From the NCBI GenBank assembly GCA_009910795.1, contig VMEE01000016.1, positions 74,278-138,277 of the forward strand: DNA of 64,000 nucleotides, given 5' to 3'. Shown here one piece after another: positions 1 through 64,000 of this stretch; the stretch's first letter is position 1, and the number at the start of each line of letters is the position of its first letter. The position numbers were made by a program, and so were the translations under genes. The stretch is from Dehalobacter sp. CP. GTDB taxonomy: Bacteria > Bacillota_B > Desulfitobacteriia > Desulfitobacteriales > Syntrophobotulaceae. Under the pieces are notes generated by a model. It searched no databases. It was not told the origin of the DNA and saw only the letters and a list, made by a program, of their open reading frames with translations.

Positions 1-141
1 TAAGGAGCGGCGATTATGTAATCATAATGAATTAATTGAATTGAACTTTTTCGCTCATACTAAGCGAATGAACAAAAAATATTTAAATATTTGAATGCTT
101 CTAAATAAATGGAGGCACTTGCTAAACGGGAGGCACCTGAA

Positions 142-1032
142 ATGAAGACAAAAAGAAAATCAAAAATTCGCAAATGGATGATTTATAGCTTGATCACCCT
201 TGTCGTTATTAGTGCTGCGTCGGCTTACCTCTTACGACCAGAACCTTTTTCCTATGATAGTGTAACTGCCCAAAAGAGGGATATCACGACCAATTATACA
301 TTTTCTGGAAATATCGAAACAAAAAACCGTCAAACCGTCATGTCAGAAAAAATAATGCAGGTTACAAAGCTTAATTTTCAAGAAGGAGATACGGTTAAAG
401 AAGGAGATATCTTACTTAAAACAACAACCGGTGAGGCGATAAAAGCCAAAATTAATGGTGAAATAACAAACCTGACCGTGGAAGAGGGGTCCCAGGTCAT
501 GGCCGGTACAATTCTCATGGACATCGTTGATTATGACAACCTTCAAATTAGTATCAAAGTCGATGAATATGATCTCCCTGCCATAAAGACAGGCAATGAA
601 GCAAATATTGAAATTGCCGCTATTCAAAAAAAACTGAAGGGAACAATCTGCAGTATTTCCAGAGAAGGTACGGTTGCAGGTGGTGTGACCTACTTTACGG
701 CAGCTGTAGACATTAATAAAGATCCAAGTCTACGCATCGGCATGACGGCAGAAGTAACCATCCAAAATCAAAAAGCAGTCGGAGTGGTTACCTTGCCCAT
801 GTCCGCGATCCAGTTTGACGCTAACAACACGCCCTTCGTCTTCAAAGAAGGGGAACGCAATACCGTCGTGCATACGGAGATTACTACCGGTGTTAATGAC
901 GGCCAAACCGTAGAAATCAAAAAAGGGGTAGCCGTAGGAGAAACCATCTATTATCCCAAAACAACGACAGCAAATAATTTGACCTTTGGCGGCAGAATGC
1001 AAGGAGGCCAGATCAATGACGGAAATCTTTAA
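142..1032 (+). CDS. HlyD/MacA-type efflux adaptor (membrane fusion protein)
   Basis: This is the periplasmic-adaptor-like subunit of an ABC export system. A basic N-terminus is followed by one membrane segment (about residues 12-30 from this start). A biotinyl-lipoyl-like hairpin half follows (ETKNRQTVMSEKIMQV, then KINGEITNLTVEEGSQV), then a beta-barrel region. The ATG at 142 is preferred over 109 because a GGGAGG site lies 8 nt before it. The gene overlaps the ATPase gene by 17 nt and is followed by a MacB-like permease, so a MacAB/YknXYZ-type exporter is likely. In Firmicutes these systems are linked to peptide or antibiotic export; the substrate cannot be read here. At 296 aa it is a short adaptor without a long coiled coil. 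Confidence 0.85.
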   Translation: MKTKRKSKIRKWMIYSLITLVVISAASAYLLRPEPFSYDSVTAQKRDITTNYTFSGNIETKNRQTVMSEKIMQVTKLNFQEGDTVKEGDILLKTTTGEAIKAKINGEITNLTVEEGSQVMAGTILMDIVDYDNLQISIKVDEYDLPAIKTGNEANIEIAAIQKKLKGTICSISREGTVAGGVTYFTAAVDINKDPSLRIGMTAEVTIQNQKAVGVVTLPMSAIQFDANNTPFVFKEGERNTVVHTEITTGVNDGQTVEIKKGVAVGETIYYPKTTTANNLTFGGRMQGGQINDGNL

Positions 1033-1699
1033 GATGCAAGATGTTTGTAAAAGCTACTTCATGGGAGAAGAAGAACTTGAAGTTTTGCATCATGTCAATC
1101 TTACTGTCCGTTCAGGCGAATCCTTATCCATTCTTGGTCCCTCCGGTTCAGGAAAAACTACGCTGATGAATATCATCGGCTGTTTGGATGTCCCGTCAAC
1201 CGGCAAATATTTTCTATCCGGCAACGATATCGACGATTTGAATGAGGTTGAATTGGCCAGAGTACGGAACAAAGAGATTGGCTTCGTTTTTCAAAACTTT
1301 CAACTTTTGCCGCGCATGACTGCCCAGCAAAATGTTGAGCTTCCACTCATTTATAGCGGTCTGTCTCCCGTGGAACGCCTAAAACGCTCCAAGGCCATTC
1401 TCACGCGTGTTGGGCTTCAAGACAAGCTAGAAAGCCTCCCCAATCAACTTTCCGGCGGACAACAACAACGGGTGGCCATCGCCCGGGCGATCGTTACCGA
1501 CCCGACTATTCTGCTTGCAGATGAACCAACCGGAGCCTTGGACCAAAAAACCGGCAATCAGGTCATGGATCTTTTCGAAAAATTAAATCATGAAGGCAGA
1601 ACCATCATTATGATAACCCATGATCAAAATATTGCGCGTCACGCCAAACGCCTTGTTCATATTTTGGATGGAAACTTAACAGAGGGGGAGGGAGCTTGA
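1016..1699 (+). CDS. ABC transporter ATP-binding protein, MacB/LolD type
   Basis: A 227-aa nucleotide-binding subunit. Walker A is GPSGSGKTT, the signature is LSGGQQQR, Walker B is ILLADEPTG, and a switch histidine sits in MITHD. The layout and length match the LolD/MacB ATPase class that pairs with FtsX-fold permeases. The start at 1016 is chosen because AAGGAGG lies 8 nt upstream; this start sits inside the end of the adaptor gene. The permease begins 1 nt after the stop, so the three genes are almost certainly translated from one message. Confidence 0.95.
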
Positions 1700-1700
1700 T

Positions 1701-2873
1701 ATGCTTTGGGAAAGTATCAGGATGTCCTGGAAAAACATCGTCACCAATAAACTTCGCTCGTTCTTAACTATGCTGGGTATTATCATTGGCGTGGCCTCAA
1801 TCATTGCCCTTATAACCATTGTTCAGGGTGCGACCAACAGCATCAGTCAACAAGTGACCTCCCTCGGCGCTAATAAAATTACGGTCAATGCAATGGGTAC
1901 TCCGCTGAAACAAGGACTAAACGAGGATGATATGAAAAACATTGCTCACCTTAAAAATATCAAAGGCGTATCACCAACTGTGTTAACCAAAACCAATATT
2001 GTTTACCAGGACCAAGTCAAAGAAGATATCAATGTTCAGGGAAAAAATGAGGTGTACTTTCAATCGAATAAAAGTCTGCTCAAATCTGGCAGAGCCATCA
2101 ATATCCTGGATATTCAGAGTAAAAACCAGGTTGCCGTTATCGGGCAGGAACTTGTAACCGCACTCTTTTATGGAGTCGACCCCCTTGGAAAAAACCTGAT
2201 CATCAACGGGACAACTTATCAGATCATTGGTACAATGGCTCCATCAAGCGGTTTTAGCGCCACCTCCACAAATGACACGATCGTGATCCCGTATACGACT
2301 GCACTTCGCAGTCTGGGTGTAAAAAATATCACTGCTCTTGATGTCTTTTTAGTGGATACAAGCTTAGCCGATGATACGGTATTGGACATTAAAGGGGTTT
2401 TAAACGCTGCTTTTAACTATAACGATCAGGCTTACTCTGTGTTTAACATGGGAGATATTATTGCTTCTTTTCAGTCTATGATGGGGATGATGTCACTGCT
2501 CTTAGGAGGAATTGCCGCTATTTCCCTGGTTGTAGGCGGGATTGGGATCATGAATATGATGCTGGTATCGATTACCGAGCGCACGACGGAAATCGGTTTG
2601 CGCAAAGCCCTGGGAGCCACCCCGAATAGAATCCAGGTGCAATTTTTAATCGAATCGATCTTTCTCTCCATTTTTGGCGGGCTCATCGGCTTGATTTTGG
2701 GAAGTGTCATCGCCTTTATTGCTTCTACCCTGATTGGTGTCGGTTACACCATGCAATTATCCACCGTTATCTTAGCGGTAGGGTTTTCAGCTGTCGTCGG
2801 AATTATCTTTGGCTATATGCCTGCGAGAAGAGCCAGTAAATTAAATCCGATTGACGCTCTGAGAAGTCTTTAG
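1701..2873 (+). CDS. ABC transporter permease, MacB/FtsX family
   Basis: A 390-aa permease. A first membrane segment (about residues 17-40, with MLGIIIGVASIIAL) is followed by an extracytoplasmic MacB_PCD domain to about residue 250. Three C-terminal membrane helices carry the FtsX signature (GIGIMNMMLVSITERTTEIG, KALGAT). A purine-rich GAGGGGGAGGGA site precedes the ATG. It works with the ATPase and adaptor upstream in mechanotransmission-type export. The stop codon abuts the stop of the convergent next gene with no intergenic space. Confidence 0.93.
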   Translation: MLWESIRMSWKNIVTNKLRSFLTMLGIIIGVASIIALITIVQGATNSISQQVTSLGANKITVNAMGTPLKQGLNEDDMKNIAHLKNIKGVSPTVLTKTNIVYQDQVKEDINVQGKNEVYFQSNKSLLKSGRAINILDIQSKNQVAVIGQELVTALFYGVDPLGKNLIINGTTYQIIGTMAPSSGFSATSTNDTIVIPYTTALRSLGVKNITALDVFLVDTSLADDTVLDIKGVLNAAFNYNDQAYSVFNMGDIIASFQSMMGMMSLLLGGIAAISLVVGGIGIMNMMLVSITERTTEIGLRKALGATPNRIQVQFLIESIFLSIFGGLIGLILGSVIAFIASTLIGVGYTMQLSTVILAVGFSAVVGIIFGYMPARRASKLNPIDALRSL

Positions 2874-3806
2874 TTAAAGATTAGAGTCTCGCCAAACGCG
2901 CAAAGTCAGGCAGCGGAGACTTCCTCCCCCAGCTAATAAGGCTTCAGGATGGAAGGGAATCATTTCCACCCCTCTGCGGCTCAGCTCATTTTGAGTCCTA
3001 AGATTTAAGGCAATATCATAATGGATGAGAATATTGGCATCCACAGAAACAAAACTGCAGCCCCATAACTGCTGTTCTTGGTCGGAAATATCAATAAGTT
3101 CCATTTCCCGGCGAGCAAGATAATCCCGTATATTAATTTCCGTGCGCTGCTTTTCGGTTATCAGATATGTTTTCAAAAAAGCCGGCAAATAAGCTAAGGC
3201 TAGACTTTCACTGATTCTGCCAAAAATCATATCAGGGTGCATATACCGTCTTTCCTGGGGAATCTCCGCATAGATGATCTGCGGAAAAAGATGGAGTGCT
3301 TTATTAAAAAATTCTTCCAGTGTTTTTTGAGCATGCCGCTCAGTATCCGCTAAAAAAAGAATTTCAGGCGAAATTGCCAGACACCCTTCAAATTGATCCT
3401 CACCCTCAAAGGCATGAAAGATGGGAATGCCGAGATTCTCCAGAGCTTCTCCGACAACCGTTTCTTCGCCTGCGCGGCTACCGGGGCACATCTTGGAGAG
3501 GATAGCTCCTTGACTTGTAATCAGGCAAGTATCATTAAGATAGGGTAAATTTGGTAGAGAATCCATGAGCGTTCTATTCTTCTGTACATAATCCTGAAGG
3601 TTAAGTACCTCAATTCCTTGAGAGCGCAGAAGGTCGGCATACCGGTCATGTTCCAACTGATATTGAAAAATATCAGGGACAAAATTAAATAAGCATTCCT
3701 GATAATTTGCCGGATTGACTAAATTCAGAGACTGTTGGGGCTTATGAAGAATGACTTTACGTAAACGAGCTAATTTTTCCGTACCAAATACTTCAATATG
3801 TTTCAA
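2874..3806 (-). CDS. Arginine deiminase/amidinotransferase-family protein
   Basis: A 310-aa protein with the guanidine-modifying fold. Motifs equivalent to those of arginine deiminase are visible but altered: NDTCLI where RDP is usual, FEGCLA where EGGD is usual, MHPDMIF where HLDTVF is usual, and a C-terminal GGGSLRCLT holding the likely nucleophilic Cys. It is shorter than classical deiminases of about 400 aa. I chose the TTG at 3806 because AAGGGGGA lies 8 nt before it; a TTG at 3830 would precede that site. Cys, His and acidic positions look kept, so it is probably an enzyme, but the substrate may not be free arginine. No arcB or arcC lies nearby. Confidence 0.75.
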   Translation of the reverse strand: MKHIEVFGTEKLARLRKVILHKPQQSLNLVNPANYQECLFNFVPDIFQYQLEHDRYADLLRSQGIEVLNLQDYVQKNRTLMDSLPNLPYLNDTCLITSQGAILSKMCPGSRAGEETVVGEALENLGIPIFHAFEGEDQFEGCLAISPEILFLADTERHAQKTLEEFFNKALHLFPQIIYAEIPQERRYMHPDMIFGRISESLALAYLPAFLKTYLITEKQRTEINIRDYLARREMELIDISDQEQQLWGCSFVSVDANILIHYDIALNLRTQNELSRRGVEMIPFHPEALLAGGGSLRCLTLRVWRDSNL

Positions 3807-3978
3807 ACGGAATTCCCCCTTAAAAAGCAAAATTATATGGATGTAGTATTCACAATAATAGGTATTTTAGAAGTGTATTTTGAACAATAATAGACAAGTG
3901 GTGTTTAACATTATATGATAAAAAAGAAAAATAATTGTCGAAATAGAAAATAGGCCAATAAGAAAGTGAGATAAACAG

Positions 3979-4836
3979 ATGGCAGTACAGGTTCTAACTG
4001 ACAGTACAAGCTATATAAGTAAGGAAATCAAAGAAGAACTAAATATTAGAATGGTATCTTTGAGCCTTTCATTTGGGAGTGACAGTATACGAGAAGCAGA
4101 TATCGATAACGATCTGTTTTATAAAAAAATGGCTTCTTATGGAATTCCGACATCTTCACAGCCTTCTATTGGCGAGTTATATAATGAAATGCTTGCGGTA
4201 ATCGAGAAGGGAGATAGCCTCTGCTGTATTTTCTTATCTTCAGAAATGAGCGGTACCTTTTCAACAGGTCAATTAGTGAAAGAGATGGTATTAGAGAAGC
4301 ATAAAAATGCCAGGATAGAGATCATTGATTCTAGGTCAAATTCCATGCAGTTAGGGTTAGCGGTCATTATGGCTGCAAGAGAAGCAAAAGCGAATAAAAC
4401 GTTGGAGGGGGTCAAAGAAGCAGCGTTAGAAAATATTCAAAGAAGTAGGTTCTTATTCATTCCTGAAAATCTCAAATACCTAAAAAAAGGCGGCAGAATT
4501 GGTGGGGCCAGTGCTTTAATTGGTGATTTATTTGGGATTATTCCGATTCTGACTGTGGAAAACGGCATAACAACCGTTGTAACAAAAGTAAGAACGAAGA
4601 AAAAGGCAGTTTTATCGATGATTAATATCATGCTGGATAACATAAGCAAATATGGTTTAGGAGAGATCATTATTCATCATATCGATTGCCTGGACGAAGC
4701 AAAGGAACTTGCACAATCGATTAAAGATAAGTTGAAAGTTAACATAGATATCATAGCTATCGGACCGGTCATTGGTCTTCATGTTGGTCCAGGTACCATT
4801 GGCATTGTTTATTACACGCAAAAAGCATTAAGGTAA
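3979..4836 (+). CDS. DegV family fatty-acid-binding protein
   Basis: A 285-aa DegV protein. The N-terminus VLTDSTSYIS matches the family start (Val-x-Asp-Ser-x-x), SSEMSGTF carries the loop that binds the fatty-acid carboxylate, and IGPVIGLHVGPGTIGI is the family C-terminal motif. Known members bind a fatty acid for the FakA kinase; no fakA is present here. A second DegV of the same length lies at 26594-27451, but the two are clearly diverged. It stands alone, with only a weak ribosome site. Confidence 0.92.
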   Translation: MAVQVLTDSTSYISKEIKEELNIRMVSLSLSFGSDSIREADIDNDLFYKKMASYGIPTSSQPSIGELYNEMLAVIEKGDSLCCIFLSSEMSGTFSTGQLVKEMVLEKHKNARIEIIDSRSNSMQLGLAVIMAAREAKANKTLEGVKEAALENIQRSRFLFIPENLKYLKKGGRIGGASALIGDLFGIIPILTVENGITTVVTKVRTKKKAVLSMINIMLDNISKYGLGEIIIHHIDCLDEAKELAQSIKDKLKVNIDIIAIGPVIGLHVGPGTIGIVYYTQKALR

Positions 4837-4877
4837 TAAAAATAGCTAACTAAAGCCAAAAGATTCTTGAAAGAGCA

Positions 4878-5024
4878 TTATTTACTCTTTTCATGTTTGC
4901 CATCATGTACACCAATTTTATTGCCGTCAATAATTCCTACATCTGCGTTATCTTTTGGTTTCATTTTTCTTAATTCAGCATTGCTTTTTTCTCTGTCTTT
5001 GATTCTATTTTTATTATTATCCAT
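4878..5024 (-). CDS. Small basic hydrophilic protein, 48 aa
   Basis: An ATG at 5024 with an upstream GGAAGGGA-type site opens a 48-codon frame ending in TAA at 4878. The product is very polar, rich in Lys, Asn, Asp and Arg, and has no membrane segment. It begins MDNNKNRIKDREKSN and later contains NADVGIIDGNKIGVHDGKH. I do not recognise the family. The good ribosome site, intact frame and lack of any larger competing frame support a real gene. It is convergent with the DegV gene, 41 nt from its stop. Confidence 0.55.
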   Translation of the reverse strand: MDNNKNRIKDREKSNAELRKMKPKDNADVGIIDGNKIGVHDGKHEKSK

Positions 5025-6090
5025 AATAATCCCTTCCTTTCAGTGAATGAAACTAAGTCAATTTAATATTCGTATAAAAGAAGTGAATTATTCAAAGGAA
5101 AATAACAAGGAAACTTGATAGGGCAGGGGCCTTATATTATTTTATTTTGATAAGCCAGGGAAAATATTAATAATTTCATTTTTATATAGATTTGAAAGTA
5201 AAAAGACATATTGAAATTCAGATGAAAAGGAAGTATTATTAAAATAAGAACTTGTGAAATATATCACTTATAAAAGAGGGGAAACTTAAAACAATGAGAT
5301 CTCTTAATCAAAATATAATATCCTTTTTGATAATTTATCTAATTGACCTATAACGATGAAATAATTAATCCTATCGACTGGCGTGTTTATATGAGGATTA
5401 AAATTACTCTATATTTAATCTAACGAAAATTATCAAACTATATCCTAAAGTTTAAGCGTTGCAATTAGACCAGAATCTGGTTACAAATCACAAAAGAACT
5501 AAAATTGCCTCGATATTGATTAACTCAAATAAGCGTACAAAAATCCCAAGGTACAAATACCTTACCCAATATATTTTAATGCCTTACAAGGCAAATATGA
5601 GGCTGCTATTCAGAAGCATTTTTGGGCAAAAACAATAAGCAAACAGAACAGCAATTAATACGATAAAATTACAATAATAAAAAACTGATAAAGTAAAACA
5701 GGCAGATAAAGCAGAGATGAATATGAAAAATACAAAAGCTATGAAAAAGATATGCGGGCGACAAAATATAAGCTATATAATTTAGTAAGTCATAAAATAA
5801 ACAGAAGCTGAGTGAAACAAGAATCCAAGCAAGAGCAAAGAATAATATTTATGACAAACAATAAATATAAAACACTGGAACAGTGCGATCGCTACTGATT
5901 TATTGCTGAATACAAACCTAAACGCATAACCCCATCTTTGCATTACACTTTACTTTACATAATATTTATTATCGGACCCAGATAGTTTTAAATAACACCT
6001 TACACCATCAACAAACCTTTTTGGTGAATTATAAAAATCTCAAAATACAGGTAGCAATAATCTTAGGTTGGCTGTATACCGATCTATCTC
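5025..6090. other. Gene-poor AT-rich stretch, probably decayed sequence
   Basis: About 1.07 kb with no frame that has both a ribosome site and useful length. A 19-codon ATG frame at 5294 and a short open run near 5570-5640 (NALQGKYEAAIQKHF on the plus strand) resemble fragments of something formerly coding. Composition is much more AT-rich than the flanking genes. I see no tRNA, clear terminator or insertion-sequence end. Confidence 0.4.
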
Positions 6091-6891
6091 CTATCTGTTT
6101 AGACGACTGTTAAATTCCCAGACTTTTAACCAAGAGTATGGATTGATCCATTTGCCATTCGGCAGTTCGATCCCGAAATGCAAATGATCAGGAGTTGTAA
6201 TTGCATCACCTGTGTTCCCCATTGTTCCGATCAGTTCTCCTTTGGAAATACTGTTCCCGACAACCAATGCTTCATTGACCGTGTCCAGATGGGCATAGTA
6301 ATAATAGTTTCCGTCCTGGCCTCTTACGCCGACCCTTTCTCCACCAAGCCTATTCCATCCAATTCTTTCAAGAGTGCCATTGCATACACTGAATATTAGC
6401 GTACCCTTTTGATTAAAAATATCTGTACCTTCATGCTTTCGCTGTCCCCCCTCCCTATCGGCACCATAGGTATCTGTATAATGCGAAGATTCCTGAAGCG
6501 GGAACTGATATTCTCCCGGGGTAAAGAATAGATACTGATCAAGTAAATGACGGCAGTATTTTACTTGTTTGAATTCTTCACTATTTAGTTCGGACCAGTC
6601 AAGGTTATTGAAGTTAATTCCATTATCCAGCTGCTGAACGAGGTGATTTGCTGTTGGACCGCAAACATGAATAATAGCCACATAATCCTTCCATGAGTCC
6701 GGTTTTACTTTCTGGAAATGAATAACAACTTCCGAAGATATAAGTGAAAGATCGCTATAGGCGTCTGATTTTGATTCATCATGGATAACTACTTGCTTGA
6801 CAATAATGGCGGTGATAGCAATCATCACAAAAATGATCAATATGATAGAATTAGGCCATATTGTCTTTCTGAATTGTTTAATGAGTTTCAT
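6091..6891 (-). CDS. Membrane-anchored M23 (LytM-type) peptidase
   Basis: A 266-aa protein with an N-terminal membrane anchor (about residues 14-32) and a C-terminal peptidase_M23 domain. Zinc ligands are visible in HEGTD and in HLHFG near the C-terminus, so the LytM core seems complete. Such enzymes cut peptidoglycan cross-bridges outside the membrane, often in division or sporulation. The ATG at 6891 has GGAGG 10 nt upstream, but that site lies inside a perfect inverted repeat (6898-6929). The next gene on this strand upstream is the YneA-like LysM protein. Confidence 0.87.
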   Translation of the reverse strand: MKLIKQFRKTIWPNSIILIIFVMIAITAIIVKQVVIHDESKSDAYSDLSLISSEVVIHFQKVKPDSWKDYVAIIHVCGPTANHLVQQLDNGINFNNLDWSELNSEEFKQVKYCRHLLDQYLFFTPGEYQFPLQESSHYTDTYGADREGGQRKHEGTDIFNQKGTLIFSVCNGTLERIGWNRLGGERVGVRGQDGNYYYYAHLDTVNEALVVGNSISKGELIGTMGNTGDAITTPDHLHFGIELPNGKWINPYSWLKVWEFNSRLNR

Positions 6892-6897
6892 ATGACA

Positions 6898-6929
6898 ATA
6901 ACCTCCATAGTTGTATATATGGAGGTTAT
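6898..6929 (-). promoter_or_regulatory. Perfect 12-bp hairpin that hides the M23 ribosome site
   Basis: ATAACCTCCATA (6898-6909) and TATGGAGGTTAT (6918-6929) are exact reverse complements separated by 8 nt. On the minus-strand message the GGAGG site for the gene starting at 6891 lies wholly within the 3' arm of the stem, so the folded leader would block ribosome entry. This could be a translational switch or thermosensor; a DNA operator is the alternative. Confidence 0.55.
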
Positions 6930-6931
6930 AT

Positions 6932-6967
6932 TAAAATATAGACTAAAATATAGACTAAAATATAGAC
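6932..6967. repeat. Three tandem copies of a 12-mer upstream of the M23 gene
   Basis: TAAAATATAGAC occurs three times head to tail without mismatch (6932-6943, 6944-6955, 6956-6967). It lies immediately upstream of the RBS-masking hairpin. On the minus strand each unit contains a TATATT-like box, so it may bear on promoter strength or be a slippage-prone spacer. Confidence 0.8.
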
Positions 6968-7038
6968 AATATAGAGACATAATTAAAGTTCGTAAGAATT
7001 GAAAGATCGTTATCGTTAATGATAAACTAAATTCTAAA

Positions 7039-7356
7039 TTATGACCGAACCGGAATATAGATCACCTGTCCTGGTTCAATATACGTGCTGCGTAGGTTAT
7101 TATAGCGCATGGTTTTATCCACCAGTGCACTGATATCACTGCTGTAGTTGGATTCTGCAGCAAGTTCCCACAACGTATCTCCCTGTTGTATTATGATCGC
7201 CTTATATGATGTAGGGTTGGAATTTTCAGCAGTTAGATAATTTACCACCAGAGACATTAAAAGTGCAGCAATAATTGTTAGGCACAGCCCCAATACAAAT
7301 ACAATTTTAGTTGAATTTCTTCTATAACGCATATAGGATCTGGATACCGCAATCAT
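7039..7356 (-). CDS. LysM membrane protein, YneA-like SOS division inhibitor
   Basis: A 105-aa protein with one N-terminal membrane helix (about residues 18-38) and a C-terminal LysM domain starting IIIQQGDTLWELA and ending GQVIYIP. This architecture, and its position divergent from lexA behind LexA boxes, match YneA, the SOS-induced cell-division suppressor of Bacillus and relatives. I chose the ATG at 7356 because GGAGG lies 9 nt upstream; TTG/ATG codons at 7365/7362 are too close to that site. It should be repressed by LexA and act at the membrane/cell wall after DNA damage. Confidence 0.8.
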   Translation of the reverse strand: MIAVSRSYMRYRRNSTKIVFVLGLCLTIIAALLMSLVVNYLTAENSNPTSYKAIIIQQGDTLWELAAESNYSSDISALVDKTMRYNNLRSTYIEPGQVIYIPVRS

Positions 7357-7377
7357 GATCATCAACCTCCATTAGAT

Positions 7378-7455
7378 CAAACATATGTTCTATTTATATT
7401 TCGATTATAATACGAACAAATGTTCGTGTCAAGAAAAATCACGAACATTTGTTTG
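7378..7455. promoter_or_regulatory. Three LexA (SOS) boxes between yneA-like gene and lexA
   Basis: The Bacillus-type LexA site is CGAAC-N4-GTTCG. CGAACAAATGTTCG at 7413-7426 is an exact match. CGAACATTTGTTTG at 7442-7455 differs at one half-site position. CAAACATATGTTCT at 7378-7391 differs at two and overlaps the leader of the LysM gene. The cluster lies between two divergent genes, so LexA likely represses itself and the division inhibitor. Confidence 0.9.
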
Positions 7456-7529
7456 CTTTTTTCCAATTTTTATGTTACGATCTAGCTAGATCAAATATGG
7501 ATTCAAAATAAATAATCAGGAGGGATGTC

Positions 7530-8156
7530 ATGACTTCGGATCTGTCCTCACGTCAAATGCAGATTTTGGATATTATCAAGAAGGAGATTGCCTTAAAAGG
7601 TTATCCCCCTTCGGTCCGTGAAATAGGCGAAGCTGTTGGGCTCTCATCAAGTTCGACTGTGCATAATCATCTGAACATTCTCGAAGAAAAAGGATATATC
7701 AGACGAGACCCTACGAAGCCCAGGGCCATAGAAGTCCTCGATTCCTTCGGCGAATATACTTCCAGAAAAATCGTTCACGTTCCGGTAGTCGGACATGTTG
7801 CCGCCGGTGAACCGATCCTAGCCATAGAAAACATTGAGGATTCCTTCCCTGTTCCGTATGATATGGTAAAATCGGACACGGTCTTTATGCTCAAGGTTCA
7901 GGGCGAAAGCATGATCGATGCCGGTATTTTTGACGATGATTTAATTCTGGTCAGACAACAGCAGAATGCCAGCAACGGCGATATTGTTGTTGCTTTAGTC
8001 TCAGACGGCCCGGAAGACGGAGCCACAGTCAAGCGTTTCTACAAAGAAAAGAACCAGATCCGGCTCCAGCCGGAGAATCAGTATATGGAGCCGATTTATT
8101 CCGATCACGTAACCATTCTCGGCAAAGTGATCGGACTGTTCCGAGATATCCACTGA
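7530..8156 (+). CDS. lexA: LexA repressor
   Basis: A 208-aa SOS repressor. A winged HTH domain (residues 1-65, [23 protein letters not shown]) is followed by a peptidase S24 domain. The self-cleavage site is Ala92-Gly93 in AAGEP. The catalytic pair is Ser127 (GESM) and Lys168 (ATVKRF). AGGAGGG precedes the ATG. On RecA-stimulated cleavage it would release itself, the LysM gene and other SOS genes. The divergent promoter region carries three LexA boxes and a strong terminator follows. Confidence 0.98.
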
Positions 8157-8180
8157 TACATAATATGCGGGAGAAAGCGA

Positions 8181-8218
8181 GGGCGCAGCAGAAATATTTA
8201 TCTGCTGCGTCCTTTTTT
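8181..8218 (+). terminator. Rho-independent terminator of lexA
   Basis: A 12-bp stem (8181-8192 with 8201-8212, containing GCAGCAGA/TCTGCTGC and one G-T wobble) with an 8-nt loop is followed by six T residues. It ends the lexA transcript. Confidence 0.92.
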
Positions 8219-8348
8219 GGCGGGTAAGACTTAAAGTATTACCTGTATATCATTTTATATGATTATCTTAATTTCAGATAAGAAGAAATTCTTGTTTGAG
8301 GTCACCTGATTAAGGATAGACTCCCTTAACTCCCTTTAGAAGATGTGC

Positions 8349-9443
8349 TCAGGAAAGTCTTCTGTCGGCATCATCCCTGAATTTTTCGAATCCGAGTCTG
8401 ATCAGTTCATCAAGAAGTAGGCTGTAACTTAAGCCGCTGGCTTCCCACAGTTTTGGGTACATCGAAATTTGCGTAAAGCCAGGCATCGTATTGATTTCAT
8501 TAATAAAGATTTGCTCGTCTTCAGTAACGAAGAAATCAACTCTGCTTAGCCCCGAAGCGCCGACGGCCTCAAAGGCAGTCACTGCATGGGACTGAAGCTG
8601 TTCGATCAATTTCTGGCTCAATATGGCTGGAATGATCAGTACTGAGCTATTATCCAGGTATTTAGCCTCATAATCATAAAAATCTTTGGCCGGTTTGATT
8701 TCACCGGGAATGGAGGCTTTGGCACTTTCATTGCCAAGGACGCTCAGTTCAACTTCTCTTGCCTTCACACCTTTTTCGATCACAATTTTCCGGTCAAATT
8801 TTGCTGCGTAGATCAAAGCTTCCAGCAGTTGCTTATCATCTTCAGCTTTGGAAATTCCGACACTGGAACCGAGATTGGCTGGTTTGATAAAACATGGGAA
8901 ACCAATGCTGTCTGAGATGCGTTTCACCGCTGCTTCGGGTGCAGCATTGATTTCACTTCGAAGCAAGGTAAGGTGAGGTACAATCGGCAGCCCGGCTTCT
9001 TTGAAAACAGCCTTCATCCGGTCTTTATCCATTCCGAGAGAAGAACCCAGCACACCTGAACCTACATAGGGGAACCCCGCCATTTCGAAAAGTCCCTGAA
9101 TCGTACCGTCTTCCCCTTTGGGGCCATGCATGACCGGAAAAATAATATCACATCTGCCCTGATCCGGCAGTTCGCTTCCGTCTATAGCCTGAAAGTAAGG
9201 TTTTTGCGGGTTTAAAACGACTGCAACCTGTTTGGCGCCGTCCGTGATATCGGCTTTGGCTTCCTTCCACGCTTCCGGCCTTGCCCCCCAATACCAGCTT
9301 CCTTCTTTGGTGATCCCGATGGTCTGAATCTCATACCGGTCAGCATGCAGCGCTTTGATGACTGAAGCTGCAGAAATGACCGAAACTTCATGTTCCCCCG
9401 ATTGACCGCCAAAGATAACAAGCACTTTCGTTTTGTTGTTCAT
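8349..9443 (-). CDS. ddl: D-alanine--D-alanine ligase
   Basis: A 364-aa ATP-grasp ligase that makes D-Ala-D-Ala for peptidoglycan precursors in the cytoplasm. The N-terminus VIFGGQSGEHEVSVIS carries the family glycine loop and the Glu that binds the first D-Ala. GSSVGISK, the omega-loop FYDYEAKYLD and the C-terminal INEINTMPGFT metal-binding segment are intact. The Tyr-containing omega loop is typical of dipeptide ligases rather than VanA-type D-Ala-D-Lac ligases. GAAGGGAG precedes the start. No van genes are nearby. Confidence 0.96.
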   Translation of the reverse strand: MNNKTKVLVIFGGQSGEHEVSVISAASVIKALHADRYEIQTIGITKEGSWYWGARPEAWKEAKADITDGAKQVAVVLNPQKPYFQAIDGSELPDQGRCDIIFPVMHGPKGEDGTIQGLFEMAGFPYVGSGVLGSSLGMDKDRMKAVFKEAGLPIVPHLTLLRSEINAAPEAAVKRISDSIGFPCFIKPANLGSSVGISKAEDDKQLLEALIYAAKFDRKIVIEKGVKAREVELSVLGNESAKASIPGEIKPAKDFYDYEAKYLDNSSVLIIPAILSQKLIEQLQSHAVTAFEAVGASGLSRVDFFVTEDEQIFINEINTMPGFTQISMYPKLWEASGLSYSLLLDELIRLGFEKFRDDADRRLS

Positions 9444-9612
9444 TTTGATTGTACTCCCTTCAAGTCATACCGTGTCTAAATTACCGGTTATTTTTTACGA
9501 TAGATTCCAGGTAAAATTACCCTTAATCATTCTTATTCATATGTTCCGTTCCTTACATCTTGTTAAGTAAAAATAGTACCTTGTCAATCTAAAATGATGG
9601 ATCGACATGGCC

Positions 9613-10146
9613 CTACAGGATTTGAACACTGCTCAGTGGCCAGTAGCAGAACAGGGCTTTGCCTTCTATGCTCTGAATCGGGACACTGCCGAATGAACGG
9701 GAATCATTCTTACTCGCCCGATTGTCATTCAACGTAAAAACATGGTCTTCCGGCACAACAACCGTTGAAAATGTATATGTCTTTGGTGTATTGGCATAAG
9801 GTTCGTAAATTGGTTTGTTATTAACATACGTATAACCGTTTTTAATTTCTACTTTCTCACCTGGTAAGCCGATTACCCGTTTGATGCTCTCTACACCGTT
9901 ATCTGAATAGAGAATGACATCTCCCCTGTCCAAAGCGTCAATGCTGCGGTAAAAATATTTTTCAACCAGCACCTGGCTGTCCAGCGAAAGTGTCGGCATC
10001 ATTTCCGCTCCTTCAAGATGGGCAAACCCGATCAGATAAGTTTTTAGCAGCCAGGACAAGGCAAAAACGATCAGGATAATCTCAATGATTTCCTGAAGAA
10101 ATTGGCTATACGGATTGTTCATCATATCGCGTCTTATTCTTACCAT
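9613..10146 (-). CDS. Signal peptidase I homologue lacking the catalytic serine
   Basis: A 177-aa S26-family protein with one N-terminal membrane segment (about residues 19-38). In signal peptidase I the nucleophile lies in the motif SMxPTL; here the segment reads LEGAEMMPTL, so Glu48 replaces Ser. The general-base Lys89 (ESIKRVIG) and box E (NDNRASKNDSR, residues 140-150) are kept. The Ser position is encoded by GAA, more than one base from any Ser codon. Staphylococcus SpsA is a known inactive paralogue, so a pseudo-enzyme role or an assisting subunit is plausible. An active lep gene should exist elsewhere. Confidence 0.88.
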   Translation of the reverse strand: MVRIRRDMMNNPYSQFLQEIIEIILIVFALSWLLKTYLIGFAHLEGAEMMPTLSLDSQVLVEKYFYRSIDALDRGDVILYSDNGVESIKRVIGLPGEKVEIKNGYTYVNNKPIYEPYANTPKTYTFSTVVVPEDHVFTLNDNRASKNDSRSFGSVPIQSIEGKALFCYWPLSSVQIL

Positions 10147-10187
10147 ATTGACGATCCCTGCTTCCGGCGCATTATTGGCTTAGACCG

Positions 10188-11462
10188 TTATAACAGATGA
10201 TTTTGTTCAAGCATTTGCGCAGCTGAAATATTAGCGTTCTTCACATAGATATGAGAAATCGCGCCCTGCATATAGACGGCATAAGGGGCTCTAATCGGAC
10301 CATCGGCAGAAAATTCGCTCGTGGCTCCCTGAATGAAAGTTCCTCCGGCCATGATCACTTCGTCCGTATATCCTGGCATCTCCGAAGGCAGCGGCAGAAC
10401 ATGCGAATCGATCGGCGAACCTTTCTGGAGACCCTGGCAAAAGGCCAGCATCTTTTCTTTGGAATTCAATTTTACCGCCTGAATGATATCCGTCCGTAAA
10501 TCCACCGGACCCGGATGGACTTCAAAACCCAGTCTGGACCAAAAGGCCGAGGAAAAAACGGCAGCTTTGATCGCTTCACTGACCGTCAGCGGGCTGAAGT
10601 ACAGTCCCTGGTACATGAGCCGAAGATTATCGAGGGTTGCTCCCACATCGGCATTGATGCCGGGTGCGGTAAACCTGGCCGCGGCTTTCGTGACCAAATC
10701 TTCTCTGCCGGCAATGTAGCCGCCTGTCGGGGCCAGCGTGCCTCCGAGATTCTTGATTAGTGATCCTGCCAGCAGGTCTACGCCCACATGTCCGGGTTCC
10801 CGATCCTCAACAAGCTCGCCGTAGCAATTATCGACGAAGATATTAATCTCAGGAAAATGCGTTTTGGCATAGCCAACAAATTCACTGATCTGGGCAATGG
10901 AAACAGAGTTTCTCCATTCATAGCCTTTGGAACGCTGGAGGATAAACAGCTTCGTTTGCGGATTCACCATCGCAGCCAGTTTTTCCATTTGAATCTGACT
11001 ATCCGCATCCAAAGGCAGGATATTAAAGGACACGCCCCAGTCAGCCAGGCTACCGGAAATGTTGTTTTTAATTCCGATCACCTGCTGAAGCGTATCATAT
11101 GGCATCCCGGTAACAGAAATAAAATGATCTCCAGGCCGGAGAACACCAAAGAGCGCTGATGCAATCGCATGGGTACCCGATACAAACTGGTGCCTGATGA
11201 TGGCTTTTTCAGTACCCATGATGGATGCGGTCACCGTATCAAGTTTTTCTCTCCCGGAATCGCCGAGTCCGTAGCCGGTTGTTCCGTTCAGATTATAAGC
11301 TGAGACTCTGGCCTCTTGGAAAGCTTTGAGGACACGTTGATGGTTCTTCTCAATGATTGGATTTACGATACAGGTTTGTTTTGTCAAAACCTGTTCAGCA
11401 TAGCACAGGGCGTCCGCAATTTTCGCAGATAAATTCAAATCGGACAAAAAACGATCCTCCAT
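10188..11462 (-). CDS. Aluminium-resistance/methionine gamma-lyase-like PLP enzyme
   Basis: A 424-aa fold-type I PLP protein of the cystathionine beta-lyase-like family annotated for aluminium resistance (YnbB of Bacillus). LRPGDHFISVTGMPYDTL begins the cofactor-binding half and the likely Schiff-base Lys is in GSLIKNLGGTLAPTGGY. The start at 11462 (MEDRFLSDL) is chosen because the upstream extension would overlap arsC and is not family-like. In many Firmicutes this gene sits near hfq, miaA and lexA, as here. The physiological substrate is not settled for the family. Confidence 0.9.
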   Translation of the reverse strand: MEDRFLSDLNLSAKIADALCYAEQVLTKQTCIVNPIIEKNHQRVLKAFQEARVSAYNLNGTTGYGLGDSGREKLDTVTASIMGTEKAIIRHQFVSGTHAIASALFGVLRPGDHFISVTGMPYDTLQQVIGIKNNISGSLADWGVSFNILPLDADSQIQMEKLAAMVNPQTKLFILQRSKGYEWRNSVSIAQISEFVGYAKTHFPEINIFVDNCYGELVEDREPGHVGVDLLAGSLIKNLGGTLAPTGGYIAGREDLVTKAAARFTAPGINADVGATLDNLRLMYQGLYFSPLTVSEAIKAAVFSSAFWSRLGFEVHPGPVDLRTDIIQAVKLNSKEKMLAFCQGLQKGSPIDSHVLPLPSEMPGYTDEVIMAGGTFIQGATSEFSADGPIRAPYAVYMQGAISHIYVKNANISAAQMLEQNHLL

Positions 11463-11535
11463 AAAGTAAAGTTCTTCTAAAATACTACATCGAATTGGCT
11501 TACTTTTCAATATACAAAAAAATATTACTTGACGA

Positions 11536-11958
11536 TCAAGGCAGAGACACATAGGACTTCATATTCACTCTGCATTTGAGCTCCAGTATTTTTTCTTCGA
11601 TGATTTTGGCCGTCTTAATATATTCCTGCTTATCTTTCCCCGTTGGGTCTTCAAGACCCCAATCTTCTCTGAATTTGCAAGGCACAAAAGGACAATTCAC
11701 ATTACACCCCATGGTAATAACGATATCGACCGGTGGGATATCCGAAATAAGTTTTGGTTTTTGCGATAAGCTCATGTCCATGTTGTAGTGTTCCTGAATT
11801 ACAGTAACAGCCACGGGATTAATTCCATTTTTAATTTCTGTACCTGCTGAATAGGCTTCGAAGCTATCCGATGCAATTATCTTGGCGATGGCCTCTGCCA
11901 TTTGTGAGCGGCAGGAGTTGTGAACACAGACAAAGGCTACTTTTATCTTTTCCGGCAT
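11536..11958 (-). CDS. arsC: Arsenate reductase, thioredoxin-coupled (LMW-phosphatase fold)
   Basis: A 140-aa cytoplasmic reductase that converts arsenate to arsenite. The phosphate-binding loop is CVHNSCR (Cys11 to Arg17). The disulfide relay cysteines appear as Cys85 and Cys89 in MGCNVNCPFVPC, with one extra Cys94. The DP motif is in GLEDPTGK. It lies 3 nt downstream of acr3, so arsenate reduction and arsenite export are co-expressed. No arsR adjoins this pair. Confidence 0.95.
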   Translation of the reverse strand: MPEKIKVAFVCVHNSCRSQMAEAIAKIIASDSFEAYSAGTEIKNGINPVAVTVIQEHYNMDMSLSQKPKLISDIPPVDIVITMGCNVNCPFVPCKFREDWGLEDPTGKDKQEYIKTAKIIEEKILELKCRVNMKSYVSLP

Positions 11959-11961
11959 TGG

Positions 11962-13047
11962 TTAAATCTCTCCTTTATGCCTACGTGGCCAACCCTGCTG
12001 GTCATAAAATTTGAGCTTTAAGGCAAGTGCTGAATTCACCAGGCCAATCATGACCGGCACCTCTACCAATGGCCCAATAACGGCTGTAAAAGCTACGTCG
12101 GAGGCAATGCCAAACACCGCTACAGCTACCGCAATCGCCAGTTCAAAGTTATTGCTTGCTGCTGTAAAAGCCAGTGTTATTGTCTGGTCATATTGAAAGC
12201 CGCCTTTGTAAGACATAAAGAAGCTGACAAAAAACATAATCGCAAAATAGATCAATAAGGGAATGGCTATTCTTACGACTCCCATTGGATTGGTGACAAT
12301 CTCCTGCCCTTTGGTCATAAACATAATAACGATTGTATAGAGCAGGGCGATCAAAGCTAACGGTGAAATTTTAGGGATAAATACATTCTCGTACCATTCT
12401 CTTGTCTTAACTCGAATCAGTCCAAAACGGGTAATAAAACCCGCTGCAAAAGGAATGCCCAAATAAATCAGAACACTTTTAGCAACATCCCATATTGAAA
12501 TATCCACGATTTGCCCACCCCAGGAAAGGCCAAGCCATTTCGGAATTAAAGTAACAAAAAGATAGATATAAACCGAATACAAGAGTATTTGGAATATGGA
12601 GTTCAGGGCCACGAGTGCGGCACAATACTCGTTATCACCCTTCGCGAGCGTATTCCAGACAATGACCATGGCAATACACCGGGCTAAACCGATGATGATC
12701 AAACCAATAGCATAACCTGGCATATCTCTCAAAAACACGATAGCCAGCACAAACATCAAAACCGGTCCGATAATCCAGTTCTGAAGCAGTGAAAAACTGA
12801 AGACCTTTTTATTTTGTACGACTTTGCCGATCTCTTCATATTTTACCTTGGCCAGTGGAGGATACATCATTACAATGAGTCCGATGGCAATCGGCCAGGA
12901 AATCGTACCCGTGCTGAACTCACCCAACGATACAGCAATGTTTGGGAACAGATAACCTCCGAAAACACCAATAGCCATCGCAATAAAGATCCAAAGCGTC
13001 AAAAATCGGTCTAAAAATGATAATCCTGATTGATTTCCATTTTCCAT
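11962..13047 (-). CDS. acr3: Arsenite efflux permease, ACR3 family
   Basis: A 361-aa membrane protein with about ten helices. The family landmarks are [13 protein letters not shown], which carries the conserved Cys of ACR3, and [16 protein letters not shown]. It exports arsenite made by the ArsC encoded directly downstream. GGAGG precedes the ATG at 13047. The gap to spoVK (80 nt) carries a terminator, so acr3-arsC likely has its own promoter in that gap. Confidence 0.95.
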
Positions 13048-13106
13048 TTTATTCCTCCAGATTTATGTGGTTATAGGCATATTGTATCTTGTTCTCATTG
13101 ATATGT

Positions 13107-13122
13107 AAAAGGGCAAACGCCC
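13107..13122 (-). terminator. Short terminator downstream of spoVK
   Basis: On the minus strand a GGGC-GTTT-GCCC hairpin followed by TTTT lies just beyond the spoVK stop codon. The stem is short, so termination may be partial. Confidence 0.5.
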
Positions 13123-13127
13123 CCCGA

Positions 13128-14030
13128 TCAAGAAAGATCCACTTCTTTGATACACATTAAATCTTCCCTGGACAGATTCGCCTGCCTGTAGAGTCTGACG
13201 GCCTGCTTGCGAACCGCTTTTTCCACGAAATTGCGCACCATCCGGGCATTACCGGAATAAGGCTGCATGTCATTCATATCCTGCAGGTTTCTTCGGAACA
13301 CAATTTTTGCCTGCGGAGAAAATGTATATTGCCTGTCTGTCAGCATCTGCTCACCAATAGACATCAGTTCATCCAGAGAGTAGTCCGGGAAATCGATATG
13401 GAGCGGAAAGCGCGACCGCAAACCAGGGTTTGTCTTTATGAATGCATCCATTTCAACCTTATATCCGGCAAGGATAAGGATGAGGTTATCCTTATGGTCT
13501 TCCATCGCTTTGACTAAGGCATCAATTGCTTCCTTGCCAAAATCCTTTTCCCCACCCCTTGCCAAGGAATAGGCTTCATCAATAAACAGGATCCCGCCGA
13601 GGGCCTTTTTAACCAATTCTCTGGTCTTATTGGCTGTATGTCCGACATACTCTCCGACAAGATCTGCTCTTTCACATTCGATAATATGTCCTTTCGGTAA
13701 GACGCCCATTTCCTTAAACAATCTTCCGATCAGCCTTGCGACTGTAGTTTTTCCTGTACCCGGATTGCCGCTGAAAACCGTATGTAAGACTAAAGGCTCC
13801 GTATTCAGTTTCTCTTTTTCCCGTCGTTTACAGATTTCTACAAAAGCATACAACTCATGAATCAGTTTTTTTACTGACTCTAAGCCAATTAAACTATCGA
13901 GTTCCGTGATGATCTCTTCAGTCTTTTTGTTACTGCTGCCGGCATAGTCCGGCAACTCAGGTTCTGATGTCATTGGCTGGGTCTGGAGCACCGGCGGAAG
14001 ATTTGATCTGAAGGTTATCTTAATGGACAC
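13128..14030 (-). CDS. spoVK: Stage V sporulation protein K-like AAA ATPase
   Basis: A 300-aa CbbX/SpoVK-class AAA protein. Walker A is GNPGTGKTT, Walker B is GGILFIDEAYSL, and the arginine-finger region is LRSRF. A GTG at 14030 with AGGGGGTG 8 nt before it is favoured over an upstream ATG with no site. In spore formers it is expressed late in the mother cell; the exact remodelling substrate is unknown. It lies downstream of the hfq terminator. Confidence 0.9.
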   Translation of the reverse strand: MSIKITFRSNLPPVLQTQPMTSEPELPDYAGSSNKKTEEIITELDSLIGLESVKKLIHELYAFVEICKRREKEKLNTEPLVLHTVFSGNPGTGKTTVARLIGRLFKEMGVLPKGHIIECERADLVGEYVGHTANKTRELVKKALGGILFIDEAYSLARGGEKDFGKEAIDALVKAMEDHKDNLILILAGYKVEMDAFIKTNPGLRSRFPLHIDFPDYSLDELMSIGEQMLTDRQYTFSPQAKIVFRRNLQDMNDMQPYSGNARMVRNFVEKAVRKQAVRLYRQANLSREDLMCIKEVDLS

Positions 14031-14118
14031 AAAAGAAGCACCCCCTATAAGAACGTCATTATATATATATAGCGCAGCGCAAAAAAGGTGAATCATTAAT
14101 CTGGAAAAATATAAATAA

Positions 14119-14163
14119 TAAAAAAATAAACATCGTGCTATGTCGGGTACACAACACGATGTT
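14119..14163 (-). terminator. Terminator of the hfq operon
   Basis: AACATCGTG (14129-14137) pairs with CACGATGTT (14155-14163). On the minus strand the stem is followed by a T-rich run that corresponds to the A-run at 14121-14130. It lies 100 nt beyond the hfq stop. Confidence 0.8.
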
Positions 14164-14262
14164 CACTTCATTTCATTTTATTTCTGTTCTAGGCCTCAGT
14201 GATATCGATCCGCTATATCTATCAGCTATATGTCCCAGCCCAAAGATGGCCCCATCAGGAAA

Positions 14263-14508
14263 TTACTCAGTCATTTCCCCGACTAAGGCATTTAAATTGA
14301 CTTGTCTCATTGGCATTATGGTAGAAATGGCATGTTTATATACCATTTGTTGTTTGCCTTCGTAGTCCAGAACAACCGTAAAATTATCAAAACCTTTGAC
14401 TAATCCTTTAAGCTGGAATCCATTGACCAAATAGATCGTAACAGGTATGTTATCTTTGCGGATTTGGTTCAAGAAAACATCCTGCAAGTTAATCGGTGAT
14501 TTATTCAT
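14263..14508 (-). CDS. hfq: RNA chaperone Hfq
   Basis: An 81-aa Sm-like protein. Sm1 is [19 protein letters not shown] and Sm2 contains [21 protein letters not shown] forms the N-terminal helix with the Gln used in A-rich RNA binding. The start at 14508 is used because GGAGGT lies upstream and the protein then begins like other Hfqs. It follows miaA by 47 nt, the standard order in bacteria. In Firmicutes it often has a limited sRNA role. Confidence 0.97.
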
Positions 14509-14555
14509 TTTATTTTTTACCTCCATCACCATTTTTCTTATTGTCTAATTTTACC

Positions 14556-15497
14556 TTAGTTTCCATCACTGTGCAAGTCAAGAGAATCGCAAATTTCGTC
14601 AAGAATTTGTTGAGCCGAACATTCTGTGACGTCATACCATTTGATTCGAGGATCCCTCCTAAACCAGGTTAATTGTCTTTTGGCAAAGTGTCTGGTATCT
14701 CTCTGAAGCAGACGCAGCATTTCTTTTTGGGTGACCAAACCTCTCAAAAAATAAACGACATGACGGTAGCCGATGGTTTGAAGGGATTTTAGCCTTGGTG
14801 AATAGCCCTCCTGGAGTAAACGTAAAGTTTCTCCGATTATACCACAATCTACCATTTTATGGCAACGCTCATTGATTCGTTCATAAATCACGTCTCTTGG
14901 AGCCGTCAGCCCTAAATAAATGACTGATTCATCCAATTCAGCGTACATTTTTTCCATGTATGACCTTTGTTCAGATAATGGTTTGCCGGTTAATTCAAAG
15001 ATCTCCAGGGCCCTGACAATTCTTGCCGTATCGTTCACATGGAGTTTTTCGGCAGAAGCCCGATCACATTCCGCGAGTCTTTGATGCAGCTCCTTATTGC
15101 CATGCTGATTGGCATAAGCCAGCCACTTTTGCTTGATTGGGTCCGATCCTTCTTCCGGAAATTCAAATTCATCCAAAATTGAACGAATGTAAAGTCCCGT
15201 TCCGCCAACGACAATCGGGATTTTCCCTTTGGCTTGAATATTCTCAATCCATTTTCTGGCCTGAGACTGAAATCCTGCCACTGTAAACGGTTCAGCCGGA
15301 TCAAGAAGATCGATCAGATGATGCGGCACACCCTTCTGTTCAGCCTTCGATGGTTTTGCTGATCCGATATCAAGCTTCCGGTAAACCTGAACGGAATCCC
15401 CGGAAATGATTTCTCCGTTCAGTCTGAGTGCCAGTTCGACGCCAAGAGCACTCTTGCCGACTGCTGTCGGTCCGATAATAACGATCAGGGGCTTCAT
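14556..15497 (-). CDS. miaA: tRNA dimethylallyltransferase MiaA
   Basis: A 313-aa enzyme that adds the isopentenyl group to A37 of tRNAs reading UNN codons. The P-loop is GPTAVGKSAL, and GDSVQVYRKLDIGSAKP holds the conserved Asp-Ser-x-Gln-Tyr motif. TIGYRHVVYFL is the tRNA-contact segment. It overlaps the upstream methyltransferase gene by 4 nt. MiaB, which acts on the product, is encoded in the same cluster at 25240-26574. Confidence 0.97.
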   Translation of the reverse strand: MKPLIVIIGPTAVGKSALGVELALRLNGEIISGDSVQVYRKLDIGSAKPSKAEQKGVPHHLIDLLDPAEPFTVAGFQSQARKWIENIQAKGKIPIVVGGTGLYIRSILDEFEFPEEGSDPIKQKWLAYANQHGNKELHQRLAECDRASAEKLHVNDTARIVRALEIFELTGKPLSEQRSYMEKMYAELDESVIYLGLTAPRDVIYERINERCHKMVDCGIIGETLRLLQEGYSPRLKSLQTIGYRHVVYFLRGLVTQKEMLRLLQRDTRHFAKRQLTWFRRDPRIKWYDVTECSAQQILDEICDSLDLHSDGN

Positions 15498-16324
15498 CGG
15501 AAACCCTCCCCCACCCTGGCTAAATCAATGATACCAAAATCCACAGGGCTGTATTTATTCTTCTCTTCAACATGAAAACCAAGCCGGGCAAATTCGCTGC
15601 TGCCTTTTCGTTCTTTCAGCACAACTCTTTTCCTGGCCACGCGGCATGCTTCCCGGATTGTGCCTCTGTCCAAAGGATTCGGGTCGGACCATTTCTTCAA
15701 CGGCCGGATCGAGGAAGATTCTTTAACCGTAATACGGAACATTGGGTCAAAATAGACGACATCCACAGATGCATCCGGCTGCCCTTTCAATATCCTGGTA
15801 TGATCTGCCCAGATCGTTTCAATGCGGGAAGCGGCTCGGCTCAATTCTGTCCAGGCTTGAGTTTTTTCCTGAGATATTTTCTTGGCAGGTTTAAACTGGT
15901 TGACCTGAGCCAGACCATCCTGAACCAGAAAGTGGATCAGCGGCGAGCTTTCCACAGCAATCACTCTGCCTTTGCCACCTGCCGCATACGCAGCAATCAG
16001 TGTATCCGACGCAAGACCCATAGTCGCATCAAGAAAAATATCCCCAGCCTCAAGATTCACTGCCTGAAGAAAACGGTCCGGCACGCCGCGTAAGATATTG
16101 ATCATCCTTAACAATGCCATACTTGGATGGAAAAAGAGTCTTTCTCCATCATCTTCAAGACAGAGCTTCTGTTTAACGTAACGAAGTATCGGGAGACCAT
16201 CAGCTTCTGATAAGGCATCCATCGGAACAATTTTTATCCCGGATTGCATACTGAGCTTTTCAAGCCGCAGTTTAAGTTTTTCATCTGACCGTTTATAGGC
16301 AATCACATTATCCGTTTGATCCAT
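15494..16324 (-). CDS. Class I SAM-dependent methyltransferase, RsmJ-like (DUF548)
   Basis: A 276-aa methyltransferase. DIFLDATMGLASDTLIAA is the SAM loop (motif I), VIAVESS gives the ribose-binding acidic residue, and VYFDPMFR is the catalytic DPMF motif shared with RsmJ, a 16S rRNA guanine-1516 N2-methyltransferase. Firmicute members are less well studied, so the rRNA target is inference. The N-terminus is a little shorter than in relatives. It sits between mutL and miaA with a 4-nt overlap with miaA. Confidence 0.85.
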   Translation of the reverse strand: MDQTDNVIAYKRSDEKLKLRLEKLSMQSGIKIVPMDALSEADGLPILRYVKQKLCLEDDGERLFFHPSMALLRMINILRGVPDRFLQAVNLEAGDIFLDATMGLASDTLIAAYAAGGKGRVIAVESSPLIHFLVQDGLAQVNQFKPAKKISQEKTQAWTELSRAASRIETIWADHTRILKGQPDASVDVVYFDPMFRITVKESSSIRPLKKWSDPNPLDRGTIREACRVARKRVVLKERKGSSEFARLGFHVEEKNKYSPVDFGIIDLARVGEGFR

Positions 16325-16419
16325 TCTACTATCCTATCAATCTATTTTTCTGTCTGCGCTCATTGATCTTATTTATTTGATCACCTTTAATTGATCATTA
16401 TTTCGAAATTAAATTCTTT

Positions 16420-18465
16420 TTATTCCCTCTCAAACTTATGATTGAGTTCTTTCTCAGATATCTGAATGACCGTAGGGCGGCCATGGGGACAGGAGTAAGG
16501 ATTATCTGCTCTGCCTAATTTTTGGATGATCTCATCCATTTCCTGAACCATTAAGCGCTCTTTGCCTTTGACAGCCGACCTGCAGGCCAGCATCATGATC
16601 CACTCTTCCAGAAGTTTCTCCAAGGATGGAGAAAAAGATGTGTTCAGGATTTCATCGATAAAGGCCTTGAACATCTTCCCCGGTGATTCCAGGTTATCCA
16701 GCAGCGGAATCCCTCGCAGAAAATACGTCCTGTCTCCGAAGTGTTCAAAAATGAAGCCCATTCCATGCAGTTCGTCAAAATGCGCAAGCAGGATCTGCTC
16801 CTCTTGAACCGTAAGCTCCACCGTTTCCGGAATTAAAAGGAGCTGGCTTGCTGTCTCACGTTGTTTGGCAAGCTGAAGCAGGCTTTCATATCTGATACGT
16901 TCATGGGCTGCATGCTGGTCTATAATATACAGATTCTTGTCGTCTGCAGCAAGAATATACAGATGAAAGACTTGTCCAACAGCTTTCAGTTCCAGGAATT
17001 TCGAGACGGTCTCCTTATCCTGCTGCAATGTCGGAGATACTTCAGCAATTCCGTCCGGGACGCTCTCCTGAATATTGTCCGTAATGCGCCCAAGATTGCG
17101 GTCCGGGATAATCTCTGGCTTACGGTCAGAAATTGTATCAGAAATACGCTCTGGAACCTGATTAGGCATACTATCTGGCATACCCCCGGATAATCTGTCA
17201 GAAATGTATTCTGTCTGGTCTGACTGCGGTTCAGACAGTTGTTCTTTAAGGTATGGGTAATGATGTTCTTTTATCTTCTCTACATCTCTGAAAGACTGAG
17301 TTTTGGGGATAATTGGTGTATCAGGATCGTACGCCGGAGAGCTTTGATCTGACCTATTCGGTTCCAGCGGCCGGTATAATATTTTGAGTTGTTCCCAGTG
17401 AGACGGACTGGATTCAGACGGAGCGGATTCTGAGGTCCTTGTTTTTCCCGTAAAGGAATATTTTCGCATTGGAAAACTGTCCAGAAGGTTTTTCCGGATA
17501 ACCTCCGTAATCTTCCTGCTCAATTCTTTTTCTTCTTTAAATTTGATTTCCAGTTTGGCGGGATGGACATTCACGTCATAATCCGAAGGAGGCAGGTTCA
17601 GCGAAATAACGCATACCGGATAGGTATTGGCGGGAATCAGTGTATGATAACCGTCTTTAATGGCCTGATTCATTAACTGGGAACGGATCACCCTGCCGTT
17701 AACAAAAAAGGTAAGACCGCTGCGTGACGACCTGACATGCTCCGGCATGCTGACATAACCGAAAATCTCAAGGCTTTCATCCTGGTAGGATATCGGCAGC
17801 ATTTTACGGGCAGCATCATTGCCACTGACGGCTGCTATGGCCTCGAGAAGACTGCCGTTTCCAGGCGTATGCAGTAAGATATTATTCGGGTGACGCAGGG
17901 AAAAAGCAACATCAGGTCTGGCTAGGGACAGTCTGCCGACCATGTCGGAAATCCAGCCAAACTCCGTAACGGCTGAACGCAGGAACTTGTGTCTGGCCGG
18001 TGTATTATAAAACAAGTCTTTAACAGTTACGACTGTACCCGGCGGGCATCCGATTTCCGTCATGGAAAGAAATGTGCCGCCCTCAACTTTTAATTCCTGT
18101 CCTGCAACATCATCCGGTGTCCGCGTCATAATACTCAATTTGGATACCGAAGCGATGCTCGGCAGCGCTTCTCCGCGAAATCCCAATGTTCTGAGGTCAT
18201 CGAGATCTGCAATTGCCGATATTTTACTGGTAGCATGCGGAAGAACTGCCAGACGCAAATCTTCGGCCAGAATTCCGGCGCCGTCGTCTTTCACTCTGAT
18301 TAGCGCTGTACCTCCGCCCTCTATACTGATATCTATTTTTCGGGCACCGGCATCCAGTGCGTTTTCAACCAGTTCTTTGACTACGGAAAGAGGCCTTTCC
18401 ACAACTTCGCCGGCTGCAATTTGATTAATGCAATGCTCATCAAGGAGCTTAATTCTAGCCACCAA
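16420..18465 (-). CDS. mutL: DNA mismatch repair protein MutL
   Basis: A 681-aa GHKL ATPase. The N-terminal motifs are IAAGEVVERP, ENALDAGA and DDGAGI, then LGFRGEALPSIASVSKL. The C-terminal endonuclease motif DQHAAHERIRYE, the ACRSAVK segment and CPHGRPT zinc motif are all present, so this is a nicking MutL as expected without MutH. The linker (codons near 17040-17230) is unusual: degenerate short repeats of the form ISDR-x-P-x-IPDR. The start is TTG 18465 or GTG 18462 behind GGGAGGTG; it overlaps the upstream deacetylase stop. Confidence 0.97.
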   Translation of the reverse strand: MVARIKLLDEHCINQIAAGEVVERPLSVVKELVENALDAGARKIDISIEGGGTALIRVKDDGAGILAEDLRLAVLPHATSKISAIADLDDLRTLGFRGEALPSIASVSKLSIMTRTPDDVAGQELKVEGGTFLSMTEIGCPPGTVVTVKDLFYNTPARHKFLRSAVTEFGWISDMVGRLSLARPDVAFSLRHPNNILLHTPGNGSLLEAIAAVSGNDAARKMLPISYQDESLEIFGYVSMPEHVRSSRSGLTFFVNGRVIRSQLMNQAIKDGYHTLIPANTYPVCVISLNLPPSDYDVNVHPAKLEIKFKEEKELSRKITEVIRKNLLDSFPMRKYSFTGKTRTSESAPSESSPSHWEQLKILYRPLEPNRSDQSSPAYDPDTPIIPKTQSFRDVEKIKEHHYPYLKEQLSEPQSDQTEYISDRLSGGMPDSMPNQVPERISDTISDRKPEIIPDRNLGRITDNIQESVPDGIAEVSPTLQQDKETVSKFLELKAVGQVFHLYILAADDKNLYIIDQHAAHERIRYESLLQLAKQRETASQLLLIPETVELTVQEEQILLAHFDELHGMGFIFEHFGDRTYFLRGIPLLDNLESPGKMFKAFIDEILNTSFSPSLEKLLEEWIMMLACRSAVKGKERLMVQEMDEIIQKLGRADNPYSCPHGRPTVIQISEKELNHKFERE

Positions 18466-19786
18466 ATGGATTCACCTCCCTGCCGTCCGTCCATAAATGG
18501 ACTTGATCTCTCAATTGATTTTGCAGTAGAACGGTTTTTTCCAATTTTTGAAAAGTCTCTGCCAGATCGTATCCGGCCTGTTCGCAATTGGGACATGCTT
18601 CAAACGGAATTCTGACAAGCACCGCTTTTTGAAAAGCCGACGGTTTTCGGGATATCATCAGCACCGTCCCCCCGCAATGACTGCATTTGCGGATGTATTC
18701 CCTGCGGTTTTCTTTAAATCCATCCGTATCATAATAAATACTTTTTTCGGAATATGCCCAGTCACCTGCCGGCAGAAACTGTTCTTTACGAAAAACCCAG
18801 GAAGGCCGGACAGCTTCATTCGTTCTTTTCAGATCGGTCAGAAAAGAACGAATCGTATCTCCGCCAATTTCAGTATGCTTAGGCTTCTGCGACTCCACCA
18901 CCCCGGAATAATCTTCTCCGGCCAGCGCCAAAAAAATAGCCATATTAATATAGGGCAGTGCGCCTTCAATCGCGTATCCGCCTTCCAGTACTGCAAGATC
19001 GGGCTTGATCATTTCAGTGATTTTGCCATAACCTCTAGCCGTCACATTCATTGAAGCCAACGGATCCGTGAAATGGTTGTCCTGTCCGGCGGAATTGATG
19101 ATCAGATCCGGTTTAAATGCTTCCACTGCAGGCATAATCCAGTTTTCCAGCGCATAGAGGAAACCTTCATCACCAACTCCCGGCAGAAGTGGGATATTCA
19201 GCACCGATCCCCAGGCATTCGGCCCACCTTTCTCTTCCGTAAATCCGGTTCCGGGAAATATGGTTCTGCCGTCCTGATGGATCGATATATATAAGACATT
19301 CGGATCATGATAAAAAATATCCTGCGTCCCATCACCGTGATGAACATCCGTATCTATGACAGCAATTTTTTTGATGCCGTATTTGGTCCGAAGAACATTA
19401 ATTAAAATAGCTTCATTATTTAGGGTACAGAATCCTCTGTTTCCCCAAACTGTCGCTCCGGAATGATGGCCAGGCGGACGTACCAGCGCAAAGCCGTTCG
19501 TAATTTCCTTTTTCATCAGCGCGTTGCCGAGTACGAGCGAACTTCCAACCGCAATCAGATGGGCATCGAGATTATGCTGCTGGAGATCCGGATAAATCGC
19601 CTGGGTTCGTAAAACATCAAAGAGATCCGCCACCCCGGGAGAGTATTGCCTGACCTGGGGAAGATCCATGATCCCTTCTTCAAAGATCTGTTCCTGGGTG
19701 TAAAGCAAGCGTTCTTCCCGTTCCGGATGGAATTCCCCAAGAGACCAGTCAAAAGCCGGAAAGAAGATAATTCCTGTCTTGTTCAT
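18455..19786 (-). CDS. Histone-deacetylase-family amidohydrolase with C-terminal zinc-ribbon-like tail
   Basis: A 443-aa protein. Residues 1 to about 310 form an arginase/deacetylase domain with RPPGHHS (His pair), DTDVHHGDGTQ (zinc ligands) and SAGQDNH. The enzyme should remove acyl groups from lysine or polyamine-like substrates, as AcuC and AphA do. About 120 further residues follow, with CSHCGG and CPNCEQ pairs about 40 residues apart, a likely zinc ribbon not usual in AcuC. It overlaps hyuA by 4 nt and mutL by 11 nt, so it is translationally coupled to both. Confidence 0.9.
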   Translation of the reverse strand: MNKTGIIFFPAFDWSLGEFHPEREERLLYTQEQIFEEGIMDLPQVRQYSPGVADLFDVLRTQAIYPDLQQHNLDAHLIAVGSSLVLGNALMKKEITNGFALVRPPGHHSGATVWGNRGFCTLNNEAILINVLRTKYGIKKIAVIDTDVHHGDGTQDIFYHDPNVLYISIHQDGRTIFPGTGFTEEKGGPNAWGSVLNIPLLPGVGDEGFLYALENWIMPAVEAFKPDLIINSAGQDNHFTDPLASMNVTARGYGKITEMIKPDLAVLEGGYAIEGALPYINMAIFLALAGEDYSGVVESQKPKHTEIGGDTIRSFLTDLKRTNEAVRPSWVFRKEQFLPAGDWAYSEKSIYYDTDGFKENRREYIRKCSHCGGTVLMISRKPSAFQKAVLVRIPFEACPNCEQAGYDLAETFQKLEKTVLLQNQLRDQVHLWTDGREVNPFGG

Positions 19787-21453
19787 GACCGTATCCTCCC
19801 AATGACTCCCGGCGGAACATGCATCGCACCTTTGACAATCTGGCCGACCGTATGATAATTCTCAACCAGCGGAAAATAATCAAAGATCTCTTTCTCCAGG
19901 TCACCTGTTTCTATTCCAAGGCCGACTGCCTGTTTTTGCGCTAATTCTTTCAAGAAATCTTCTACTTCCCGATGGGGTTTTTTGGGTCCGCTCCAAATAC
20001 CCTGCTCCCCGGTTTCCTCTATCCTGTAAATGGAGAACTTCGTATCCAGGTGGAGCGTCCAGGAAAAGGTTGGTTTAGCCATCGCTGCTCCGATCGCATT
20101 CGAGACTTCCGAGAATTCACTCAGAACCGTCCGCAGCTTCATCCTGTTCTCCAGCGCTGCTTCAAGCCCCGGTGCTCCTCCTCCGCTGAGCTGAATATAG
20201 AATTTAAATTCATCATGATGATGGATGACTTCCCAGACCTTATAGGCCGGCTCGGTTTTCCATTCCTCTAATAGCTGCTCAATGGCACGGGCAATTTTTT
20301 CAACCATTTTCTCAACGATGGTTTCTGCTGTCCGGCGCAGATCAGATGCTGTTCTTTGGTTCTCGGGAAGGAGCATGCCAAGCGCTTCTTCAGCCCGCTG
20401 CAGATCACCGTAATCCGTCAGATTTAGGTAGCGCAGTGCATCCGTAGGTGTCGGGCTGATTCCTCCTATGCAGTAGGCAGGACCTAAGCGGTGGTCGGCC
20501 AGCATAACCTCTCCCTGATCCAGACAGACAGCTGAATCCCCTCCAATAGAGACTGAACGCACAGCCAGCGAGCGGACATTCGTCAGGAAGGGTCCAATCT
20601 GCGCTCCATGGGTGCTGATTAACGGAGATCCGGATAATACCAGCCCTATATCGGTCGTGGTTCCACCGATATCGACAACGACATAGGATTCCTCCGGATT
20701 GCTCTGGGCGAGCGTTCCAAGTACACTTGCCGCCGGTCCGGAGTAAATCGACTCAACCGGTCTGATCTTTGCCAGCGGCAAGACCCCGCCATCTGCCTTT
20801 AGCACCCGGATCGGCGCCCGGCATCCCCTTGCCTCAACCGCCATCTTCAACTGATAAGCAAAATTCTGAAACAATTCTGTTGCGGCCAGGTTCAGATAAG
20901 TCGTCAGACTTCTGCGGTAGAAATTGGCCTGTCCGGACTGACTTCCGAGAGCCGTTGTAATTCCGGGCACCTCTCGATGCAAATAGGCCGCCAGCTGCTC
21001 CTCAAAGACATTGTTGCGATGGGAAAATTTACTGACAATGGCCGTAAGCGGCTTAACAGACTGTTTGTTCAATTTTTCAGCAAGCGTCTGCCACTCTGAT
21101 TTATCCGCTGGCACAACGACCCTTCCGCGATAATCCAAAACACCGGTTGAGACACTGTAATCCACGGGCCACGGCAATGAGGAAAGCTTCATGCCGGTCC
21201 CCGGAAAAAGGATCAGTTCGACCTTAGGCAGGTGTTTTTGCATAATTGCGTTCGTTACCAGCGTCGTACTGACGGTGATGGTTTCGATGTTTTTAGCCTT
21301 GGAAATTTGGAGATAATCCAGGGCGCTGATGATCGTGTTCAGAATGTCATCCTGATTGGTCGGAATTTTACCCTTGCGCTCGATCACGCCATTCGTAATC
21401 ATGACAGCATCGGTAAACGTTCCGCCCACATCGATGCCAATAAGGCTGGCCAT
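19783..21453 (-). CDS. Hydantoinase/oxoprolinase family protein (HyuA type)
   Basis: A 556-aa ASKHA-fold protein. IGIDVGGTFTDAV begins the nucleotide-binding region and VVVDIGGTTTDIGL is the second phosphate loop, as in HyuA and acetone-carboxylase beta subunits. No hyuB-like partner is adjacent, so the reaction is uncertain. The ATG at 21453 has GGAGGAG just upstream. An in-frame upstream extension is encoded by the structured repeat at 21496-21596 and is rejected. The leader transcribed from upstream would carry that repeat in its loop-forming orientation. Confidence 0.88.
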   Translation of the reverse strand: MASLIGIDVGGTFTDAVMITNGVIERKGKIPTNQDDILNTIISALDYLQISKAKNIETITVSTTLVTNAIMQKHLPKVELILFPGTGMKLSSLPWPVDYSVSTGVLDYRGRVVVPADKSEWQTLAEKLNKQSVKPLTAIVSKFSHRNNVFEEQLAAYLHREVPGITTALGSQSGQANFYRRSLTTYLNLAATELFQNFAYQLKMAVEARGCRAPIRVLKADGGVLPLAKIRPVESIYSGPAASVLGTLAQSNPEESYVVVDIGGTTTDIGLVLSGSPLISTHGAQIGPFLTNVRSLAVRSVSIGGDSAVCLDQGEVMLADHRLGPAYCIGGISPTPTDALRYLNLTDYGDLQRAEEALGMLLPENQRTASDLRRTAETIVEKMVEKIARAIEQLLEEWKTEPAYKVWEVIHHHDEFKFYIQLSGGGAPGLEAALENRMKLRTVLSEFSEVSNAIGAAMAKPTFSWTLHLDTKFSIYRIEETGEQGIWSGPKKPHREVEDFLKELAQKQAVGLGIETGDLEKEIFDYFPLVENYHTVGQIVKGAMHVPPGVIGRIRS

Positions 21454-21495
21454 GTTATCTCCTCCTTCTGTTATGATCTTTATTATATGGGGTTG

Positions 21496-21596
21496 GTCTG
21501 CGTAATCAGTAACGTTTTCGGCTATTGCGCCCTCCTTGGCGCAAAAAGCCGCGCTCCGCATCGTGCTACGCTGACACTGTTACTGATTACGCAGAC
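21496..21596 (-). repeat. Structured intergenic repeat, copy A
   Basis: A 101-nt element bounded by a perfect 18-bp inverted repeat (GTCTGCGTAATCAGTAAC at 21496-21513 and its complement at 21579-21596). Read on the minus strand it contains an inner hairpin TTGCGCC-AAGGAG-GGCGCAA flanked by CGGCT/AGCCG. The terminal arms differ in sequence from those of other copies yet remain fully paired. It lies 43 nt upstream of the hyuA start in the sense orientation. Confidence 0.9.
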
Positions 21597-21636
21597 AGTA
21601 TTATTTTAAATTATGTATTACTTTGGGTTTTGGCTG

Positions 21637-22242
21637 TTATACGACGTTTTCCCGGTCTTTGTTTTGCACATTCAATGGATCAAGAATCAACTCTTTAATG
21701 TCCTTATCATAGTCTGCGCTAATACAATGTAAGATGTACAGGGCTATCAAGATTAAATAATTAACTCCAACATTAGTCGTAATAATTTCTGTCCAATTTA
21801 AATTACTATCTACATGTGCGCCCCCGTCTTTTTCGGCAAATGTTTTAATAAGGTCTTTAACTGAATAATAATTCTTTGAGTCATACTGAATAATAATTTG
21901 ATTTACCCATTCACCTAACGCTACTGGCTTAGAGTTATCATCGAATAGATCATATACAGTTCTTCTTTCTCCATTTAAAAACTTATAGGGGTCAGTAATA
22001 TTCCCAAATGAAAGTAGAAGTGGTTCATCAACAACCTTGGGCAAAAGGGAATTGTCTTTACCGCGGTTAGAATCACATATCAGAATTCTTAGTTGCGTAG
22101 CAATTACGTTAATAAATGAATCTATTTCCAATCTGTGAACAAGAAAAAGGCTAACTTCTAGCATCTCTACGCACTGTGTGAACTTCTCAAAATGATTAAT
22201 ATCACTTCTTAGATATTGTTCCTTCTCTTTCTTTGGCTCCAT
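21637..22242 (-). CDS. Hypothetical AT-rich orphan protein flanked by inverted repeat copies
   Basis: A 201-aa protein I do not recognise. It is polar and mainly helical in appearance, with a hydrophobic segment near residues 158-172 (VGVNYLILIALYIL) and the run FAEKDGGAHVD near residue 138. GGGGAG precedes the ATG. Base use is clearly more AT-rich than mutS and hyuA on either side, which suggests acquisition. Copies A and B of the structured repeat flank it in opposite orientations, so the gene may have entered the mutS-hyuA junction together with them. Confidence 0.7.
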   Translation of the reverse strand: MEPKKEKEQYLRSDINHFEKFTQCVEMLEVSLFLVHRLEIDSFINVIATQLRILICDSNRGKDNSLLPKVVDEPLLLSFGNITDPYKFLNGERRTVYDLFDDNSKPVALGEWVNQIIIQYDSKNYYSVKDLIKTFAEKDGGAHVDSNLNWTEIITTNVGVNYLILIALYILHCISADYDKDIKELILDPLNVQNKDRENVV

Positions 22243-22474
22243 GACTACTCCCCATTCATATCAAATCTATTTAGACTTTCTTTCAAGGGAAATGTCGTAT
22301 GACAACATTTATCTGCAATACATTGATCCGAGTCTAAGTATATTCGTATATGTATAATGATAGATTATTTCTAGGCTGTTAGGCATTTCTTAAAGCTACA
22401 AATATCATTCATTAAAGGGAATCTACATTAAGACACATTCTGGCAAGAAAACTACTCTAACATGCTTGTAATTA

Positions 22475-22579
22475 GTCTGGGTGCCACAGTTCCGCGACAA
22501 GCGGAGCATGGAGTGCGCAGCGCGGCTTTTTGCGCCAGGGAGGGCGCAATAGCCGAAAGCGGTATTGTGGCACCCAGAC
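22475..22579 (+). repeat. Structured intergenic repeat, copy B
   Basis: A 105-nt element in the 448-nt gap between mutS and the orphan gene; nothing else is recognisable in the gap. Arms GTCTGGGTGCCACAGTTCCGC and GCGGTATTGTGGCACCCAGAC pair over 21 positions with one G-U and one mismatch. The inner hairpin is TTGCGCC-AGGGAG-GGCGCAA (22530-22549). It is inverted relative to copy A. The short GCTTGT/ACAGGC stem just outside the arms extends the pairing. Confidence 0.9.
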
Positions 22580-22690
22580 AGGCCACAAACAGGGTTATTC
22601 GTTGTCTAAAAAGGCCACAACATAATTACCGATTTATAGAAAGCTGAAAAGCCTCATCAAGATATATCAATCATCATTGCAGAAATGCCG

Positions 22691-25243
22691 TTAGATAATC
22701 TTCGTCGCCTTAACGCGGCTGACGAGATCATAGAGGTAATCCATCGCCTGACGCGGTGCAAGATTATCCAGATCCAGCTCTTCAAGCTCCTTAAATATCG
22801 GATGCGTGCTTTGGGTATCAAACAGTGACGGCTGCAGCATATTGGCATCGACAGCTTTCACAATCTTGCGCTGGGTCGGGGAATTTTCGAGTTCACCGAG
22901 AATGAGGGCTGCCCTTTTTAAGAGATGGGGCGGAAGGCCGGCAATCTTCGCCACATGAAGGCCATAGCTCCGGTCAGCCTTGCCGGGAAGTATTTTATGC
23001 AGGAAAACAACGTCGTCTCCCTGTTCCCTAACAGCCACATGCAGATTAAAAACTTCAGGATAACGTTCTTCCAATTCGGTTAGCTCATGGTAATGTGTCG
23101 CAAATAATGTTTTGGCTTTAATGTCGGTGTTTTCAACCAGATACTCGGCAATCGCCCAGGCCAGACTGAGACCGTCAAACGTGGCTGTTCCCCTGCCGAC
23201 TTCGTCTAGAATAATCAGACTGTCCGCCGTGGCATTTTTGAGGATATGGGCAACTTCGTTCATTTCGACCATAAATGTGCTTTGCCCTGCGGCCAGGTTA
23301 TCGGCGGCTCCTACCCGGGTAAAGATACAGTCGGCAATCGAAATGGCAGCCTTCTGGGCAGGCACGAAGCTGCCGACCTGGGCCATTAAAACAATCAGGG
23401 CTACCTGGCGCATATAGGTCGATTTCCCAGCCATATTGGGGCCGGTAATCAGAGCAAGGTGCTTATTACGGGTAAGATAAGTATCATTCGGAACAAACGT
23501 ATCACAGATTCTTTCCACAACCGGATGCCGTCCCTCAACAATATGAATGATCCCATCGGAACGTATTTCCGGTTTGACATAATTGTTCTGAATGGCGGTT
23601 CCAGCCAACGAGACAAAAACATCGATTTCAGCCAACGACTGGGCAGCATTAATGATCAGCAGCGAACAAGCCAGAACCTTGTCCCGAAGCACAGAAAACA
23701 GCTGATATTCGAGATCACTGAGTTTGTCCTGCGCAGTCAGGACGCGCTGCTCGTATTCCTTTAATTCCGGGGTGATGAATCGCTCGGCATTAACCAGCGT
23801 CTGTTTTCGCTGATAATCATTCGGAATCAAATGGGCATTCGCATTGGTGATTTCAATAAAGTACCCAAAGTTCTTATTAAAGCTGATCTTCAACGAACGG
23901 ATTTTGGTGCGTTCTCTTTCCTGATTTTCGAGGCGGGCAATCCATTCTTTGCCACCGGACGATATCGCCCGCAAACTGTCAATTTCTGCTGAATAGCCGT
24001 TCTGAATAATATTTCCGTCCTTCGGAGAGTACGGTGCTTCAGGATTTATGGCCGCAAGCAGTTCCTGCGCAAGGTCATCAAGCCCGGCCAGGGACGGCAG
24101 GTATTTAGCCAGCTTTTGAGAACCGTTGTCAGTGATGCAATCCCTGACCTTAGGCAGGCAGGATAACGTGCTGCCCAGCGCCAGCAGATCCCGGGGACTT
24201 GCTTTGCCAAGGGACAGTTTTCCAAGCAGCCTTTCCAGGTCATACACTGCTGTCAAAGCTTTTTGTATATCTTGGCGTAAAAAAGTATTCAGCGTTAACT
24301 CTTCGACGGAAGCCAACCGTTCATTAATGCTTTCAGGATCGCGTAAGGGTTGCTGCACCCAGTTTCTGAGCAGTCTGGCTCCAAAGGCCGTTTTGGTTAA
24401 ATTCAGGGTGGAAAATAAGGTCCCCTTCTCATCGCTGGTTCGCAGTGATTCGACAAGTTCAAGATTCCTTCTGGTCCATTTATCGAGAACCATTGCCGTA
24501 CTGCTTTGGCTCACCGAAATGCGCAGGATATGTTCCTGTCCCGAGTTGGGGATATTCTGACTGATATACTGCCAAAGTCCGGCGGCAGCTTTGCAGGCAA
24601 CCGGCATTTGCTGCAAAAGTTCTGCCTGCTTCTTAAATCTTTCACTAAGTTCAGCCGTCCTCAGGAACAAATTTTTTTCGATCGCTGTCAGATAATAATC
24701 CGTAAATAGTTTGGGCAGCATCACAATGTCCTTGGACAGGATAAGTTCGGAAGGTGCAATACGGTTTAATTCCGCCTGCAGTATCTGAATGGAAGGCGTC
24801 TCCATGATCCGGAAATCACCCGTTGTGATGTCGAGATAAGCGAGCGCCCACGTTTTCTCCTTATAGACACACGCCAGAAAGTTGTTCTTTGTTTCCGAGC
24901 TGATACTGTCCAGCGTACCCGGCGTCACAATCCGGACAATGTCTCTTTTGACAATTCCTTTACTGGCTTGAGGATCTTCCATTTGTTCACAAATGGCAAC
25001 TTTAAATCCGGCAGCGACCAATTTCAGAAGATAACCGTCCACGGCATGATGCGGAACTCCGCACATGGGTATTTTCTGGCCCTTGCCTGCGTCCCGCGCC
25101 GTTAGCACGATTTCCAGAACAGGAGCAGCTGTCTCGGCATCCTGGCCAAACATTTCATAAAAATCGCCAAGCCTGAAAAACAGGATCGTATCCGGTACCC
25201 TGTTCTTTATCTCTTGATATTGCTGCAGCATGGGTGTATTCAT
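22691..25243 (-). CDS. mutS: DNA mismatch repair protein MutS
   Basis: An 850-aa mismatch sensor. The mismatch-binding Phe-x-Glu is in RLGDFYEMFG near the N-terminus, Walker A is GPNMAGKSTYM, and Walker B/signature is ILDEVGRGTATFDG. CTTLFATHYHEL-type H-motif residues occur in LFATHYHEL. It overlaps miaB by 4 nt. Normally mutL follows mutS closely; here about 4.2 kb with the orphan gene, hyuA and the deacetylase intervene. Confidence 0.98.
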   Translation of the reverse strand: MNTPMLQQYQEIKNRVPDTILFFRLGDFYEMFGQDAETAAPVLEIVLTARDAGKGQKIPMCGVPHHAVDGYLLKLVAAGFKVAICEQMEDPQASKGIVKRDIVRIVTPGTLDSISSETKNNFLACVYKEKTWALAYLDITTGDFRIMETPSIQILQAELNRIAPSELILSKDIVMLPKLFTDYYLTAIEKNLFLRTAELSERFKKQAELLQQMPVACKAAAGLWQYISQNIPNSGQEHILRISVSQSSTAMVLDKWTRRNLELVESLRTSDEKGTLFSTLNLTKTAFGARLLRNWVQQPLRDPESINERLASVEELTLNTFLRQDIQKALTAVYDLERLLGKLSLGKASPRDLLALGSTLSCLPKVRDCITDNGSQKLAKYLPSLAGLDDLAQELLAAINPEAPYSPKDGNIIQNGYSAEIDSLRAISSGGKEWIARLENQERERTKIRSLKISFNKNFGYFIEITNANAHLIPNDYQRKQTLVNAERFITPELKEYEQRVLTAQDKLSDLEYQLFSVLRDKVLACSLLIINAAQSLAEIDVFVSLAGTAIQNNYVKPEIRSDGIIHIVEGRHPVVERICDTFVPNDTYLTRNKHLALITGPNMAGKSTYMRQVALIVLMAQVGSFVPAQKAAISIADCIFTRVGAADNLAAGQSTFMVEMNEVAHILKNATADSLIILDEVGRGTATFDGLSLAWAIAEYLVENTDIKAKTLFATHYHELTELEERYPEVFNLHVAVREQGDDVVFLHKILPGKADRSYGLHVAKIAGLPPHLLKRAALILGELENSPTQRKIVKAVDANMLQPSLFDTQSTHPIFKELEELDLDNLAPRQAMDYLYDLVSRVKATKII

Positions 25244-26574
25244 GGCTCACTTAGCTCCCCAAAAAGCGTCCAGGAATTTGCAGATCTGATTGTAACCGAA
25301 ACAAGCGAACCGACCAAGTCCTCCCTGCCTTCAAATACAACAATCTCATTTCCTCTGGTACGGCCTGTTAAATATTTAGGATCCGACTTGCTGGGTCCTT
25401 CCACCAAAATTTCATAGCGATTGCCAATCAGTTCCTGGCGCCAGCTCAGACTCCGGGTATTTTGAAGTACCATCAGTCTCTGCAGACGATTTTTCTTGAT
25501 ATCGAGCGGAACCTGATCCGGAAGCGTTGCCCCCGCAGTCCCGGACCGTTTGGAAAACATGAAGGTAAAGGCCTGATTGAAAGGCACTGTATTGACAAGA
25601 TCAAGCGTCTGCTCGAAATCTTCTTCCGTTTCTCCGGGAAACCCAACAATAATATCGGTTGTCAATCGGGCCTCGGGTACAATTTCCAGAATACGCGCAA
25701 TTCTTTCCAGGTAGTATTCCCTGGTATACCCTCTGTTCATCGCCGTCAGCACTTGATTGCTTCCGGCCTGGAATGGCAGATGGAAGTGTTCACAGATATG
25801 CTCGCCGCGGGCTACCGTCTCGATCAGCTTATCACTGAAATCTTTCGGATGAGAGGTCATAAACCGGATTCGGTAAAGCCCTTCAATTTGATCGATTTCA
25901 GTCAGCAAATCGGAAAAATCATACGCAAAACCGTCTTTTTTTCCGTAGGAATTGACATTCTGGCCAAGCAAGGTCACATCACGGCAGCCATTTTCGACAA
26001 GTGTCCTGATTTCGTCCAGAATAACGTCCATCGGACGGCTGCGTTCTCTTCCCCTGACATAAGGAACAATGCAATAGGCACAATAATTGTCACAGCCATA
26101 CATGATGTTGACATTGGTCCGAAGCTTTCCTTTTTCAGCCAAAGGAACAACCTCAGTGGTTTCACAGGCCGCCCCGGAAACAAGCGAGGCTTTTCCGCCC
26201 TGATCCGCTGTTTTCAGCAAACCTTCAAATTGATGATGATCAAAGGTCCCTGTCCAGATATCGACATGAGGGGCTTTTTTTTGGAGTTTTTCCAGCAGGC
26301 CGGGCTGTTGAATCATGCATCCGGCAACCGCAATCTTGAGCTGCGGTTTTTTTTCTTTCAGTTTTTTCAATTGACCGATTTTGCCAATAATTTTATTTTC
26401 GGCGCTTTCTCTGACACAGCAGGTATTAATGATAACCAAATCGGCCTGTTCAGGGTTCTCGGTGCGCGCGTACCCGTTTTTTTCCGAAATGGCCGTCAAG
26501 GTCTCGGCATCCCGCTCGGACATTTGACAGCCATACGAAATCGTACACACTTTCTTATTCATTTTGTTCGACAT
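25240..26574 (-). CDS. miaB: tRNA methylthiotransferase MiaB
   Basis: A 444-aa radical SAM enzyme that makes ms2i6A37 from the MiaA product. The N-terminal cluster Cys are in ISYGCQMSE, NTCCVRES and AGCMIQQ, and the SAM cluster is CDNYCAYC. A TRAM domain ends the protein (YEILVEGPSK to VTIRSANSWTLFGEL). The start at 26574 gives a family-like N-terminus and leaves 19 nt after the degV stop; the longer frame would run back into degV. Confidence 0.96.
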   Translation of the reverse strand: MSNKMNKKVCTISYGCQMSERDAETLTAISEKNGYARTENPEQADLVIINTCCVRESAENKIIGKIGQLKKLKEKKPQLKIAVAGCMIQQPGLLEKLQKKAPHVDIWTGTFDHHQFEGLLKTADQGGKASLVSGAACETTEVVPLAEKGKLRTNVNIMYGCDNYCAYCIVPYVRGRERSRPMDVILDEIRTLVENGCRDVTLLGQNVNSYGKKDGFAYDFSDLLTEIDQIEGLYRIRFMTSHPKDFSDKLIETVARGEHICEHFHLPFQAGSNQVLTAMNRGYTREYYLERIARILEIVPEARLTTDIIVGFPGETEEDFEQTLDLVNTVPFNQAFTFMFSKRSGTAGATLPDQVPLDIKKNRLQRLMVLQNTRSLSWRQELIGNRYEILVEGPSKSDPKYLTGRTRGNEIVVFEGREDLVGSLVSVTIRSANSWTLFGELSEP

Positions 26575-26593
26575 GTATTCAATCAATCCTCTA

Positions 26594-27451
26594 TTACATC
26601 TTCGGAACGGACTGGTAATACAGCGCCAGCGTTCCCGGTCCGACATGACTGCCTACAACACAACCAATATCACTAATAATCACGTCTTTGACAGGCAGTG
26701 CATTTTTAATTTCTTCAGCCAGGGCTTCGGCTTCTTCCAGACACGCCGAATGAGAAATCCCGATTACTTGCTTTTCTGCTTCGACGATTTCATTTTTCAT
26801 GATTTCGATGAGCTTGCGGATCGCAGCTTTTCTGGATCTGACTTTGTTGAATACATCAATTTTCCCTTCCGTATTCATGTGCAAAATTGGTTTAACATCT
26901 AGAAGTCCGGCAACAAATCCGGCTGTTTTGCTTAATCTTCCGCCTTTCACAAGGTATTCCAGCGTATCAATGGTAAAAATGTACCGCATTTTATTTCTAA
27001 TCTCCATGATTTGCGGTTCAATCTCCTGCCAGATATCGGTATGCAACAGTATTTCTGACGTAAGTACGGCCTGCAGCCCGAATCCCAAAGATGCACCAAG
27101 ACTGTCGATGATATGTATTTTTTCCGGAGCGCTGCACATTTCCCGCACCATCACTGCCGTTTGGCAAGTTGAACTTAAGCCGGAAGACAGGTGTATGGCA
27201 ATAACTTCTTTACCTTCAGCCAATACTTTTTCGTAGGCATCCTTTAAAAGATTCAGATTAGGCTGCGAAGTCTTCGGGAGTTCTTTATAATCTTTGAAAT
27301 TAGCATAAAACTTGTCCGGAAAAATATCGATCCCTTCTGCATAGGTAACCCCATCAATATTTACCGGCATCGGGACAACAATAATCCCAAGTTTCTCAGC
27401 TAAATCTCTTGGAATATCTGAAGCGCTGTCTACTACGATCTGAAATGGCAT
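26594..27451 (-). CDS. DegV family fatty-acid-binding protein
   Basis: A 285-aa DegV protein starting MPFQIVVDSASDIP. SSGLSSTCQTA is the ligand loop and IGCVVGSHVGPGTLAL the C-terminal signature. GGATGGAG precedes the ATG at 27451; the longer frame has no support. It leads a same-strand run into miaB and mutS, though a functional link is not obvious. It probably binds a fatty acid for a FakA-type kinase encoded elsewhere. Confidence 0.92.
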   Translation of the reverse strand: MPFQIVVDSASDIPRDLAEKLGIIVVPMPVNIDGVTYAEGIDIFPDKFYANFKDYKELPKTSQPNLNLLKDAYEKVLAEGKEVIAIHLSSGLSSTCQTAVMVREMCSAPEKIHIIDSLGASLGFGLQAVLTSEILLHTDIWQEIEPQIMEIRNKMRYIFTIDTLEYLVKGGRLSKTAGFVAGLLDVKPILHMNTEGKIDVFNKVRSRKAAIRKLIEIMKNEIVEAEKQVIGISHSACLEEAEALAEEIKNALPVKDVIISDIGCVVGSHVGPGTLALYYQSVPKM

Positions 27452-27584
27452 GCTATCACTCCATCCAAAAAATGATACTATAAATAATCCTACCAATTAC
27501 ATCCTGTTTGTCAAGTTTTTTAGAAAACTTAGGTTGCACTTATATCTATCGGAAAATGTACAGCTTTTCAATAATTTAGAAACT

Positions 27585-27616
27585 TAAAAAAAATAGCGCT
27601 TGTCCAAGCGCTATTT
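27585..27616 (-). terminator. Terminator downstream of the M23/G5 peptidase gene
   Basis: AAATAGCGCTT (27591-27601) and AAGCGCTATTT (27606-27616) form an 11-bp stem with a GTCC loop. On the minus strand the stem is followed by a T-run (plus-strand A-run 27585-27593). It lies 10 nt beyond the peptidase stop. Confidence 0.92.
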
Positions 27617-27626
27617 CATTCCTGTT

Positions 27627-29162
27627 TTAGAGATAGTTCAAAGGATTTACAGTACTGCCGTTAATGATTACTTCAAAATGCAGGTGCGATCCTGTTGAAT
27701 TTCCGGTTGAGCCTACATTGCCGATATTTTGGCCTTTCGATACAGTTTGTCCGACACTGACAAGCAGTTTGGATGAGTGACCATACCGGGTAGATACGCC
27801 ATTACCATGATCGATCATGATGCAGTATCCATATCCGCCATCCCATCCTGCTTCCACAACGGTGCCGGAAGCTGCCGCATAATAGGGCTGGCCGGTAACT
27901 CCATCAATGTCGATTCCAGTATGGAAGCTTCCATGACGAGAACCATAATAGGAGGTAATGCCTCCGCTGATGGGCCAGCTTAAACCGGAGATACTGCCCG
28001 ATCCGCGGGATGTCCCAACATAGACAATTGAGCGGCCAGGTCCTTTGGCAACAATCTGATTTACAGGTTTACTGACAACTTCTTCCTTGACAACCTGCTT
28101 TTCGATCATTTTACCATTTTCCTCAACATACGAATATGTAACGGCCTTTTCACCATCTTTACCGGCCTGCTTAATAATACTCTTACCGTAGCCGAGACTT
28201 CTGTCCGTCTTAGAAACCACATCAAACGGAACAACCTCACTGACTACCTTCGTACCTTCACTTCGTACTGTAAGGTAAGGCTTTGTTTGAACAAGCTTAA
28301 TTTTCTGTCCTGGCTGAATGATTGAGTCTTCAGTAAATCCCGGGTTAGCAGCAATCACTTCGTCTGTCAGCATATTGTTCTTACGGGCAATCAGCCATAA
28401 AGAATCATTTTCTTGAATGGTATACGTGGTTTCTGCTACATCGCCTTTAACCAAGATTTCCAAAGCAGCATCAACTGTCTTGACTTCACCCGGGTGAACT
28501 TTTGATGCAATTTTGGAGACCGGTTCGACAATTTTGACTGAAGAAACAGTATTATTTTTCGAAGGCTTGGTCTGATAATCCTCATACTTTTTCAACAAAG
28601 TATTGATGTCTTGTTCACTGGCTAAAACAACCACGACTTTGCCATTCACCTGTAACCCATATCCATTGACATACGGTGTAATGGCCTTTGCCAAAACATC
28701 TTGAGACACCGGCCCGGTATAATCTTTATTCTTTAATCTTACACTTTTATATTCTATCGTATCGCTGGTCTGAGCAACGGTTCCGGCTGTGTTCCCCTGC
28801 TGGGTAAGAACCTCTTGAACCAGTTGTTTAGCCTCAGATTTACTTGCTGCATAACCAATGTTTTTGCCGTTTACAACAATACCTACTGCCGGAGTTGTCG
28901 CGCTAAAATAAAAACAACCACTGAAAATCACTGCCAAAGCCAGCGCGGTGATCCCGATCGTCTTTGGAGATTTCCAGGAAATATTTTTAATCTTTGCTGC
29001 TGTCTTCGAAAAAATTTCTTTATATTCGATTTTATTTGCTAAGTTCACGACGCCAAATTTTATTCTTTTCGCTTGCTTAGCCAAAGCCTCTGCAGTATTC
29101 ACTTTTTTAAATTTTTGTATGATTTTGTCCAGATAATTTTTGTTTATCTTTCTACTAATCAT
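27627..29162 (-). CDS. M23 peptidase with LysM and G5 domains
   Basis: A 511-aa envelope protein. A cytoplasmic basic region and one membrane segment (about residues 68-86) come first. A YkuD/SpoIIR-like pre-region follows, then LysM (about residues 245-290, TYTIQENDSLWLIARKN), G5 (about 295-370, EGTKVVSEVVPFDVV) and peptidase M23. Zinc ligands are in HTGIDI and HLHFEV. AAGGGGGGCGAGA precedes the ATG. This layout is common in Clostridia for enzymes that trim the wall during growth or sporulation. Confidence 0.93.
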   Translation of the reverse strand: MISRKINKNYLDKIIQKFKKVNTAEALAKQAKRIKFGVVNLANKIEYKEIFSKTAAKIKNISWKSPKTIGITALALAVIFSGCFYFSATTPAVGIVVNGKNIGYAASKSEAKQLVQEVLTQQGNTAGTVAQTSDTIEYKSVRLKNKDYTGPVSQDVLAKAITPYVNGYGLQVNGKVVVVLASEQDINTLLKKYEDYQTKPSKNNTVSSVKIVEPVSKIASKVHPGEVKTVDAALEILVKGDVAETTYTIQENDSLWLIARKNNMLTDEVIAANPGFTEDSIIQPGQKIKLVQTKPYLTVRSEGTKVVSEVVPFDVVSKTDRSLGYGKSIIKQAGKDGEKAVTYSYVEENGKMIEKQVVKEEVVSKPVNQIVAKGPGRSIVYVGTSRGSGSISGLSWPISGGITSYYGSRHGSFHTGIDIDGVTGQPYYAAASGTVVEAGWDGGYGYCIMIDHGNGVSTRYGHSSKLLVSVGQTVSKGQNIGNVGSTGNSTGSHLHFEVIINGSTVNPLNYL

Positions 29163-29287
29163 TCTCGCCCCCCTTGGCTTGTCATTCGTACACTGCTATA
29201 TGATACCATTAATTAAGCCTTAAGAAAATACAGGAATTTTCCAATTCATTGACGCACACGTTTATTCCTTGAGAAATTCCTTATATT

Positions 29288-30373
29288 CTAGGCAAAATTT
29301 CTTTTAATTTTATTGATAAAAGACAAGATTCCCGTGGACCTTTCATGGGTGACTCTTTTCCCAAGAAGCGTTTTGGCGATGCTGAGGACCTGAACTGCAT
29401 ATTCAGAATTAGGCTGGGATAAAAATAAGGGGTTTTGACTCTTTAAGGATTTTGTGACTTTTTTGTCATCATAAATCCAGCCAAGCAGTTCCGGCTGCAG
29501 CTTGAGATACTTGGACGAAGCTTTCTTAAATGTTTCACAGCACTTTATCGCTTCAGCTTCATCTTCACAGCGATTGATCACCAGGTAAGGACGGATATTC
29601 GAATTGCGGTACGCCAGCGCTTTGGTCAGTCCGTATGTATCCATCATCGCGTGCGGTTCTGTGGTGGTAATCAGCAGCAGGTCATCCGCCGCCTCCAAAA
29701 ATTTAAGTACGACTTCCGAAATACCCGCTCCGGTATCGATCAGAAAGATATCACATTCACCTTCCAGATCCGCAAATCCGGATATGATACGGTTAAACTG
29801 AAGAGGACTGAGATTTGTTAACGATGAAATGCCGCTTGAACCCGGCAGAAGCTTAATTCCTCCCGGGCCGGGAGTCAGAATGTCCTTTAAGGTGCACTCT
29901 CCTTTCAGGACATGGGTAAGGTTCAGCGGATTATTTAATTTCAACAATAATTCGACATTGGCCATCCCAATATCAGCATCAAGGATGATAACTCTTTTAC
30001 CAAGCTGGCTTAAAGCCATACTCAAATTGATGGTGAGTGAAGTTTTACCAACTCCGCCCTTACCGCTGCCGATCGCAATGACTCTGGATTTTTTTTGCTG
30101 TCTCTGGATAGTTGGAATCGTAACGCACCAACTCTGCTGAGCGGGCTGCCGGGAAATCACTTCGGATGTAAGGACGATTTTCGAATCGGAGACCAGCCAG
30201 CGTATCACGGTACCAATCGGGATCAGCAGCAGATAACCTTTATGTAAAGTGATTGCCAATTCCAAGTGGTCAGGGAATACATTCTTTATTTCTGCAGTAT
30301 AGATGTCGTGAAATAATTCGGAGTTTGTCGTAAAATTAAGTTTTTGTCCTGCAAAGAATTGTGGCTGATTCAT
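29288..30373 (-). CDS. FlhG/MinD-like ATPase with N-terminal PilZ-N-like domain
   Basis: A 361-aa protein. Residues about 1-90 resemble the YcgR/PilZ N-terminal beta domain (QKLNFTTNSELFHDIY, HKGYLLLIPIGTVIRW). A linker leads to a ParA/MinD ATPase with deviant Walker A GSGKGGVGKTS, switch I DADIGMANVE and DTGAGIS. FlhG-like ATPases set flagellar number and place; no flagellar genes are next door. The fusion would tie a flagellar-type sensor fold to a positioning ATPase. GGGAGG precedes the ATG. Confidence 0.82.
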   Translation of the reverse strand: MNQPQFFAGQKLNFTTNSELFHDIYTAEIKNVFPDHLELAITLHKGYLLLIPIGTVIRWLVSDSKIVLTSEVISRQPAQQSWCVTIPTIQRQQKKSRVIAIGSGKGGVGKTSLTINLSMALSQLGKRVIILDADIGMANVELLLKLNNPLNLTHVLKGECTLKDILTPGPGGIKLLPGSSGISSLTNLSPLQFNRIISGFADLEGECDIFLIDTGAGISEVVLKFLEAADDLLLITTTEPHAMMDTYGLTKALAYRNSNIRPYLVINRCEDEAEAIKCCETFKKASSKYLKLQPELLGWIYDDKKVTKSLKSQNPLFLSQPNSEYAVQVLSIAKTLLGKRVTHERSTGILSFINKIKRNFA

Positions 30374-30443
30374 TAATTTCCTCCCGAATTCTGAACTGCT
30401 ATATAATTTTCTACAACGAAGGACAAGTTCCCTTCTGGCTTAT

Positions 30444-30474
30444 AAAAAAAAATGACTGCAATGGGCAATCATTT
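30444..30474 (-). terminator. Terminator downstream of the DeoR-type regulator gene
   Basis: On the minus strand AAATGATTGC and GCAGTCATTT pair over 10 bp around a 5-nt loop and are followed by nine T residues. Confidence 0.9.
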
Positions 30475-30528
30475 TATATTACCGTAAGCAATTTCCGGTG
30501 CCAACGTGTAAAGAACGGTAAGGCTGAA

Positions 30529-31305
30529 TTATGGAAGCAATACTTTAGGAGAAACAATAATGACTTCTACACCGTATTGCTTAATTTTATCAATTTGTTC
30601 CGGAGAGGCCCCGGCATCGGTGATAAACTTATTCACCTTTTTCCATTTGGCAAACGTATGGTAGAGAATATGACCGAGTTTCGCGCTGTGAGCGACAAGA
30701 ATAACTTCCCTGGCCGAAGTAATCATGGCCTGTTTGACTTCGGATTCGATCATGCTCGATGTCGAAAGACCTTTTTCCGTGCTGATGCCTGTCGCCGACA
30801 GAAACAGTTTGTCCGCGTAGAAACCATCCAGATTTTCCCTGGTCATCGGACCCAGCAGCGAATAGGTCGTGCTTTGCACTTCCCCGCCTGTTAGGACAGT
30901 CGTGATATCTTCACGCATACTGAGAATTTCGGCAACGGCAAGGGAATTCGTTACAACCGTGCATTTTATGTCAAGGGCGAGCGCAATCGCCAGCGTCGTC
31001 GTTCCGGAATCCAGAATCACGGATTCTCCTTCATTAATCAGACCAGCAGCTGCTCGGCCAATGCTAAGCTTTTCACTTTGGGCTTCGCCGATCCGGGTAG
31101 TAAAGACGGTATTCTTAATTTGAGGGTTTTGAGGATAAACGGCTTTGCCGTGTTCCCGCTGAATCAAGCCCATCAAAGCAAGTTGTTTAAGATCACGGCG
31201 TATGGTCATTTCGGAAACATTAAACTCAGCAGCCAGTTCCGCTACCGTCAAATGCCCGTGTTTTTGGAGCAAATATCTGATTTTTTCCTGTCTGCCTGCT
31301 GTCAA
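30529..31305 (-). CDS. DeoR/GlpR-family transcriptional regulator
   Basis: A 258-aa regulator. The HTH is residues 16-55 (LTVAELAAEFNVSEMTIRRDLKQL), followed by a DeoR C-terminal sugar-phosphate sensor with LDSGTTTLAIA and VTNSLAVAEIL. Regulators of this type respond to phosphorylated sugars. It lies 98 nt downstream of pyk and 2 kb downstream of gap, on the same strand, so it may report glycolytic flux and act on this cluster; that is inference. Confidence 0.9.
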   Translation of the reverse strand: MTAGRQEKIRYLLQKHGHLTVAELAAEFNVSEMTIRRDLKQLALMGLIQREHGKAVYPQNPQIKNTVFTTRIGEAQSEKLSIGRAAAGLINEGESVILDSGTTTLAIALALDIKCTVVTNSLAVAEILSMREDITTVLTGGEVQSTTYSLLGPMTRENLDGFYADKLFLSATGISTEKGLSTSSMIESEVKQAMITSAREVILVAHSAKLGHILYHTFAKWKKVNKFITDAGASPEQIDKIKQYGVEVIIVSPKVLLP

Positions 31306-31403
31306 CTACCCACCTCCAGCTTTACATATGCATTTTATGCTATTGTCACGTTAAAGTTAATTTAAGTTTAACAGATACTAGATCTGTCAGGTCAGTTCTT
31401 TAT

Positions 31404-33134
31404 TTATAGTATTGCAACAGAACCCTCATAGACAACACCGGACAATGCGTCTACAGTAATTAAAACACCTTCCTGAATCTTCTGTACAGCGTCATCCGCT
31501 CCGACGATTGCCGGAATCCCATATTCCAAAGCGACAATAGCCGCATGTGAAGTCAGTCCTCCGCGTTCAATCACAACTGCACCGGCTTTCGCCATAACCG
31601 GAAGCTGCTCGGCATCCGTGAAAGGGGCTATAAGAATATCTCCTTGGCTGAATTTCTCCGGATCGCTAACTTTGCTTGCTTTCCCCGAATAAGCTCTTCG
31701 TCCGATTCCGGTACCTTTTGCCAGCACATTCCCGACCACCTGGACTTTGATCAGATTGGTCGTGCCAACTTTGCCGACTGGGACACCCGCAGTCAGCACC
31801 ACAACATCGCCGGTTTGAATCAATTTCTGATCCAAAGATCTTGTCACGGCAACGGAAAGCAGTTGGTCCGTTCCTGTACTTTCCGGGACAATGATGGTAT
31901 GAACACCCCAGCTGAGGGTCAGGCTTCTCGCTACTTCGGGATAAGGCGTTGTTGCGATGATCAGCGACTTCGGTCGGTAACGGGAAATCATTCTGGCTGT
32001 TTTGCCGGACTGGGTTGGCGTAATGATTGCGGCCGCGTTCAGATCCGCTGCTATGGTATAACTGGCATGACCGATCGCGTCGGCAATATTACGTCCTTTT
32101 TCCAACGGGGCACTGGTCTTAAAAAATATCCCTTCAGCCTTGTGCGCTATTTTATCCATTGTCTGTACCGCTTCGACCGGAAATTCACCGGCTGCAGTCT
32201 CACCAGAGAGCATGATCGCGTCCGTGCCGTCTAAAATGGCATTGGCGACATCACTTGCTTCCGCTCTGGTCGGACGCGGCTGGTGCGTCATCGATTCCAG
32301 CATCTGCGTCGCTACGATGACTGTTTTGCCCAACGCATTGCATTTGCAAATAATCTCTTTTTGATAAATTGGGACTTCTTCCACCGGAATTTCTACGCCA
32401 AGGTCTCCCCGGGCTACCATAATACCGTCGGCAACTTCCAAAATACTGTCGATATTACGTATACCTTCATGACTTTCGATCTTAGCGATAATCTTTACCG
32501 CAGCGTTCGCTTCCTCGACGACCTTCCGCACTTCCAGAATATCTGAAGCCTTGCGGGTAAAGGAAGCCGCGATAAAATCAATCCCGTTTCGCAGCCCGAA
32601 CTGAATATCTTCGATATCTTTCAGCGTGAGGGCCGGCAGCTGAATACTGGCGCCGGGAACATTGACCCCTTTTTGGGATTTTAGCAGGCCCCCGTTCCTG
32701 ACGATCGTCGTGATTTGTCCATTTGCAGTCGAGGTTACTTCCAAGTCAAGCAGCCCGTCACTCAGCAGAATATGATTTCCGGGCACAACCTCGGTCCAGA
32801 GATCCGGATAGGTCACAAAGACCCGCTCCGCAGAACCGAGGCTTTCATCCTGATCAAGCATAAAGCTGCTTCCGTTTTCCAGATGAACCCCTTGCTCAGG
32901 AACCAAGCCTGTACGAATCTCCGGACCTTTGGTATCCAGCAGGATCCCCAGATTAACACCGGTTTGTTCTGCAGCAGCCCTGAGGTTCACAATTGTTTTT
33001 CCATGCGCCTCATGACTGCCATGAGAAAAATTAAGTCTAGCCACATTCATGCCGGACTGAATCAGCCGTCTGATCTTATCCGGATGCTCACTGGCGGGAC
33101 CGATCGTACAAATGATCTTGGTTCTTCGCATCAT
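31404..33134 (-). CDS. pyk: Pyruvate kinase with C-terminal phosphohistidine-type domain
   Basis: A 576-aa enzyme that makes pyruvate and ATP from PEP. The N-terminus RRTKIICTIGPAS, IAKIESHEGI and the MVARGDLGVEIP loop are canonical. After the regulatory C-domain, about 95 residues form a PEP-utiliser domain with GGLTSHAAIVALEYGIP holding the phosphohistidine-like His, as in Bacillus and Geobacillus Pyk. AGAGGG precedes two adjacent ATG codons; the second (33131) has the better spacing. It lies downstream of gap. Confidence 0.97.
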   Translation of the reverse strand: MMRRTKIICTIGPASEHPDKIRRLIQSGMNVARLNFSHGSHEAHGKTIVNLRAAAEQTGVNLGILLDTKGPEIRTGLVPEQGVHLENGSSFMLDQDESLGSAERVFVTYPDLWTEVVPGNHILLSDGLLDLEVTSTANGQITTIVRNGGLLKSQKGVNVPGASIQLPALTLKDIEDIQFGLRNGIDFIAASFTRKASDILEVRKVVEEANAAVKIIAKIESHEGIRNIDSILEVADGIMVARGDLGVEIPVEEVPIYQKEIICKCNALGKTVIVATQMLESMTHQPRPTRAEASDVANAILDGTDAIMLSGETAAGEFPVEAVQTMDKIAHKAEGIFFKTSAPLEKGRNIADAIGHASYTIAADLNAAAIITPTQSGKTARMISRYRPKSLIIATTPYPEVARSLTLSWGVHTIIVPESTGTDQLLSVAVTRSLDQKLIQTGDVVVLTAGVPVGKVGTTNLIKVQVVGNVLAKGTGIGRRAYSGKASKVSDPEKFSQGDILIAPFTDAEQLPVMAKAGAVVIERGGLTSHAAIVALEYGIPAIVGADDAVQKIQEGVLITVDALSGVVYEGSVAIL

Positions 33135-33233
33135 ATCGCCCTCTCTCGAAGAATTCAGCTAGCACGACATACTTAATTAACCTACGAAAAATAAACTAGC
33201 ATGCAAAGATTCATCTACATTACTCCAGATTTT

Positions 33234-33339
33234 GTCTGCGTGCCACAATTCCAGCGTCAAGCGGAGCATGGAGTGCGTAGCGCGGCCTTTTGTGTCAAGG
33301 AAGACACAACGGCCGAAAGCGGAATTGTGGCACGTAGAC
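33234..33339 (+). repeat. Structured intergenic repeat, copy C
   Basis: A 106-nt element between gap and pyk. Arms GTCTGCGTGCCACAATTCC and GGAATTGTGGCACGTAGAC pair over 19 positions with one G-U. The inner hairpin is TTGTGTC-AAGGAA-GACACAA (33290-33309) flanked by CGGCC/GGCCG. GTGTC/GACAC replaces GCGCC/GGCGC of copies A and B, a paired change. It is antisense to the glycolytic genes. Confidence 0.9.
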
Positions 33340-33382
33340 AGGCCCGAAACACTAAAACTGAATGTTATTTACCCAATATTAA

Positions 33383-34393
33383 TTAAAACCCGCGAGCAGC
33401 CATCATTTTGATCACATCAATAACCCTGTTCGAATAGCCGGATTCGTTATCATACCAGGCCAGGACTTTGACCATCTTATCCCCGATAACCATTGTGGAC
33501 AGTCCGTCAACAATGGAACTGGCGTTATTGCCGTTATAATCGCTCGAAACAAGGGGAAGTTCGTTATAGGAAAGGATTCCTTTAAGTTCACCTTCTGCAG
33601 CCTGTTTAAGCTTGGCGTTGACTTCTTCCTTCGTCGTCGCTTTACTGACATTCACAACAAAATCGACCAAAGATACATTCGGTGTCGGGACTCTTACTGC
33701 CAGACCATTCAGCTTTCCTTTAAGTTCTGGCAAAACAAGGGCCACGGCTTTTGCCGCTCCAGTGGTTGTCGGGATCATTGATTGGAATGCAGCTCTGGCT
33801 CTGCGCCAGTCGGAATGCTCAAAGTCTAAAATTCTCTGGTCATTGGTTACGGAGTGCGTTGTTGTCATCATTCCCTGCTCGATGCCAAATTCTTTCATAA
33901 TCACTTTCGCAACAGGAGCCAGGCAGTTGGTGGTACAGGAAGCATTGGAAATGATATGATGTTTGGCCGGATCATATTTATCGTCATTGACACCCATCAC
34001 AATCGTGATATCTTCATCTTTACCGGGTGCCGAAATAACAACCTTTTTAGCCCCTGCTTTCAGGTGTTTACCTGCGCCTTCCCTGTCCACAAATCTTCCG
34101 GTCGATTCAATCACGACATCGACGCCCAGTTTTTTCCAGGGTAGCTCTTCCGGGTTCTTTTCGGCCAGGAGTTTGATGGTGCTTCCTTTGACCTTCATCA
34201 CACCAGCTTCGACGATAACATCGTAAGGCAGTGTACCGTGGGTAGAATCGTATTTCAGCAAATGCGCCAGCATATCTGCTTTGCCAAGATCATTCACTGC
34301 AACGACTTCCAAATCCCCTGAAGATTCAAGAAAAGCTCTCATACAAAGCCTTCCGATTCTGCCAAAACCATTGATTGCTACTTTTACCGACAT
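33383..34393 (-). CDS. gap: Glyceraldehyde-3-phosphate dehydrogenase, type I
   Basis: A 336-aa NAD-dependent glycolytic enzyme. [10 protein letters not shown] is the NAD loop and Asp in [10 protein letters not shown] suggests NAD preference. [15 protein letters not shown] contains the catalytic Cys, with His in the following [10 protein letters not shown] segment. [12 protein letters not shown] closes the protein. The ATG at 34393 has GGAGG with 9-nt spacing, whereas the ATG at 34402 directly abuts the site. pyk follows, separated by repeat copy C. Confidence 0.98.
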
Positions 34394-34409
34394 AGTTCTC
34401 ATCCTCCAA

Positions 34410-34425
34410 ATGTTTATTTAAACAT
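34410..34425. promoter_or_regulatory. Dyad in the gap leader, possible operator
   Basis: ATGTTTA and TAAACAT form a perfect 7-bp dyad with a 2-nt spacer just upstream of the gap ribosome site. ATGAACATA also occurs twice further upstream (34441-34449 and 34499-34507). These could be sites for the nearby DeoR-type protein, but no consensus for it is known to me. Confidence 0.35.
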
Positions 34426-34558
34426 ATATATTCCGTGTAAATGAACATATTCCTGCATTAAAATGTTAATTCGCACATTTTTGTTTTGGAATTTGCATAT
34501 GAACATAGCGTCCCCAGAAAAGAACAAATCTTTCAGGAAATTTCAAGGATTACTGCAT

Positions 34559-34600
34559 GAAAAAACCAGGATAACCTAATGAGATACTATCCTGGTTTTT
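34559..34600 (-). terminator. Terminator downstream of the HD-domain gene
   Basis: AAAAACCAGGATA (34561-34573) pairs perfectly with TATCCTGGTTTTT (34588-34600). The 13-bp stem has U-rich tails on both strands, so it can act in either direction and isolates gap from the upstream operon. Confidence 0.92.
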
Positions 34601-34610
34601 TATTTTCTCT

Positions 34611-35144
34611 CTAATTGTGGTTAGTGATCAGCAGCGTTTTTAAACGATCCTTCCTTGCCATCGCCGATCTTGGAATAACGATTTCAAACAGTGCACAGTA
34701 TTTATCTGCAAAGGTGACAACAAACGATTCCGTATAGCGCGGCGGTTTCACAGTTAAGGGCCACATATGTTTGACAATAATGTCCTTTTCCACATCATTC
34801 AAAATAAAATACTTGCCGGCATTTTCCAGGGCAGCTGACGGATGCGTAAATCCATGCAACCCCTTCTCCGGTTTCGTCGTATGCCAGTCATACAGAAAAA
34901 AGTCATGCAGGAGTCCGCCTCGCGCCGCAGACCGGAAGTCGAGCCCCAGTCTATGGCAAAGAATAAAACTGGTGTAGGAAACGGAAAAGCTGTGTTCCAG
35001 ACAGGTGATATGCTTATGATGAATATACTTCTCCATGACATACAGTTTTTCGTTATTAATCAATTCCTGAATACAGTCCCGGTATTCTTCAAAATCACAG
35101 GAATCTGTTTTTAAGTTCGACCTTAATTTTGTTAAGCCTTTCAT
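34611..35144 (-). CDS. HD-domain protein
   Basis: A 177-aa HD-superfamily protein. The metal ligands are in ITCLEHSFSVSYTS (His), GLLHDFFLYDWH (His-Asp) and KHMWP, giving a complete H-HD-H set. Small clostridial HD proteins of this kind are often linked to nucleotide hydrolysis, but the substrate is unknown. AAGGAG precedes the ATG. The start overlaps the end of the CmpB-like gene by 50 nt, an unusually long overlap that implies coupled translation. Confidence 0.85.
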   Translation of the reverse strand: MKGLTKLRSNLKTDSCDFEEYRDCIQELINNEKLYVMEKYIHHKHITCLEHSFSVSYTSFILCHRLGLDFRSAARGGLLHDFFLYDWHTTKPEKGLHGFTHPSAALENAGKYFILNDVEKDIIVKHMWPLTVKPPRYTESFVVTFADKYCALFEIVIPRSAMARKDRLKTLLITNHN

Positions 35145-35820
35145 TCAGGATGCTCCTTACATCACGGTTAATGATACCTGCATTCAAAACCATCAGGCGT
35201 GGAAAAGCCAGGAAAAACCGTTTGTATTTCAATACATTTTCTCGATATTTGTTTACGGGGATATTGGCATAATTCAAAATGACTTCCCTGAGATTCAGCG
35301 CATCGCCGACAGATTTCACCGTATCTGCAAAGAAGTAGACAACAAACGCAATGACCAGATACGCCTTGACTTCTGCAGGTATCAAGAATACCCTTGCAGA
35401 AATGACCGGATGAACATACTGGAGCAGCACAAAGGCCAGTAAACCCCAAAGTACAGAATATTCCAGACAGATATACCCCTTTAGATTGGCGATTTTGTTG
35501 CTGTAGTCCCACCATTTGTAGCGAAATATTTTTTCCAGAAGAAACCCTGTCAGATATTCCAATCCGGTAACAACCAGGACAGCCACCAAAATACTGATCA
35601 GTACTACGGCCGGTGAGTTTTCAAAGACGGAACTCGCCCATTCAGAAGAAAGAAGCACTAAAACAGCGCTGAAACCATAAAGCGGGCAAAAGAATCCGGC
35701 TAAAAAGCCCCTATTGACAAATCTTCTATGGACGATGCAGGCAAACCCCGATTCCAGCATCCAGCCTAAAAAAGAATAGATTGTAAAGAATAACAGAATA
35801 TCCATTTCGCTGCTTCCCAT
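35095..35820 (-). CDS. CmpB-like membrane protein (putative ABC-transporter type IV, DUF1113)
   Basis: A 241-aa polytopic protein with about six helices, starting MGSSEMDILLFFTIYSFLGWMLE. The segments NRGFLAGFFCPLYGFSA and LEYLTGFLLEKIFRYKWWDYS match the PF06541 family. Its role in transport is a family label rather than a proven function. The ATG at 35820 is chosen because GGAGGGGG lies just upstream; the longer frame has no such site. Confidence 0.83.
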   Translation of the reverse strand: MGSSEMDILLFFTIYSFLGWMLESGFACIVHRRFVNRGFLAGFFCPLYGFSAVLVLLSSEWASSVFENSPAVVLISILVAVLVVTGLEYLTGFLLEKIFRYKWWDYSNKIANLKGYICLEYSVLWGLLAFVLLQYVHPVISARVFLIPAEVKAYLVIAFVVYFFADTVKSVGDALNLREVILNYANIPVNKYRENVLKYKRFFLAFPRLMVLNAGIINRDVRSILNERLNKIKVELKNRFL

Positions 35821-35897
35821 GATTCCCCCTCCTTTCCTCCATTTAAAACTAAGATTAATCACAATTATTAATAAATTCTTTTAATTTTTAGGCCTCG

Positions 35898-36647
35898 TTA
35901 TATTCCCGCCTGATTAATCAGCGAAGCCAGATACCCGGCTCCAAACCCGTTGTCAATATTAACAACGCCGATTCCTTCCGAGCAGCTGTTCAGCATGGTA
36001 AGCAAAGGGGCGAGTCCGCCAAAATTCGCGCCATAACCGACACTTGTTGGGACCGCGACGACCGGACTGGCGGCCAGTCCACCGACAACACTTGGCAGCA
36101 CGCCGTCCATTCCTGCGACAACAATCAGCACCTTGGCCTGCTGCAGCCGCTCCGACTGGGACAATAGTCGGTGAAGACCTGCTACGCCTGTATCATACAT
36201 GCGTTCGACCTTATTGCCCATAGCTTCCGCGGTTACAGCTGCTTCTTCGGCAACCGGCAGATCTGAAGTACCTGCACTCACAACCAGGATATTGCCAACA
36301 GACCTTTGAACCCCTTTTCTGATCACAATCGTGCGGGAGGTTTCATTGAACTCAGCTGACGGGATCTCCCGGCAGACGGCCTCATAGACTTCCCTGCCGG
36401 CCCTTGTCGCGAGTATGTTCTGATCGGAAACCTCGTGCAGTTTTTTGGCAATCTGAACAATTTGGTTTGTCGTTTTGCCCGGACAAAAGATTGCTTCCGG
36501 AAAACCCTTACGATACTGACGGTGAGTATCCAAACGCGCATAGCCCATGTCACAGCTGTACATCTGCTCAAGCTGCTGCAAGCCTTCATCGATTGAAATC
36601 TGGCTGTCCTGAACCTGATTCAGGATTTGTTTGATTTTATCTTTCAT
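35898..36647 (-). CDS. larB: LarB, nickel-pincer nucleotide cofactor biosynthesis
   Basis: A 249-aa protein of the LarB/PurE-like fold. Its central region SAGTSDLPVAEEAAVTAEAMG and C-terminal VVAVPTSVGYGANFGG are family signatures. LarB carboxylates and hydrolyses nicotinate adenine dinucleotide in making the cofactor of lactate racemase. No larC, larE or larA is in this window, so the pathway must be completed elsewhere or the protein serves another NPN-dependent enzyme. It follows the M42 gene by 17 nt. Confidence 0.93.
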   Translation of the reverse strand: MKDKIKQILNQVQDSQISIDEGLQQLEQMYSCDMGYARLDTHRQYRKGFPEAIFCPGKTTNQIVQIAKKLHEVSDQNILATRAGREVYEAVCREIPSAEFNETSRTIVIRKGVQRSVGNILVVSAGTSDLPVAEEAAVTAEAMGNKVERMYDTGVAGLHRLLSQSERLQQAKVLIVVAGMDGVLPSVVGGLAASPVVAVPTSVGYGANFGGLAPLLTMLNSCSEGIGVVNIDNGFGAGYLASLINQAGI

Positions 36648-36664
36648 GTTATTCCTACTCTCTC

Positions 36665-37669
36665 TTATGCAAGTAAGGCAAGCAACAGCGATATACCGGA
36701 TCGCATATCGTTTTTAGACGCAATTTCACCTGGCGTATGCAGATGCCGGACTGGAACAGCCAGGCCCCCGGTAGGGATCCCGCCTTTGGTCAGGTGAACC
36801 GGGCCGGAATCGGTGCCTCCGTTCGTAATGATTTCCCATTGATAGAGTATTTCGTGCTGTTCGGCGATTTCAGCCATCCAGTTTTTAATTTGGGGAGATA
36901 CGACGATTGATCTGTCCATCACTTTAATCGCGATACCTTTATTCAGAGAAGTCCGCGGCACCCCGTATTCCCTGGGCATATCAAAACTGAACGTCGTATC
37001 GATATTCAAAGCGAGATTCGGTTCCAGCGCGTAGGCGGCTGTTTTTGCTCCGCGCGCGCCCACTTCTTCCTGGGCAGTAAACACAAAGTACAAGTCATCT
37101 TGGCTGCTGACTCTTTTCAATACTTCCAAGGCAATAAAACAGCCTACCCGGTTATCCAGCGCTTTGGAGATTACACAGTCTTTGGTCTCCTGATAGGTTC
37201 CGGAGAATACGGCCATATCGCCTTCCCGAACCATCGTTCTGGCCTCTTGCTCACTGGTTACTCCAAGATCGAGGAACAGCCGTTCCGGTGAATTCTCATC
37301 CAGCTTCTTTTTCTCTTCACGGCTGACGACACCTACTGCCCCGTTGGCAAAAACGAAGCGCTGTGCGAGCAGAACATGATCTCGCAAACCGCCAACCGGT
37401 GCAAAGTACAGATAGCCCTGCTTATTGATATGGGTCACCATGATGCCGACTTCATCCATATGGCAGGCAATCATAATCTTCTTCCCAGGACCTTTTTTTC
37501 TGACAATCAGATTACCCAGCGTATCCGTATAAGCGGTATCAGCATCATTTTTTGTCTGGTCTAAAATCAGCGCCGCAACGTTGTGTTCTTGGCCCGAAGG
37601 ACCAAAAGTCTGGGTGAGCTGTTGAAGTAAGGTGAAATCTAAAGAATCTAAAGGTTTTGTATCTGTCAT
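36665..37669 (-). CDS. M42 family metallopeptidase (third of a tandem trio)
   Basis: A 334-aa glutamyl-aminopeptidase/cellulase M-like enzyme. Metal ligands are seen in ACHMDEVG (His-x-Asp), ALDNRVGC (Asp), TAQEEVGARG (catalytic Glu-Glu) and a C-terminal His in VRHLHTPGE. TET-type aminopeptidases of this family trim peptides in the cytosol. The ATG at 37669 has GGAGG upstream; the longer frame extends into repeat copy D and is rejected. Confidence 0.94.
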   Translation of the reverse strand: MTDTKPLDSLDFTLLQQLTQTFGPSGQEHNVAALILDQTKNDADTAYTDTLGNLIVRKKGPGKKIMIACHMDEVGIMVTHINKQGYLYFAPVGGLRDHVLLAQRFVFANGAVGVVSREEKKKLDENSPERLFLDLGVTSEQEARTMVREGDMAVFSGTYQETKDCVISKALDNRVGCFIALEVLKRVSSQDDLYFVFTAQEEVGARGAKTAAYALEPNLALNIDTTFSFDMPREYGVPRTSLNKGIAIKVMDRSIVVSPQIKNWMAEIAEQHEILYQWEIITNGGTDSGPVHLTKGGIPTGGLAVPVRHLHTPGEIASKNDMRSGISLLLALLA

Positions 37670-37722
37670 AAAGAGCCTCCTACTTCTTATCAGGGATTCC
37701 GTTAGACGTATTTTCTCGGGTA

Positions 37723-37828
37723 AGTCTGAGGTCCACAATACCGCTTTTCGGCTCTTGTGCCATCCTTGGCGCAAAGAGCCGCACTCCGCATTCAGCTTCG
37801 CTTTTCGCGGAACTGTAGCCCTCAGACT
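37723..37828 (-). repeat. Structured intergenic repeat, copy D
   Basis: A 106-nt element filling the gap between two M42 genes. On the minus strand arms AGTCTGAGGGCTACAGTTCCGC and GCGGTATTGTGGACCTCAGACT pair over 22 positions with two G-U wobbles and two mismatches. The inner hairpin GGCTCTTTGCGCC-AAGGAT-GGCACAAGAGCC has one C-A mismatch and a bulge. It is the most degenerate copy, and is in the sense orientation for the operon. Confidence 0.85.
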
Positions 37829-37831
37829 ATG

Positions 37832-38887
37832 TTAAGAAATATTAAGATTTAAGAAATAGTGAATGTCATTTAAAATGCATTGAAGAAGCCGCACGCAGTG
37901 CTGATAATCATTCTTTGAAATAATGGAGCTCATCGTATGGATATTCCGGCAGGGTACACTGAGTGTCATCGTGGGTATGCCGATACCGGCCTGATGGATG
38001 TTCCCTGCATCATTGGCCGCGGCAGCTCCTTGTCTGAACTGGAGCGGAATATTATTTTTTGCAGCTGCAGCCATCACTTTTTGGACGAGTCCAGGTTTAT
38101 AGACCGTTGCGGAATCCATCAGCGAACAGGCCGGACCGTTTCCTGGTGTGACAATCCAGTTTTCCCGTTCGGATTCAGTAAAATCAGCAGCGCGTGTCGC
38201 CTCAACAACCAGGGCCAGATCAGCCTGAAGATAATTGCTTACCACTTTCGATCCGCGCAGGCCAACTTCCTCCTGTACTGTGAATACAGCTGTCAAATCA
38301 CAGGGATAATCCTGTTCTAAGAGCTCCATGATCGCCGCACAGCCCACCCTGTCATCAAGGGCCTTTCCTTTGTACAGTCCTGAGCCAATCTCTTCAAATA
38401 CCGTTGGGAATGTGACGTAATCGCCCAGCTTCACAACGTTTTCTGCTTCTGCCTTGGAAGATGCCCCGATATCAATATAGAGATCCTCGATATCCGGGAT
38501 TTTTTTTCTTTCCTCCGTTTTCTGCAAATGAACGGCTTTCAAACCGATGACGCCCTGCAGACCGCTGTCGAATACGACGGTCTTGGCAATCAAAATCCCC
38601 GGTTCAATACCGCCGACGGTCTGAAATTTCAGATAGCCATCCGCAGTAATTTCCGTAACCATTAGGCCGATTTCATCCATATGGGCACAGACCAGGACTT
38701 TTGGCAGATTTTCACCGGATCCTTTGCCGACCCCTTTTCTCTCTATCAGTAGATTTCCGATCTGATCCGTCCTGCACGAATTCAAATTGTCTTGGAGTCG
38801 GTCTTTAAGATGCGCCAGAATAAAGTCCCTGACCGGTTTCTCATTTCCGGATACGCCGTTAAGCTCAGATAATTCTTTTAACAGCAT
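37832..38887 (-). CDS. M42 family metallopeptidase (second of a tandem trio)
   Basis: A 351-aa enzyme starting MLLKELSELNGVSGNE. Ligands and catalytic residues appear in CAHMDEIGLM, ALDDRVGCAA, TVQEEVGLRG and PCRNIHTMSS. GGAGGAAA lies just before the ATG at 38887; a long upstream frame overlapping the preceding gene is rejected. It begins 1 nt after the stop of the first M42 gene, so the two are translationally coupled and may form hetero-oligomers. Confidence 0.94.
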   Translation of the reverse strand: MLLKELSELNGVSGNEKPVRDFILAHLKDRLQDNLNSCRTDQIGNLLIERKGVGKGSGENLPKVLVCAHMDEIGLMVTEITADGYLKFQTVGGIEPGILIAKTVVFDSGLQGVIGLKAVHLQKTEERKKIPDIEDLYIDIGASSKAEAENVVKLGDYVTFPTVFEEIGSGLYKGKALDDRVGCAAIMELLEQDYPCDLTAVFTVQEEVGLRGSKVVSNYLQADLALVVEATRAADFTESERENWIVTPGNGPACSLMDSATVYKPGLVQKVMAAAAKNNIPLQFRQGAAAANDAGNIHQAGIGIPTMTLSVPCRNIHTMSSIISKNDYQHCVRLLQCILNDIHYFLNLNIS

Positions 38888-38888
38888 G

Positions 38889-39947
38889 TTAGATTTCCTC
38901 CAATTCTTCCGGCAACGACGCAATGAAATACGCCAGCAGCTTGCCGCATTCAACAATATCCTGCAGCGAGGCCGTCTCGACGGATGTATGCATATACCGG
39001 AGAGGTATGGACACCAACCCGGTCGGTATGCCATAACCGGTCAACTGAATCACTCTGGCATCGGTGCCTGTCGCCCCTGGAATCGCCTGCCGCTGACAGG
39101 CAATCCTGTTCTGCTGCGCACTGTCGGAGAGCCTGGTGTAGACCCAGGGATGAATATTCGGGCCGAGACTAATCACCGGTCCTTTCGCCAGTTCAGCGGA
39201 AACCTGACTTTTGGTATCCAGCGTTTGGGCATGCGTCACATCAACGGCAACTGCCAGCGACGGCAGAAGTCGCTCCGAGCTGGTAAGTCCTCCTCTTAAA
39301 CCCACTTCTTCCTGAACCGTAGCGACTGCTACCACATCATGCTGATGTTTCATACCCATCAGTTCGTTCAGGCATACCGCCAGTACGACCACTCCAGCTC
39401 TGTCGTCAAGTGCTTTGCCGGATATTCTGTCGTTGAGCAGACGCAGCGGGCACCTTTTGATGCTGGCGATATCTCCCGGTTTGACCATTTGAACTGCCGC
39501 TGCATCATTAAAACCGATATCGATCACCAGATCCTCTATATCGAGGGTCTGCCGCTTTTTGCTGTCCTTGTGGGAAGATCCCAGGCAAACTACGCCACGC
39601 AGATCTTCCTTTCCGTGTACCAGGATTTCCTGGTAAAGCAAGGTTCTCTGGTCAATTCCGCCGAGCGTGGCAAAGTGTAAAAATCCTCTTTCATCAATAT
39701 GGGTGATCATCAACCCGATCTCGTCGATATGCGCAGCAAGCATTACGGAATGTTTCCCGCTGTGCTCTCCTTTTTTAACCGCATAGAAGTTGCCGATAAA
39801 ATCAGAGAAAGTCTCTGCTGAGAGTGGCGCAAAAATATCCTGAAGTGTTGTTTTTAAGCCCTGTTCATATCCGGAAACACCTGTCATTTCCGTCAACGAA
39901 CAGGTAAGTTCCCGCGCAAGCTCGAAGGAATTCCTTAACACGTGCAT
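38889..39947 (-). CDS. M42 family metallopeptidase (first of a tandem trio)
   Basis: A 352-aa aminopeptidase. AAHIDEIGLM, ALDDRAGVVV, TVQEEVGLRGG and PLRYMHTSVE carry the dinuclear metal site and catalytic Glu. AAGGAAAGG precedes the ATG closely; a GTG at 39941 is an alternative start. The three adjacent paralogues diverged in substrate-loop regions, which would fit a division of labour among N-terminal residues. Confidence 0.94.
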   Translation of the reverse strand: MHVLRNSFELARELTCSLTEMTGVSGYEQGLKTTLQDIFAPLSAETFSDFIGNFYAVKKGEHSGKHSVMLAAHIDEIGLMITHIDERGFLHFATLGGIDQRTLLYQEILVHGKEDLRGVVCLGSSHKDSKKRQTLDIEDLVIDIGFNDAAAVQMVKPGDIASIKRCPLRLLNDRISGKALDDRAGVVVLAVCLNELMGMKHQHDVVAVATVQEEVGLRGGLTSSERLLPSLAVAVDVTHAQTLDTKSQVSAELAKGPVISLGPNIHPWVYTRLSDSAQQNRIACQRQAIPGATGTDARVIQLTGYGIPTGLVSIPLRYMHTSVETASLQDIVECGKLLAYFIASLPEELEEI

Positions 39948-39985
39948 CTTCCTTTCCTTAGTACCCTGTTATCCCTCAATCGAAG

Positions 39986-42013
39986 CTACTTACCTGTCCC
40001 AAACAGAACTTCGATCGTATCTCCCCGATTGACAACTTTGCCGGCCTCCGGTGACTGTTTATAGGCGAGGCCGCTGCCGCCGAATTCATAGCGCAAATCC
40101 AGTTTTCCTAGTAATTCGCCGGCTTGTCTGATGGTCAGTCCTTTCAGATCAGGTACAAGCACTTCGCCTTCCCCGGCCTGCCTGGCAGGGGTACTGTTCT
40201 TGTCTGCTGCTGTATTACCATTTTTCGCAGCCGCTTCCTCCACCAAAGCGTCAGGGTCAACCTTGGTAAGATCACTCGGGGTCTCAGCGGAAACCGGCAC
40301 ACCATAGTATTGCAAAGTGCCCTCGATAATATTTTTAACGCGCGGTCCACCGAGTGTTCCCCCCTGGACGACCGGAGCATGCGGCGTATCAATAACGACC
40401 AATACTGCAATCTTCGGATCGTCAGCCGGCGCATAGCCGACAAAAGAGACGATATAATCGGTATCCGAGTACTTTCCGGTTTTCGGATCAATTTTCTGGG
40501 CGGTTCCGGTTTTGCCGGCAACTTTAATTCCGGGAATTTTTGCCCGGCTTCCTGTACCGCTGTCGACGACACTCACGAGGATATCGCTCATGGTCTTGCT
40601 GGTTGTCTCGGAAATAACCTGACGGACAACCTTCGGCTGGGTTTTACTGACGATCTCCCCGTCCTTATTCTTAATGTTTTCTACAATATACGGCTGCATG
40701 AGCTGGCCTCCGTTGGCCACCGCACAGATCGCCGTTAAGAGCTGGATCGGGGTGACAAGGTTGGCCTGACCGAACGACATGGTCGCCAGTTCAAGGCTTT
40801 TGACCCTGCTCTTGTCAATCAATAGGCCTCTTTCTTCACCGGAAATATCAATATCTGTCAGACTTCCGAAGCCAAAAGACTTTAAGTATGTATAGAATAG
40901 GTCTCTGCCTAGTTTTTGTCCGACCTGGGCAAGTACAACGTTGGAAGACAGCTTCATGCCATCGACGAAAGTAATGTTGCCATGCGCCTTTCTGTCGGAA
41001 TCCCAGTTTGTGATCCTGCGGCCCCCGACAACCCAATAGCCCGGATCTTTGAAGAGCTGGGTCGTATTAATGGCATTTTCTTCGAGTGCTGCCGATCCGG
41101 TGATGATTTTAAACGTAGACCCGGGTTCATAAATCATGCTGATGGCCAGGTTTTTCCTTTGATCCGGTTTGGTGGAGGCATAGTTGCTCGGATCATAGGA
41201 CGGTCTGGAGCCCATACCGAGTATTTTGCCGGTCTTGGGATCCATGGCCAGGATAACGGCTCTCTGTGGCTTGGTTTCTGCGACAATATCATCCAGTTCG
41301 TGTTCAATGAGATGCTGAATGGTGGAATCGAGGGTCAGGGTTAAATTGTCCCCTGACTGTACATTATCCTGAATCTCATTGTTTTGATCCGTTTCTACCG
41401 GATTCTCTAAATTTGCTTCCCCTTTAAGCTCGGCGTTGTAGGAATACTCCAGACCTTCAACCCCGTCTCCAGCCATATTGACGATACCAAGTATAGCCGC
41501 TCCCATCTCCCCTGCCGGATAGCTTCTTTTATAATTATCACTGAAGCCGATCCCTTGAATATCAAGTTCTTTAATTTTTTCCACCGTACTGATATCTACC
41601 TGCCGTTTCAGGCTGACCCATGCCAAGTCTTTTCGCAGCAGGGTAAGAATATCATTTTTATCTTCCCCCAAAATGGCCGCAATATTTTCAGCAATTTTCT
41701 CTTTTTTTTGTAATATTTGCTCGCTTGTCAGCGTTTTATCCTTGGCAATGGATGTATCCAGCATTCTCGGATCGGCATAGACATCCTTCACCGGTACACT
41801 TTTTGCCAGCACATTGCCCTGTGCATCCATAATGGTTCCCCGCTCATAAAGCATGGTCTGTCTTATCGCCTGGAAATCTGCACCTCTGGCCTTTAACTCT
41901 GCGGAATTGATAACCTGGAGATAAAACAGTCTTCCTAATATTAAGACGCTCAAACCGATGAGCAGGCCATAGATAACCCACTCCCGGTAAAAATACTGCT
42001 TCGTTTTTTTCAC
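39986..42013 (-). CDS. Class B penicillin-binding protein with PASTA domain (SpoVD/PBP2 type)
   Basis: A 675-aa transpeptidase with an N-terminal membrane anchor (about residues 11-28) and a dimerisation domain. The penicillin-binding domain has SxxK in EPGSTFKII, SxN in KLSSNVV and KTG in VAGKTGTAQ. A PASTA repeat ends the protein (VLVPDLKGLTIRQAGELL). Such proteins cross-link septal or spore-cortex wall. It starts with GTG behind AAAGGAAC. No mra/mur genes are adjacent, so it is more likely a SpoVD-like paralogue than the essential divisome enzyme. Confidence 0.92.
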   Translation of the reverse strand: MKKTKQYFYREWVIYGLLIGLSVLILGRLFYLQVINSAELKARGADFQAIRQTMLYERGTIMDAQGNVLAKSVPVKDVYADPRMLDTSIAKDKTLTSEQILQKKEKIAENIAAILGEDKNDILTLLRKDLAWVSLKRQVDISTVEKIKELDIQGIGFSDNYKRSYPAGEMGAAILGIVNMAGDGVEGLEYSYNAELKGEANLENPVETDQNNEIQDNVQSGDNLTLTLDSTIQHLIEHELDDIVAETKPQRAVILAMDPKTGKILGMGSRPSYDPSNYASTKPDQRKNLAISMIYEPGSTFKIITGSAALEENAINTTQLFKDPGYWVVGGRRITNWDSDRKAHGNITFVDGMKLSSNVVLAQVGQKLGRDLFYTYLKSFGFGSLTDIDISGEERGLLIDKSRVKSLELATMSFGQANLVTPIQLLTAICAVANGGQLMQPYIVENIKNKDGEIVSKTQPKVVRQVISETTSKTMSDILVSVVDSGTGSRAKIPGIKVAGKTGTAQKIDPKTGKYSDTDYIVSFVGYAPADDPKIAVLVVIDTPHAPVVQGGTLGGPRVKNIIEGTLQYYGVPVSAETPSDLTKVDPDALVEEAAAKNGNTAADKNSTPARQAGEGEVLVPDLKGLTIRQAGELLGKLDLRYEFGGSGLAYKQSPEAGKVVNRGDTIEVLFGTGK

Positions 42014-42389
42014 GGTGTTGTTCCTTTCCTGTCATGATGCTCTGCTTCTATTTTACCATATGTTTTCAAGTTGATAAGATCCAAAACATCAAAAGCTCAC
42101 ATAATCTTAACTATCGATGGCAATTAAATAAAAACCACCTTGCTAAGATCTGTGAGCTTGAATCTATTCTCCCCCAATTAAACGAAAGCATTCAATGTAA
42201 ATTTTGTCTTTGACGCTGCAAGAAAAAGAGAAGCGCACTGCTTAATGATTAAAAATGCCCATGTTTATCGGCATTCACTTGAAAGTTTATGAGAAAGACG
42301 GCAGCCGGAATGTGTGCACCTTAAGAACCCTGAATGTGTATCCGGCTGCCAGTTTTGTCCTCCGCACCTGACGCGGGAACATGATTCAC
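42014..42389. other. Intergenic stretch with a long hairpin
   Basis: No gene is seen in these 376 bp. GGCAGCCGGA (42300-42309) pairs with TCCGGCTGCC (42341-42350), with AATGTGT copies just inside the arms. It lies between the LysM gene end and the PBP start and may act as a terminator for the former, though the U-run is weak. Confidence 0.45.
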
Positions 42390-42815
42390 TTAATATCTGG
42401 GAGGAATAAAAAGTCTTTCACCGGGATAGATAAGATCAGGATTGCCTAGATGGTTATACCCAGCAAGTTCACGCCAATCCAGTCCATATCTCTGCGCAAT
42501 TTTGTAAACGGTATCCCCTTTTTGAACGACATAAACTTCCGGCAGCGGCTTATGAACCTCCATGTGTTCATAATAAGGTGTACAGCCGCATGGATCGCAG
42601 GTATACCCTGACTGCGTCTGCTCCGCATACATGCCTTCAGGACCCATCTGTTCATACTGAGACATCATTTCCGGGTTCATCATGCCCATCATATCCTGCT
42701 GGTTCATCATACCAGTCATCTCAGGCTGATTCATCATACCGGTCATATCAGGCTGATTCATCATATTTACAGCCGGCGGCTGATTCATATAGCCGGATTT
42801 TCTTCCGAAGTACAT
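42390..42815 (-). CDS. LysM protein with Met-rich nonapeptide repeats, spore-coat-like
   Basis: A 141-aa protein with no signal peptide or membrane segment. Residues about 8-58 are Met, Gln and Asn rich, with four imperfect copies of a unit like MNQPDMTGM. A Cys-rich patch (YTCDPCGCTPYY) follows, then a LysM domain (VYVVQKGDTVYKIAQRY to GERLFIPPRY). A LysM domain without export signal suggests spore-coat or cortex targeting, as for SafA. GGAGGT precedes the ATG at 42815 by 6 nt, while the ATG at 42821 abuts it. Confidence 0.82.
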   Translation of the reverse strand: MYFGRKSGYMNQPPAVNMMNQPDMTGMMNQPEMTGMMNQQDMMGMMNPEMMSQYEQMGPEGMYAEQTQSGYTCDPCGCTPYYEHMEVHKPLPEVYVVQKGDTVYKIAQRYGLDWRELAGYNHLGNPDLIYPGERLFIPPRY

Positions 42816-42905
42816 CTCCATACCTCCTTTTTGTTATAGGATATGGAGAAACACTGCTAAAGTGTCTGTACATGGTAATAATTGTCTGATTATTTTTACG
42901 TGTTT

Positions 42906-43820
42906 CTATTCCATTTTCGCCAGATACTTTTCAACCTGAACTGCCGCAAGCGCTCCATCCCCGACTGCGGTTGCAACCTGCCTCAAAGGGGTATTACGGA
43001 TATCTCCGGCCGCATAGACTCCATTAATATTTGTTTTCAGCAAAGCATCTGTGATAATATACCCATATTGATCGACTTCGAAGTATTCTGACGTAAACTT
43101 GGTATTTGGTTCGGTGCCGATATAAATAAAGACACCGTCAACCTCGATTTCTTCCACAGCCCCGGAACTGGCATTCTTAAGAATTATTTTTTGTACTTTA
43201 TCATTACCGGCGATCTCCTGAACAACACTGTCCAGAACAAACTTAACTTTCGGGTTTTCTTTCGCCCTTTGGGCTGCTATCTGCGAAGCTCTGAATTCTT
43301 TTCGGCGGTGAACGATATAGACTTCAGATGCAAACTTCGTCAGGTAGACACCTTCCTCAAGCGCGGCGTTTCCGCCGCCGATGACAGCGACTTTCTTTCC
43401 TTTATAAAACGCTCCATCACAAGTGGCACAATACGATACGCCGCGTCCGTGAAAGGTATCTTCTCCCGCTACGCCCAAAAAACGCGGCTTGGATCCGGCA
43501 GCAATGATCATCGCTTTCGCTTCCAGGGTTTGCTGTCCGGTCACAACCGTCTTCATTTCTTTCTGAAGATCCAGATGCAGGACCGGTTCGAAAATGAATT
43601 CGGCGCCCTGATTCATGGCTTGTTTATAAAAAGCATTCATTAAATCGAAGCCGGTAATCCCTTCCGGAAATCCCGGATAATTTTCAATTCTTTCCGTCGC
43701 CGCTGCCTGCCCGCCCGGCATCATGGATTCGACGACTGCTGTTTTTAATCCGCCCCTTGCCGCATAAATGGCTGCTGTAAGCCCTGCAGGGCCGCCTCCG
43801 ATAATAATCAGATCATACAT
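42906..43820 (-). CDS. trxB: Thioredoxin reductase
   Basis: A 304-aa FAD/NADPH disulfide reductase. IIGGGPAGLTAAIYAARGG binds FAD, CATCDG is the redox CxxC, and VIGGGNAALEEG is the NADPH loop. GDIRNTPLRQVATAVGDGA is the FAD-binding tail. It supplies electrons to thioredoxin, including for the ArsC-type arsenate reductase at 11536-11958. No trxA adjoins it. Confidence 0.96.
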   Translation of the reverse strand: MYDLIIIGGGPAGLTAAIYAARGGLKTAVVESMMPGGQAAATERIENYPGFPEGITGFDLMNAFYKQAMNQGAEFIFEPVLHLDLQKEMKTVVTGQQTLEAKAMIIAAGSKPRFLGVAGEDTFHGRGVSYCATCDGAFYKGKKVAVIGGGNAALEEGVYLTKFASEVYIVHRRKEFRASQIAAQRAKENPKVKFVLDSVVQEIAGNDKVQKIILKNASSGAVEEIEVDGVFIYIGTEPNTKFTSEYFEVDQYGYIITDALLKTNINGVYAAGDIRNTPLRQVATAVGDGALAAVQVEKYLAKME

Positions 43821-44015
43821 TGCTGCACCAACCTTTTGTTTTATTCTCAGCTTAATTTCTATGTTTATTAAAAGTATAGCTCAGAAATTTATTTTCAGGA
43901 AGCCAATAAGGTGAATTTTATGATAAACTATGAATATATTGCCAACAATAAAAAATAAATATGCAGATGTTACATACATTTCTGTGATTTGAACAATTTA
44001 ACTCAGGAGGGAAAT

Positions 44016-46880
44016 ATGCGCGGGAAATCTATTTTAAAACCTGGTCTCAAGGTACTCGTTTTACTCATCATTATTATTGCTGTGCTTTCGGCCTTGAGCG
44101 GATTCTACGAAGACTGGCTGTGGTTTACCGACTTAGGGTACGCAACTCTATTCTGGACACCGTTCTTCAGCAAAGTACTTATTCAGGCCATTAACGGAAC
44201 AATGTTGTTTTTAGTGATTTTCGCAACACTGATGTCGGGAAGACATGCGTTTACAACGTTTTACAATGAAAGATTCCGTAAAAGGATCAGACTGGTCGAA
44301 GAAGTCAACCTTCCGCCTGCTGTCAGTCCGCGCAGGGTTACCATTTCCCTGCTTGTTTTATCTGCCGTGATCAGTATTATTGTGAGCTTCATCGTCGGTT
44401 TTACCGGCTGGCTTGATTTTCTGTCCTTTGTAAATGCCTCTTCCTTTAATTATTCCGACCCGCTGTTTAATCAGGATCTTGGTTTCTTTGTGTTTAAGCT
44501 TCCTTTCTTTGAGACCATTTATAACGCATTTTTCTCTCCAATCCTTATTTTAACCTTGTTTACCGCACTTTTTTATATTATGACAGGGGTCGTCCGCTTC
44601 CATTCCATCCGGATCTGGAAGAAAGATGTTGTCGTCATCAGTCCTACGGCCAGAAGACACCTTGGGGTTCTTTTAACCATTCTTTTTGCGCTGAAAGGCT
44701 TTGGCTACTATATCAGCGCCTATGAACTCGTTTACTCGCATAGAGGCCACGTCATCGGTGCCGGATACAGTGACATCTATGCCTCGCTTCCGGTTTTTAA
44801 GATCCTGGTCGTTGTGAGTTTGGTCTGTTTTCTGTTCTCCCTTATCGCGTTTTTTCGGAAAGATTCCCGTTTGCTGACCATGCCGATTATGTTTCTGATT
44901 GTCTTTTCACTTTTCACTTCGGGAGTCTTTCCTACAATGCTCCAGTCCATGGTTGTCGTTCCGAACGAGCTGGAAAAAGAAACGCCGTATATTGCCAGCG
45001 AGATCCAAATGACCCGCTATGCCTACGGTCTGGATAAAATCGCGGAACAGGACTACACCGGGGTTGATACGGTTACTGCGCAAGACTTAAAAGATGAGGT
45101 TGGGACTCTGAATAACGTACGCCTGAACGATCCCCGTCCAATGCAGCAGATTTACAACCAAAAACAGGGAATTCGCCAATACTATAAATTTAATGATATT
45201 GATGTTGACCGGTACAATATTGGTGGTACGTATCGCCAGGTTATGCTCTCAGCGAGGGAAATCTCGGTTCAGGACCTTGATCCGAAAGCTTTGACCTTTA
45301 TTAATACCCGGTTTAAATACACGCATGGTTTCGGCTTAACCGCTTCGTTCGCCAATGCCGTCACTACCAAAGGGCTTCCTGCTTTTGCGGTAAGCAATGT
45401 GCCGCCACAAACAGACTATGAGGAACTGAAGATTACCGAACCACGGATCTACTTTGGCGAACTGACGAATGACTGGGTCGTTGCCGACACCAAATCCAAA
45501 GAATTTGATTATCCCCTTGGCAATGATTACGCGATGAACAACTATGCCGGCAAGACGGGTATCCCGTTTACTGCTTTTAACAAACTGATGCTGTCTCTTC
45601 ATCAAATGACTCCGCGTTTTTATCTGGCCGGAGAAGTGACTTCGGAAAGCAAGCTTCTTCTGAACCGGAATATTTTGGACCGGGTCAAGAAACTGGCGCC
45701 GTTTCTGACGTATGACGATGATCCTTATACCGTGATTGACAACGGCAGGATTAAATGGATTATTGACGCCTATACGACAACGGATAAAATTCCTTACTCC
45801 AGTAAAAACTCCACCCAAGGTTTTAACTATATCCGCAATTCCGTTAAAGTCGTTATTGATGCTTATGACGGTACTGTTGATTTCTACGCGATTGACGAAG
45901 AAGATCCTATTCTTAAGACTTATCAAAAGATTTTCCCGGGTGTATTCAAAAGTAACTCGGAAATGCCCTATTCCTTAAAATCTCACCTGCGCTATCCGGA
46001 AACGATGTTCAAAATCCAATGCGACATGCTGAATACGTTTCATATGACCAATACCAAAGTCTTCTATAATAAAGAAGATGCCTGGAATGTAGCGAAGGAA
46101 ATCTACGGTTCAGCAGAACAAAATGTGGAACCGTATTACGTGATCATGAAACTTCCCGGGGAAACAAAGGAAGAATTCGTGCTGATGCAGCCTTTTACCC
46201 CGGCCTCCAGCGCGTCGAACAGCAGAAATAATCTTGTGTCCTGGCTGGGAGCCAGAATGGATGGCGAGAATTACGGAAAACTTGTCTTATATAAGATGCC
46301 CAAAAATATAGAGATCGACGGTCCGTTCCAAGTTGAGTCCAGAATCGATCAGGATCCCGAAATTTCCCAGCAGTTTGCGTTATGGGACCAAAAAGGATCG
46401 AGCGTTCTCAGAGGAAATCTGCTGGTATTGCCGATTGGCGGAAATATCTTGTTTGTGGAGCCCATTTATCTGCAGTCTACGACCAGCGGCAGTATTCCCG
46501 AAATGAAGCGCATTGTGGTCGTCTATGAAGATAAAATTGTCATGGCCGATACGCTGGAAGAAGGATTGAAAGGAATCTTCGGTCGTTCTGTACCGTCTTT
46601 GAATACGCTGCAAGAGAAACCGCTTGAGGAATCCGGCGCAGGGGACGGAACTGATACCACGAAAACAGAACTGAAGAGTGTTCTGGAACAAATCAAACAA
46701 ATCCGTGAAATGCTCGAAGCCTTGGAAAATCAGGTCACAGCCATCAATAACGAAGACCCCACTCCGGACAGCGGGCTGGGTACCGGTCAGGACGTTTCCA
46801 CGGATAATAAAGCTGAGAATGCCTCCGCCGCTTCTGTTAAAGGCACTGCTGCTGAGGCTACCGTGAACGCTGGCCAATAA
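44016..46880 (+). CDS. UPF0182 family large membrane protein
   Basis: A 954-aa protein. About seven helices lie within the first 310 residues, including one starting VLVLLIIIIAVLSALS. A large extracytoplasmic domain follows, with the family segments GYSDIYASLPVF and YAYGLDKI. The last 90 or so residues form a helical and then disordered Thr/Ala/Asn-rich tail. The function of the family is unknown. AGGAGGG precedes the ATG at 44016. It probably shares a transcript with the MscS-type channel 22 nt downstream. Confidence 0.93.
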   Translation: MRGKSILKPGLKVLVLLIIIIAVLSALSGFYEDWLWFTDLGYATLFWTPFFSKVLIQAINGTMLFLVIFATLMSGRHAFTTFYNERFRKRIRLVEEVNLPPAVSPRRVTISLLVLSAVISIIVSFIVGFTGWLDFLSFVNASSFNYSDPLFNQDLGFFVFKLPFFETIYNAFFSPILILTLFTALFYIMTGVVRFHSIRIWKKDVVVISPTARRHLGVLLTILFALKGFGYYISAYELVYSHRGHVIGAGYSDIYASLPVFKILVVVSLVCFLFSLIAFFRKDSRLLTMPIMFLIVFSLFTSGVFPTMLQSMVVVPNELEKETPYIASEIQMTRYAYGLDKIAEQDYTGVDTVTAQDLKDEVGTLNNVRLNDPRPMQQIYNQKQGIRQYYKFNDIDVDRYNIGGTYRQVMLSAREISVQDLDPKALTFINTRFKYTHGFGLTASFANAVTTKGLPAFAVSNVPPQTDYEELKITEPRIYFGELTNDWVVADTKSKEFDYPLGNDYAMNNYAGKTGIPFTAFNKLMLSLHQMTPRFYLAGEVTSESKLLLNRNILDRVKKLAPFLTYDDDPYTVIDNGRIKWIIDAYTTTDKIPYSSKNSTQGFNYIRNSVKVVIDAYDGTVDFYAIDEEDPILKTYQKIFPGVFKSNSEMPYSLKSHLRYPETMFKIQCDMLNTFHMTNTKVFYNKEDAWNVAKEIYGSAEQNVEPYYVIMKLPGETKEEFVLMQPFTPASSASNSRNNLVSWLGARMDGENYGKLVLYKMPKNIEIDGPFQVESRIDQDPEISQQFALWDQKGSSVLRGNLLVLPIGGNILFVEPIYLQSTTSGSIPEMKRIVVVYEDKIVMADTLEEGLKGIFGRSVPSLNTLQEKPLEESGAGDGTDTTKTELKSVLEQIKQIREMLEALENQVTAINNEDPTPDSGLGTGQDVSTDNKAENASAASVKGTAAEATVNAGQ

Positions 46881-46902
46881 TTCTAAGCAGAAGGTAGTGC
46901 GT

Positions 46903-48135
46903 ATGATATTCAATCTGGACCAATGGCTGATTTACAAAGGAATTGAAGAAACGGCTGCAGTCCTGATCGCGAATGCCGCAGCGGTGGTTATGGTTCTGCT
47001 GGTCAGTATTTTGGCCTTCATCGTTACAAAGCAAGTATTCCTGCGAATCCTTGCTTTCTACATCCATCGCAACAAAATCCTCTGGGATGATAAGCTTCTT
47101 GGCAGGAAAGTCTTCAGACGCCTGGCGCATATGATCCCGGCAATTGTAATCTACGCCGTAGCCGGACTGTTCCCGGAATATTCCGGCTTCATTCAAAAAA
47201 TAGCGATTATTTACATCATTGTGGCCGGCACATTGGCCATGCTCGCTTTGCTTGACGCGATTGACGATATTTATCGGACTTTTGAAGCTTCCCGGTTCAA
47301 ACCGATCCGCAGCATCGTCCAGGCCCTGAAAATAGTCGTCTGGCTCATCGGCGGCATCTGGATGATTGCTACGATGATTGACCGTTCCCCTCTCCTTCTG
47401 CTAAGCGGAATTGGAGCAGTAACGGCAATCATCCTCTTGATCTTCAAGGATTCTCTTCTAGGTCTGGTAGCGGGGATTCAGCTGTCTTCCAATGATATGC
47501 TCAGGATCGGTGACTGGATAGAAATGCCCAAGTACGGCGCTGACGGAGACGTTACGGACATTTCCCTGAACACCGTCAAAGTCAGAAACTTTGATAATAC
47601 GATTACAACAATTCCGTCGTATGCCCTGATCTCCGATTCCTTTAAAAACTGGCGCGGTATGCAGGAATCCGGCGGCAGAAGAATTAAGAGATCTATTTTT
47701 GTTGACAGTTCCAGCATCCGTTTCTGCACCGATGATATGCTGGCGAAGTTCAAGGAATTCCGATATCTTTCTGAGTATATCGAGAATAAAAAACGGGAGC
47801 TTGAGAAATACAACCTGGAACATAACATTGATCCTGCTCAGCTCGTAAACGGCAGAAGACTTACGAACATTGGTACGTTTCGGGCCTACCTTCAGACCTA
47901 TCTTGAAAACCACCCGGAGATCCACCCGGAAATGACCAGGATGGCACGTCAGCTTCCGGTGACCGAGTACGGGATTCCGATCGAAATCTATGCGTTTACC
48001 AAGGATACATCCTGGGAAAGCTATGAAACCGTCCAGGCCGATATTTTTGACCATATCCTGGCCATTGTTCCGGAGTTTGAGCTGCGGATTTATCAAAGCC
48101 CCACCGGCTACGATCTGCGGCATATGGGGCTGTGA
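46903..48135 (+). CDS. MscS-family mechanosensitive channel (YbdG type)
   Basis: A 410-aa membrane protein with several N-terminal helices and the MscS core. The pore helix region includes SGIGAVTAIILLIFKDSLLGLVAG and is followed by the beta domain (IGDWIEMPKYGADGDVTDIS). It relieves osmotic pressure. The ATG at 46903 is 8 nt after AGAAGG; a GTG at 46897 is less well placed. It is convergent with the ferritin-like gene. Confidence 0.92.
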   Translation: MIFNLDQWLIYKGIEETAAVLIANAAAVVMVLLVSILAFIVTKQVFLRILAFYIHRNKILWDDKLLGRKVFRRLAHMIPAIVIYAVAGLFPEYSGFIQKIAIIYIIVAGTLAMLALLDAIDDIYRTFEASRFKPIRSIVQALKIVVWLIGGIWMIATMIDRSPLLLLSGIGAVTAIILLIFKDSLLGLVAGIQLSSNDMLRIGDWIEMPKYGADGDVTDISLNTVKVRNFDNTITTIPSYALISDSFKNWRGMQESGGRRIKRSIFVDSSSIRFCTDDMLAKFKEFRYLSEYIENKKRELEKYNLEHNIDPAQLVNGRRLTNIGTFRAYLQTYLENHPEIHPEMTRMARQLPVTEYGIPIEIYAFTKDTSWESYETVQADIFDHILAIVPEFELRIYQSPTGYDLRHMGL

Positions 48136-48142
48136 GCTTTCT

Positions 48143-48547
48143 TTAGACTTTTAAAAACCACAAGAACCAGACTGCATGGTTTTGCTCATCGGCGGCTGCT
48201 CTTTTGAATTGTTCCCTGATAAAAGGATCCTGTGTCTTTTCAGCCACATTATGATAGAAATCAACCGTATGCTGCTCATCCTGAAAGGCAGACTTTAGAG
48301 CCGCCCTGTAAGCGGCAGGACATTCTTCAGTCATCTGAGGGTTTGGTTTTGTCCCTGTGATTTCAGTAAATATCTGCGAAAATATGTGATAATGCCGCAC
48401 CTCGTCCTGGCGGATCTCCAGGATTTGTTTTCTTATTTCCTGATTCGGCGCTTTTTCAGCCAGCTTGGCGTAACAGGCGATCGCGCTATACTCTCCGTTG
48501 ATAGCCCTGACCAAATCCTGAGTTAATGAGCTTGTGCCCGGAACCAT
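48143..48547 (-). CDS. Ferritin-like/rubrerythrin-type diiron protein
   Basis: A 134-aa four-helix protein. Metal ligands appear as Glu in NGEYSAIACY, Glu and His in QDEVRHYHIF, Glu in QDEQHTVDFY, and Glu and His in ADEQNHAVWF. Without a rubredoxin tail it may act in iron storage or peroxide removal. GGGGAGG precedes the ATG. It lies 112 nt downstream of the amidohydrolase-like gene. Confidence 0.87.
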   Translation of the reverse strand: MVPGTSSLTQDLVRAINGEYSAIACYAKLAEKAPNQEIRKQILEIRQDEVRHYHIFSQIFTEITGTKPNPQMTEECPAAYRAALKSAFQDEQHTVDFYHNVAEKTQDPFIREQFKRAAADEQNHAVWFLWFLKV

Positions 48548-48659
48548 ATAAGATACCTCCCCAACATTAATTGTTGGTTTATTCTATCTCATTAATTCAC
48601 GGATCGTGCCTGGCTATTAATTTCCTGATCAGAAAATTTTAAGTACGCATTGGCCGCGT

Positions 48660-49358
48660 TCAGGCCAGTCGTTTTACACTTTCCGCCAGGGCACCTATTA
48701 GACGGTGAAACCCCAAGGCATTCTGAGCTGGAACACGGTAATGTTTATTGATCTCTATCTGTACTGCCGGAATTCCCAGTTCGTGTGAGACAAAATGGGA
48801 GACGGTATTCGCGCCGGAAGCGGCAAAAAAGTCCGTCGAAACTCTGGCTAAGCCGAAATCCCGGAAGTTTTGTTCCAGGATTTCCAAAATATTCGCCTTG
48901 CCAAGCAGGTTCTTCTTTTGATTTGTGCCCAGGTCCACATCGAAATCTCTCTCCCGGGCAGCCCCATGAATGTCCAGAACAACCTTTACTTTCTTTTCAC
49001 GGCAGAAGCTGGCGATCCGGTCTTTATACATGCAGGGATCGTCGGCATTCGGGTCTCCGCCGTAGAGCTTTGTCGCTGCTATGGCATGGCATCCCGTCAA
49101 TTTGTTTAACAGGAAGACAACCGAGCCGGTGAACTGATCCGACATCAGGATCTTTTTCTGCCTGTAATGCCTGACCGCATGCGGCGCGGACACCAGCACC
49201 GGAAGCTCCCCGCGCGTTAACAGGAACGGCTCTTCCTGCCGTGGATTGACGCGTTTGTCTGTTTTATAAAAATATACTTTTTCTATATTGACGGCTTCTT
49301 CATTTAAGCGGGCCCGGTTATATTCATTTAAGACCTTTTCAGGCATATTCTCCATCAT
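48660..49358 (-). CDS. N-formylglutamate amidohydrolase-like protein
   Basis: A 232-aa protein. APHAVRH, DIHGAARER and QIEINKHYR are the metal and substrate motifs of the N-formylglutamate deformylase/amidohydrolase superfamily. The substrate is not established and no histidine-degradation genes are nearby. It is 38 nt downstream of the beta-propeller gene, on the same strand, suggesting the last gene of the ANTAR-led operon. Confidence 0.82.
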   Translation of the reverse strand: MMENMPEKVLNEYNRARLNEEAVNIEKVYFYKTDKRVNPRQEEPFLLTRGELPVLVSAPHAVRHYRQKKILMSDQFTGSVVFLLNKLTGCHAIAATKLYGGDPNADDPCMYKDRIASFCREKKVKVVLDIHGAARERDFDVDLGTNQKKNLLGKANILEILEQNFRDFGLARVSTDFFAASGANTVSHFVSHELGIPAVQIEINKHYRVPAQNALGFHRLIGALAESVKRLA

Positions 49359-49396
49359 TGGACTAGTACCTCGTTAACTTTAAAAATCGGCATGGA

Positions 49397-50467
49397 CTAT
49401 ACTTCCCTCCAGTAATAAACAGACTTCTCGTTTCCCGGCAAAAGCTCCAGGTACAAATCACCCGTTGGAGCTAAGATGATGACCGCATTGGATTCTGTAG
49501 CGGACACATCCGGTAATCTCAGCCATTGATGTTTACCGTTAGCGAAAATGACGTCCAGGCGTCCCTTGCTTTTGATTATAACCTGATTCGTATTGCTGAT
49601 TTTTGTTTCTGTCTCCGCATACGGAATCTCCCCTTGCCAGACCACGGCTTCCGTCATCGCCGGGCCGGATGGCTGTACTTGATAAACGGTCACCTCCTGA
49701 AGGATGTTCCCGCTGACTTTACCAACATAGATTTTGTCGTCACGACAGCCAAGCAGCGTATCTTCAGGGTCAACAGAAATAGGGTTCTTACTGCCGGCCT
49801 GATAAACATCAATCGCCTTGTCCGTCCCCATTCTGCTCTCTGCATAGATGCTGCCGAATTTATTGGAAACCGCAATGTTTAGGATTTCTTCTCCCTGCTG
49901 ATTCACCCTGTTCAGGGTCTTCATGATATCCATTGTAATCAGCTGGCGGGTCTGATTGTCATCCTTAAACAAGATAAATAGCTTGTTCGTATAGGTCGAC
50001 ATTTCAATTTGCAGCACCTGATTGACCGCGAGGCTTAATTCCCTGTCCAGCATCGGTTCAAAGCTGTTCAATTCAGAAGAGCCGGTGCTGAAATCCACAG
50101 AATATAAGCTTGTTACGGCGTTCTTGTTCTGCTCCCTGATCAGATAGACCATACCGTTCCGGTCCGGAAGCCAAGCGAAGCCGGCGATCTTTGCTGCGTC
50201 CTCTTCCGGGCACTTTGAGAAGATCTTCGTGTTCGTCGTCAAATCAATGACTTCAAGATAACGTCCCGCTTGATAGGCCAATAACTTTTTATTGTAAGAC
50301 AACGCAAAGCCGTACGCCTGACTAAGATCCGTTTTCAGAACATACGCCTGATTAATATGCAAAGAAGGGTTTAACAGCTGTTCTGCTTGCCAGTTCAGCA
50401 GCGCATAAACAGCAAGCTGTAATACCAGGGAAGGTAATAACAGCCAGATGATCCATCGTCTTTTCAA
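49397..50467 (-). CDS. Membrane-anchored protein, probable beta-propeller
   Basis: A 356-aa protein with one N-terminal membrane helix (about residues 6-22) and an extracytoplasmic region in which YLEVIDLTTNTKIF and LYSVDFSTG look like propeller blades. I do not recognise a named family. The TTG start lies behind GAGGGGTGGGG and overlaps the glycosidase-like gene stop by 4 nt. By context it may assist that enzyme at the cell surface. Confidence 0.7.
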   Translation of the reverse strand: MKRRWIIWLLLPSLVLQLAVYALLNWQAEQLLNPSLHINQAYVLKTDLSQAYGFALSYNKKLLAYQAGRYLEVIDLTTNTKIFSKCPEEDAAKIAGFAWLPDRNGMVYLIREQNKNAVTSLYSVDFSTGSSELNSFEPMLDRELSLAVNQVLQIEMSTYTNKLFILFKDDNQTRQLITMDIMKTLNRVNQQGEEILNIAVSNKFGSIYAESRMGTDKAIDVYQAGSKNPISVDPEDTLLGCRDDKIYVGKVSGNILQEVTVYQVQPSGPAMTEAVVWQGEIPYAETETKISNTNQVIIKSKGRLDVIFANGKHQWLRLPDVSATESNAVIILAPTGDLYLELLPGNEKSVYYWREV

Positions 50468-51477
50468 TTTTGCCCCACCCCTCTAGGTTTCTTTTCCGGC
50501 ATCACCACAAAAGCTGTAGGCATATAGCGTTCGCCGTAGATGTTCCAGAGTTTATTGACAATCTGACCTTGATAGAACAATTCCGTTGAAGAACCGCCGT
50601 CAAGATTCGCTGCATTTTCGGCTCCATATTCAATAAATATATTCATCAGATCCCGCAGCGTGGCTCCCATACTCCAGTCAGGCTGTCTGCCGTCTATCAC
50701 AACGAAAATAACCGTACCGTCGGCTTTTTGCCCGATTCCCGTCCTGGGAGCGAGTCCCCAGCCGCCGTCGCCTTTAATCTGTGGTTCTCCGTTCAGAATA
50801 AGGTTTGGCTCGAAGCTGACCGCATGCCGAATCCCAAGATCCCCGATAATCCCTGAGGAGAGTTCCTTGGCAGAGACTGTCCGGAGTATCAGTTTTCCTT
50901 CTTTGTTAAAACCGATCAGATTCGCACCTTTAGCCGCGTTCAGATTTTCATGAATGAGCTGCCCGTCCCTGACGGTGATCCCATCCGGATAAGCACCGTT
51001 CCCCTGCGAATTCGGATCATAAAAGCCGCCGGCATTCATACCGGCTACTGCGCCCTCCGCAGTGACCAGTTCCGATAAGCGCTGTCCGGCTATGCCAATC
51101 TCTTTGGTAACGGCAACTTCGATCTGAAGAGGGTCACGTACGAGCATGACGATGCCTTTAAAATATTTGCCTTCAATATTTTCTATCCTAATCCCGTTTT
51201 CTTCATCGTCAATCTTATGGTCAATATGCTGAATGACAGGTTCCACGGTAACTGACGTATTTCCGTATTTCTGGGTAATTTCAGCAATTTTTTCATCCGA
51301 TAAAAAAAAATCCGCTACCTGAGGATGGCGGGACGTCAGAATCGTTCCGACCGTAACATACGTCAACGAATGAAAAGGACCATAAAAGACAATGAAAGGC
51401 CCTAAGAGGATGAACAACAGCATATTCCCAACGATGAACCGGATCAGAAATTGTTTTTTTGTTATCAAGGTCTCCAC
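50464..51477 (-). CDS. Phosphodiester glycosidase family (NAGPA/DUF2233) membrane protein
   Basis: A 337-aa protein with an N-terminal membrane anchor (about residues 11-33) and a C-terminal phosphodiester glycosidase domain. GMNAGGFYD, PRTGIGQKADGTVIFVVIDGR and NLDGGSSTELFY are hallmark segments. Bacterial members release N-acetylglucosamine linked through phosphodiesters to wall polymers. GTG at 51477 overlaps the ANTAR gene by 13 nt, so the two are coupled. Confidence 0.9.
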   Translation of the reverse strand: METLITKKQFLIRFIVGNMLLFILLGPFIVFYGPFHSLTYVTVGTILTSRHPQVADFFLSDEKIAEITQKYGNTSVTVEPVIQHIDHKIDDEENGIRIENIEGKYFKGIVMLVRDPLQIEVAVTKEIGIAGQRLSELVTAEGAVAGMNAGGFYDPNSQGNGAYPDGITVRDGQLIHENLNAAKGANLIGFNKEGKLILRTVSAKELSSGIIGDLGIRHAVSFEPNLILNGEPQIKGDGGWGLAPRTGIGQKADGTVIFVVIDGRQPDWSMGATLRDLMNIFIEYGAENAANLDGGSSTELFYQGQIVNKLWNIYGERYMPTAFVVMPEKKPRGVGQN

Positions 51478-52031
51478 GTTCCTTTTACGACATCGGCAGC
51501 GATTGCCCGAATTGTTTTTCTTGAGGTCATCGCTTCTGTTCGAATCGAGGCATAGGCTGTTTCTTCATCCATCCCGCCTGCAATCAGGATTAAAATCGCC
51601 TGATACACCAGTTTTCTTGTTTTAAGCTCATCATTTAATTTATTCATTTCTTTGCGCTGTTCTATTTCTCTGTTAAACCGGTGTTCAGCCTGGGCAATCC
51701 CGGAGACGACATCTATCGCTCTGAGCGGAGCCGTCATGATATGGTGGACATTGGTTTTCAACGCAAAATCCAGGTTCACATAATCCTTTTGATCAAGCAC
51801 GAAAATAACCGGACAAATATTGGCATGAACGAGATTCTGAACGAGATCAAGCGGGGAAATCCCCTGGATATCCCCTCCGCAGATGATCAGGTCAGGCTCA
51901 ACCCGCTGCGCCATGCGCAGAGCCTCTATACCACTGTCAGTCCTCGCGATCGCCTGATAATTGGCCAAAGGCAGGACGGCATTCAATTCATTGATTTGTT
52001 TTTCCTGGCTAATCAGTATGGCTCTTTTCAT
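51465..52031 (-). CDS. ANTAR-domain RNA-binding response regulator
   Basis: A 188-aa protein. Residues about 1-120 form a receiver-like domain whose acidic phosphorylation segment is altered (DLIICGGDIQG). A short coiled coil (REIEQRKEMNKLNDELK) leads to a C-terminal ANTAR domain (LVYQAILILIAGGMDEETAYASIRTEAM). Known ANTAR proteins such as EutV bind paired RNA hexaloop hairpins with A at position 1 and G at position 4, and cause antitermination. It heads an overlapping operon with wall-polymer genes. AAGGGA precedes the ATG. Confidence 0.92.
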   Translation of the reverse strand: MKRAILISQEKQINELNAVLPLANYQAIARTDSGIEALRMAQRVEPDLIICGGDIQGISPLDLVQNLVHANICPVIFVLDQKDYVNLDFALKTNVHHIMTAPLRAIDVVSGIAQAEHRFNREIEQRKEMNKLNDELKTRKLVYQAILILIAGGMDEETAYASIRTEAMTSRKTIRAIAADVVKGTWRP

Positions 52032-52091
52032 TTAGTCCCTTTACTCCATCAAGAAATCGATCAACAGTTCTATTATACTATTTGGCAAAGC

Positions 52092-52147
52092 AAAAAAATA
52101 AGTGCTTTCGTACCAAGAATTTTTTGATTAAAAGGTACCAGACACTT
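52092..52147 (-). terminator. Terminator/attenuator 61 nt before the ANTAR gene
   Basis: On the minus strand AAGTG and GTACC pair with GGTAC and CACTT across a small internal loop. Seven U residues follow. It sits between the CARDB-like gene and the ANTAR gene; a TATAAT-like box lies just after it on the minus strand (52072-52077). Confidence 0.7.
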
Positions 52148-52227
52148 AATGATACTATATTTATAAGGTTCTAAGCAATGATTTTTCCTTACACTCCGTT
52201 TTACTACGGTTACATGGTTCGATAAAG

Positions 52228-52782
52228 TCAGGACTTTATCGACGAATCAACATTGAAGACCACCCTGGCTTCCGTATTTTGAGACGCACCGCCTTCGAGA
52301 TTGGCTTTGATTGCCAGTACCATCTCATGCTGGCCTGCCGTCGCACTCTTGCCGGTTGCATCACCTAAGGCTTCAATATTTTCAAAGGCAATTTTAGCTG
52401 TTGCTCCGGGTTCCAGTGTCGGTATAATCCCTTCCTTGCTGACCTGCTTATTTTTATCTTCCAGGGACTGAATGGTCAGGACAACCGGCACATTGGTCAT
52501 CGTGTTTTCGGTCATGTTTTGGATGATCGCAGAGACTTTAAAATGACTTGCCGGTAGGATCTGGACTCCCTTAAACATTTCCTCTCCGTAAGTGATGTCC
52601 CGGATGACAATTTGAGGATCAAAATCAATACTTACAATTTTAATCTCAGGTTCTGTTTGTTCCGGAGTGGAAACGATCTCCGTATTTCCGATCAAGCTGC
52701 CCATAAGGCCAATAAGAGCAACCAATATGACCAGTCCTCCGACAAACAAATACTTTCTCTTAATAATAAAGAATTTAGCCAA
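52228..52782 (-). CDS. Membrane-anchored protein, probable Ig-like/CARDB fold
   Basis: A 184-aa protein with one N-terminal helix (FVGGLVILVALIGLMG) and an exposed domain whose strands (KVSAIIQNMTENTMTNVPVV, LEPGATAKIAFENI) resemble CARDB-like beta sandwiches. Function unknown. I chose a TTG at 52782 because GGAGGTG lies 8 nt upstream; an ATG at 52806 would precede that site. A perfect dyad (52219-52242) overlaps its stop codon. Confidence 0.7.
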   Translation of the reverse strand: MAKFFIIKRKYLFVGGLVILVALIGLMGSLIGNTEIVSTPEQTEPEIKIVSIDFDPQIVIRDITYGEEMFKGVQILPASHFKVSAIIQNMTENTMTNVPVVLTIQSLEDKNKQVSKEGIIPTLEPGATAKIAFENIEALGDATGKSATAGQHEMVLAIKANLEGGASQNTEARVVFNVDSSIKS

Positions 52783-52817
52783 TTGTCTGCACCTCCATAA
52801 AACCATTTCTAATAGAA

Positions 52818-52852
52818 AACCTATGCATGCTTTTCATGGACATGCATAGGTT
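52818..52852 (-). terminator. Terminator downstream of the DnaI-like gene
   Basis: AACCTATGCATG (52818-52829) and CATGCATAGGTT (52841-52852) pair perfectly around an 11-nt loop. On the minus strand TTTTCTATT follows. Confidence 0.75.
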
Positions 52853-52940
52853 TATACCCAAAAAATCCTTATGATTTGAGGAAATTCGCCTTAAGCAGAC
52901 AGCTTAGGAAAATATCTTAGCGTTTTTTCTAATTGGACGC

Positions 52941-53852
52941 TTATTTTTTATCCTTTTTTAATCCTTCCCGTTTTAAATAATTCTGCATCCGGATGTCCTG
53001 CGGTGCAGACAAGCGGAAAATCCTGCACATCTGAAGAAGCCGGGAGCAGGTTCGTTCTCCCAGATAATGATCGATCTCATCAAAATCAAGATTGGTCGTA
53101 ATGACAGTCGGCAGCTGCTCGTTCATCCGGTAATTCAAGATGGAGTAGATCCGGTTGCGGGACCATTCGGTATAATTATGCGCACCCAGGTCATCGAGAA
53201 TCAAAATCGGTACGGTTCTGGCAATATCCAGCAAGTCGTATTCCGTATTTTCACTTTTATTACTGAATGTAGCGCGCAGTTCATCCAAAAGGTCCGGGAC
53301 AATCAAAAAGAGCAGCTTGTGATTATTTTCCAGAATTTCATTCGCGATGGAAGCTGCCAGAAACGTTTTGCCACTTCCGACGGAGCCCGTGAAGAGCAGC
53401 CCGACTTCATGGGGATTTGTCCGGACATTTTTGACAAACTCCCTGGCGGCTTTCAGTGCTTTTTGGGCATTCAGGTAATCTTCCTGATCCTGCTGGGTGT
53501 TCCGATAGTATTCGAGGCTGAATTTTTCAAAACGGCAGTTCATTAGTTCCCTGGACAGACGTGCATATTTAAAGCTGTTTACAATCCTCTTTTTCTCCAT
53601 ACACGAACAGGGTACCGCTGTATCTCCATTCAGGACGATTCCCCTGTCTCCGCAGAGCGGGCAGACAGCACCGGCTTCAATATTTGTTTCGTGCTGAACA
53701 GTCGGCTGAATCTTTATCTCCGATTCATTCCGATTTGTTTTATCCAAATCCGTTGCAATCCGATCTTCCATGTTCGTGTTTCCCTGATTCGGCAGCACTC
53801 TTCCAATGATACGATCTGTTCTTTCCAGATGAGATCCCTCCTCTGACAACAA
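52941..53852 (-). CDS. DnaI/DnaC-type helicase-loader ATPase
   Basis: A protein of up to 303 aa. A Zn-binding segment (CPLCGDRG then CSCMEKKR, about residues 64-85) is typical of DnaI-like loaders. An AAA domain follows: Walker A GSVGSGKTF, Walker B ILILDDLGAHN, sensor ITTNLD. It should place the replicative helicase with the DnaD-like partner encoded upstream. The start is uncertain: TTG 53852 precedes a GAGGAGGG site, a CTG at 53828 follows it at ideal spacing, and the first ATG is at 53771. Confidence 0.88.
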   Translation of the reverse strand: MLSEEGSHLERTDRIIGRVLPNQGNTNMEDRIATDLDKTNRNESEIKIQPTVQHETNIEAGAVCPLCGDRGIVLNGDTAVPCSCMEKKRIVNSFKYARLSRELMNCRFEKFSLEYYRNTQQDQEDYLNAQKALKAAREFVKNVRTNPHEVGLLFTGSVGSGKTFLAASIANEILENNHKLLFLIVPDLLDELRATFSNKSENTEYDLLDIARTVPILILDDLGAHNYTEWSRNRIYSILNYRMNEQLPTVITTNLDFDEIDHYLGERTCSRLLQMCRIFRLSAPQDIRMQNYLKREGLKKDKK

Positions 53853-54031
53853 TTTCGTTACCCTTCAATGATGTCTATCTACCTATATTTCAAATACCAT
53901 TTTAACATGCGAGAAAATGTTCTTAAAATAACTCCACAAATAATGAGATACATTCCGACGATCAGACCTGCTTGTCTAATCCGATAATCAGTCTGGGGAT
54001 CGCAGCCAAGCCCTAACATGCCTGTTTATTA

Positions 54032-54188
54032 GTCTGCGTGCCACAGTTCCAGCGTCAAGCGGAGCATGGAGTGCGTAGCGCGGCCTTTTGACGGCCACGG
54101 ATGGCCTAATGTCGCGATGCCATGGATGGCAAGGAGCGACGCGTCACGGAGGACGCAACGGCCGAAAGCGGAATTGTGGCACGCAGAC
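54032..54188 (+). repeat. Structured intergenic repeat, copy E, with three hexaloop hairpins
   Basis: A 157-nt element in the 408-nt gap between the DnaI- and DnaD-like genes; the rest of the gap shows no gene. Arms GTCTGCGTGCCACAGTTCC and GGAATTGTGGCACGCAGAC pair over 19 positions with one G-U. Inside CGGCC/GGCCG are three tandem hairpins with loops ACGGAT (54097-54102), ATGGAT (54122-54127) and ACGGAG (54146-54151). The second stem also has an AAGGAG segment on one side of an internal loop. A possible remnant of another end lies at 53971-54000. Confidence 0.92.
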
Positions 54189-54260
54189 AAGCCCTAATAA
54201 AATAGTTCATATACAAGAGCTTATCTCTGCAATTTGTATAATCATTCTCAGAACGTGCTA

Positions 54261-55004
54261 CTAGAGATAAATATTATCATATTTGCTTTTGATTTTTGGT
54301 GCGCCTTTCAACGGTTTGTCATTTTTTTTATTTTGTCTGGACTGGAAATTTTGGTCCTCAGCCTCGACTTCCAGACGTGTTTTGATCCCCTTCTTCTCCC
54401 ACTCTCTTAAAATAGAATCGAGATAGCGGAAACTCCGAATCCCGGCGCCAACGCCTCTTCGTAAAGCCTCAATAATCAGTTCTTCGGAATACGAGGCCAT
54501 CAGCCATTTTTCAATATGTTCACACTCCAGACCGGTTAACGGCCTGCCTAATTCCTGTTCAAACAGCGAAGTCAGCTTAGCCTGAGAAAGGTCCGGCATA
54601 TTCTCTATATTCATTTTGCCATTACGTTCACTGCCTGAGGACATCTGCTTAAACTCATTGATTCCCCATAATTCCAATAACTGATCGATCAGCCCACTGA
54701 AATCATATTCACGATTCGTGCCGTTTTTCGCTTTGCGGCTATTGACAGAAAGCAGTCCTCTGGTCTGGAGATTCTGGATCATGATTTTGTATTCTTCAAC
54801 CGAGAGTCCCATTTTCTTGGTGATCTGTTCCTCAATACGATCACTGTTCGTACTTGTCTCAGTCATCATATGAATCATCAGCATCATTTCCTTGTGACCG
54901 ATTCCAAGTTCCGTATAATGATCAAGAATAAGATTGGGAATCGAAACGGAACCGGAAAATAAAAGAGCTTGACAAAAGCCCCCGTATACCTTGTTTTTTG
55001 ACAT
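54261..55004 (-). CDS. DnaD-like replication initiation protein
   Basis: A 247-aa protein. The N-terminal winged-helix DnaD domain (about residues 1-105) is followed by a DnaB2/DnaD C-terminal domain around SLFEQELGRPLTGLECEHIEKWL and the helical tail SFRYLDSILREWEKKG, which carries the YxxxILxxW motif used for DNA binding. It would act with the DnaI-like loader downstream. The ATG at 55004 has GAGGTGG upstream; the longer frame is unsupported. Confidence 0.92.
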   Translation of the reverse strand: MSKNKVYGGFCQALLFSGSVSIPNLILDHYTELGIGHKEMMLMIHMMTETSTNSDRIEEQITKKMGLSVEEYKIMIQNLQTRGLLSVNSRKAKNGTNREYDFSGLIDQLLELWGINEFKQMSSGSERNGKMNIENMPDLSQAKLTSLFEQELGRPLTGLECEHIEKWLMASYSEELIIEALRRGVGAGIRSFRYLDSILREWEKKGIKTRLEVEAEDQNFQSRQNKKNDKPLKGAPKIKSKYDNIYL

Positions 55005-55090
55005 TGCTACCACCTCATACCATTCATTGATGTTAGAAAAAAAAATTATTGGCATTATTGCTACTATTCTATATATTACACTATTACTGT

Positions 55091-55113
55091 CCTAAAATCC
55101 TAAAGATTTTAGG
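55091..55113 (+). promoter_or_regulatory. Leader hairpin before a short ORF and the HD gene
   Basis: CCTAAAATC and GATTTTAGG form a perfect 9-bp stem with a 5-nt loop. The 3' arm runs into AGGAGG, which would serve the short frame at 55130. The hairpin could tune access to that site. Confidence 0.4.
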
Positions 55114-55129
55114 AGGAAAAACAATTTTT

Positions 55130-55189
55130 ATGACGACATTTTTTCCATGTATTGGAAGGACTTTTGCGTTTTTTTGCCGTAATACTTAA
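55130..55189 (+). CDS. Possible 19-aa Phe-rich leader peptide
   Basis: An ATG 12 nt after AGGAGG opens a 19-codon frame with six Phe, ending TAA 19 nt before the HD gene start. The hydrophobic, Phe-rich peptide resembles a translated leader, but no attenuator is evident and the spacing from the ribosome site is long. It may be chance. Confidence 0.3.
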   Translation: MTTFFPCIGRTFAFFCRNT

Positions 55190-55208
55190 CAGAAAGGTGG
55201 TGCAGGAT

Positions 55209-55799
55209 ATGGATATCTCCAAAGAACTATTTCAAATTATCAACCAATCCGGTGCGCATCCGGCTCTTGGCTGGAAACACTGTCAGCGGGTCTATCATTT
55301 ATCCAAAGAATTATCTCAGCATCTCAACCTGAATGACGAAGTACTTTATATTTCTGCAATGCTTCACGATACCGGAAAGTACCCGATGTACGCGCTTCCC
55401 AACGTCGATCATACCCTCAGATCAAAAGGCGTCGCGATGAACCTGTTGAAGAGCTATCACTTTGAGCAGGAAAAACTGGCAAAAATTCTGGACGCCATTG
55501 AATGCCACATGTATTATTCTGAGCCGGGCAACAGTGACGAGGCTATTTATTTACGGGACGCCAATATCCTTGATAACCTCGGAAACATCGGATTAATGAA
55601 ACTGCTGAGCCTTGTCGGACAGGACGAGCTGATCCCGAGTCCCGATGAGGCTTTAATGCGGGCGCAGACTTTCGCTGAAGCACTGCCCAAAAAAGTGTAC
55701 TCCAAGACCGGCAGGAGAATCGCTGTAAAACGGCGCGAAGAGATCATGCGTTTTCTGTCAGGGATTAAGCGTCAGACCTCGGAGTATGCCTGGATCTGA
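55209..55799 (+). CDS. HD-domain phosphohydrolase
   Basis: A 196-aa HD protein. HCQRVYHLSKEL (His), SAMLHDTGKYPMY (His-Asp), a later His in ECHMYY and an Asp in RDANILDNLG give a likely full metal site. Small cytosolic HD hydrolases of this type act on nucleotides or phosphomonoesters. The start at 55209 is favoured by the purine-rich GCAGGAT just before it, though an in-frame GTG at 55200 is possible. The gene is convergent with the beta-CASP gene. Confidence 0.85.
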   Translation: MDISKELFQIINQSGAHPALGWKHCQRVYHLSKELSQHLNLNDEVLYISAMLHDTGKYPMYALPNVDHTLRSKGVAMNLLKSYHFEQEKLAKILDAIECHMYYSEPGNSDEAIYLRDANILDNLGNIGLMKLLSLVGQDELIPSPDEALMRAQTFAEALPKKVYSKTGRRIAVKRREEIMRFLSGIKRQTSEYAWI

Positions 55800-55805
55800 T
55801 TCGGT

Positions 55806-57551
55806 TTACCGTTTCATTCTTGTTTTTAAAAGATCGGAAATGCTCTCAAAGGTATCAATCAGGTTTTCATAGTCTTTGCGCTCATTGTTCCTATCAATGA
55901 ATAGTTTCAGGTCTTTGCGTAGTTTGGTATAGGCCCTGTTTGCTTCGGAAAGCAGAACTTTTCTCCGGCGTTTGAAGATTCTTCCCCCTGATCCTTCTTC
56001 TGAAGATCTTTGCTTAACAGATTTGGACGGGTGTGACTGCCATTCCTGAGGTGCAGGATAACCCATCCTATCTTCAATTTCCTTTAGCCAGGGCTTGGAA
56101 GGTTTCAGACGCTTGATTTCGCCGTCCGCTATCTCCAGGCATTCACCCAGTTCCGGAATGATTGGCGCAATCCCGAATTTTTGCTGGACCAGAGATGAAA
56201 ACGCCTGAATCGCATCATCTTCGCCATGGACCAGGATGAGATGATCTGCGTTGCCGCCGGCGGCTTTAAGCCACGCCAGCAATTCATTCTGGTCCGCATG
56301 CGCTGAAAAACCTTGGAACGCAACGATTTCGGCGTTGACCGCGACTTTCTCTCCGTGGATAGTCACTTCTTTGGCACCGTCAGTTAAAAACCGGCCAAGT
56401 GTCCCTTGGGCCTGATAACCGACAAAGATGACCGTGGCATCGTACCGCCACAGATTATGTTTCAAATGATGCTTGATTCTTCCGGCATCAGCCATCCCGC
56501 TAGCCGAAATGATGATCGCGCCGCCCTGTATCGCATTCAGCCGGATCGAATCCTCCGCGGTTTCACTCAAGTAAAGATTCGGCATGGCAAACGGGCTTTG
56601 GCCAGCCTCCAGCAGCTGCTTGGTTTCCTGATCAAAATTCCGGGTATTCCGCCCAAATATTCTCGTCGCTGCAACAGCCAGCGGACTATCGATGTAGATC
56701 GGCATTACCGGAATTTTTTTGTCATCTTGAAGTTTGCGCAGATAGTACAAAAGGTCCTGTGTCCGATTTATGGCAAAAGCCGGAATGATAATATTGCCGC
56801 CTTTTTGGTGGGCATTATTAATGACCCTGGCCAGGTTTTCCATTCGATTGGTTTTATCCGGGTGAATCCGGTTGCCGTAGGTTGTTTCCATCACAATCAT
56901 ACAGGCATCTCGTATACCATCAGGATCCTTAAGACACGCTTCTTTAATTCCTTCGGGATCTTCGACATAAGGCTGACCGGAAGTCCCGATATCTCCGGAA
57001 AATGCAATGGTTTTCGTCGTGTTGTTTTCTTTGACACTGACAATGACATGGGCTGAGCCCAAGATATGCCCGGCATCAACAAACTGAAAGGACAGCGATT
57101 GCGAGATCGCGGTCTTTTGATTATAGGCCGCCTCGACAAAGTGCTTTTGAGCATTCACCGCATCTTCAATCGTGTAAATCGGTTCGATTGATGGAACATC
57201 CATCCTGCTGTGCTTGCGGTTTTTTCTGGTGACCTCCATTTCCTGGATGTGCCCGCTGTCAGGCAGCATCACAGAACATAGTTCTATGGTTTCCGCCGTC
57301 GCATAGATCGGCCCGCTAAAACCTTTTTTGATGAGCTTCGGAATAAGCCCGGAATGGTCAATATGGGCGTGCGTTAAGATCACAGCGTCAAGAAGGTTGG
57401 GATCAAACGGAAACGCGCCATAATTCAGTTCTTTCATGATCTTGGAACCCTGAAACATTCCACAGTCAATCAGGATTCTGGTATCTGCTGATTCCAACAA
57501 ATAACAAGACCCCGTCACAGTCTGACTGGCACCATAAAAACAAAGCTTCAT
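55806..57551 (-). CDS. Metallo-beta-lactamase/beta-CASP RNA-processing nuclease
   Basis: A 581-aa protein. THAHIDHSG binds zinc, GDIGTSGQ continues the MBL core, the beta-CASP insert follows (PAFAINRTQDLLYYL), and the RMMBL-type end has FSAHADQNELL and LVHGEDD. About 100 lysine- and arginine-rich residues form a C-terminal extension. Between the MBL and CASP parts is an 11-residue tandem duplication (DPEGIKEACLK then DPDGIRDACMI). Such enzymes are CPSF-like ribonucleases. AGAAGGGA precedes the ATG. Confidence 0.92.
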   Translation of the reverse strand: MKLCFYGASQTVTGSCYLLESADTRILIDCGMFQGSKIMKELNYGAFPFDPNLLDAVILTHAHIDHSGLIPKLIKKGFSGPIYATAETIELCSVMLPDSGHIQEMEVTRKNRKHSRMDVPSIEPIYTIEDAVNAQKHFVEAAYNQKTAISQSLSFQFVDAGHILGSAHVIVSVKENNTTKTIAFSGDIGTSGQPYVEDPEGIKEACLKDPDGIRDACMIVMETTYGNRIHPDKTNRMENLARVINNAHQKGGNIIIPAFAINRTQDLLYYLRKLQDDKKIPVMPIYIDSPLAVAATRIFGRNTRNFDQETKQLLEAGQSPFAMPNLYLSETAEDSIRLNAIQGGAIIISASGMADAGRIKHHLKHNLWRYDATVIFVGYQAQGTLGRFLTDGAKEVTIHGEKVAVNAEIVAFQGFSAHADQNELLAWLKAAGGNADHLILVHGEDDAIQAFSSLVQQKFGIAPIIPELGECLEIADGEIKRLKPSKPWLKEIEDRMGYPAPQEWQSHPSKSVKQRSSEEGSGGRIFKRRRKVLLSEANRAYTKLRKDLKLFIDRNNERKDYENLIDTFESISDLLKTRMKR

Positions 57552-57591
57552 TCGTATTCCCTTCTGCAGCCTTGTGAAGCCACAAAAAAAT

Positions 57592-58230
57592 TTATTCCAG
57601 TGTAATAAGTTTCGTCTTCACTGCTTTCAAAGCAGCCTGAGTGCGGTCTTCAACCCCTAGTTTTCTAAAGATACTGGAAAGATGATTTTTGACTGTTTTT
57701 TCACTTATAAATAGCGTTAAGCCAATATCTTTATTTGACGAGCCTTTGACCACATAGGTAAGTATCTCCATTTCCCTGTTGCTTAATCCGAAATGATCTT
57801 TTGGACTGTTCGGATTGGAAAGCTGGCCAAGCAGTTTGCCGGTTACCGACGGAGATAAAATGGGTTCTCCAGCATATACTTTGCGGATGGAATCAACCAG
57901 GGCTTTCGGAATGACGTCTTTCAGCAGGTATCCAGCTACCCCGAGCTGTAATACCTGGAACACTTTTTCATCCGAGTCATCGACAGTAAGAATTAAAATC
58001 CCAATGTTCGGGAATTCCCTTCTGATGACTTTACAGGCTTCGAGACCATTTACCCCAGGCATATTCAAATCCATCAGCAGAACATCAAACGGCGTCTTCC
58101 TCGCCATATTAATTGCCCCTTGACCATCTCCGACTTCGGATACAACCTGAATACCTTCTTCAAATTCCAGAATTCTGCGTAATCCTTCCCTGAGAAGCGG
58201 GTGATCATCGGCAATTACAACCCTTATCAT
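57592..58230 (-). CDS. degU: NarL/DegU-type response regulator
   Basis: A 212-aa regulator. The receiver has acidic ADDHP at the N-terminus, phospho-Asp in LLMDLNMPG and Lys in YLLKDVIP. The LuxR-type HTH is LSNREMEILTYVVKGSSNKDIG with ISEKTVKNHLSSIFRKL. It is 18 nt downstream of a DegS-like kinase, making a DegS/DegU pair that in Bacillus controls exoenzymes, motility and biofilm. Confidence 0.92.
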   Translation of the reverse strand: MIRVVIADDHPLLREGLRRILEFEEGIQVVSEVGDGQGAINMARKTPFDVLLMDLNMPGVNGLEACKVIRREFPNIGILILTVDDSDEKVFQVLQLGVAGYLLKDVIPKALVDSIRKVYAGEPILSPSVTGKLLGQLSNPNSPKDHFGLSNREMEILTYVVKGSSNKDIGLTLFISEKTVKNHLSSIFRKLGVEDRTQAALKAVKTKLITLE

Positions 58231-58248
58231 TTTGATCCTTTCCTCCTT

Positions 58249-59370
58249 TTATTCAGAATATGGAATGTTAAACGTAACAACAGTACCCTTGCCCGGTTCT
58301 GATTGAATCGATAATTGTCCGGAGTAAGCCTGAATTCGCTCATTAATTCCAATCAAGCCGAAATGGGCACCGGAATTATCCAAGCCATTGCTGATATCAA
58401 ATCCTTTACCATCATCGATAATCTGACCGACAATCCTGTCATCCTGAAAATTCAAATGAACCCTGCACTTCGGGGATTCCGCATGTTTTGCCACATTGGT
58501 CATCCCTTCCTGAACCAATCGGAAAAGGGCTACTTCTACGGAGGAATCAAGCTCCCTTTCTTGTCCTTCCACGATAAGTTCACAGGTCAGCCCATACGTT
58601 TTTTCAAAGTTTTTCATATAATGATTGATGGTATCAACAATTCCCGCCCCATTTAAAGGAATTGGCCTGAGTCCGAAAATGATTCTGCGGATATCCTTCA
58701 GATTATCCCTGACCAGCATATTCAGTTCTTTCAATTCTTTTTCTACCTGGCGGTGATCAAGTTCCAGAAGCTTCTCGGCTATTTCCAGACGCAGAACAAT
58801 GTTAGCCAGACTCTGGGCGGGACCGTCGTGGACTTCACGGGCGACCCTCAGGCGTTCTTCTTCCTGAGCCTTGATGATCTGAAAAGCTGTTTCTTTTCTC
58901 TGGTCACTGCTATAGAACTGACTGATCTCACTGATTCCTTCTTTTAAAAGCCGCAGGGCAAGACTGACCTGGCTCATCAGCTCCTCAGCCTTAATCACTG
59001 TGATATCCAAATTTTTTAACGTTCTTTCGATTTCATCCCTGCGGGAACGCAGCTGAAGCTCTTTCGCCTGGAGCAGTTGCAGCTCTACCTGTGCATCCTT
59101 CGTTTCCGAATACGCTTCGAGCATCTGCTTCTCATTGAACTTATCGAAGTTCTTGTTGACTTCCATCAGCTTCCGACGGAAGCGTTTTTCTTTCATAAAC
59201 TGGGTATCCACCATTTTGATCGTGTCTTCGATTTCCCTGCGCATAAATTCCAGTTCTTTTTTTAACCGCTGTATTTCGTTGCGGGTCATCTCATAGATGT
59301 CGAATATTTCTTCTTTACCGTTCTCGATTGCGCTGAGCGTTGATTCAAAAACAACTGTTAATTTATCCAT
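58249..59370 (-). CDS. degS: DegS-type cytoplasmic sensor histidine kinase
   Basis: A 373-aa kinase without membrane segments. A long N-terminal coiled coil (about residues 20-165) leads to HisKA_3 with the phosphoaccepting His in AREVHDGPAQSLANIVLR. The HATPase domain has NVAKHAESPKC, GKGFD and FGLIGINERIQ. GGGGAG precedes the ATG at 59370. It should phosphorylate the regulator downstream. Confidence 0.93.
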   Translation of the reverse strand: MDKLTVVFESTLSAIENGKEEIFDIYEMTRNEIQRLKKELEFMRREIEDTIKMVDTQFMKEKRFRRKLMEVNKNFDKFNEKQMLEAYSETKDAQVELQLLQAKELQLRSRRDEIERTLKNLDITVIKAEELMSQVSLALRLLKEGISEISQFYSSDQRKETAFQIIKAQEEERLRVAREVHDGPAQSLANIVLRLEIAEKLLELDHRQVEKELKELNMLVRDNLKDIRRIIFGLRPIPLNGAGIVDTINHYMKNFEKTYGLTCELIVEGQERELDSSVEVALFRLVQEGMTNVAKHAESPKCRVHLNFQDDRIVGQIIDDGKGFDISNGLDNSGAHFGLIGINERIQAYSGQLSIQSEPGKGTVVTFNIPYSE

Positions 59371-59480
59371 AGCGTGACTCCCCAATAATCATTTATGAGT
59401 CAATTAATATCTCATTCGACATTTTCTTGCTATTTCCTACTAAGGCGGACTAAAAATAAAACTATCCACGCTATTCCGCT

Positions 59481-59516
59481 AAAAACAAGCGAGTACTTCT
59501 TGAGTTGTACTCGCTT
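59481..59516 (-). terminator. Terminator of the arsR-permease-thioredoxin operon
   Basis: AAGCGAGTAC (59487-59496) and GTACTCGCTT (59507-59516) pair perfectly. On the minus strand TGTTTTTAG follows. It lies 44 nt beyond the small thioredoxin stop. Confidence 0.88.
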
Positions 59517-59560
59517 TTAATCACACGAAACTATTTTATGAGATTGATAGCATCTTTTTT

Positions 59561-59800
59561 CTACCTCGCAGTTTCTAAAATTTTTACGATCTCCTTGGGT
59601 TTTAGAACTTTCCCAAAAGATACCACCTTTTCGTCAATAACCAGGGCTGGTGTGGACATCACACCATAGGCTATGATGTCTTGAATATCGGTAACTTTGA
59701 TTACTTCGGCAGCAAGGCCCACTTCTTCCAAAGCAATTCTGGTATTTTCAGCAAGGGTAACGCAATTTTTGCAGCCAGATCCTAAAATTTTAATCATCAT
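59561..59800 (-). CDS. Small thioredoxin-like redox protein
   Basis: A 79-aa protein of the MTH895/TM0996 family. IKILGSGCKNCVTLAENT has the CxxC active site and MSTPALVIDEKVV the cis-Pro. Members of this family are often linked to permease/ArsR modules, as here, and may reduce a metal-binding partner. It lies 45 nt downstream of the permease gene. Confidence 0.92.
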   Translation of the reverse strand: MMIKILGSGCKNCVTLAENTRIALEEVGLAAEVIKVTDIQDIIAYGVMSTPALVIDEKVVSFGKVLKPKEIVKILETAR

Positions 59801-59845
59801 ATTTAATACGCCCCTTTTACTTGAAAATTTAAATATTATAACCCC

Positions 59846-60847
59846 TTACATGAGCAAATATCCTAAGGCATTAAATGTATAGCCGATGATAAGAATACCA
59901 ATGGTTACAATCCCTGCAAATATGACGAGTAGTTTCATTTTTACGACTTTCTTGAGCATGATCAAAGACGGCAGAGAAAGTGCAGTTACAGCCATCATGA
60001 AGGATAAAGCAGTTCCCAGACCAACGCCCTTGGCCACTAACGCTTCCGCAATCGGCAGCGTCCCAAAAATATCTGCATACATCGGGACCCCTACAAAAGT
60101 AGCCAACAATACCGAATACCATTTATCCTGACCCAGAAGTAAGGAAATGATATTTTCAGGAATAAAGTTGTGAATCGCAGCACCTATACCGACACCGATT
60201 AGAATATATACCCACACTCTTCTCACAATATCACGAACCTGATCTTTAGCCAAATCCAGCCTTTCCCGAGTTGTTAACCGCTCCGGTTCTATTTCCGGCA
60301 TTTTATTGCTGAATACAAACGGTTCTACATACTTTTCCAGCTTTGCTTTGCTAATCACGGTTCCGCCGATCACTGCCAGAATCAAACCAACAACAACGTA
60401 GGCAATGGCAATGGTCCAATTAAAGATACTTGCCAGCAAAAGCACCGAAGCCAAATCCACCAAGGGGGATGATATTAAGAACGAGAAAGTAACACCGACG
60501 GGAAGCCCCGCGCTGGTAAAGCCAATAAAAAGCGGAATAGAAGAACAGGAGCAAAAAGGCGTCACCGTGCCGAGTAAAGCACCTAAAATATTTCCTGAAA
60601 TACCGTTAAACCTGCCGAGTATTTTTTTGGTTCTTTCCGGCGGGAAAAAACTTTGAATATAAGAAATGAGAAAGATCAAAACGGCTAGCAAAATAAATAT
60701 TTTAAGAACGTCATAGATAAAAAAATGAAGGCCGCCTCCCCAGCGATCCTGGATGCTAAGCCCAAATACATTCTCAACCAAAAGTTTTACCAAATTCGAA
60801 AGCCATTCCATCCTGAGCAATTGGTTGTTTAGCCATTCAAATACCAT
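59846..60847 (-). CDS. Permease, YraQ/DUF318 (ArsP-like) family
   Basis: A 333-aa membrane protein with about eight helices. LLGTVTPFCSCSSIPLFIGF carries the CxC-type motif that is the hallmark of the family, whose ArsP members export organoarsenicals. GVPMYADIFGTLPIAEAL in the second half matches the internal duplication. It overlaps arsR by 11 nt. The substrate may be a metalloid or thiol-binding metal; arsenic is only one option. Confidence 0.9.
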   Translation of the reverse strand: MVFEWLNNQLLRMEWLSNLVKLLVENVFGLSIQDRWGGGLHFFIYDVLKIFILLAVLIFLISYIQSFFPPERTKKILGRFNGISGNILGALLGTVTPFCSCSSIPLFIGFTSAGLPVGVTFSFLISSPLVDLASVLLLASIFNWTIAIAYVVVGLILAVIGGTVISKAKLEKYVEPFVFSNKMPEIEPERLTTRERLDLAKDQVRDIVRRVWVYILIGVGIGAAIHNFIPENIISLLLGQDKWYSVLLATFVGVPMYADIFGTLPIAEALVAKGVGLGTALSFMMAVTALSLPSLIMLKKVVKMKLLVIFAGIVTIGILIIGYTFNALGYLLM

Positions 60848-61184
60848 TTAAGTCACCTTCTTGCTGTTTATTCGTTTCATTCGAATTGTTACTTTTTGTT
60901 ACTTTTAATTTTTTTGTGACCTTATTAAAAAAGCGGGCAATGACTTCAAGTTTACTTTCATTGATAGAATACCTCATCCAAATGCCGTCCCGCCTGGCAT
61001 TCACCAGACTGCTTTCACATAAGATCTTCATGTGATAAGAAAGCGTGGATTGGGTTATGTTGAACGCTTCGAGAATCTTACAAGCACATAGTTCCCCATT
61101 GCCCAACATGTCAAATATTTTCAATCTTGTTTCATCAGATAACGCTTTCATCGCTAAAGCATAATCTTGATAATTTTTTTCCAA
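60837..61184 (-). CDS. arsR: ArsR-family transcriptional repressor
   Basis: A 115-aa winged-helix repressor. ALSDETRLKIFDML starts the domain, GELCACKI is the metalloid-binding CxC motif, and TQSTLSYHMKILCESSLV is the recognition helix. A TTG start is used behind GAGGCGG. It should sense arsenite or antimonite and control this operon through the inverted repeat at 61211-61230. Confidence 0.94.
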   Translation of the reverse strand: MEKNYQDYALAMKALSDETRLKIFDMLGNGELCACKILEAFNITQSTLSYHMKILCESSLVNARRDGIWMRYSINESKLEVIARFFNKVTKKLKVTKSNNSNETNKQQEGDLNGI

Positions 61185-61210
61185 TTCAACCGCCTCATTT
61201 GTATGTTTAT

Positions 61211-61230
61211 ATATTGATAAACATCAATAT
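61211..61230. promoter_or_regulatory. Likely ArsR operator
   Basis: ATATTGAT and ATCAATAT are a perfect 8-bp inverted repeat with a 4-nt spacer, 27 nt upstream of the arsR start. TTGAT/ATCAA half-sites match those common for ArsR-family repressors. Confidence 0.75.
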
Positions 61231-61946
61231 GCTTATATATTATCCGAGACATCGATACTTGTCAATGTCTTGCCTGCTTTTTGAAAAGGCTTCTCTCAAC
61301 AATTTCAGCACTACCGGGCTTTAAACTCTTCTTTTCTTACTCATGTTCTCCATTATAACTTAGTTTTTAATTTTCGTGTTTAACTCATTAGGGTCATTAT
61401 AATTGTCTCTACCGGCCAGCTGGTAAAGACAATTTACCCTAAGCTACTAATATATTACAACTTTTCAGATCACGAGCCAGGTGTTAAAACCAATATTATG
61501 AATTTATTTGAGTCAGACCGAGGCCGTGCGTATTAATGCCCATTCCTAAATCTTGATTAAGAGGTCATATTTTTCCCAACCCAAAAAAGAAATAGGTTCT
61601 GGACTTAACCCCACGAAACAAAAAACTCCCTGAATGATCCTCCGGGTGCTTTTAAAACTTAAAGGTCACGGCGACCTTTTCTTTTTCTCACGCAGACCGA
61701 AACGGAATCCGGCTGAATCTGCTTATGACGCCCGGAGAGTACCGCCGTGGTCAGGGCCTGTCAACAATTTTTTTTGTATGGTGTATTATCCTATTCAATA
61801 CTTGAGGAGAACTATAAAGGGAACTGGATTATGATGTACTAATAAAGGGATTCTTCAATTACATAACAGTAAAGCTATGAGACAGTAGCCGCCTAATATT
61901 GATTAGGAAGCTCATCTCATAGCTTTTAATATTTATTAACGAATTC
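61231..61946. other. Gene-poor stretch with two hairpins
   Basis: No gene is supported in these 716 bp. AAAGGTC and GACCTTT (61661-61679) with a U-rich tail form a plus-strand terminator with no obvious gene before it. AAAGCTATGAGA (61871-61882) pairs with TCTCATAGCTTT (61915-61926) around a second small hairpin (CCTAAT/ATTAGG), just beyond the stop of the DUF4062-like gene. The region may be scarred by past insertions. Confidence 0.5.
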
Positions 61947-63443
61947 TTATTTCTCGCTCGAGTGTATTGTACCGTTAATAACTAAATCATTAAATTTTGA
62001 AGTGATTTGATAACTCACATCAGATATCTTGTCAGTAATAAAAATCACGGTAGGAAAGGCCACTGCCGTATTGTGTTTTAAATAGTCTATATGAAGCTTT
62101 ACGATAATATATCCGTCATCATCAAAATACTCATATTCAAAGACATCGTCTAAATCTTCGATATATTCTTCCCTGTAATCTCTAAAACCAGGTAACCCAA
62201 CTGGTGGAGATATCTTATTTAACCTAAACCCATTAGAAACCTTCGAAGATTTATAATCATTATAGTTTGCTGTACTGGAAATCCCAAAAATATCATGCAA
62301 TGAATAATTTTCAGTTATATACTTCAGAGTATTTTTCTCTGGAATTGGCAAATCTTCATGTTGAATTATCATCTGTGCCGGGAATCGCAAAGAGACATCA
62401 ATATCTTCATCAAATGTGGTTCCGTCGTTTACAACAACTAACTTTAGACACTTATAATCTTTGAACTGATTTTCAAATGGAGCCCACCCTAGAATATCCT
62501 GGATTTTCTCATATAGTTTGTTTATTTCACGATATCTTGTTTTTTCTTCTGCATTGCCTTCAAACGAACGGCCCCCTACAATTGATATTGCACTATTTAT
62601 TTTGTTTTCTCGCAAATTTCCCAAAGAAAAGAAGTTTTCGGGTATCTTAATATTTAATTTTTCAGCGAATAGAGCAATGACCTCTTGTTTATCAGAATTG
62701 ATTTCAACAGGGCTAAAGAAAGCTGAGTTTAGAGTTACAGATGATAAGGTATTTCCATCCACATTGTAGCTACATAATTTTTCAAATAAGCTCTTTGCTT
62801 CGTTTAGCATATTTTCCGTGCATATGTGCCCAGAAAGATTGAAAACAGTCGGATAAACAATATCGCTAAACCCGTTGTCGGTTATTGATTGTATACTTAT
62901 TTTTGAGCATTTTGTCTGGGCGATTTGCTCAATCTTGTTTAACGATAAGAAATACTGCGATAGATGTGCAAGAAATAGTTTTTTGAATGCTTCATCCGAG
63001 GTATACGTAAAATAAATTCCTTTATCTTTGTATTTATCTTTAAACCCTTGAACTTTTTGATATTCTTCAGAAACTAACAGAGAAGGTTGTATCGCTTTTT
63101 CGGAAAAGTACATAAATACTTGTTTACCCGATTCTAACATTTCTTCAATTTCTTCTTCCGTACCTGAGCCATATTTATCTGTTGGAGTTCCAAAGCGTGT
63201 CCAAAATATAGCTATGGCAGCATCGCAATCTCTTACAAACTGTTTGTTCAAAAGGTTCTGCGGTTTAGCTCCCGATTGGGCATAAGAGTTTTTTGACCAA
63301 TGTTTTGTACGGACACATAATCCCAAAACATCGGTGTATAATTCGTTGAATTGAGTTATGACATCGTTTATTATCTTTAATTCATCCTGAATATCTCCGG
63401 GACAAGAAATCAGTAAATCATATTGTACAATGCTTTTTGCCAT
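61947..63443 (-). CDS. DUF4062/TIR-like N-terminal domain protein, possible defence effector
   Basis: A 498-aa protein. Residues 1 to about 170 begin LLISCPGDIQDELKII and include NKQFVRDCDAAIAIFWTRFG and GTEEEIEEMLESGKQVFMYFS, resembling DUF4062 TIR-like domains that start with a Ser/Cys-Pro-Gly-Asp loop and end with a Glu-rich helix. The remaining 330 residues match nothing I know. Such heads often occur in stress or antiphage proteins. Base use is AT-rich, and the neighbours are a broken PIN gene and a transposase, consistent with an accessory island. Confidence 0.65.
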   Translation of the reverse strand: MAKSIVQYDLLISCPGDIQDELKIINDVITQFNELYTDVLGLCVRTKHWSKNSYAQSGAKPQNLLNKQFVRDCDAAIAIFWTRFGTPTDKYGSGTEEEIEEMLESGKQVFMYFSEKAIQPSLLVSEEYQKVQGFKDKYKDKGIYFTYTSDEAFKKLFLAHLSQYFLSLNKIEQIAQTKCSKISIQSITDNGFSDIVYPTVFNLSGHICTENMLNEAKSLFEKLCSYNVDGNTLSSVTLNSAFFSPVEINSDKQEVIALFAEKLNIKIPENFFSLGNLRENKINSAISIVGGRSFEGNAEEKTRYREINKLYEKIQDILGWAPFENQFKDYKCLKLVVVNDGTTFDEDIDVSLRFPAQMIIQHEDLPIPEKNTLKYITENYSLHDIFGISSTANYNDYKSSKVSNGFRLNKISPPVGLPGFRDYREEYIEDLDDVFEYEYFDDDGYIIVKLHIDYLKHNTAVAFPTVIFITDKISDVSYQITSKFNDLVINGTIHSSEK

Positions 63444-63502
63444 GGCTGGCTTCCTCTTTTCTGAAATTGACTGATTATAATATCAGTGTGTATCTTTATC
63501 TA

Positions 63503-63802
63503 CTATGTTTTAAGTTGATGTGATAAATGACTTAAGTCACCAGAGAAAGTCCTCAAGAAGTCAGCCGGGGCCATTACTGTAAAATGCTCCTGAATTTCCG
63601 ACGTGTGGAAATCCAAATCTCCAGTAACAATGATATCCGGCTGAGCCACCATAGCAGAAACCAAAATAGGCAAATCTTTTGGGTCTCGTATATATGGAAC
63701 TTTTACTGTGGATAAATCTGAAGGAGTATAGGCTATCTCAAATTCAAGAGTTGGGGTCTGTTGACAAACGGTGTAGAATAACTCAATTTTAATATTTGAC
63801 AA
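63503..63802 (-). pseudogene. Truncated PIN-domain toxin (C-terminal part)
   Basis: The 99-residue frame encodes only the C-terminal part of a PIN_3-type toxin. RDPKDLPILVSAMVAQPDIIVTGDLDFHT holds the third and fourth acidic positions and the typical TGD turn. The first half, with the initial Asp-Thr-Asn motif, is missing, and the upstream sequence has a stop four codons before the TTG. The transposase gene begins about 120 nt away, so insertion probably removed the front. No antitoxin is adjacent. Confidence 0.7.
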
Positions 63803-63920
63803 TTTTGAAATTTACTATACTAGTGTACTCAAATTCTAAACGACGAAATTTAAAACTTTCCCCAAGGTCTTGTAAAATCAAACGATATCACCCTCTGGAA
63901 TGGTATAATGAAATAGGGTG

Positions 63921-64000
63921 ATGACGATGATGACAGAGCAAAAAAGCAGACAAAATCGGATGCTGTGCGTATTAATGGAAGACCTTGTACCTAAAGGACA
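63921..64000 (+). mobile_element. Start of an IS1182-like transposase gene, cut by window end
   Basis: The frame beginning at 63921 (best ATG 63930, with AGGGTG 9 nt upstream) reads MTEQKSRQNRMLCVLMEDLVPKG. This resembles the N-terminus of IS1182-type transposases, where LVPxDHLLRKID follows. TATAAT at 63904-63909 may be its promoter box. The rest lies beyond the window, so the family call is tentative. Confidence 0.6.

Follow-up and report, generated by a model that had tools for sequence, protein, structure and literature searches.

A multi-copy, TwoAYGGAY-like folded repeat with CsrA-type loops in Dehalobacter as a predicted dispersed CsrA decoy

The decoy RNAs of Gammaproteobacteria, CsrB, CsrC and RsmX/Y/Z, are the products of single genes, each RNA having several sites and its own promoter. 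Antagonists of CsrA made of RNA are established in that class, and the accessible part of PMC7652899 describes the protein FliW as an antagonist in Bacillus subtilis and a two-site CsrA layout in the B. subtilis hag leader. According to the available portion of PMC4005645, the high-affinity CsrA/RsmE target is a hexaloop ANGGAX placed directly atop a stem, and its affinity is lowered 10- to 1000-fold by changes that include the loss of N. TwoAYGGAY has been put forward as a class of CsrA-binding RNA in Clostridia; in the text of PMC4333381 at hand, CsrA binding is predicted from motif matches, tandem GA pairs in a stem are mentioned, and the class stands as unvalidated as of 2014, though later work may exist. 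The repeat analysed here is not described in the accessible parts of PMC4333381, PMC2864571, PMC3910700, PMC3528712, PMC4005645, PMC7652899, PMC6529632, PMC2817692 and PMC4751268.

The starting point was a 64,000-nucleotide stretch of Dehalobacter sp. CP DNA (the window), in which a sequence-only reading had proposed five copies of a covarying, structured intergenic repeat. All five were found by cmsearch at the proposed coordinates and on the proposed strands, with 90-121 bits and E values of 5e-17 to 7e-24; copy E is the sole independent hit of the five, because copies A-D, but not E, were among the sequences used to build the model. Copy A (21496..21596, minus strand, 93.9 bits) has the outer stem GTCTGCGTAATCAGTAAC and the inner loop AAGGAG, and forms a (-,+) pair with copy B (22475..22579, plus strand, 120.1 bits), which has the outer stem GTCTGGGTGCCACAGTTCC and the inner loop AGGGAG at 22537-22542, closed by a C-G pair. 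The called start of a hydantoinase-like gene (19783-21453, minus strand) lies 42 nt downstream of copy A. Copy C (33234..33339, plus strand, 121.4 bits, outer stem GTCTGCGTGCCACAATTCC, inner loop AAGGAA at 33297-33302) is flanked by a pyruvate kinase gene on one side and a GAPDH gene on the other, and copy D (37723..37828, minus strand, 90.4 bits, inner loop AAGGAT) is located between two M42 peptidase genes, in the sense orientation relative to both. Copy E (54032..54188, plus strand, 92.7 bits) is a long form containing a 51-nt module (54090..54140, plus strand) with two extra hairpins, GGCC-ACGGAT-GGCC and GCC-ATGGAT-GGC. The inner arms agreed with the earlier description, GCGCC/GGCGC in A and B and GTGTC/GACAC in C, with one C.A in the inner stem of D. 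The outer arms were also as quoted, but the outer stem of copy C, said to be fully paired, includes one G.U close to the foot (GTCTGC/GTAGAC). The five outer stems have 5 G.U, 0 A.C and 3 other mismatches. The stability of copies A-D as RNA exceeded that of dinucleotide shuffles by 6.3 to 8.7 s.d. A 201-aa ORF between A and B (21637-22242, minus strand) was rejected as cargo, as it had no match in Pfam, NCBIfam or PADLOC and was absent between the corresponding copies of the Dehalobacter genome G003. An intrinsic terminator was likewise dismissed, the scan around copies A and B having given none.

The five copies are not a chance occurrence but part of a large multi-copy family. The covariance model comprised 30 copies, four from the window (A-D) and 26 of the 30 loci fetched from the nearest genome, G001, four half-matches of long copies being excluded; G001 has 67% of the window's sampled words in common with it and yields 46 BLAST matches to copy C. 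A search of 41 genomes with this model, in which the best 96 candidates per genome were scored under stricter filters, bore out the expectation of further copies, with matches in 11 of them. Among those candidates, the five Dehalobacter genomes (G001-G005) gave 66, 64, 72, 52 and 77 matches. Separate searches of G003 and G004 gave 73 and 59 copies, the G003 set being 77 matches minus an additional hit of 31.5 bits (L074:2665) and three echoes on the reverse strand. Six of the 20 other genomes of the same family had 1-47 matches (two, from other genera, with 43 and 47, and four with 1-6), and the model found none in the remaining 14 or in the two sister families, represented by 16 genomes. A far set of 27 copies was taken from G016, G019 and G014 (28 matches minus one reverse-strand echo).

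The RNAalifold structure consists of an outer stem and two hairpins, of which hairpin 1 (GC-GNA-GCN-loop-NGC-GNA-GC) is short and the inner one longer. The covarying shared design was recovered: in the 30 copies, 23 of the 37 pairs have changed on both sides, including alignment pairs 60-75, 61-74 and 63-72 of the inner stem, and 96.8% of 1108 pair cells hold standard pairs, cells that are not independent because the copies are related. Shuffles of the same alignment had 85.7% paired cells, and 0 of 500 attained any of the five measures, with the caution that related sequences may beat such shuffles without structure. When the 3' partner was shifted by 1-3 columns, pairing fell to 27-42%. Among the 73 G003 copies and the 27 of the far set, the same core is found inside unrelated stems, such as GTCTGCGTGCCACA, GTCTCCGTAATGGAT, AACGTCATGTAGTCT, GGCTATGCAATATAT and AGCTACACCTCAGC. 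Strains may carry entirely different versions at one and the same site, so that much of the covariation may represent a few old changes copied often. The + strand folds as a three-way junction with a stem of about 20 bp and of nearly any sequence, carrying two GGA-loop hairpins, or four in long copies.

Mismatch counts were made on outer stems paired without favouring G.U. The 73 G003 copies contained 79 G.U, 15 A.C and 76 other mismatches, and the far set 25, 5 and 17, respectively, i.e. about five G.U to one A.C. Position 15 is a G.U in 34 copies and was probably inherited in this form; after its removal, together with the one U.G at that position, 69 G.U stood against 20 A.C in both sets taken together. 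By orientation, the G.U:A.C counts in G003 were 26:4 in sense copies, 36:4 in antisense copies and, more weakly, 17:7 in convergent gaps. Since the bias is equal in sense and antisense copies, the folding strand is the + strand of the element itself and not the mRNA strand of its neighbours, and since mutation alone should yield roughly equal numbers of G.U and A.C, the excess argues for strand-specific selection. The best copies scored about 120 bits in cmsearch on the + strand versus 25-31 on the opposite one. In orthologues more than 90% identical, a small sample, in-situ changes gave 7 G.U against 4 A.C comparisons, all four tracing to one G003 base, and at least 6 other mismatches. DNA, too, tolerates G.T better than A.C, hence the G.U excess fits RNA and single-stranded DNA alike. 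Nor do the upstream promoter scores, which are at shuffle level, and the 30 antisense copies among the 57 in same-direction gaps of G003 point to RNA. Of the proposed selection on RNA structure, the strand-specific single-stranded fold stands, whereas the preference for RNA over single-stranded DNA does not follow; judged from covariation, the G.U excess and the strand scores, selection on such a fold is well supported.

The inner loop has the form C-A(N)GGAX-G in all 30 aligned copies, 28 with N and 2 without, and both N and X vary. In G003, CA(N)GGANG was found in the inner part of 66 of the 73 copies, 62 of them with N, or in 67 when any position is counted; CANGGANG, looked for over the whole of the 73 copies, has 102 occurrences on the + strand versus two on the opposite one. 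All 27 copies of the far set contain the loop motif, 14 of them with N. The ANGGAX hexaloop set directly upon a stem thus occurs in 28/30 aligned copies, 62/73 G003 copies and 14/27 far-set copies. Hairpin 1 carries GGA in 70 of the 87 pattern-matching copies (100 tried), and the module of long copies supplies two further GGA-loop hairpins. When the inner hairpin was picked in G003 by stem length alone, GGA was found in 52 of 71, but such stems slip one pair into the loop or take in the outer part; this choice being uninformative, we relied on the aligned and motif counts. The loops are, by their sequence, of the CsrA type, and binding of CsrA is predicted as likely. Six G003 copies lack the motif: two, otherwise intact-looking, by one-base changes, three (L068, L081, L090) through inverted or rearranged centres, and one by truncation. 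The three inverted inner hairpins leave the + strand without GGA at that place. These three and the two one-base losses count against a CsrA decoy, as do the hairpins 1 that lack GGA (only 70 of 87 have it) and G019, where 12 of the 15 copies read have the inner loop in the form without N, reported as weaker-binding.

The csrA gene is present in all five Dehalobacter genomes, in 10 of the 11 genomes with the element and in 37 of the 41 relatives, and, being nearly universal (37/41), it does not discriminate among the relatives. In Dehalobacter csrA adjoins fliW, and the CsrA protein of G003 matches the CsrA equivalog model. Neither csrA nor FliW was found in G019, a genome that is 84% complete and has 47-48 copies; its flagellar contig ends before csrA, if the gene order is as in G014, and so this absence is not decisive. 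The filament flagellins, five of the eight Flagellin_N genes of G001-G003, have a CGC-A[T/A]GGAT-GCG hairpin (once CTGC-AAGGAT-GCGG) at -38/-39 and CATGGAGG at -15/-16, in the place of the Shine-Dalgarno sequence; for four of these five genes the hairpin is part of the minimum-energy fold. The leader hairpin was not found in the other three, weaker Flagellin_N matches (L155, L156, L157). The layout resembles the two-site arrangement of the B. subtilis hag leader. With the same hairpin in the filament-flagellin leaders, the loop of the element matches in form the native CsrA target that one would expect these genomes to have.

The best Rfam match of copies A and B was TwoAYGGAY (RF01731, clan CL00106), at 24.1 and 23.6 bits (E 0.56 and 0.73) with a gathering score of 43. 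At gathering scores Rfam gave 0 matches among the window copies, and TwoAYGGAY matched neither the region of copy E (E limit 5) nor the relatives' copies at L031, L035, L038 and L040 (E limit 3). The RF01731 threshold was reached by 0 of 28 copies from 20 of the 44 G003 loci and by 0 of the 27 far-set copies; no RF01731 match was seen among the best nine candidates per genome in G002 and G005, which have 64 and 77 copies of the repeat. A separate locus of G001 (C106, L130) reaches the threshold with 45.4 bits. Of ten TwoAYGGAY loci, the covariance model R1 matched one at E 0.067, one at E >1 and eight not at all. Both designs have an outer stem, a junction, two (A)NGGA-loop hairpins, several to many copies per genome and, as we interpret them, GNA/GNA-type internal loops. 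They differ in length (168 positions in TwoAYGGAY versus 106 here) and in the position of the GNA/GNA loop, which is in the outer stem of TwoAYGGAY and in hairpin 1 here. With regard to the AYGGAY type, the outer stem around two hairpins is present, and the loops, A(N)GGAX, are only partly AYGGAY in the strict sense. As the Rfam threshold was not attained, we regard the repeat as a variant of the TwoAYGGAY kind and not as a member. Fourteen of 20 TwoAYGGAY sequences have CANGGANG on the + strand, none has it on the other, and six have CAGGA loops. RF01731 matches were found in 41 of 299 genomes of the phylum, 28 of them above the cut-off, and 11 genomes had at least 8 among the best nine candidates per genome. 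csrA is present in 40 of these 41 genomes versus 180 of the 258 without a match (Fisher p 2e-5, the lists being matched by eye and kinship ignored); the lone exception, G203, is 94% complete.

The decoy RNAs of Gammaproteobacteria share with the repeat the repeated GGA-loop hairpins that serve as CsrA/RsmA sites, but here 2-4 sites per element are spread over dozens of dispersed elements, with a promoter signal no better than that of shuffles. Like REP/BIME sequences with their RAYT, the copies are numerous intergenic palindromes, many of them in pairs of inverted orientation; they differ in lacking the GT(A/G)G head and in their length of about 100-160 nt, as compared with the short palindromes described in the accessible text of PMC2817692. 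Membership in REP/RAYT was rejected, given the missing head (the upstream consensus is CYNARATYA) and the lack of copies beside the long-form Y1 genes examined. A classical MITE with fixed terminal repeats was rejected as well, since terminal sequences vary from one stem family to the next.

All 73 G003 copies are intergenic, an overlap of up to 40 nt being allowed. Fifty-seven lie in same-direction gaps (27 sense, 30 antisense) and 16 in convergent gaps, and 43 of the 73 follow a gene that runs in their own direction; from the end of a sense copy to the next start there are 36-219 nt. Among gaps of at least 150 bp at the fetched G003 loci, copies occupy 45 of the 97 same-direction gaps, 13 of the 18 convergent gaps and none of the 27 divergent gaps, according to our own gene calls and at loci selected for holding copies. 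All 15 pairs of G003 neighbours less than 700 bp apart are (-,+), at distances of 21-325 bp. The flanks CYNARATYA and YNRCCCNAR are conserved. An own promoter was not supported, as scores in the 120 nt upstream of the 73 copies were the same as those of shuffled sequence; 16 of the 73 are preceded by a TATAAT-like hexamer ending 2 nt upstream, without a matching -35 signal. Of 28 tested G001 copies, 22 share their site with a G003 copy, and seven of these are less than 90% identical to it (lowest 77%). At the site of copy C, the stem in G002 and G005 differs from that in the window, G001 and G003. At another site, X, G003 and G002 have a copy, G005 has one whose core is lost, and the window (at 26592) and G001 have none, a difference of 192 bp that, read to the base, has no target-site duplication. 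Copy A is broken in G003. From the other stem at site C and the lost or absent core at site X, replacement and loss of copies are plain; new insertion was not seen among the sites compared.

Many of these properties would suit a non-autonomous mobile DNA element of the REP/REPIN kind, whose single-stranded DNA hairpins would be read by a transposase or recombinase and whose loops would have nothing to do with CsrA: 52-77 dispersed copies per Dehalobacter genome, the exclusively intergenic location in G003 with none in 27 divergent gaps, the uniform (-,+) order of its 15 close pairs, a strand asymmetry held regardless of gene direction, the conserved flanks, and the occurrence, at several places in G066 and G262, of TwoAYGGAY copies that are almost identical. 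However, no Y1 transposase (PF01797) match was found in G001, G003 and G005 despite their 66-77 copies, and there were 0 copies in 11 fetched regions around long-form Y1 genes of G004, G013, G014, G016 and G019 (frames of 249-295 aa, taken as RAYT-type). One of the two shorter or partial Y1 genes of G002 (L055) was checked, and no copy was there. The (-,+) rule is broken in G004, where two of five close pairs among the 54 listed copies are (+,-), and by one (+,+) pair in G002 and one (-,-) pair in G016. The ends are wholly different between stem families, so an end-reading transposase does not fit, and present movement is low, as 22 of the 28 G001 copies are at sites occupied in G003. We consider this explanation unlikely.

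An mRNA protector or processing element of 3' UTRs and intercistronic regions, similar to BIME and with incidental GGA loops, would account for the very stable folds, the 43 of 73 copies downstream of a co-oriented gene and the empty divergent gaps. Such an element should not be about as frequent in antisense as in sense in same-direction gaps, nor show the same strand asymmetry in both, and a stabiliser needs no near-invariant CA(N)GGAXG with free N and X, which makes this role quite improbable. It would be even more surprising if the repeat were a neutral palindrome in which paired changes arose by template switching and exchange between copies rather than by selection on the fold. Different versions at one site in different strains, the core lost from site X in G005, the broken copy A of G003, the inverted inner hairpin in three G003 copies and the in-situ counts (7 G.U versus 4 A.C from one G003 base, at least 6 other mismatches) are what such a process could leave, but it does not lead one to expect the family-wide strand asymmetry of mismatches, loops that stay constant around variable N and X, or one conserved core in unrelated stems across genera.

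The reading that we regard as somewhat probable, judging from sequence comparison, is a TwoAYGGAY-like multi-copy element acting as a predicted dispersed CsrA decoy. RNA of the + strand, produced by read-through or other transcription, would bind the global regulator CsrA via its GGA loops, and the dispersed decoys would compete for CsrA with its targets, among them the flagellin leader. The outer stem may serve as a sequence-free clamp against nucleases, and the copies may have spread as a mobile repeat and been kept alike by exchange between copies. The even orientation of copies in same-direction gaps (27 sense, 30 antisense) counts against a decoy made by read-through. Also against this reading are the G.U excess, no weaker in antisense than in sense copies, and the shuffle-like promoter scores.

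A broader and more doubtful proposal is that in many csrA-bearing Bacillota mobile or once-mobile folded repeats, i.e. the Dehalobacter family, TwoAYGGAY and their kin, constitute a putative genome-wide distributed CsrA sponge. If so, decoys with two or four sites, strain-variable in number and module content, could form a tunable RNA antagonist beside FliW; alternatively, a selfish repeat would be riding on CsrA. The Dehalobacter family ties the predicted CsrA-RNA idea to a concrete set, more than 60 copies in a type strain with a matching hairpin in its own flagellin leader, and a site-doubling module; it is also relevant to the spread and persistence in bacteria of repeats whose RNA-like fold is conserved. 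The presence of the 51-nt module at a given site depends on the strain: at site C it was found in G001 only, at site D in G003 only, and at site E in the window, G002 and G003, while G001 and G005 have at site E a copy without it.

In several copies of the folded repeat, a hairpin or the 51-nt module looks inverted or is replaced. The inner hairpin of three copies in the Dehalobacter genome G003 (L081:2744, L068:2501 and L090:2501), and the 51-nt module of one in G019, from another genus of the family (L114:2308), read largely as the reverse complement, which gives the impression that a palindromic segment was flipped at its site; GCCATCCATGGC is an example from this group. Three variants in G016, also of another genus (L098:8684, L105:1990 and L105:2699), carry a palindrome in place of hairpin 1, CGCGTTACGCATGCGTAACGCG in L105 and one base different in L098; this palindrome lacks GGA, and the inner loop CACGGATG is retained.

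TwoAYGGAY (RF01731), the closest described kind of RNA, occurs in the Dehalobacter genome G001 (contig C106, L130:807-962(-), 45.4 bits, above the Rfam cut-off of 43), at a separate locus absent among the matches to our covariance model of the repeat listed for that genome. Rfam types TwoAYGGAY as cis-regulatory, in contrast to its near-identical copies at differing places within each of G066, G150, G262 and G271 (L132-L136, L139-L148), which look as if they had spread recently.

In the window, copies A (21496-21596(-)) and B (22475-22579(+)) flank an orphan ORF of 201 aa (21637-22242(-)) with no match in Pfam, NCBIfam or PADLOC. Their interval is not the same at the corresponding sites of G003, G005 and G002, and in G002 a deletion seems to have joined the two copies. 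Copy D (37723-37828(-)) is located between the first and second of three adjacent ORFs (36665-39947(-)); a 76-nt repeat common to all three, together with the Pfam assignment of the two scanned, the first and second, to M42 peptidases, suggests that the trio arose by tandem duplication. Shortly 5' of copy E (54032-54188(+)), the sequence AATCAGTCTGGGGATCGCAGCCAAGCCCTAAC at 53986-54017 contains, in degenerate form, a second foot of the stem and a 3' flank, and it looks like the remnant of an additional copy.
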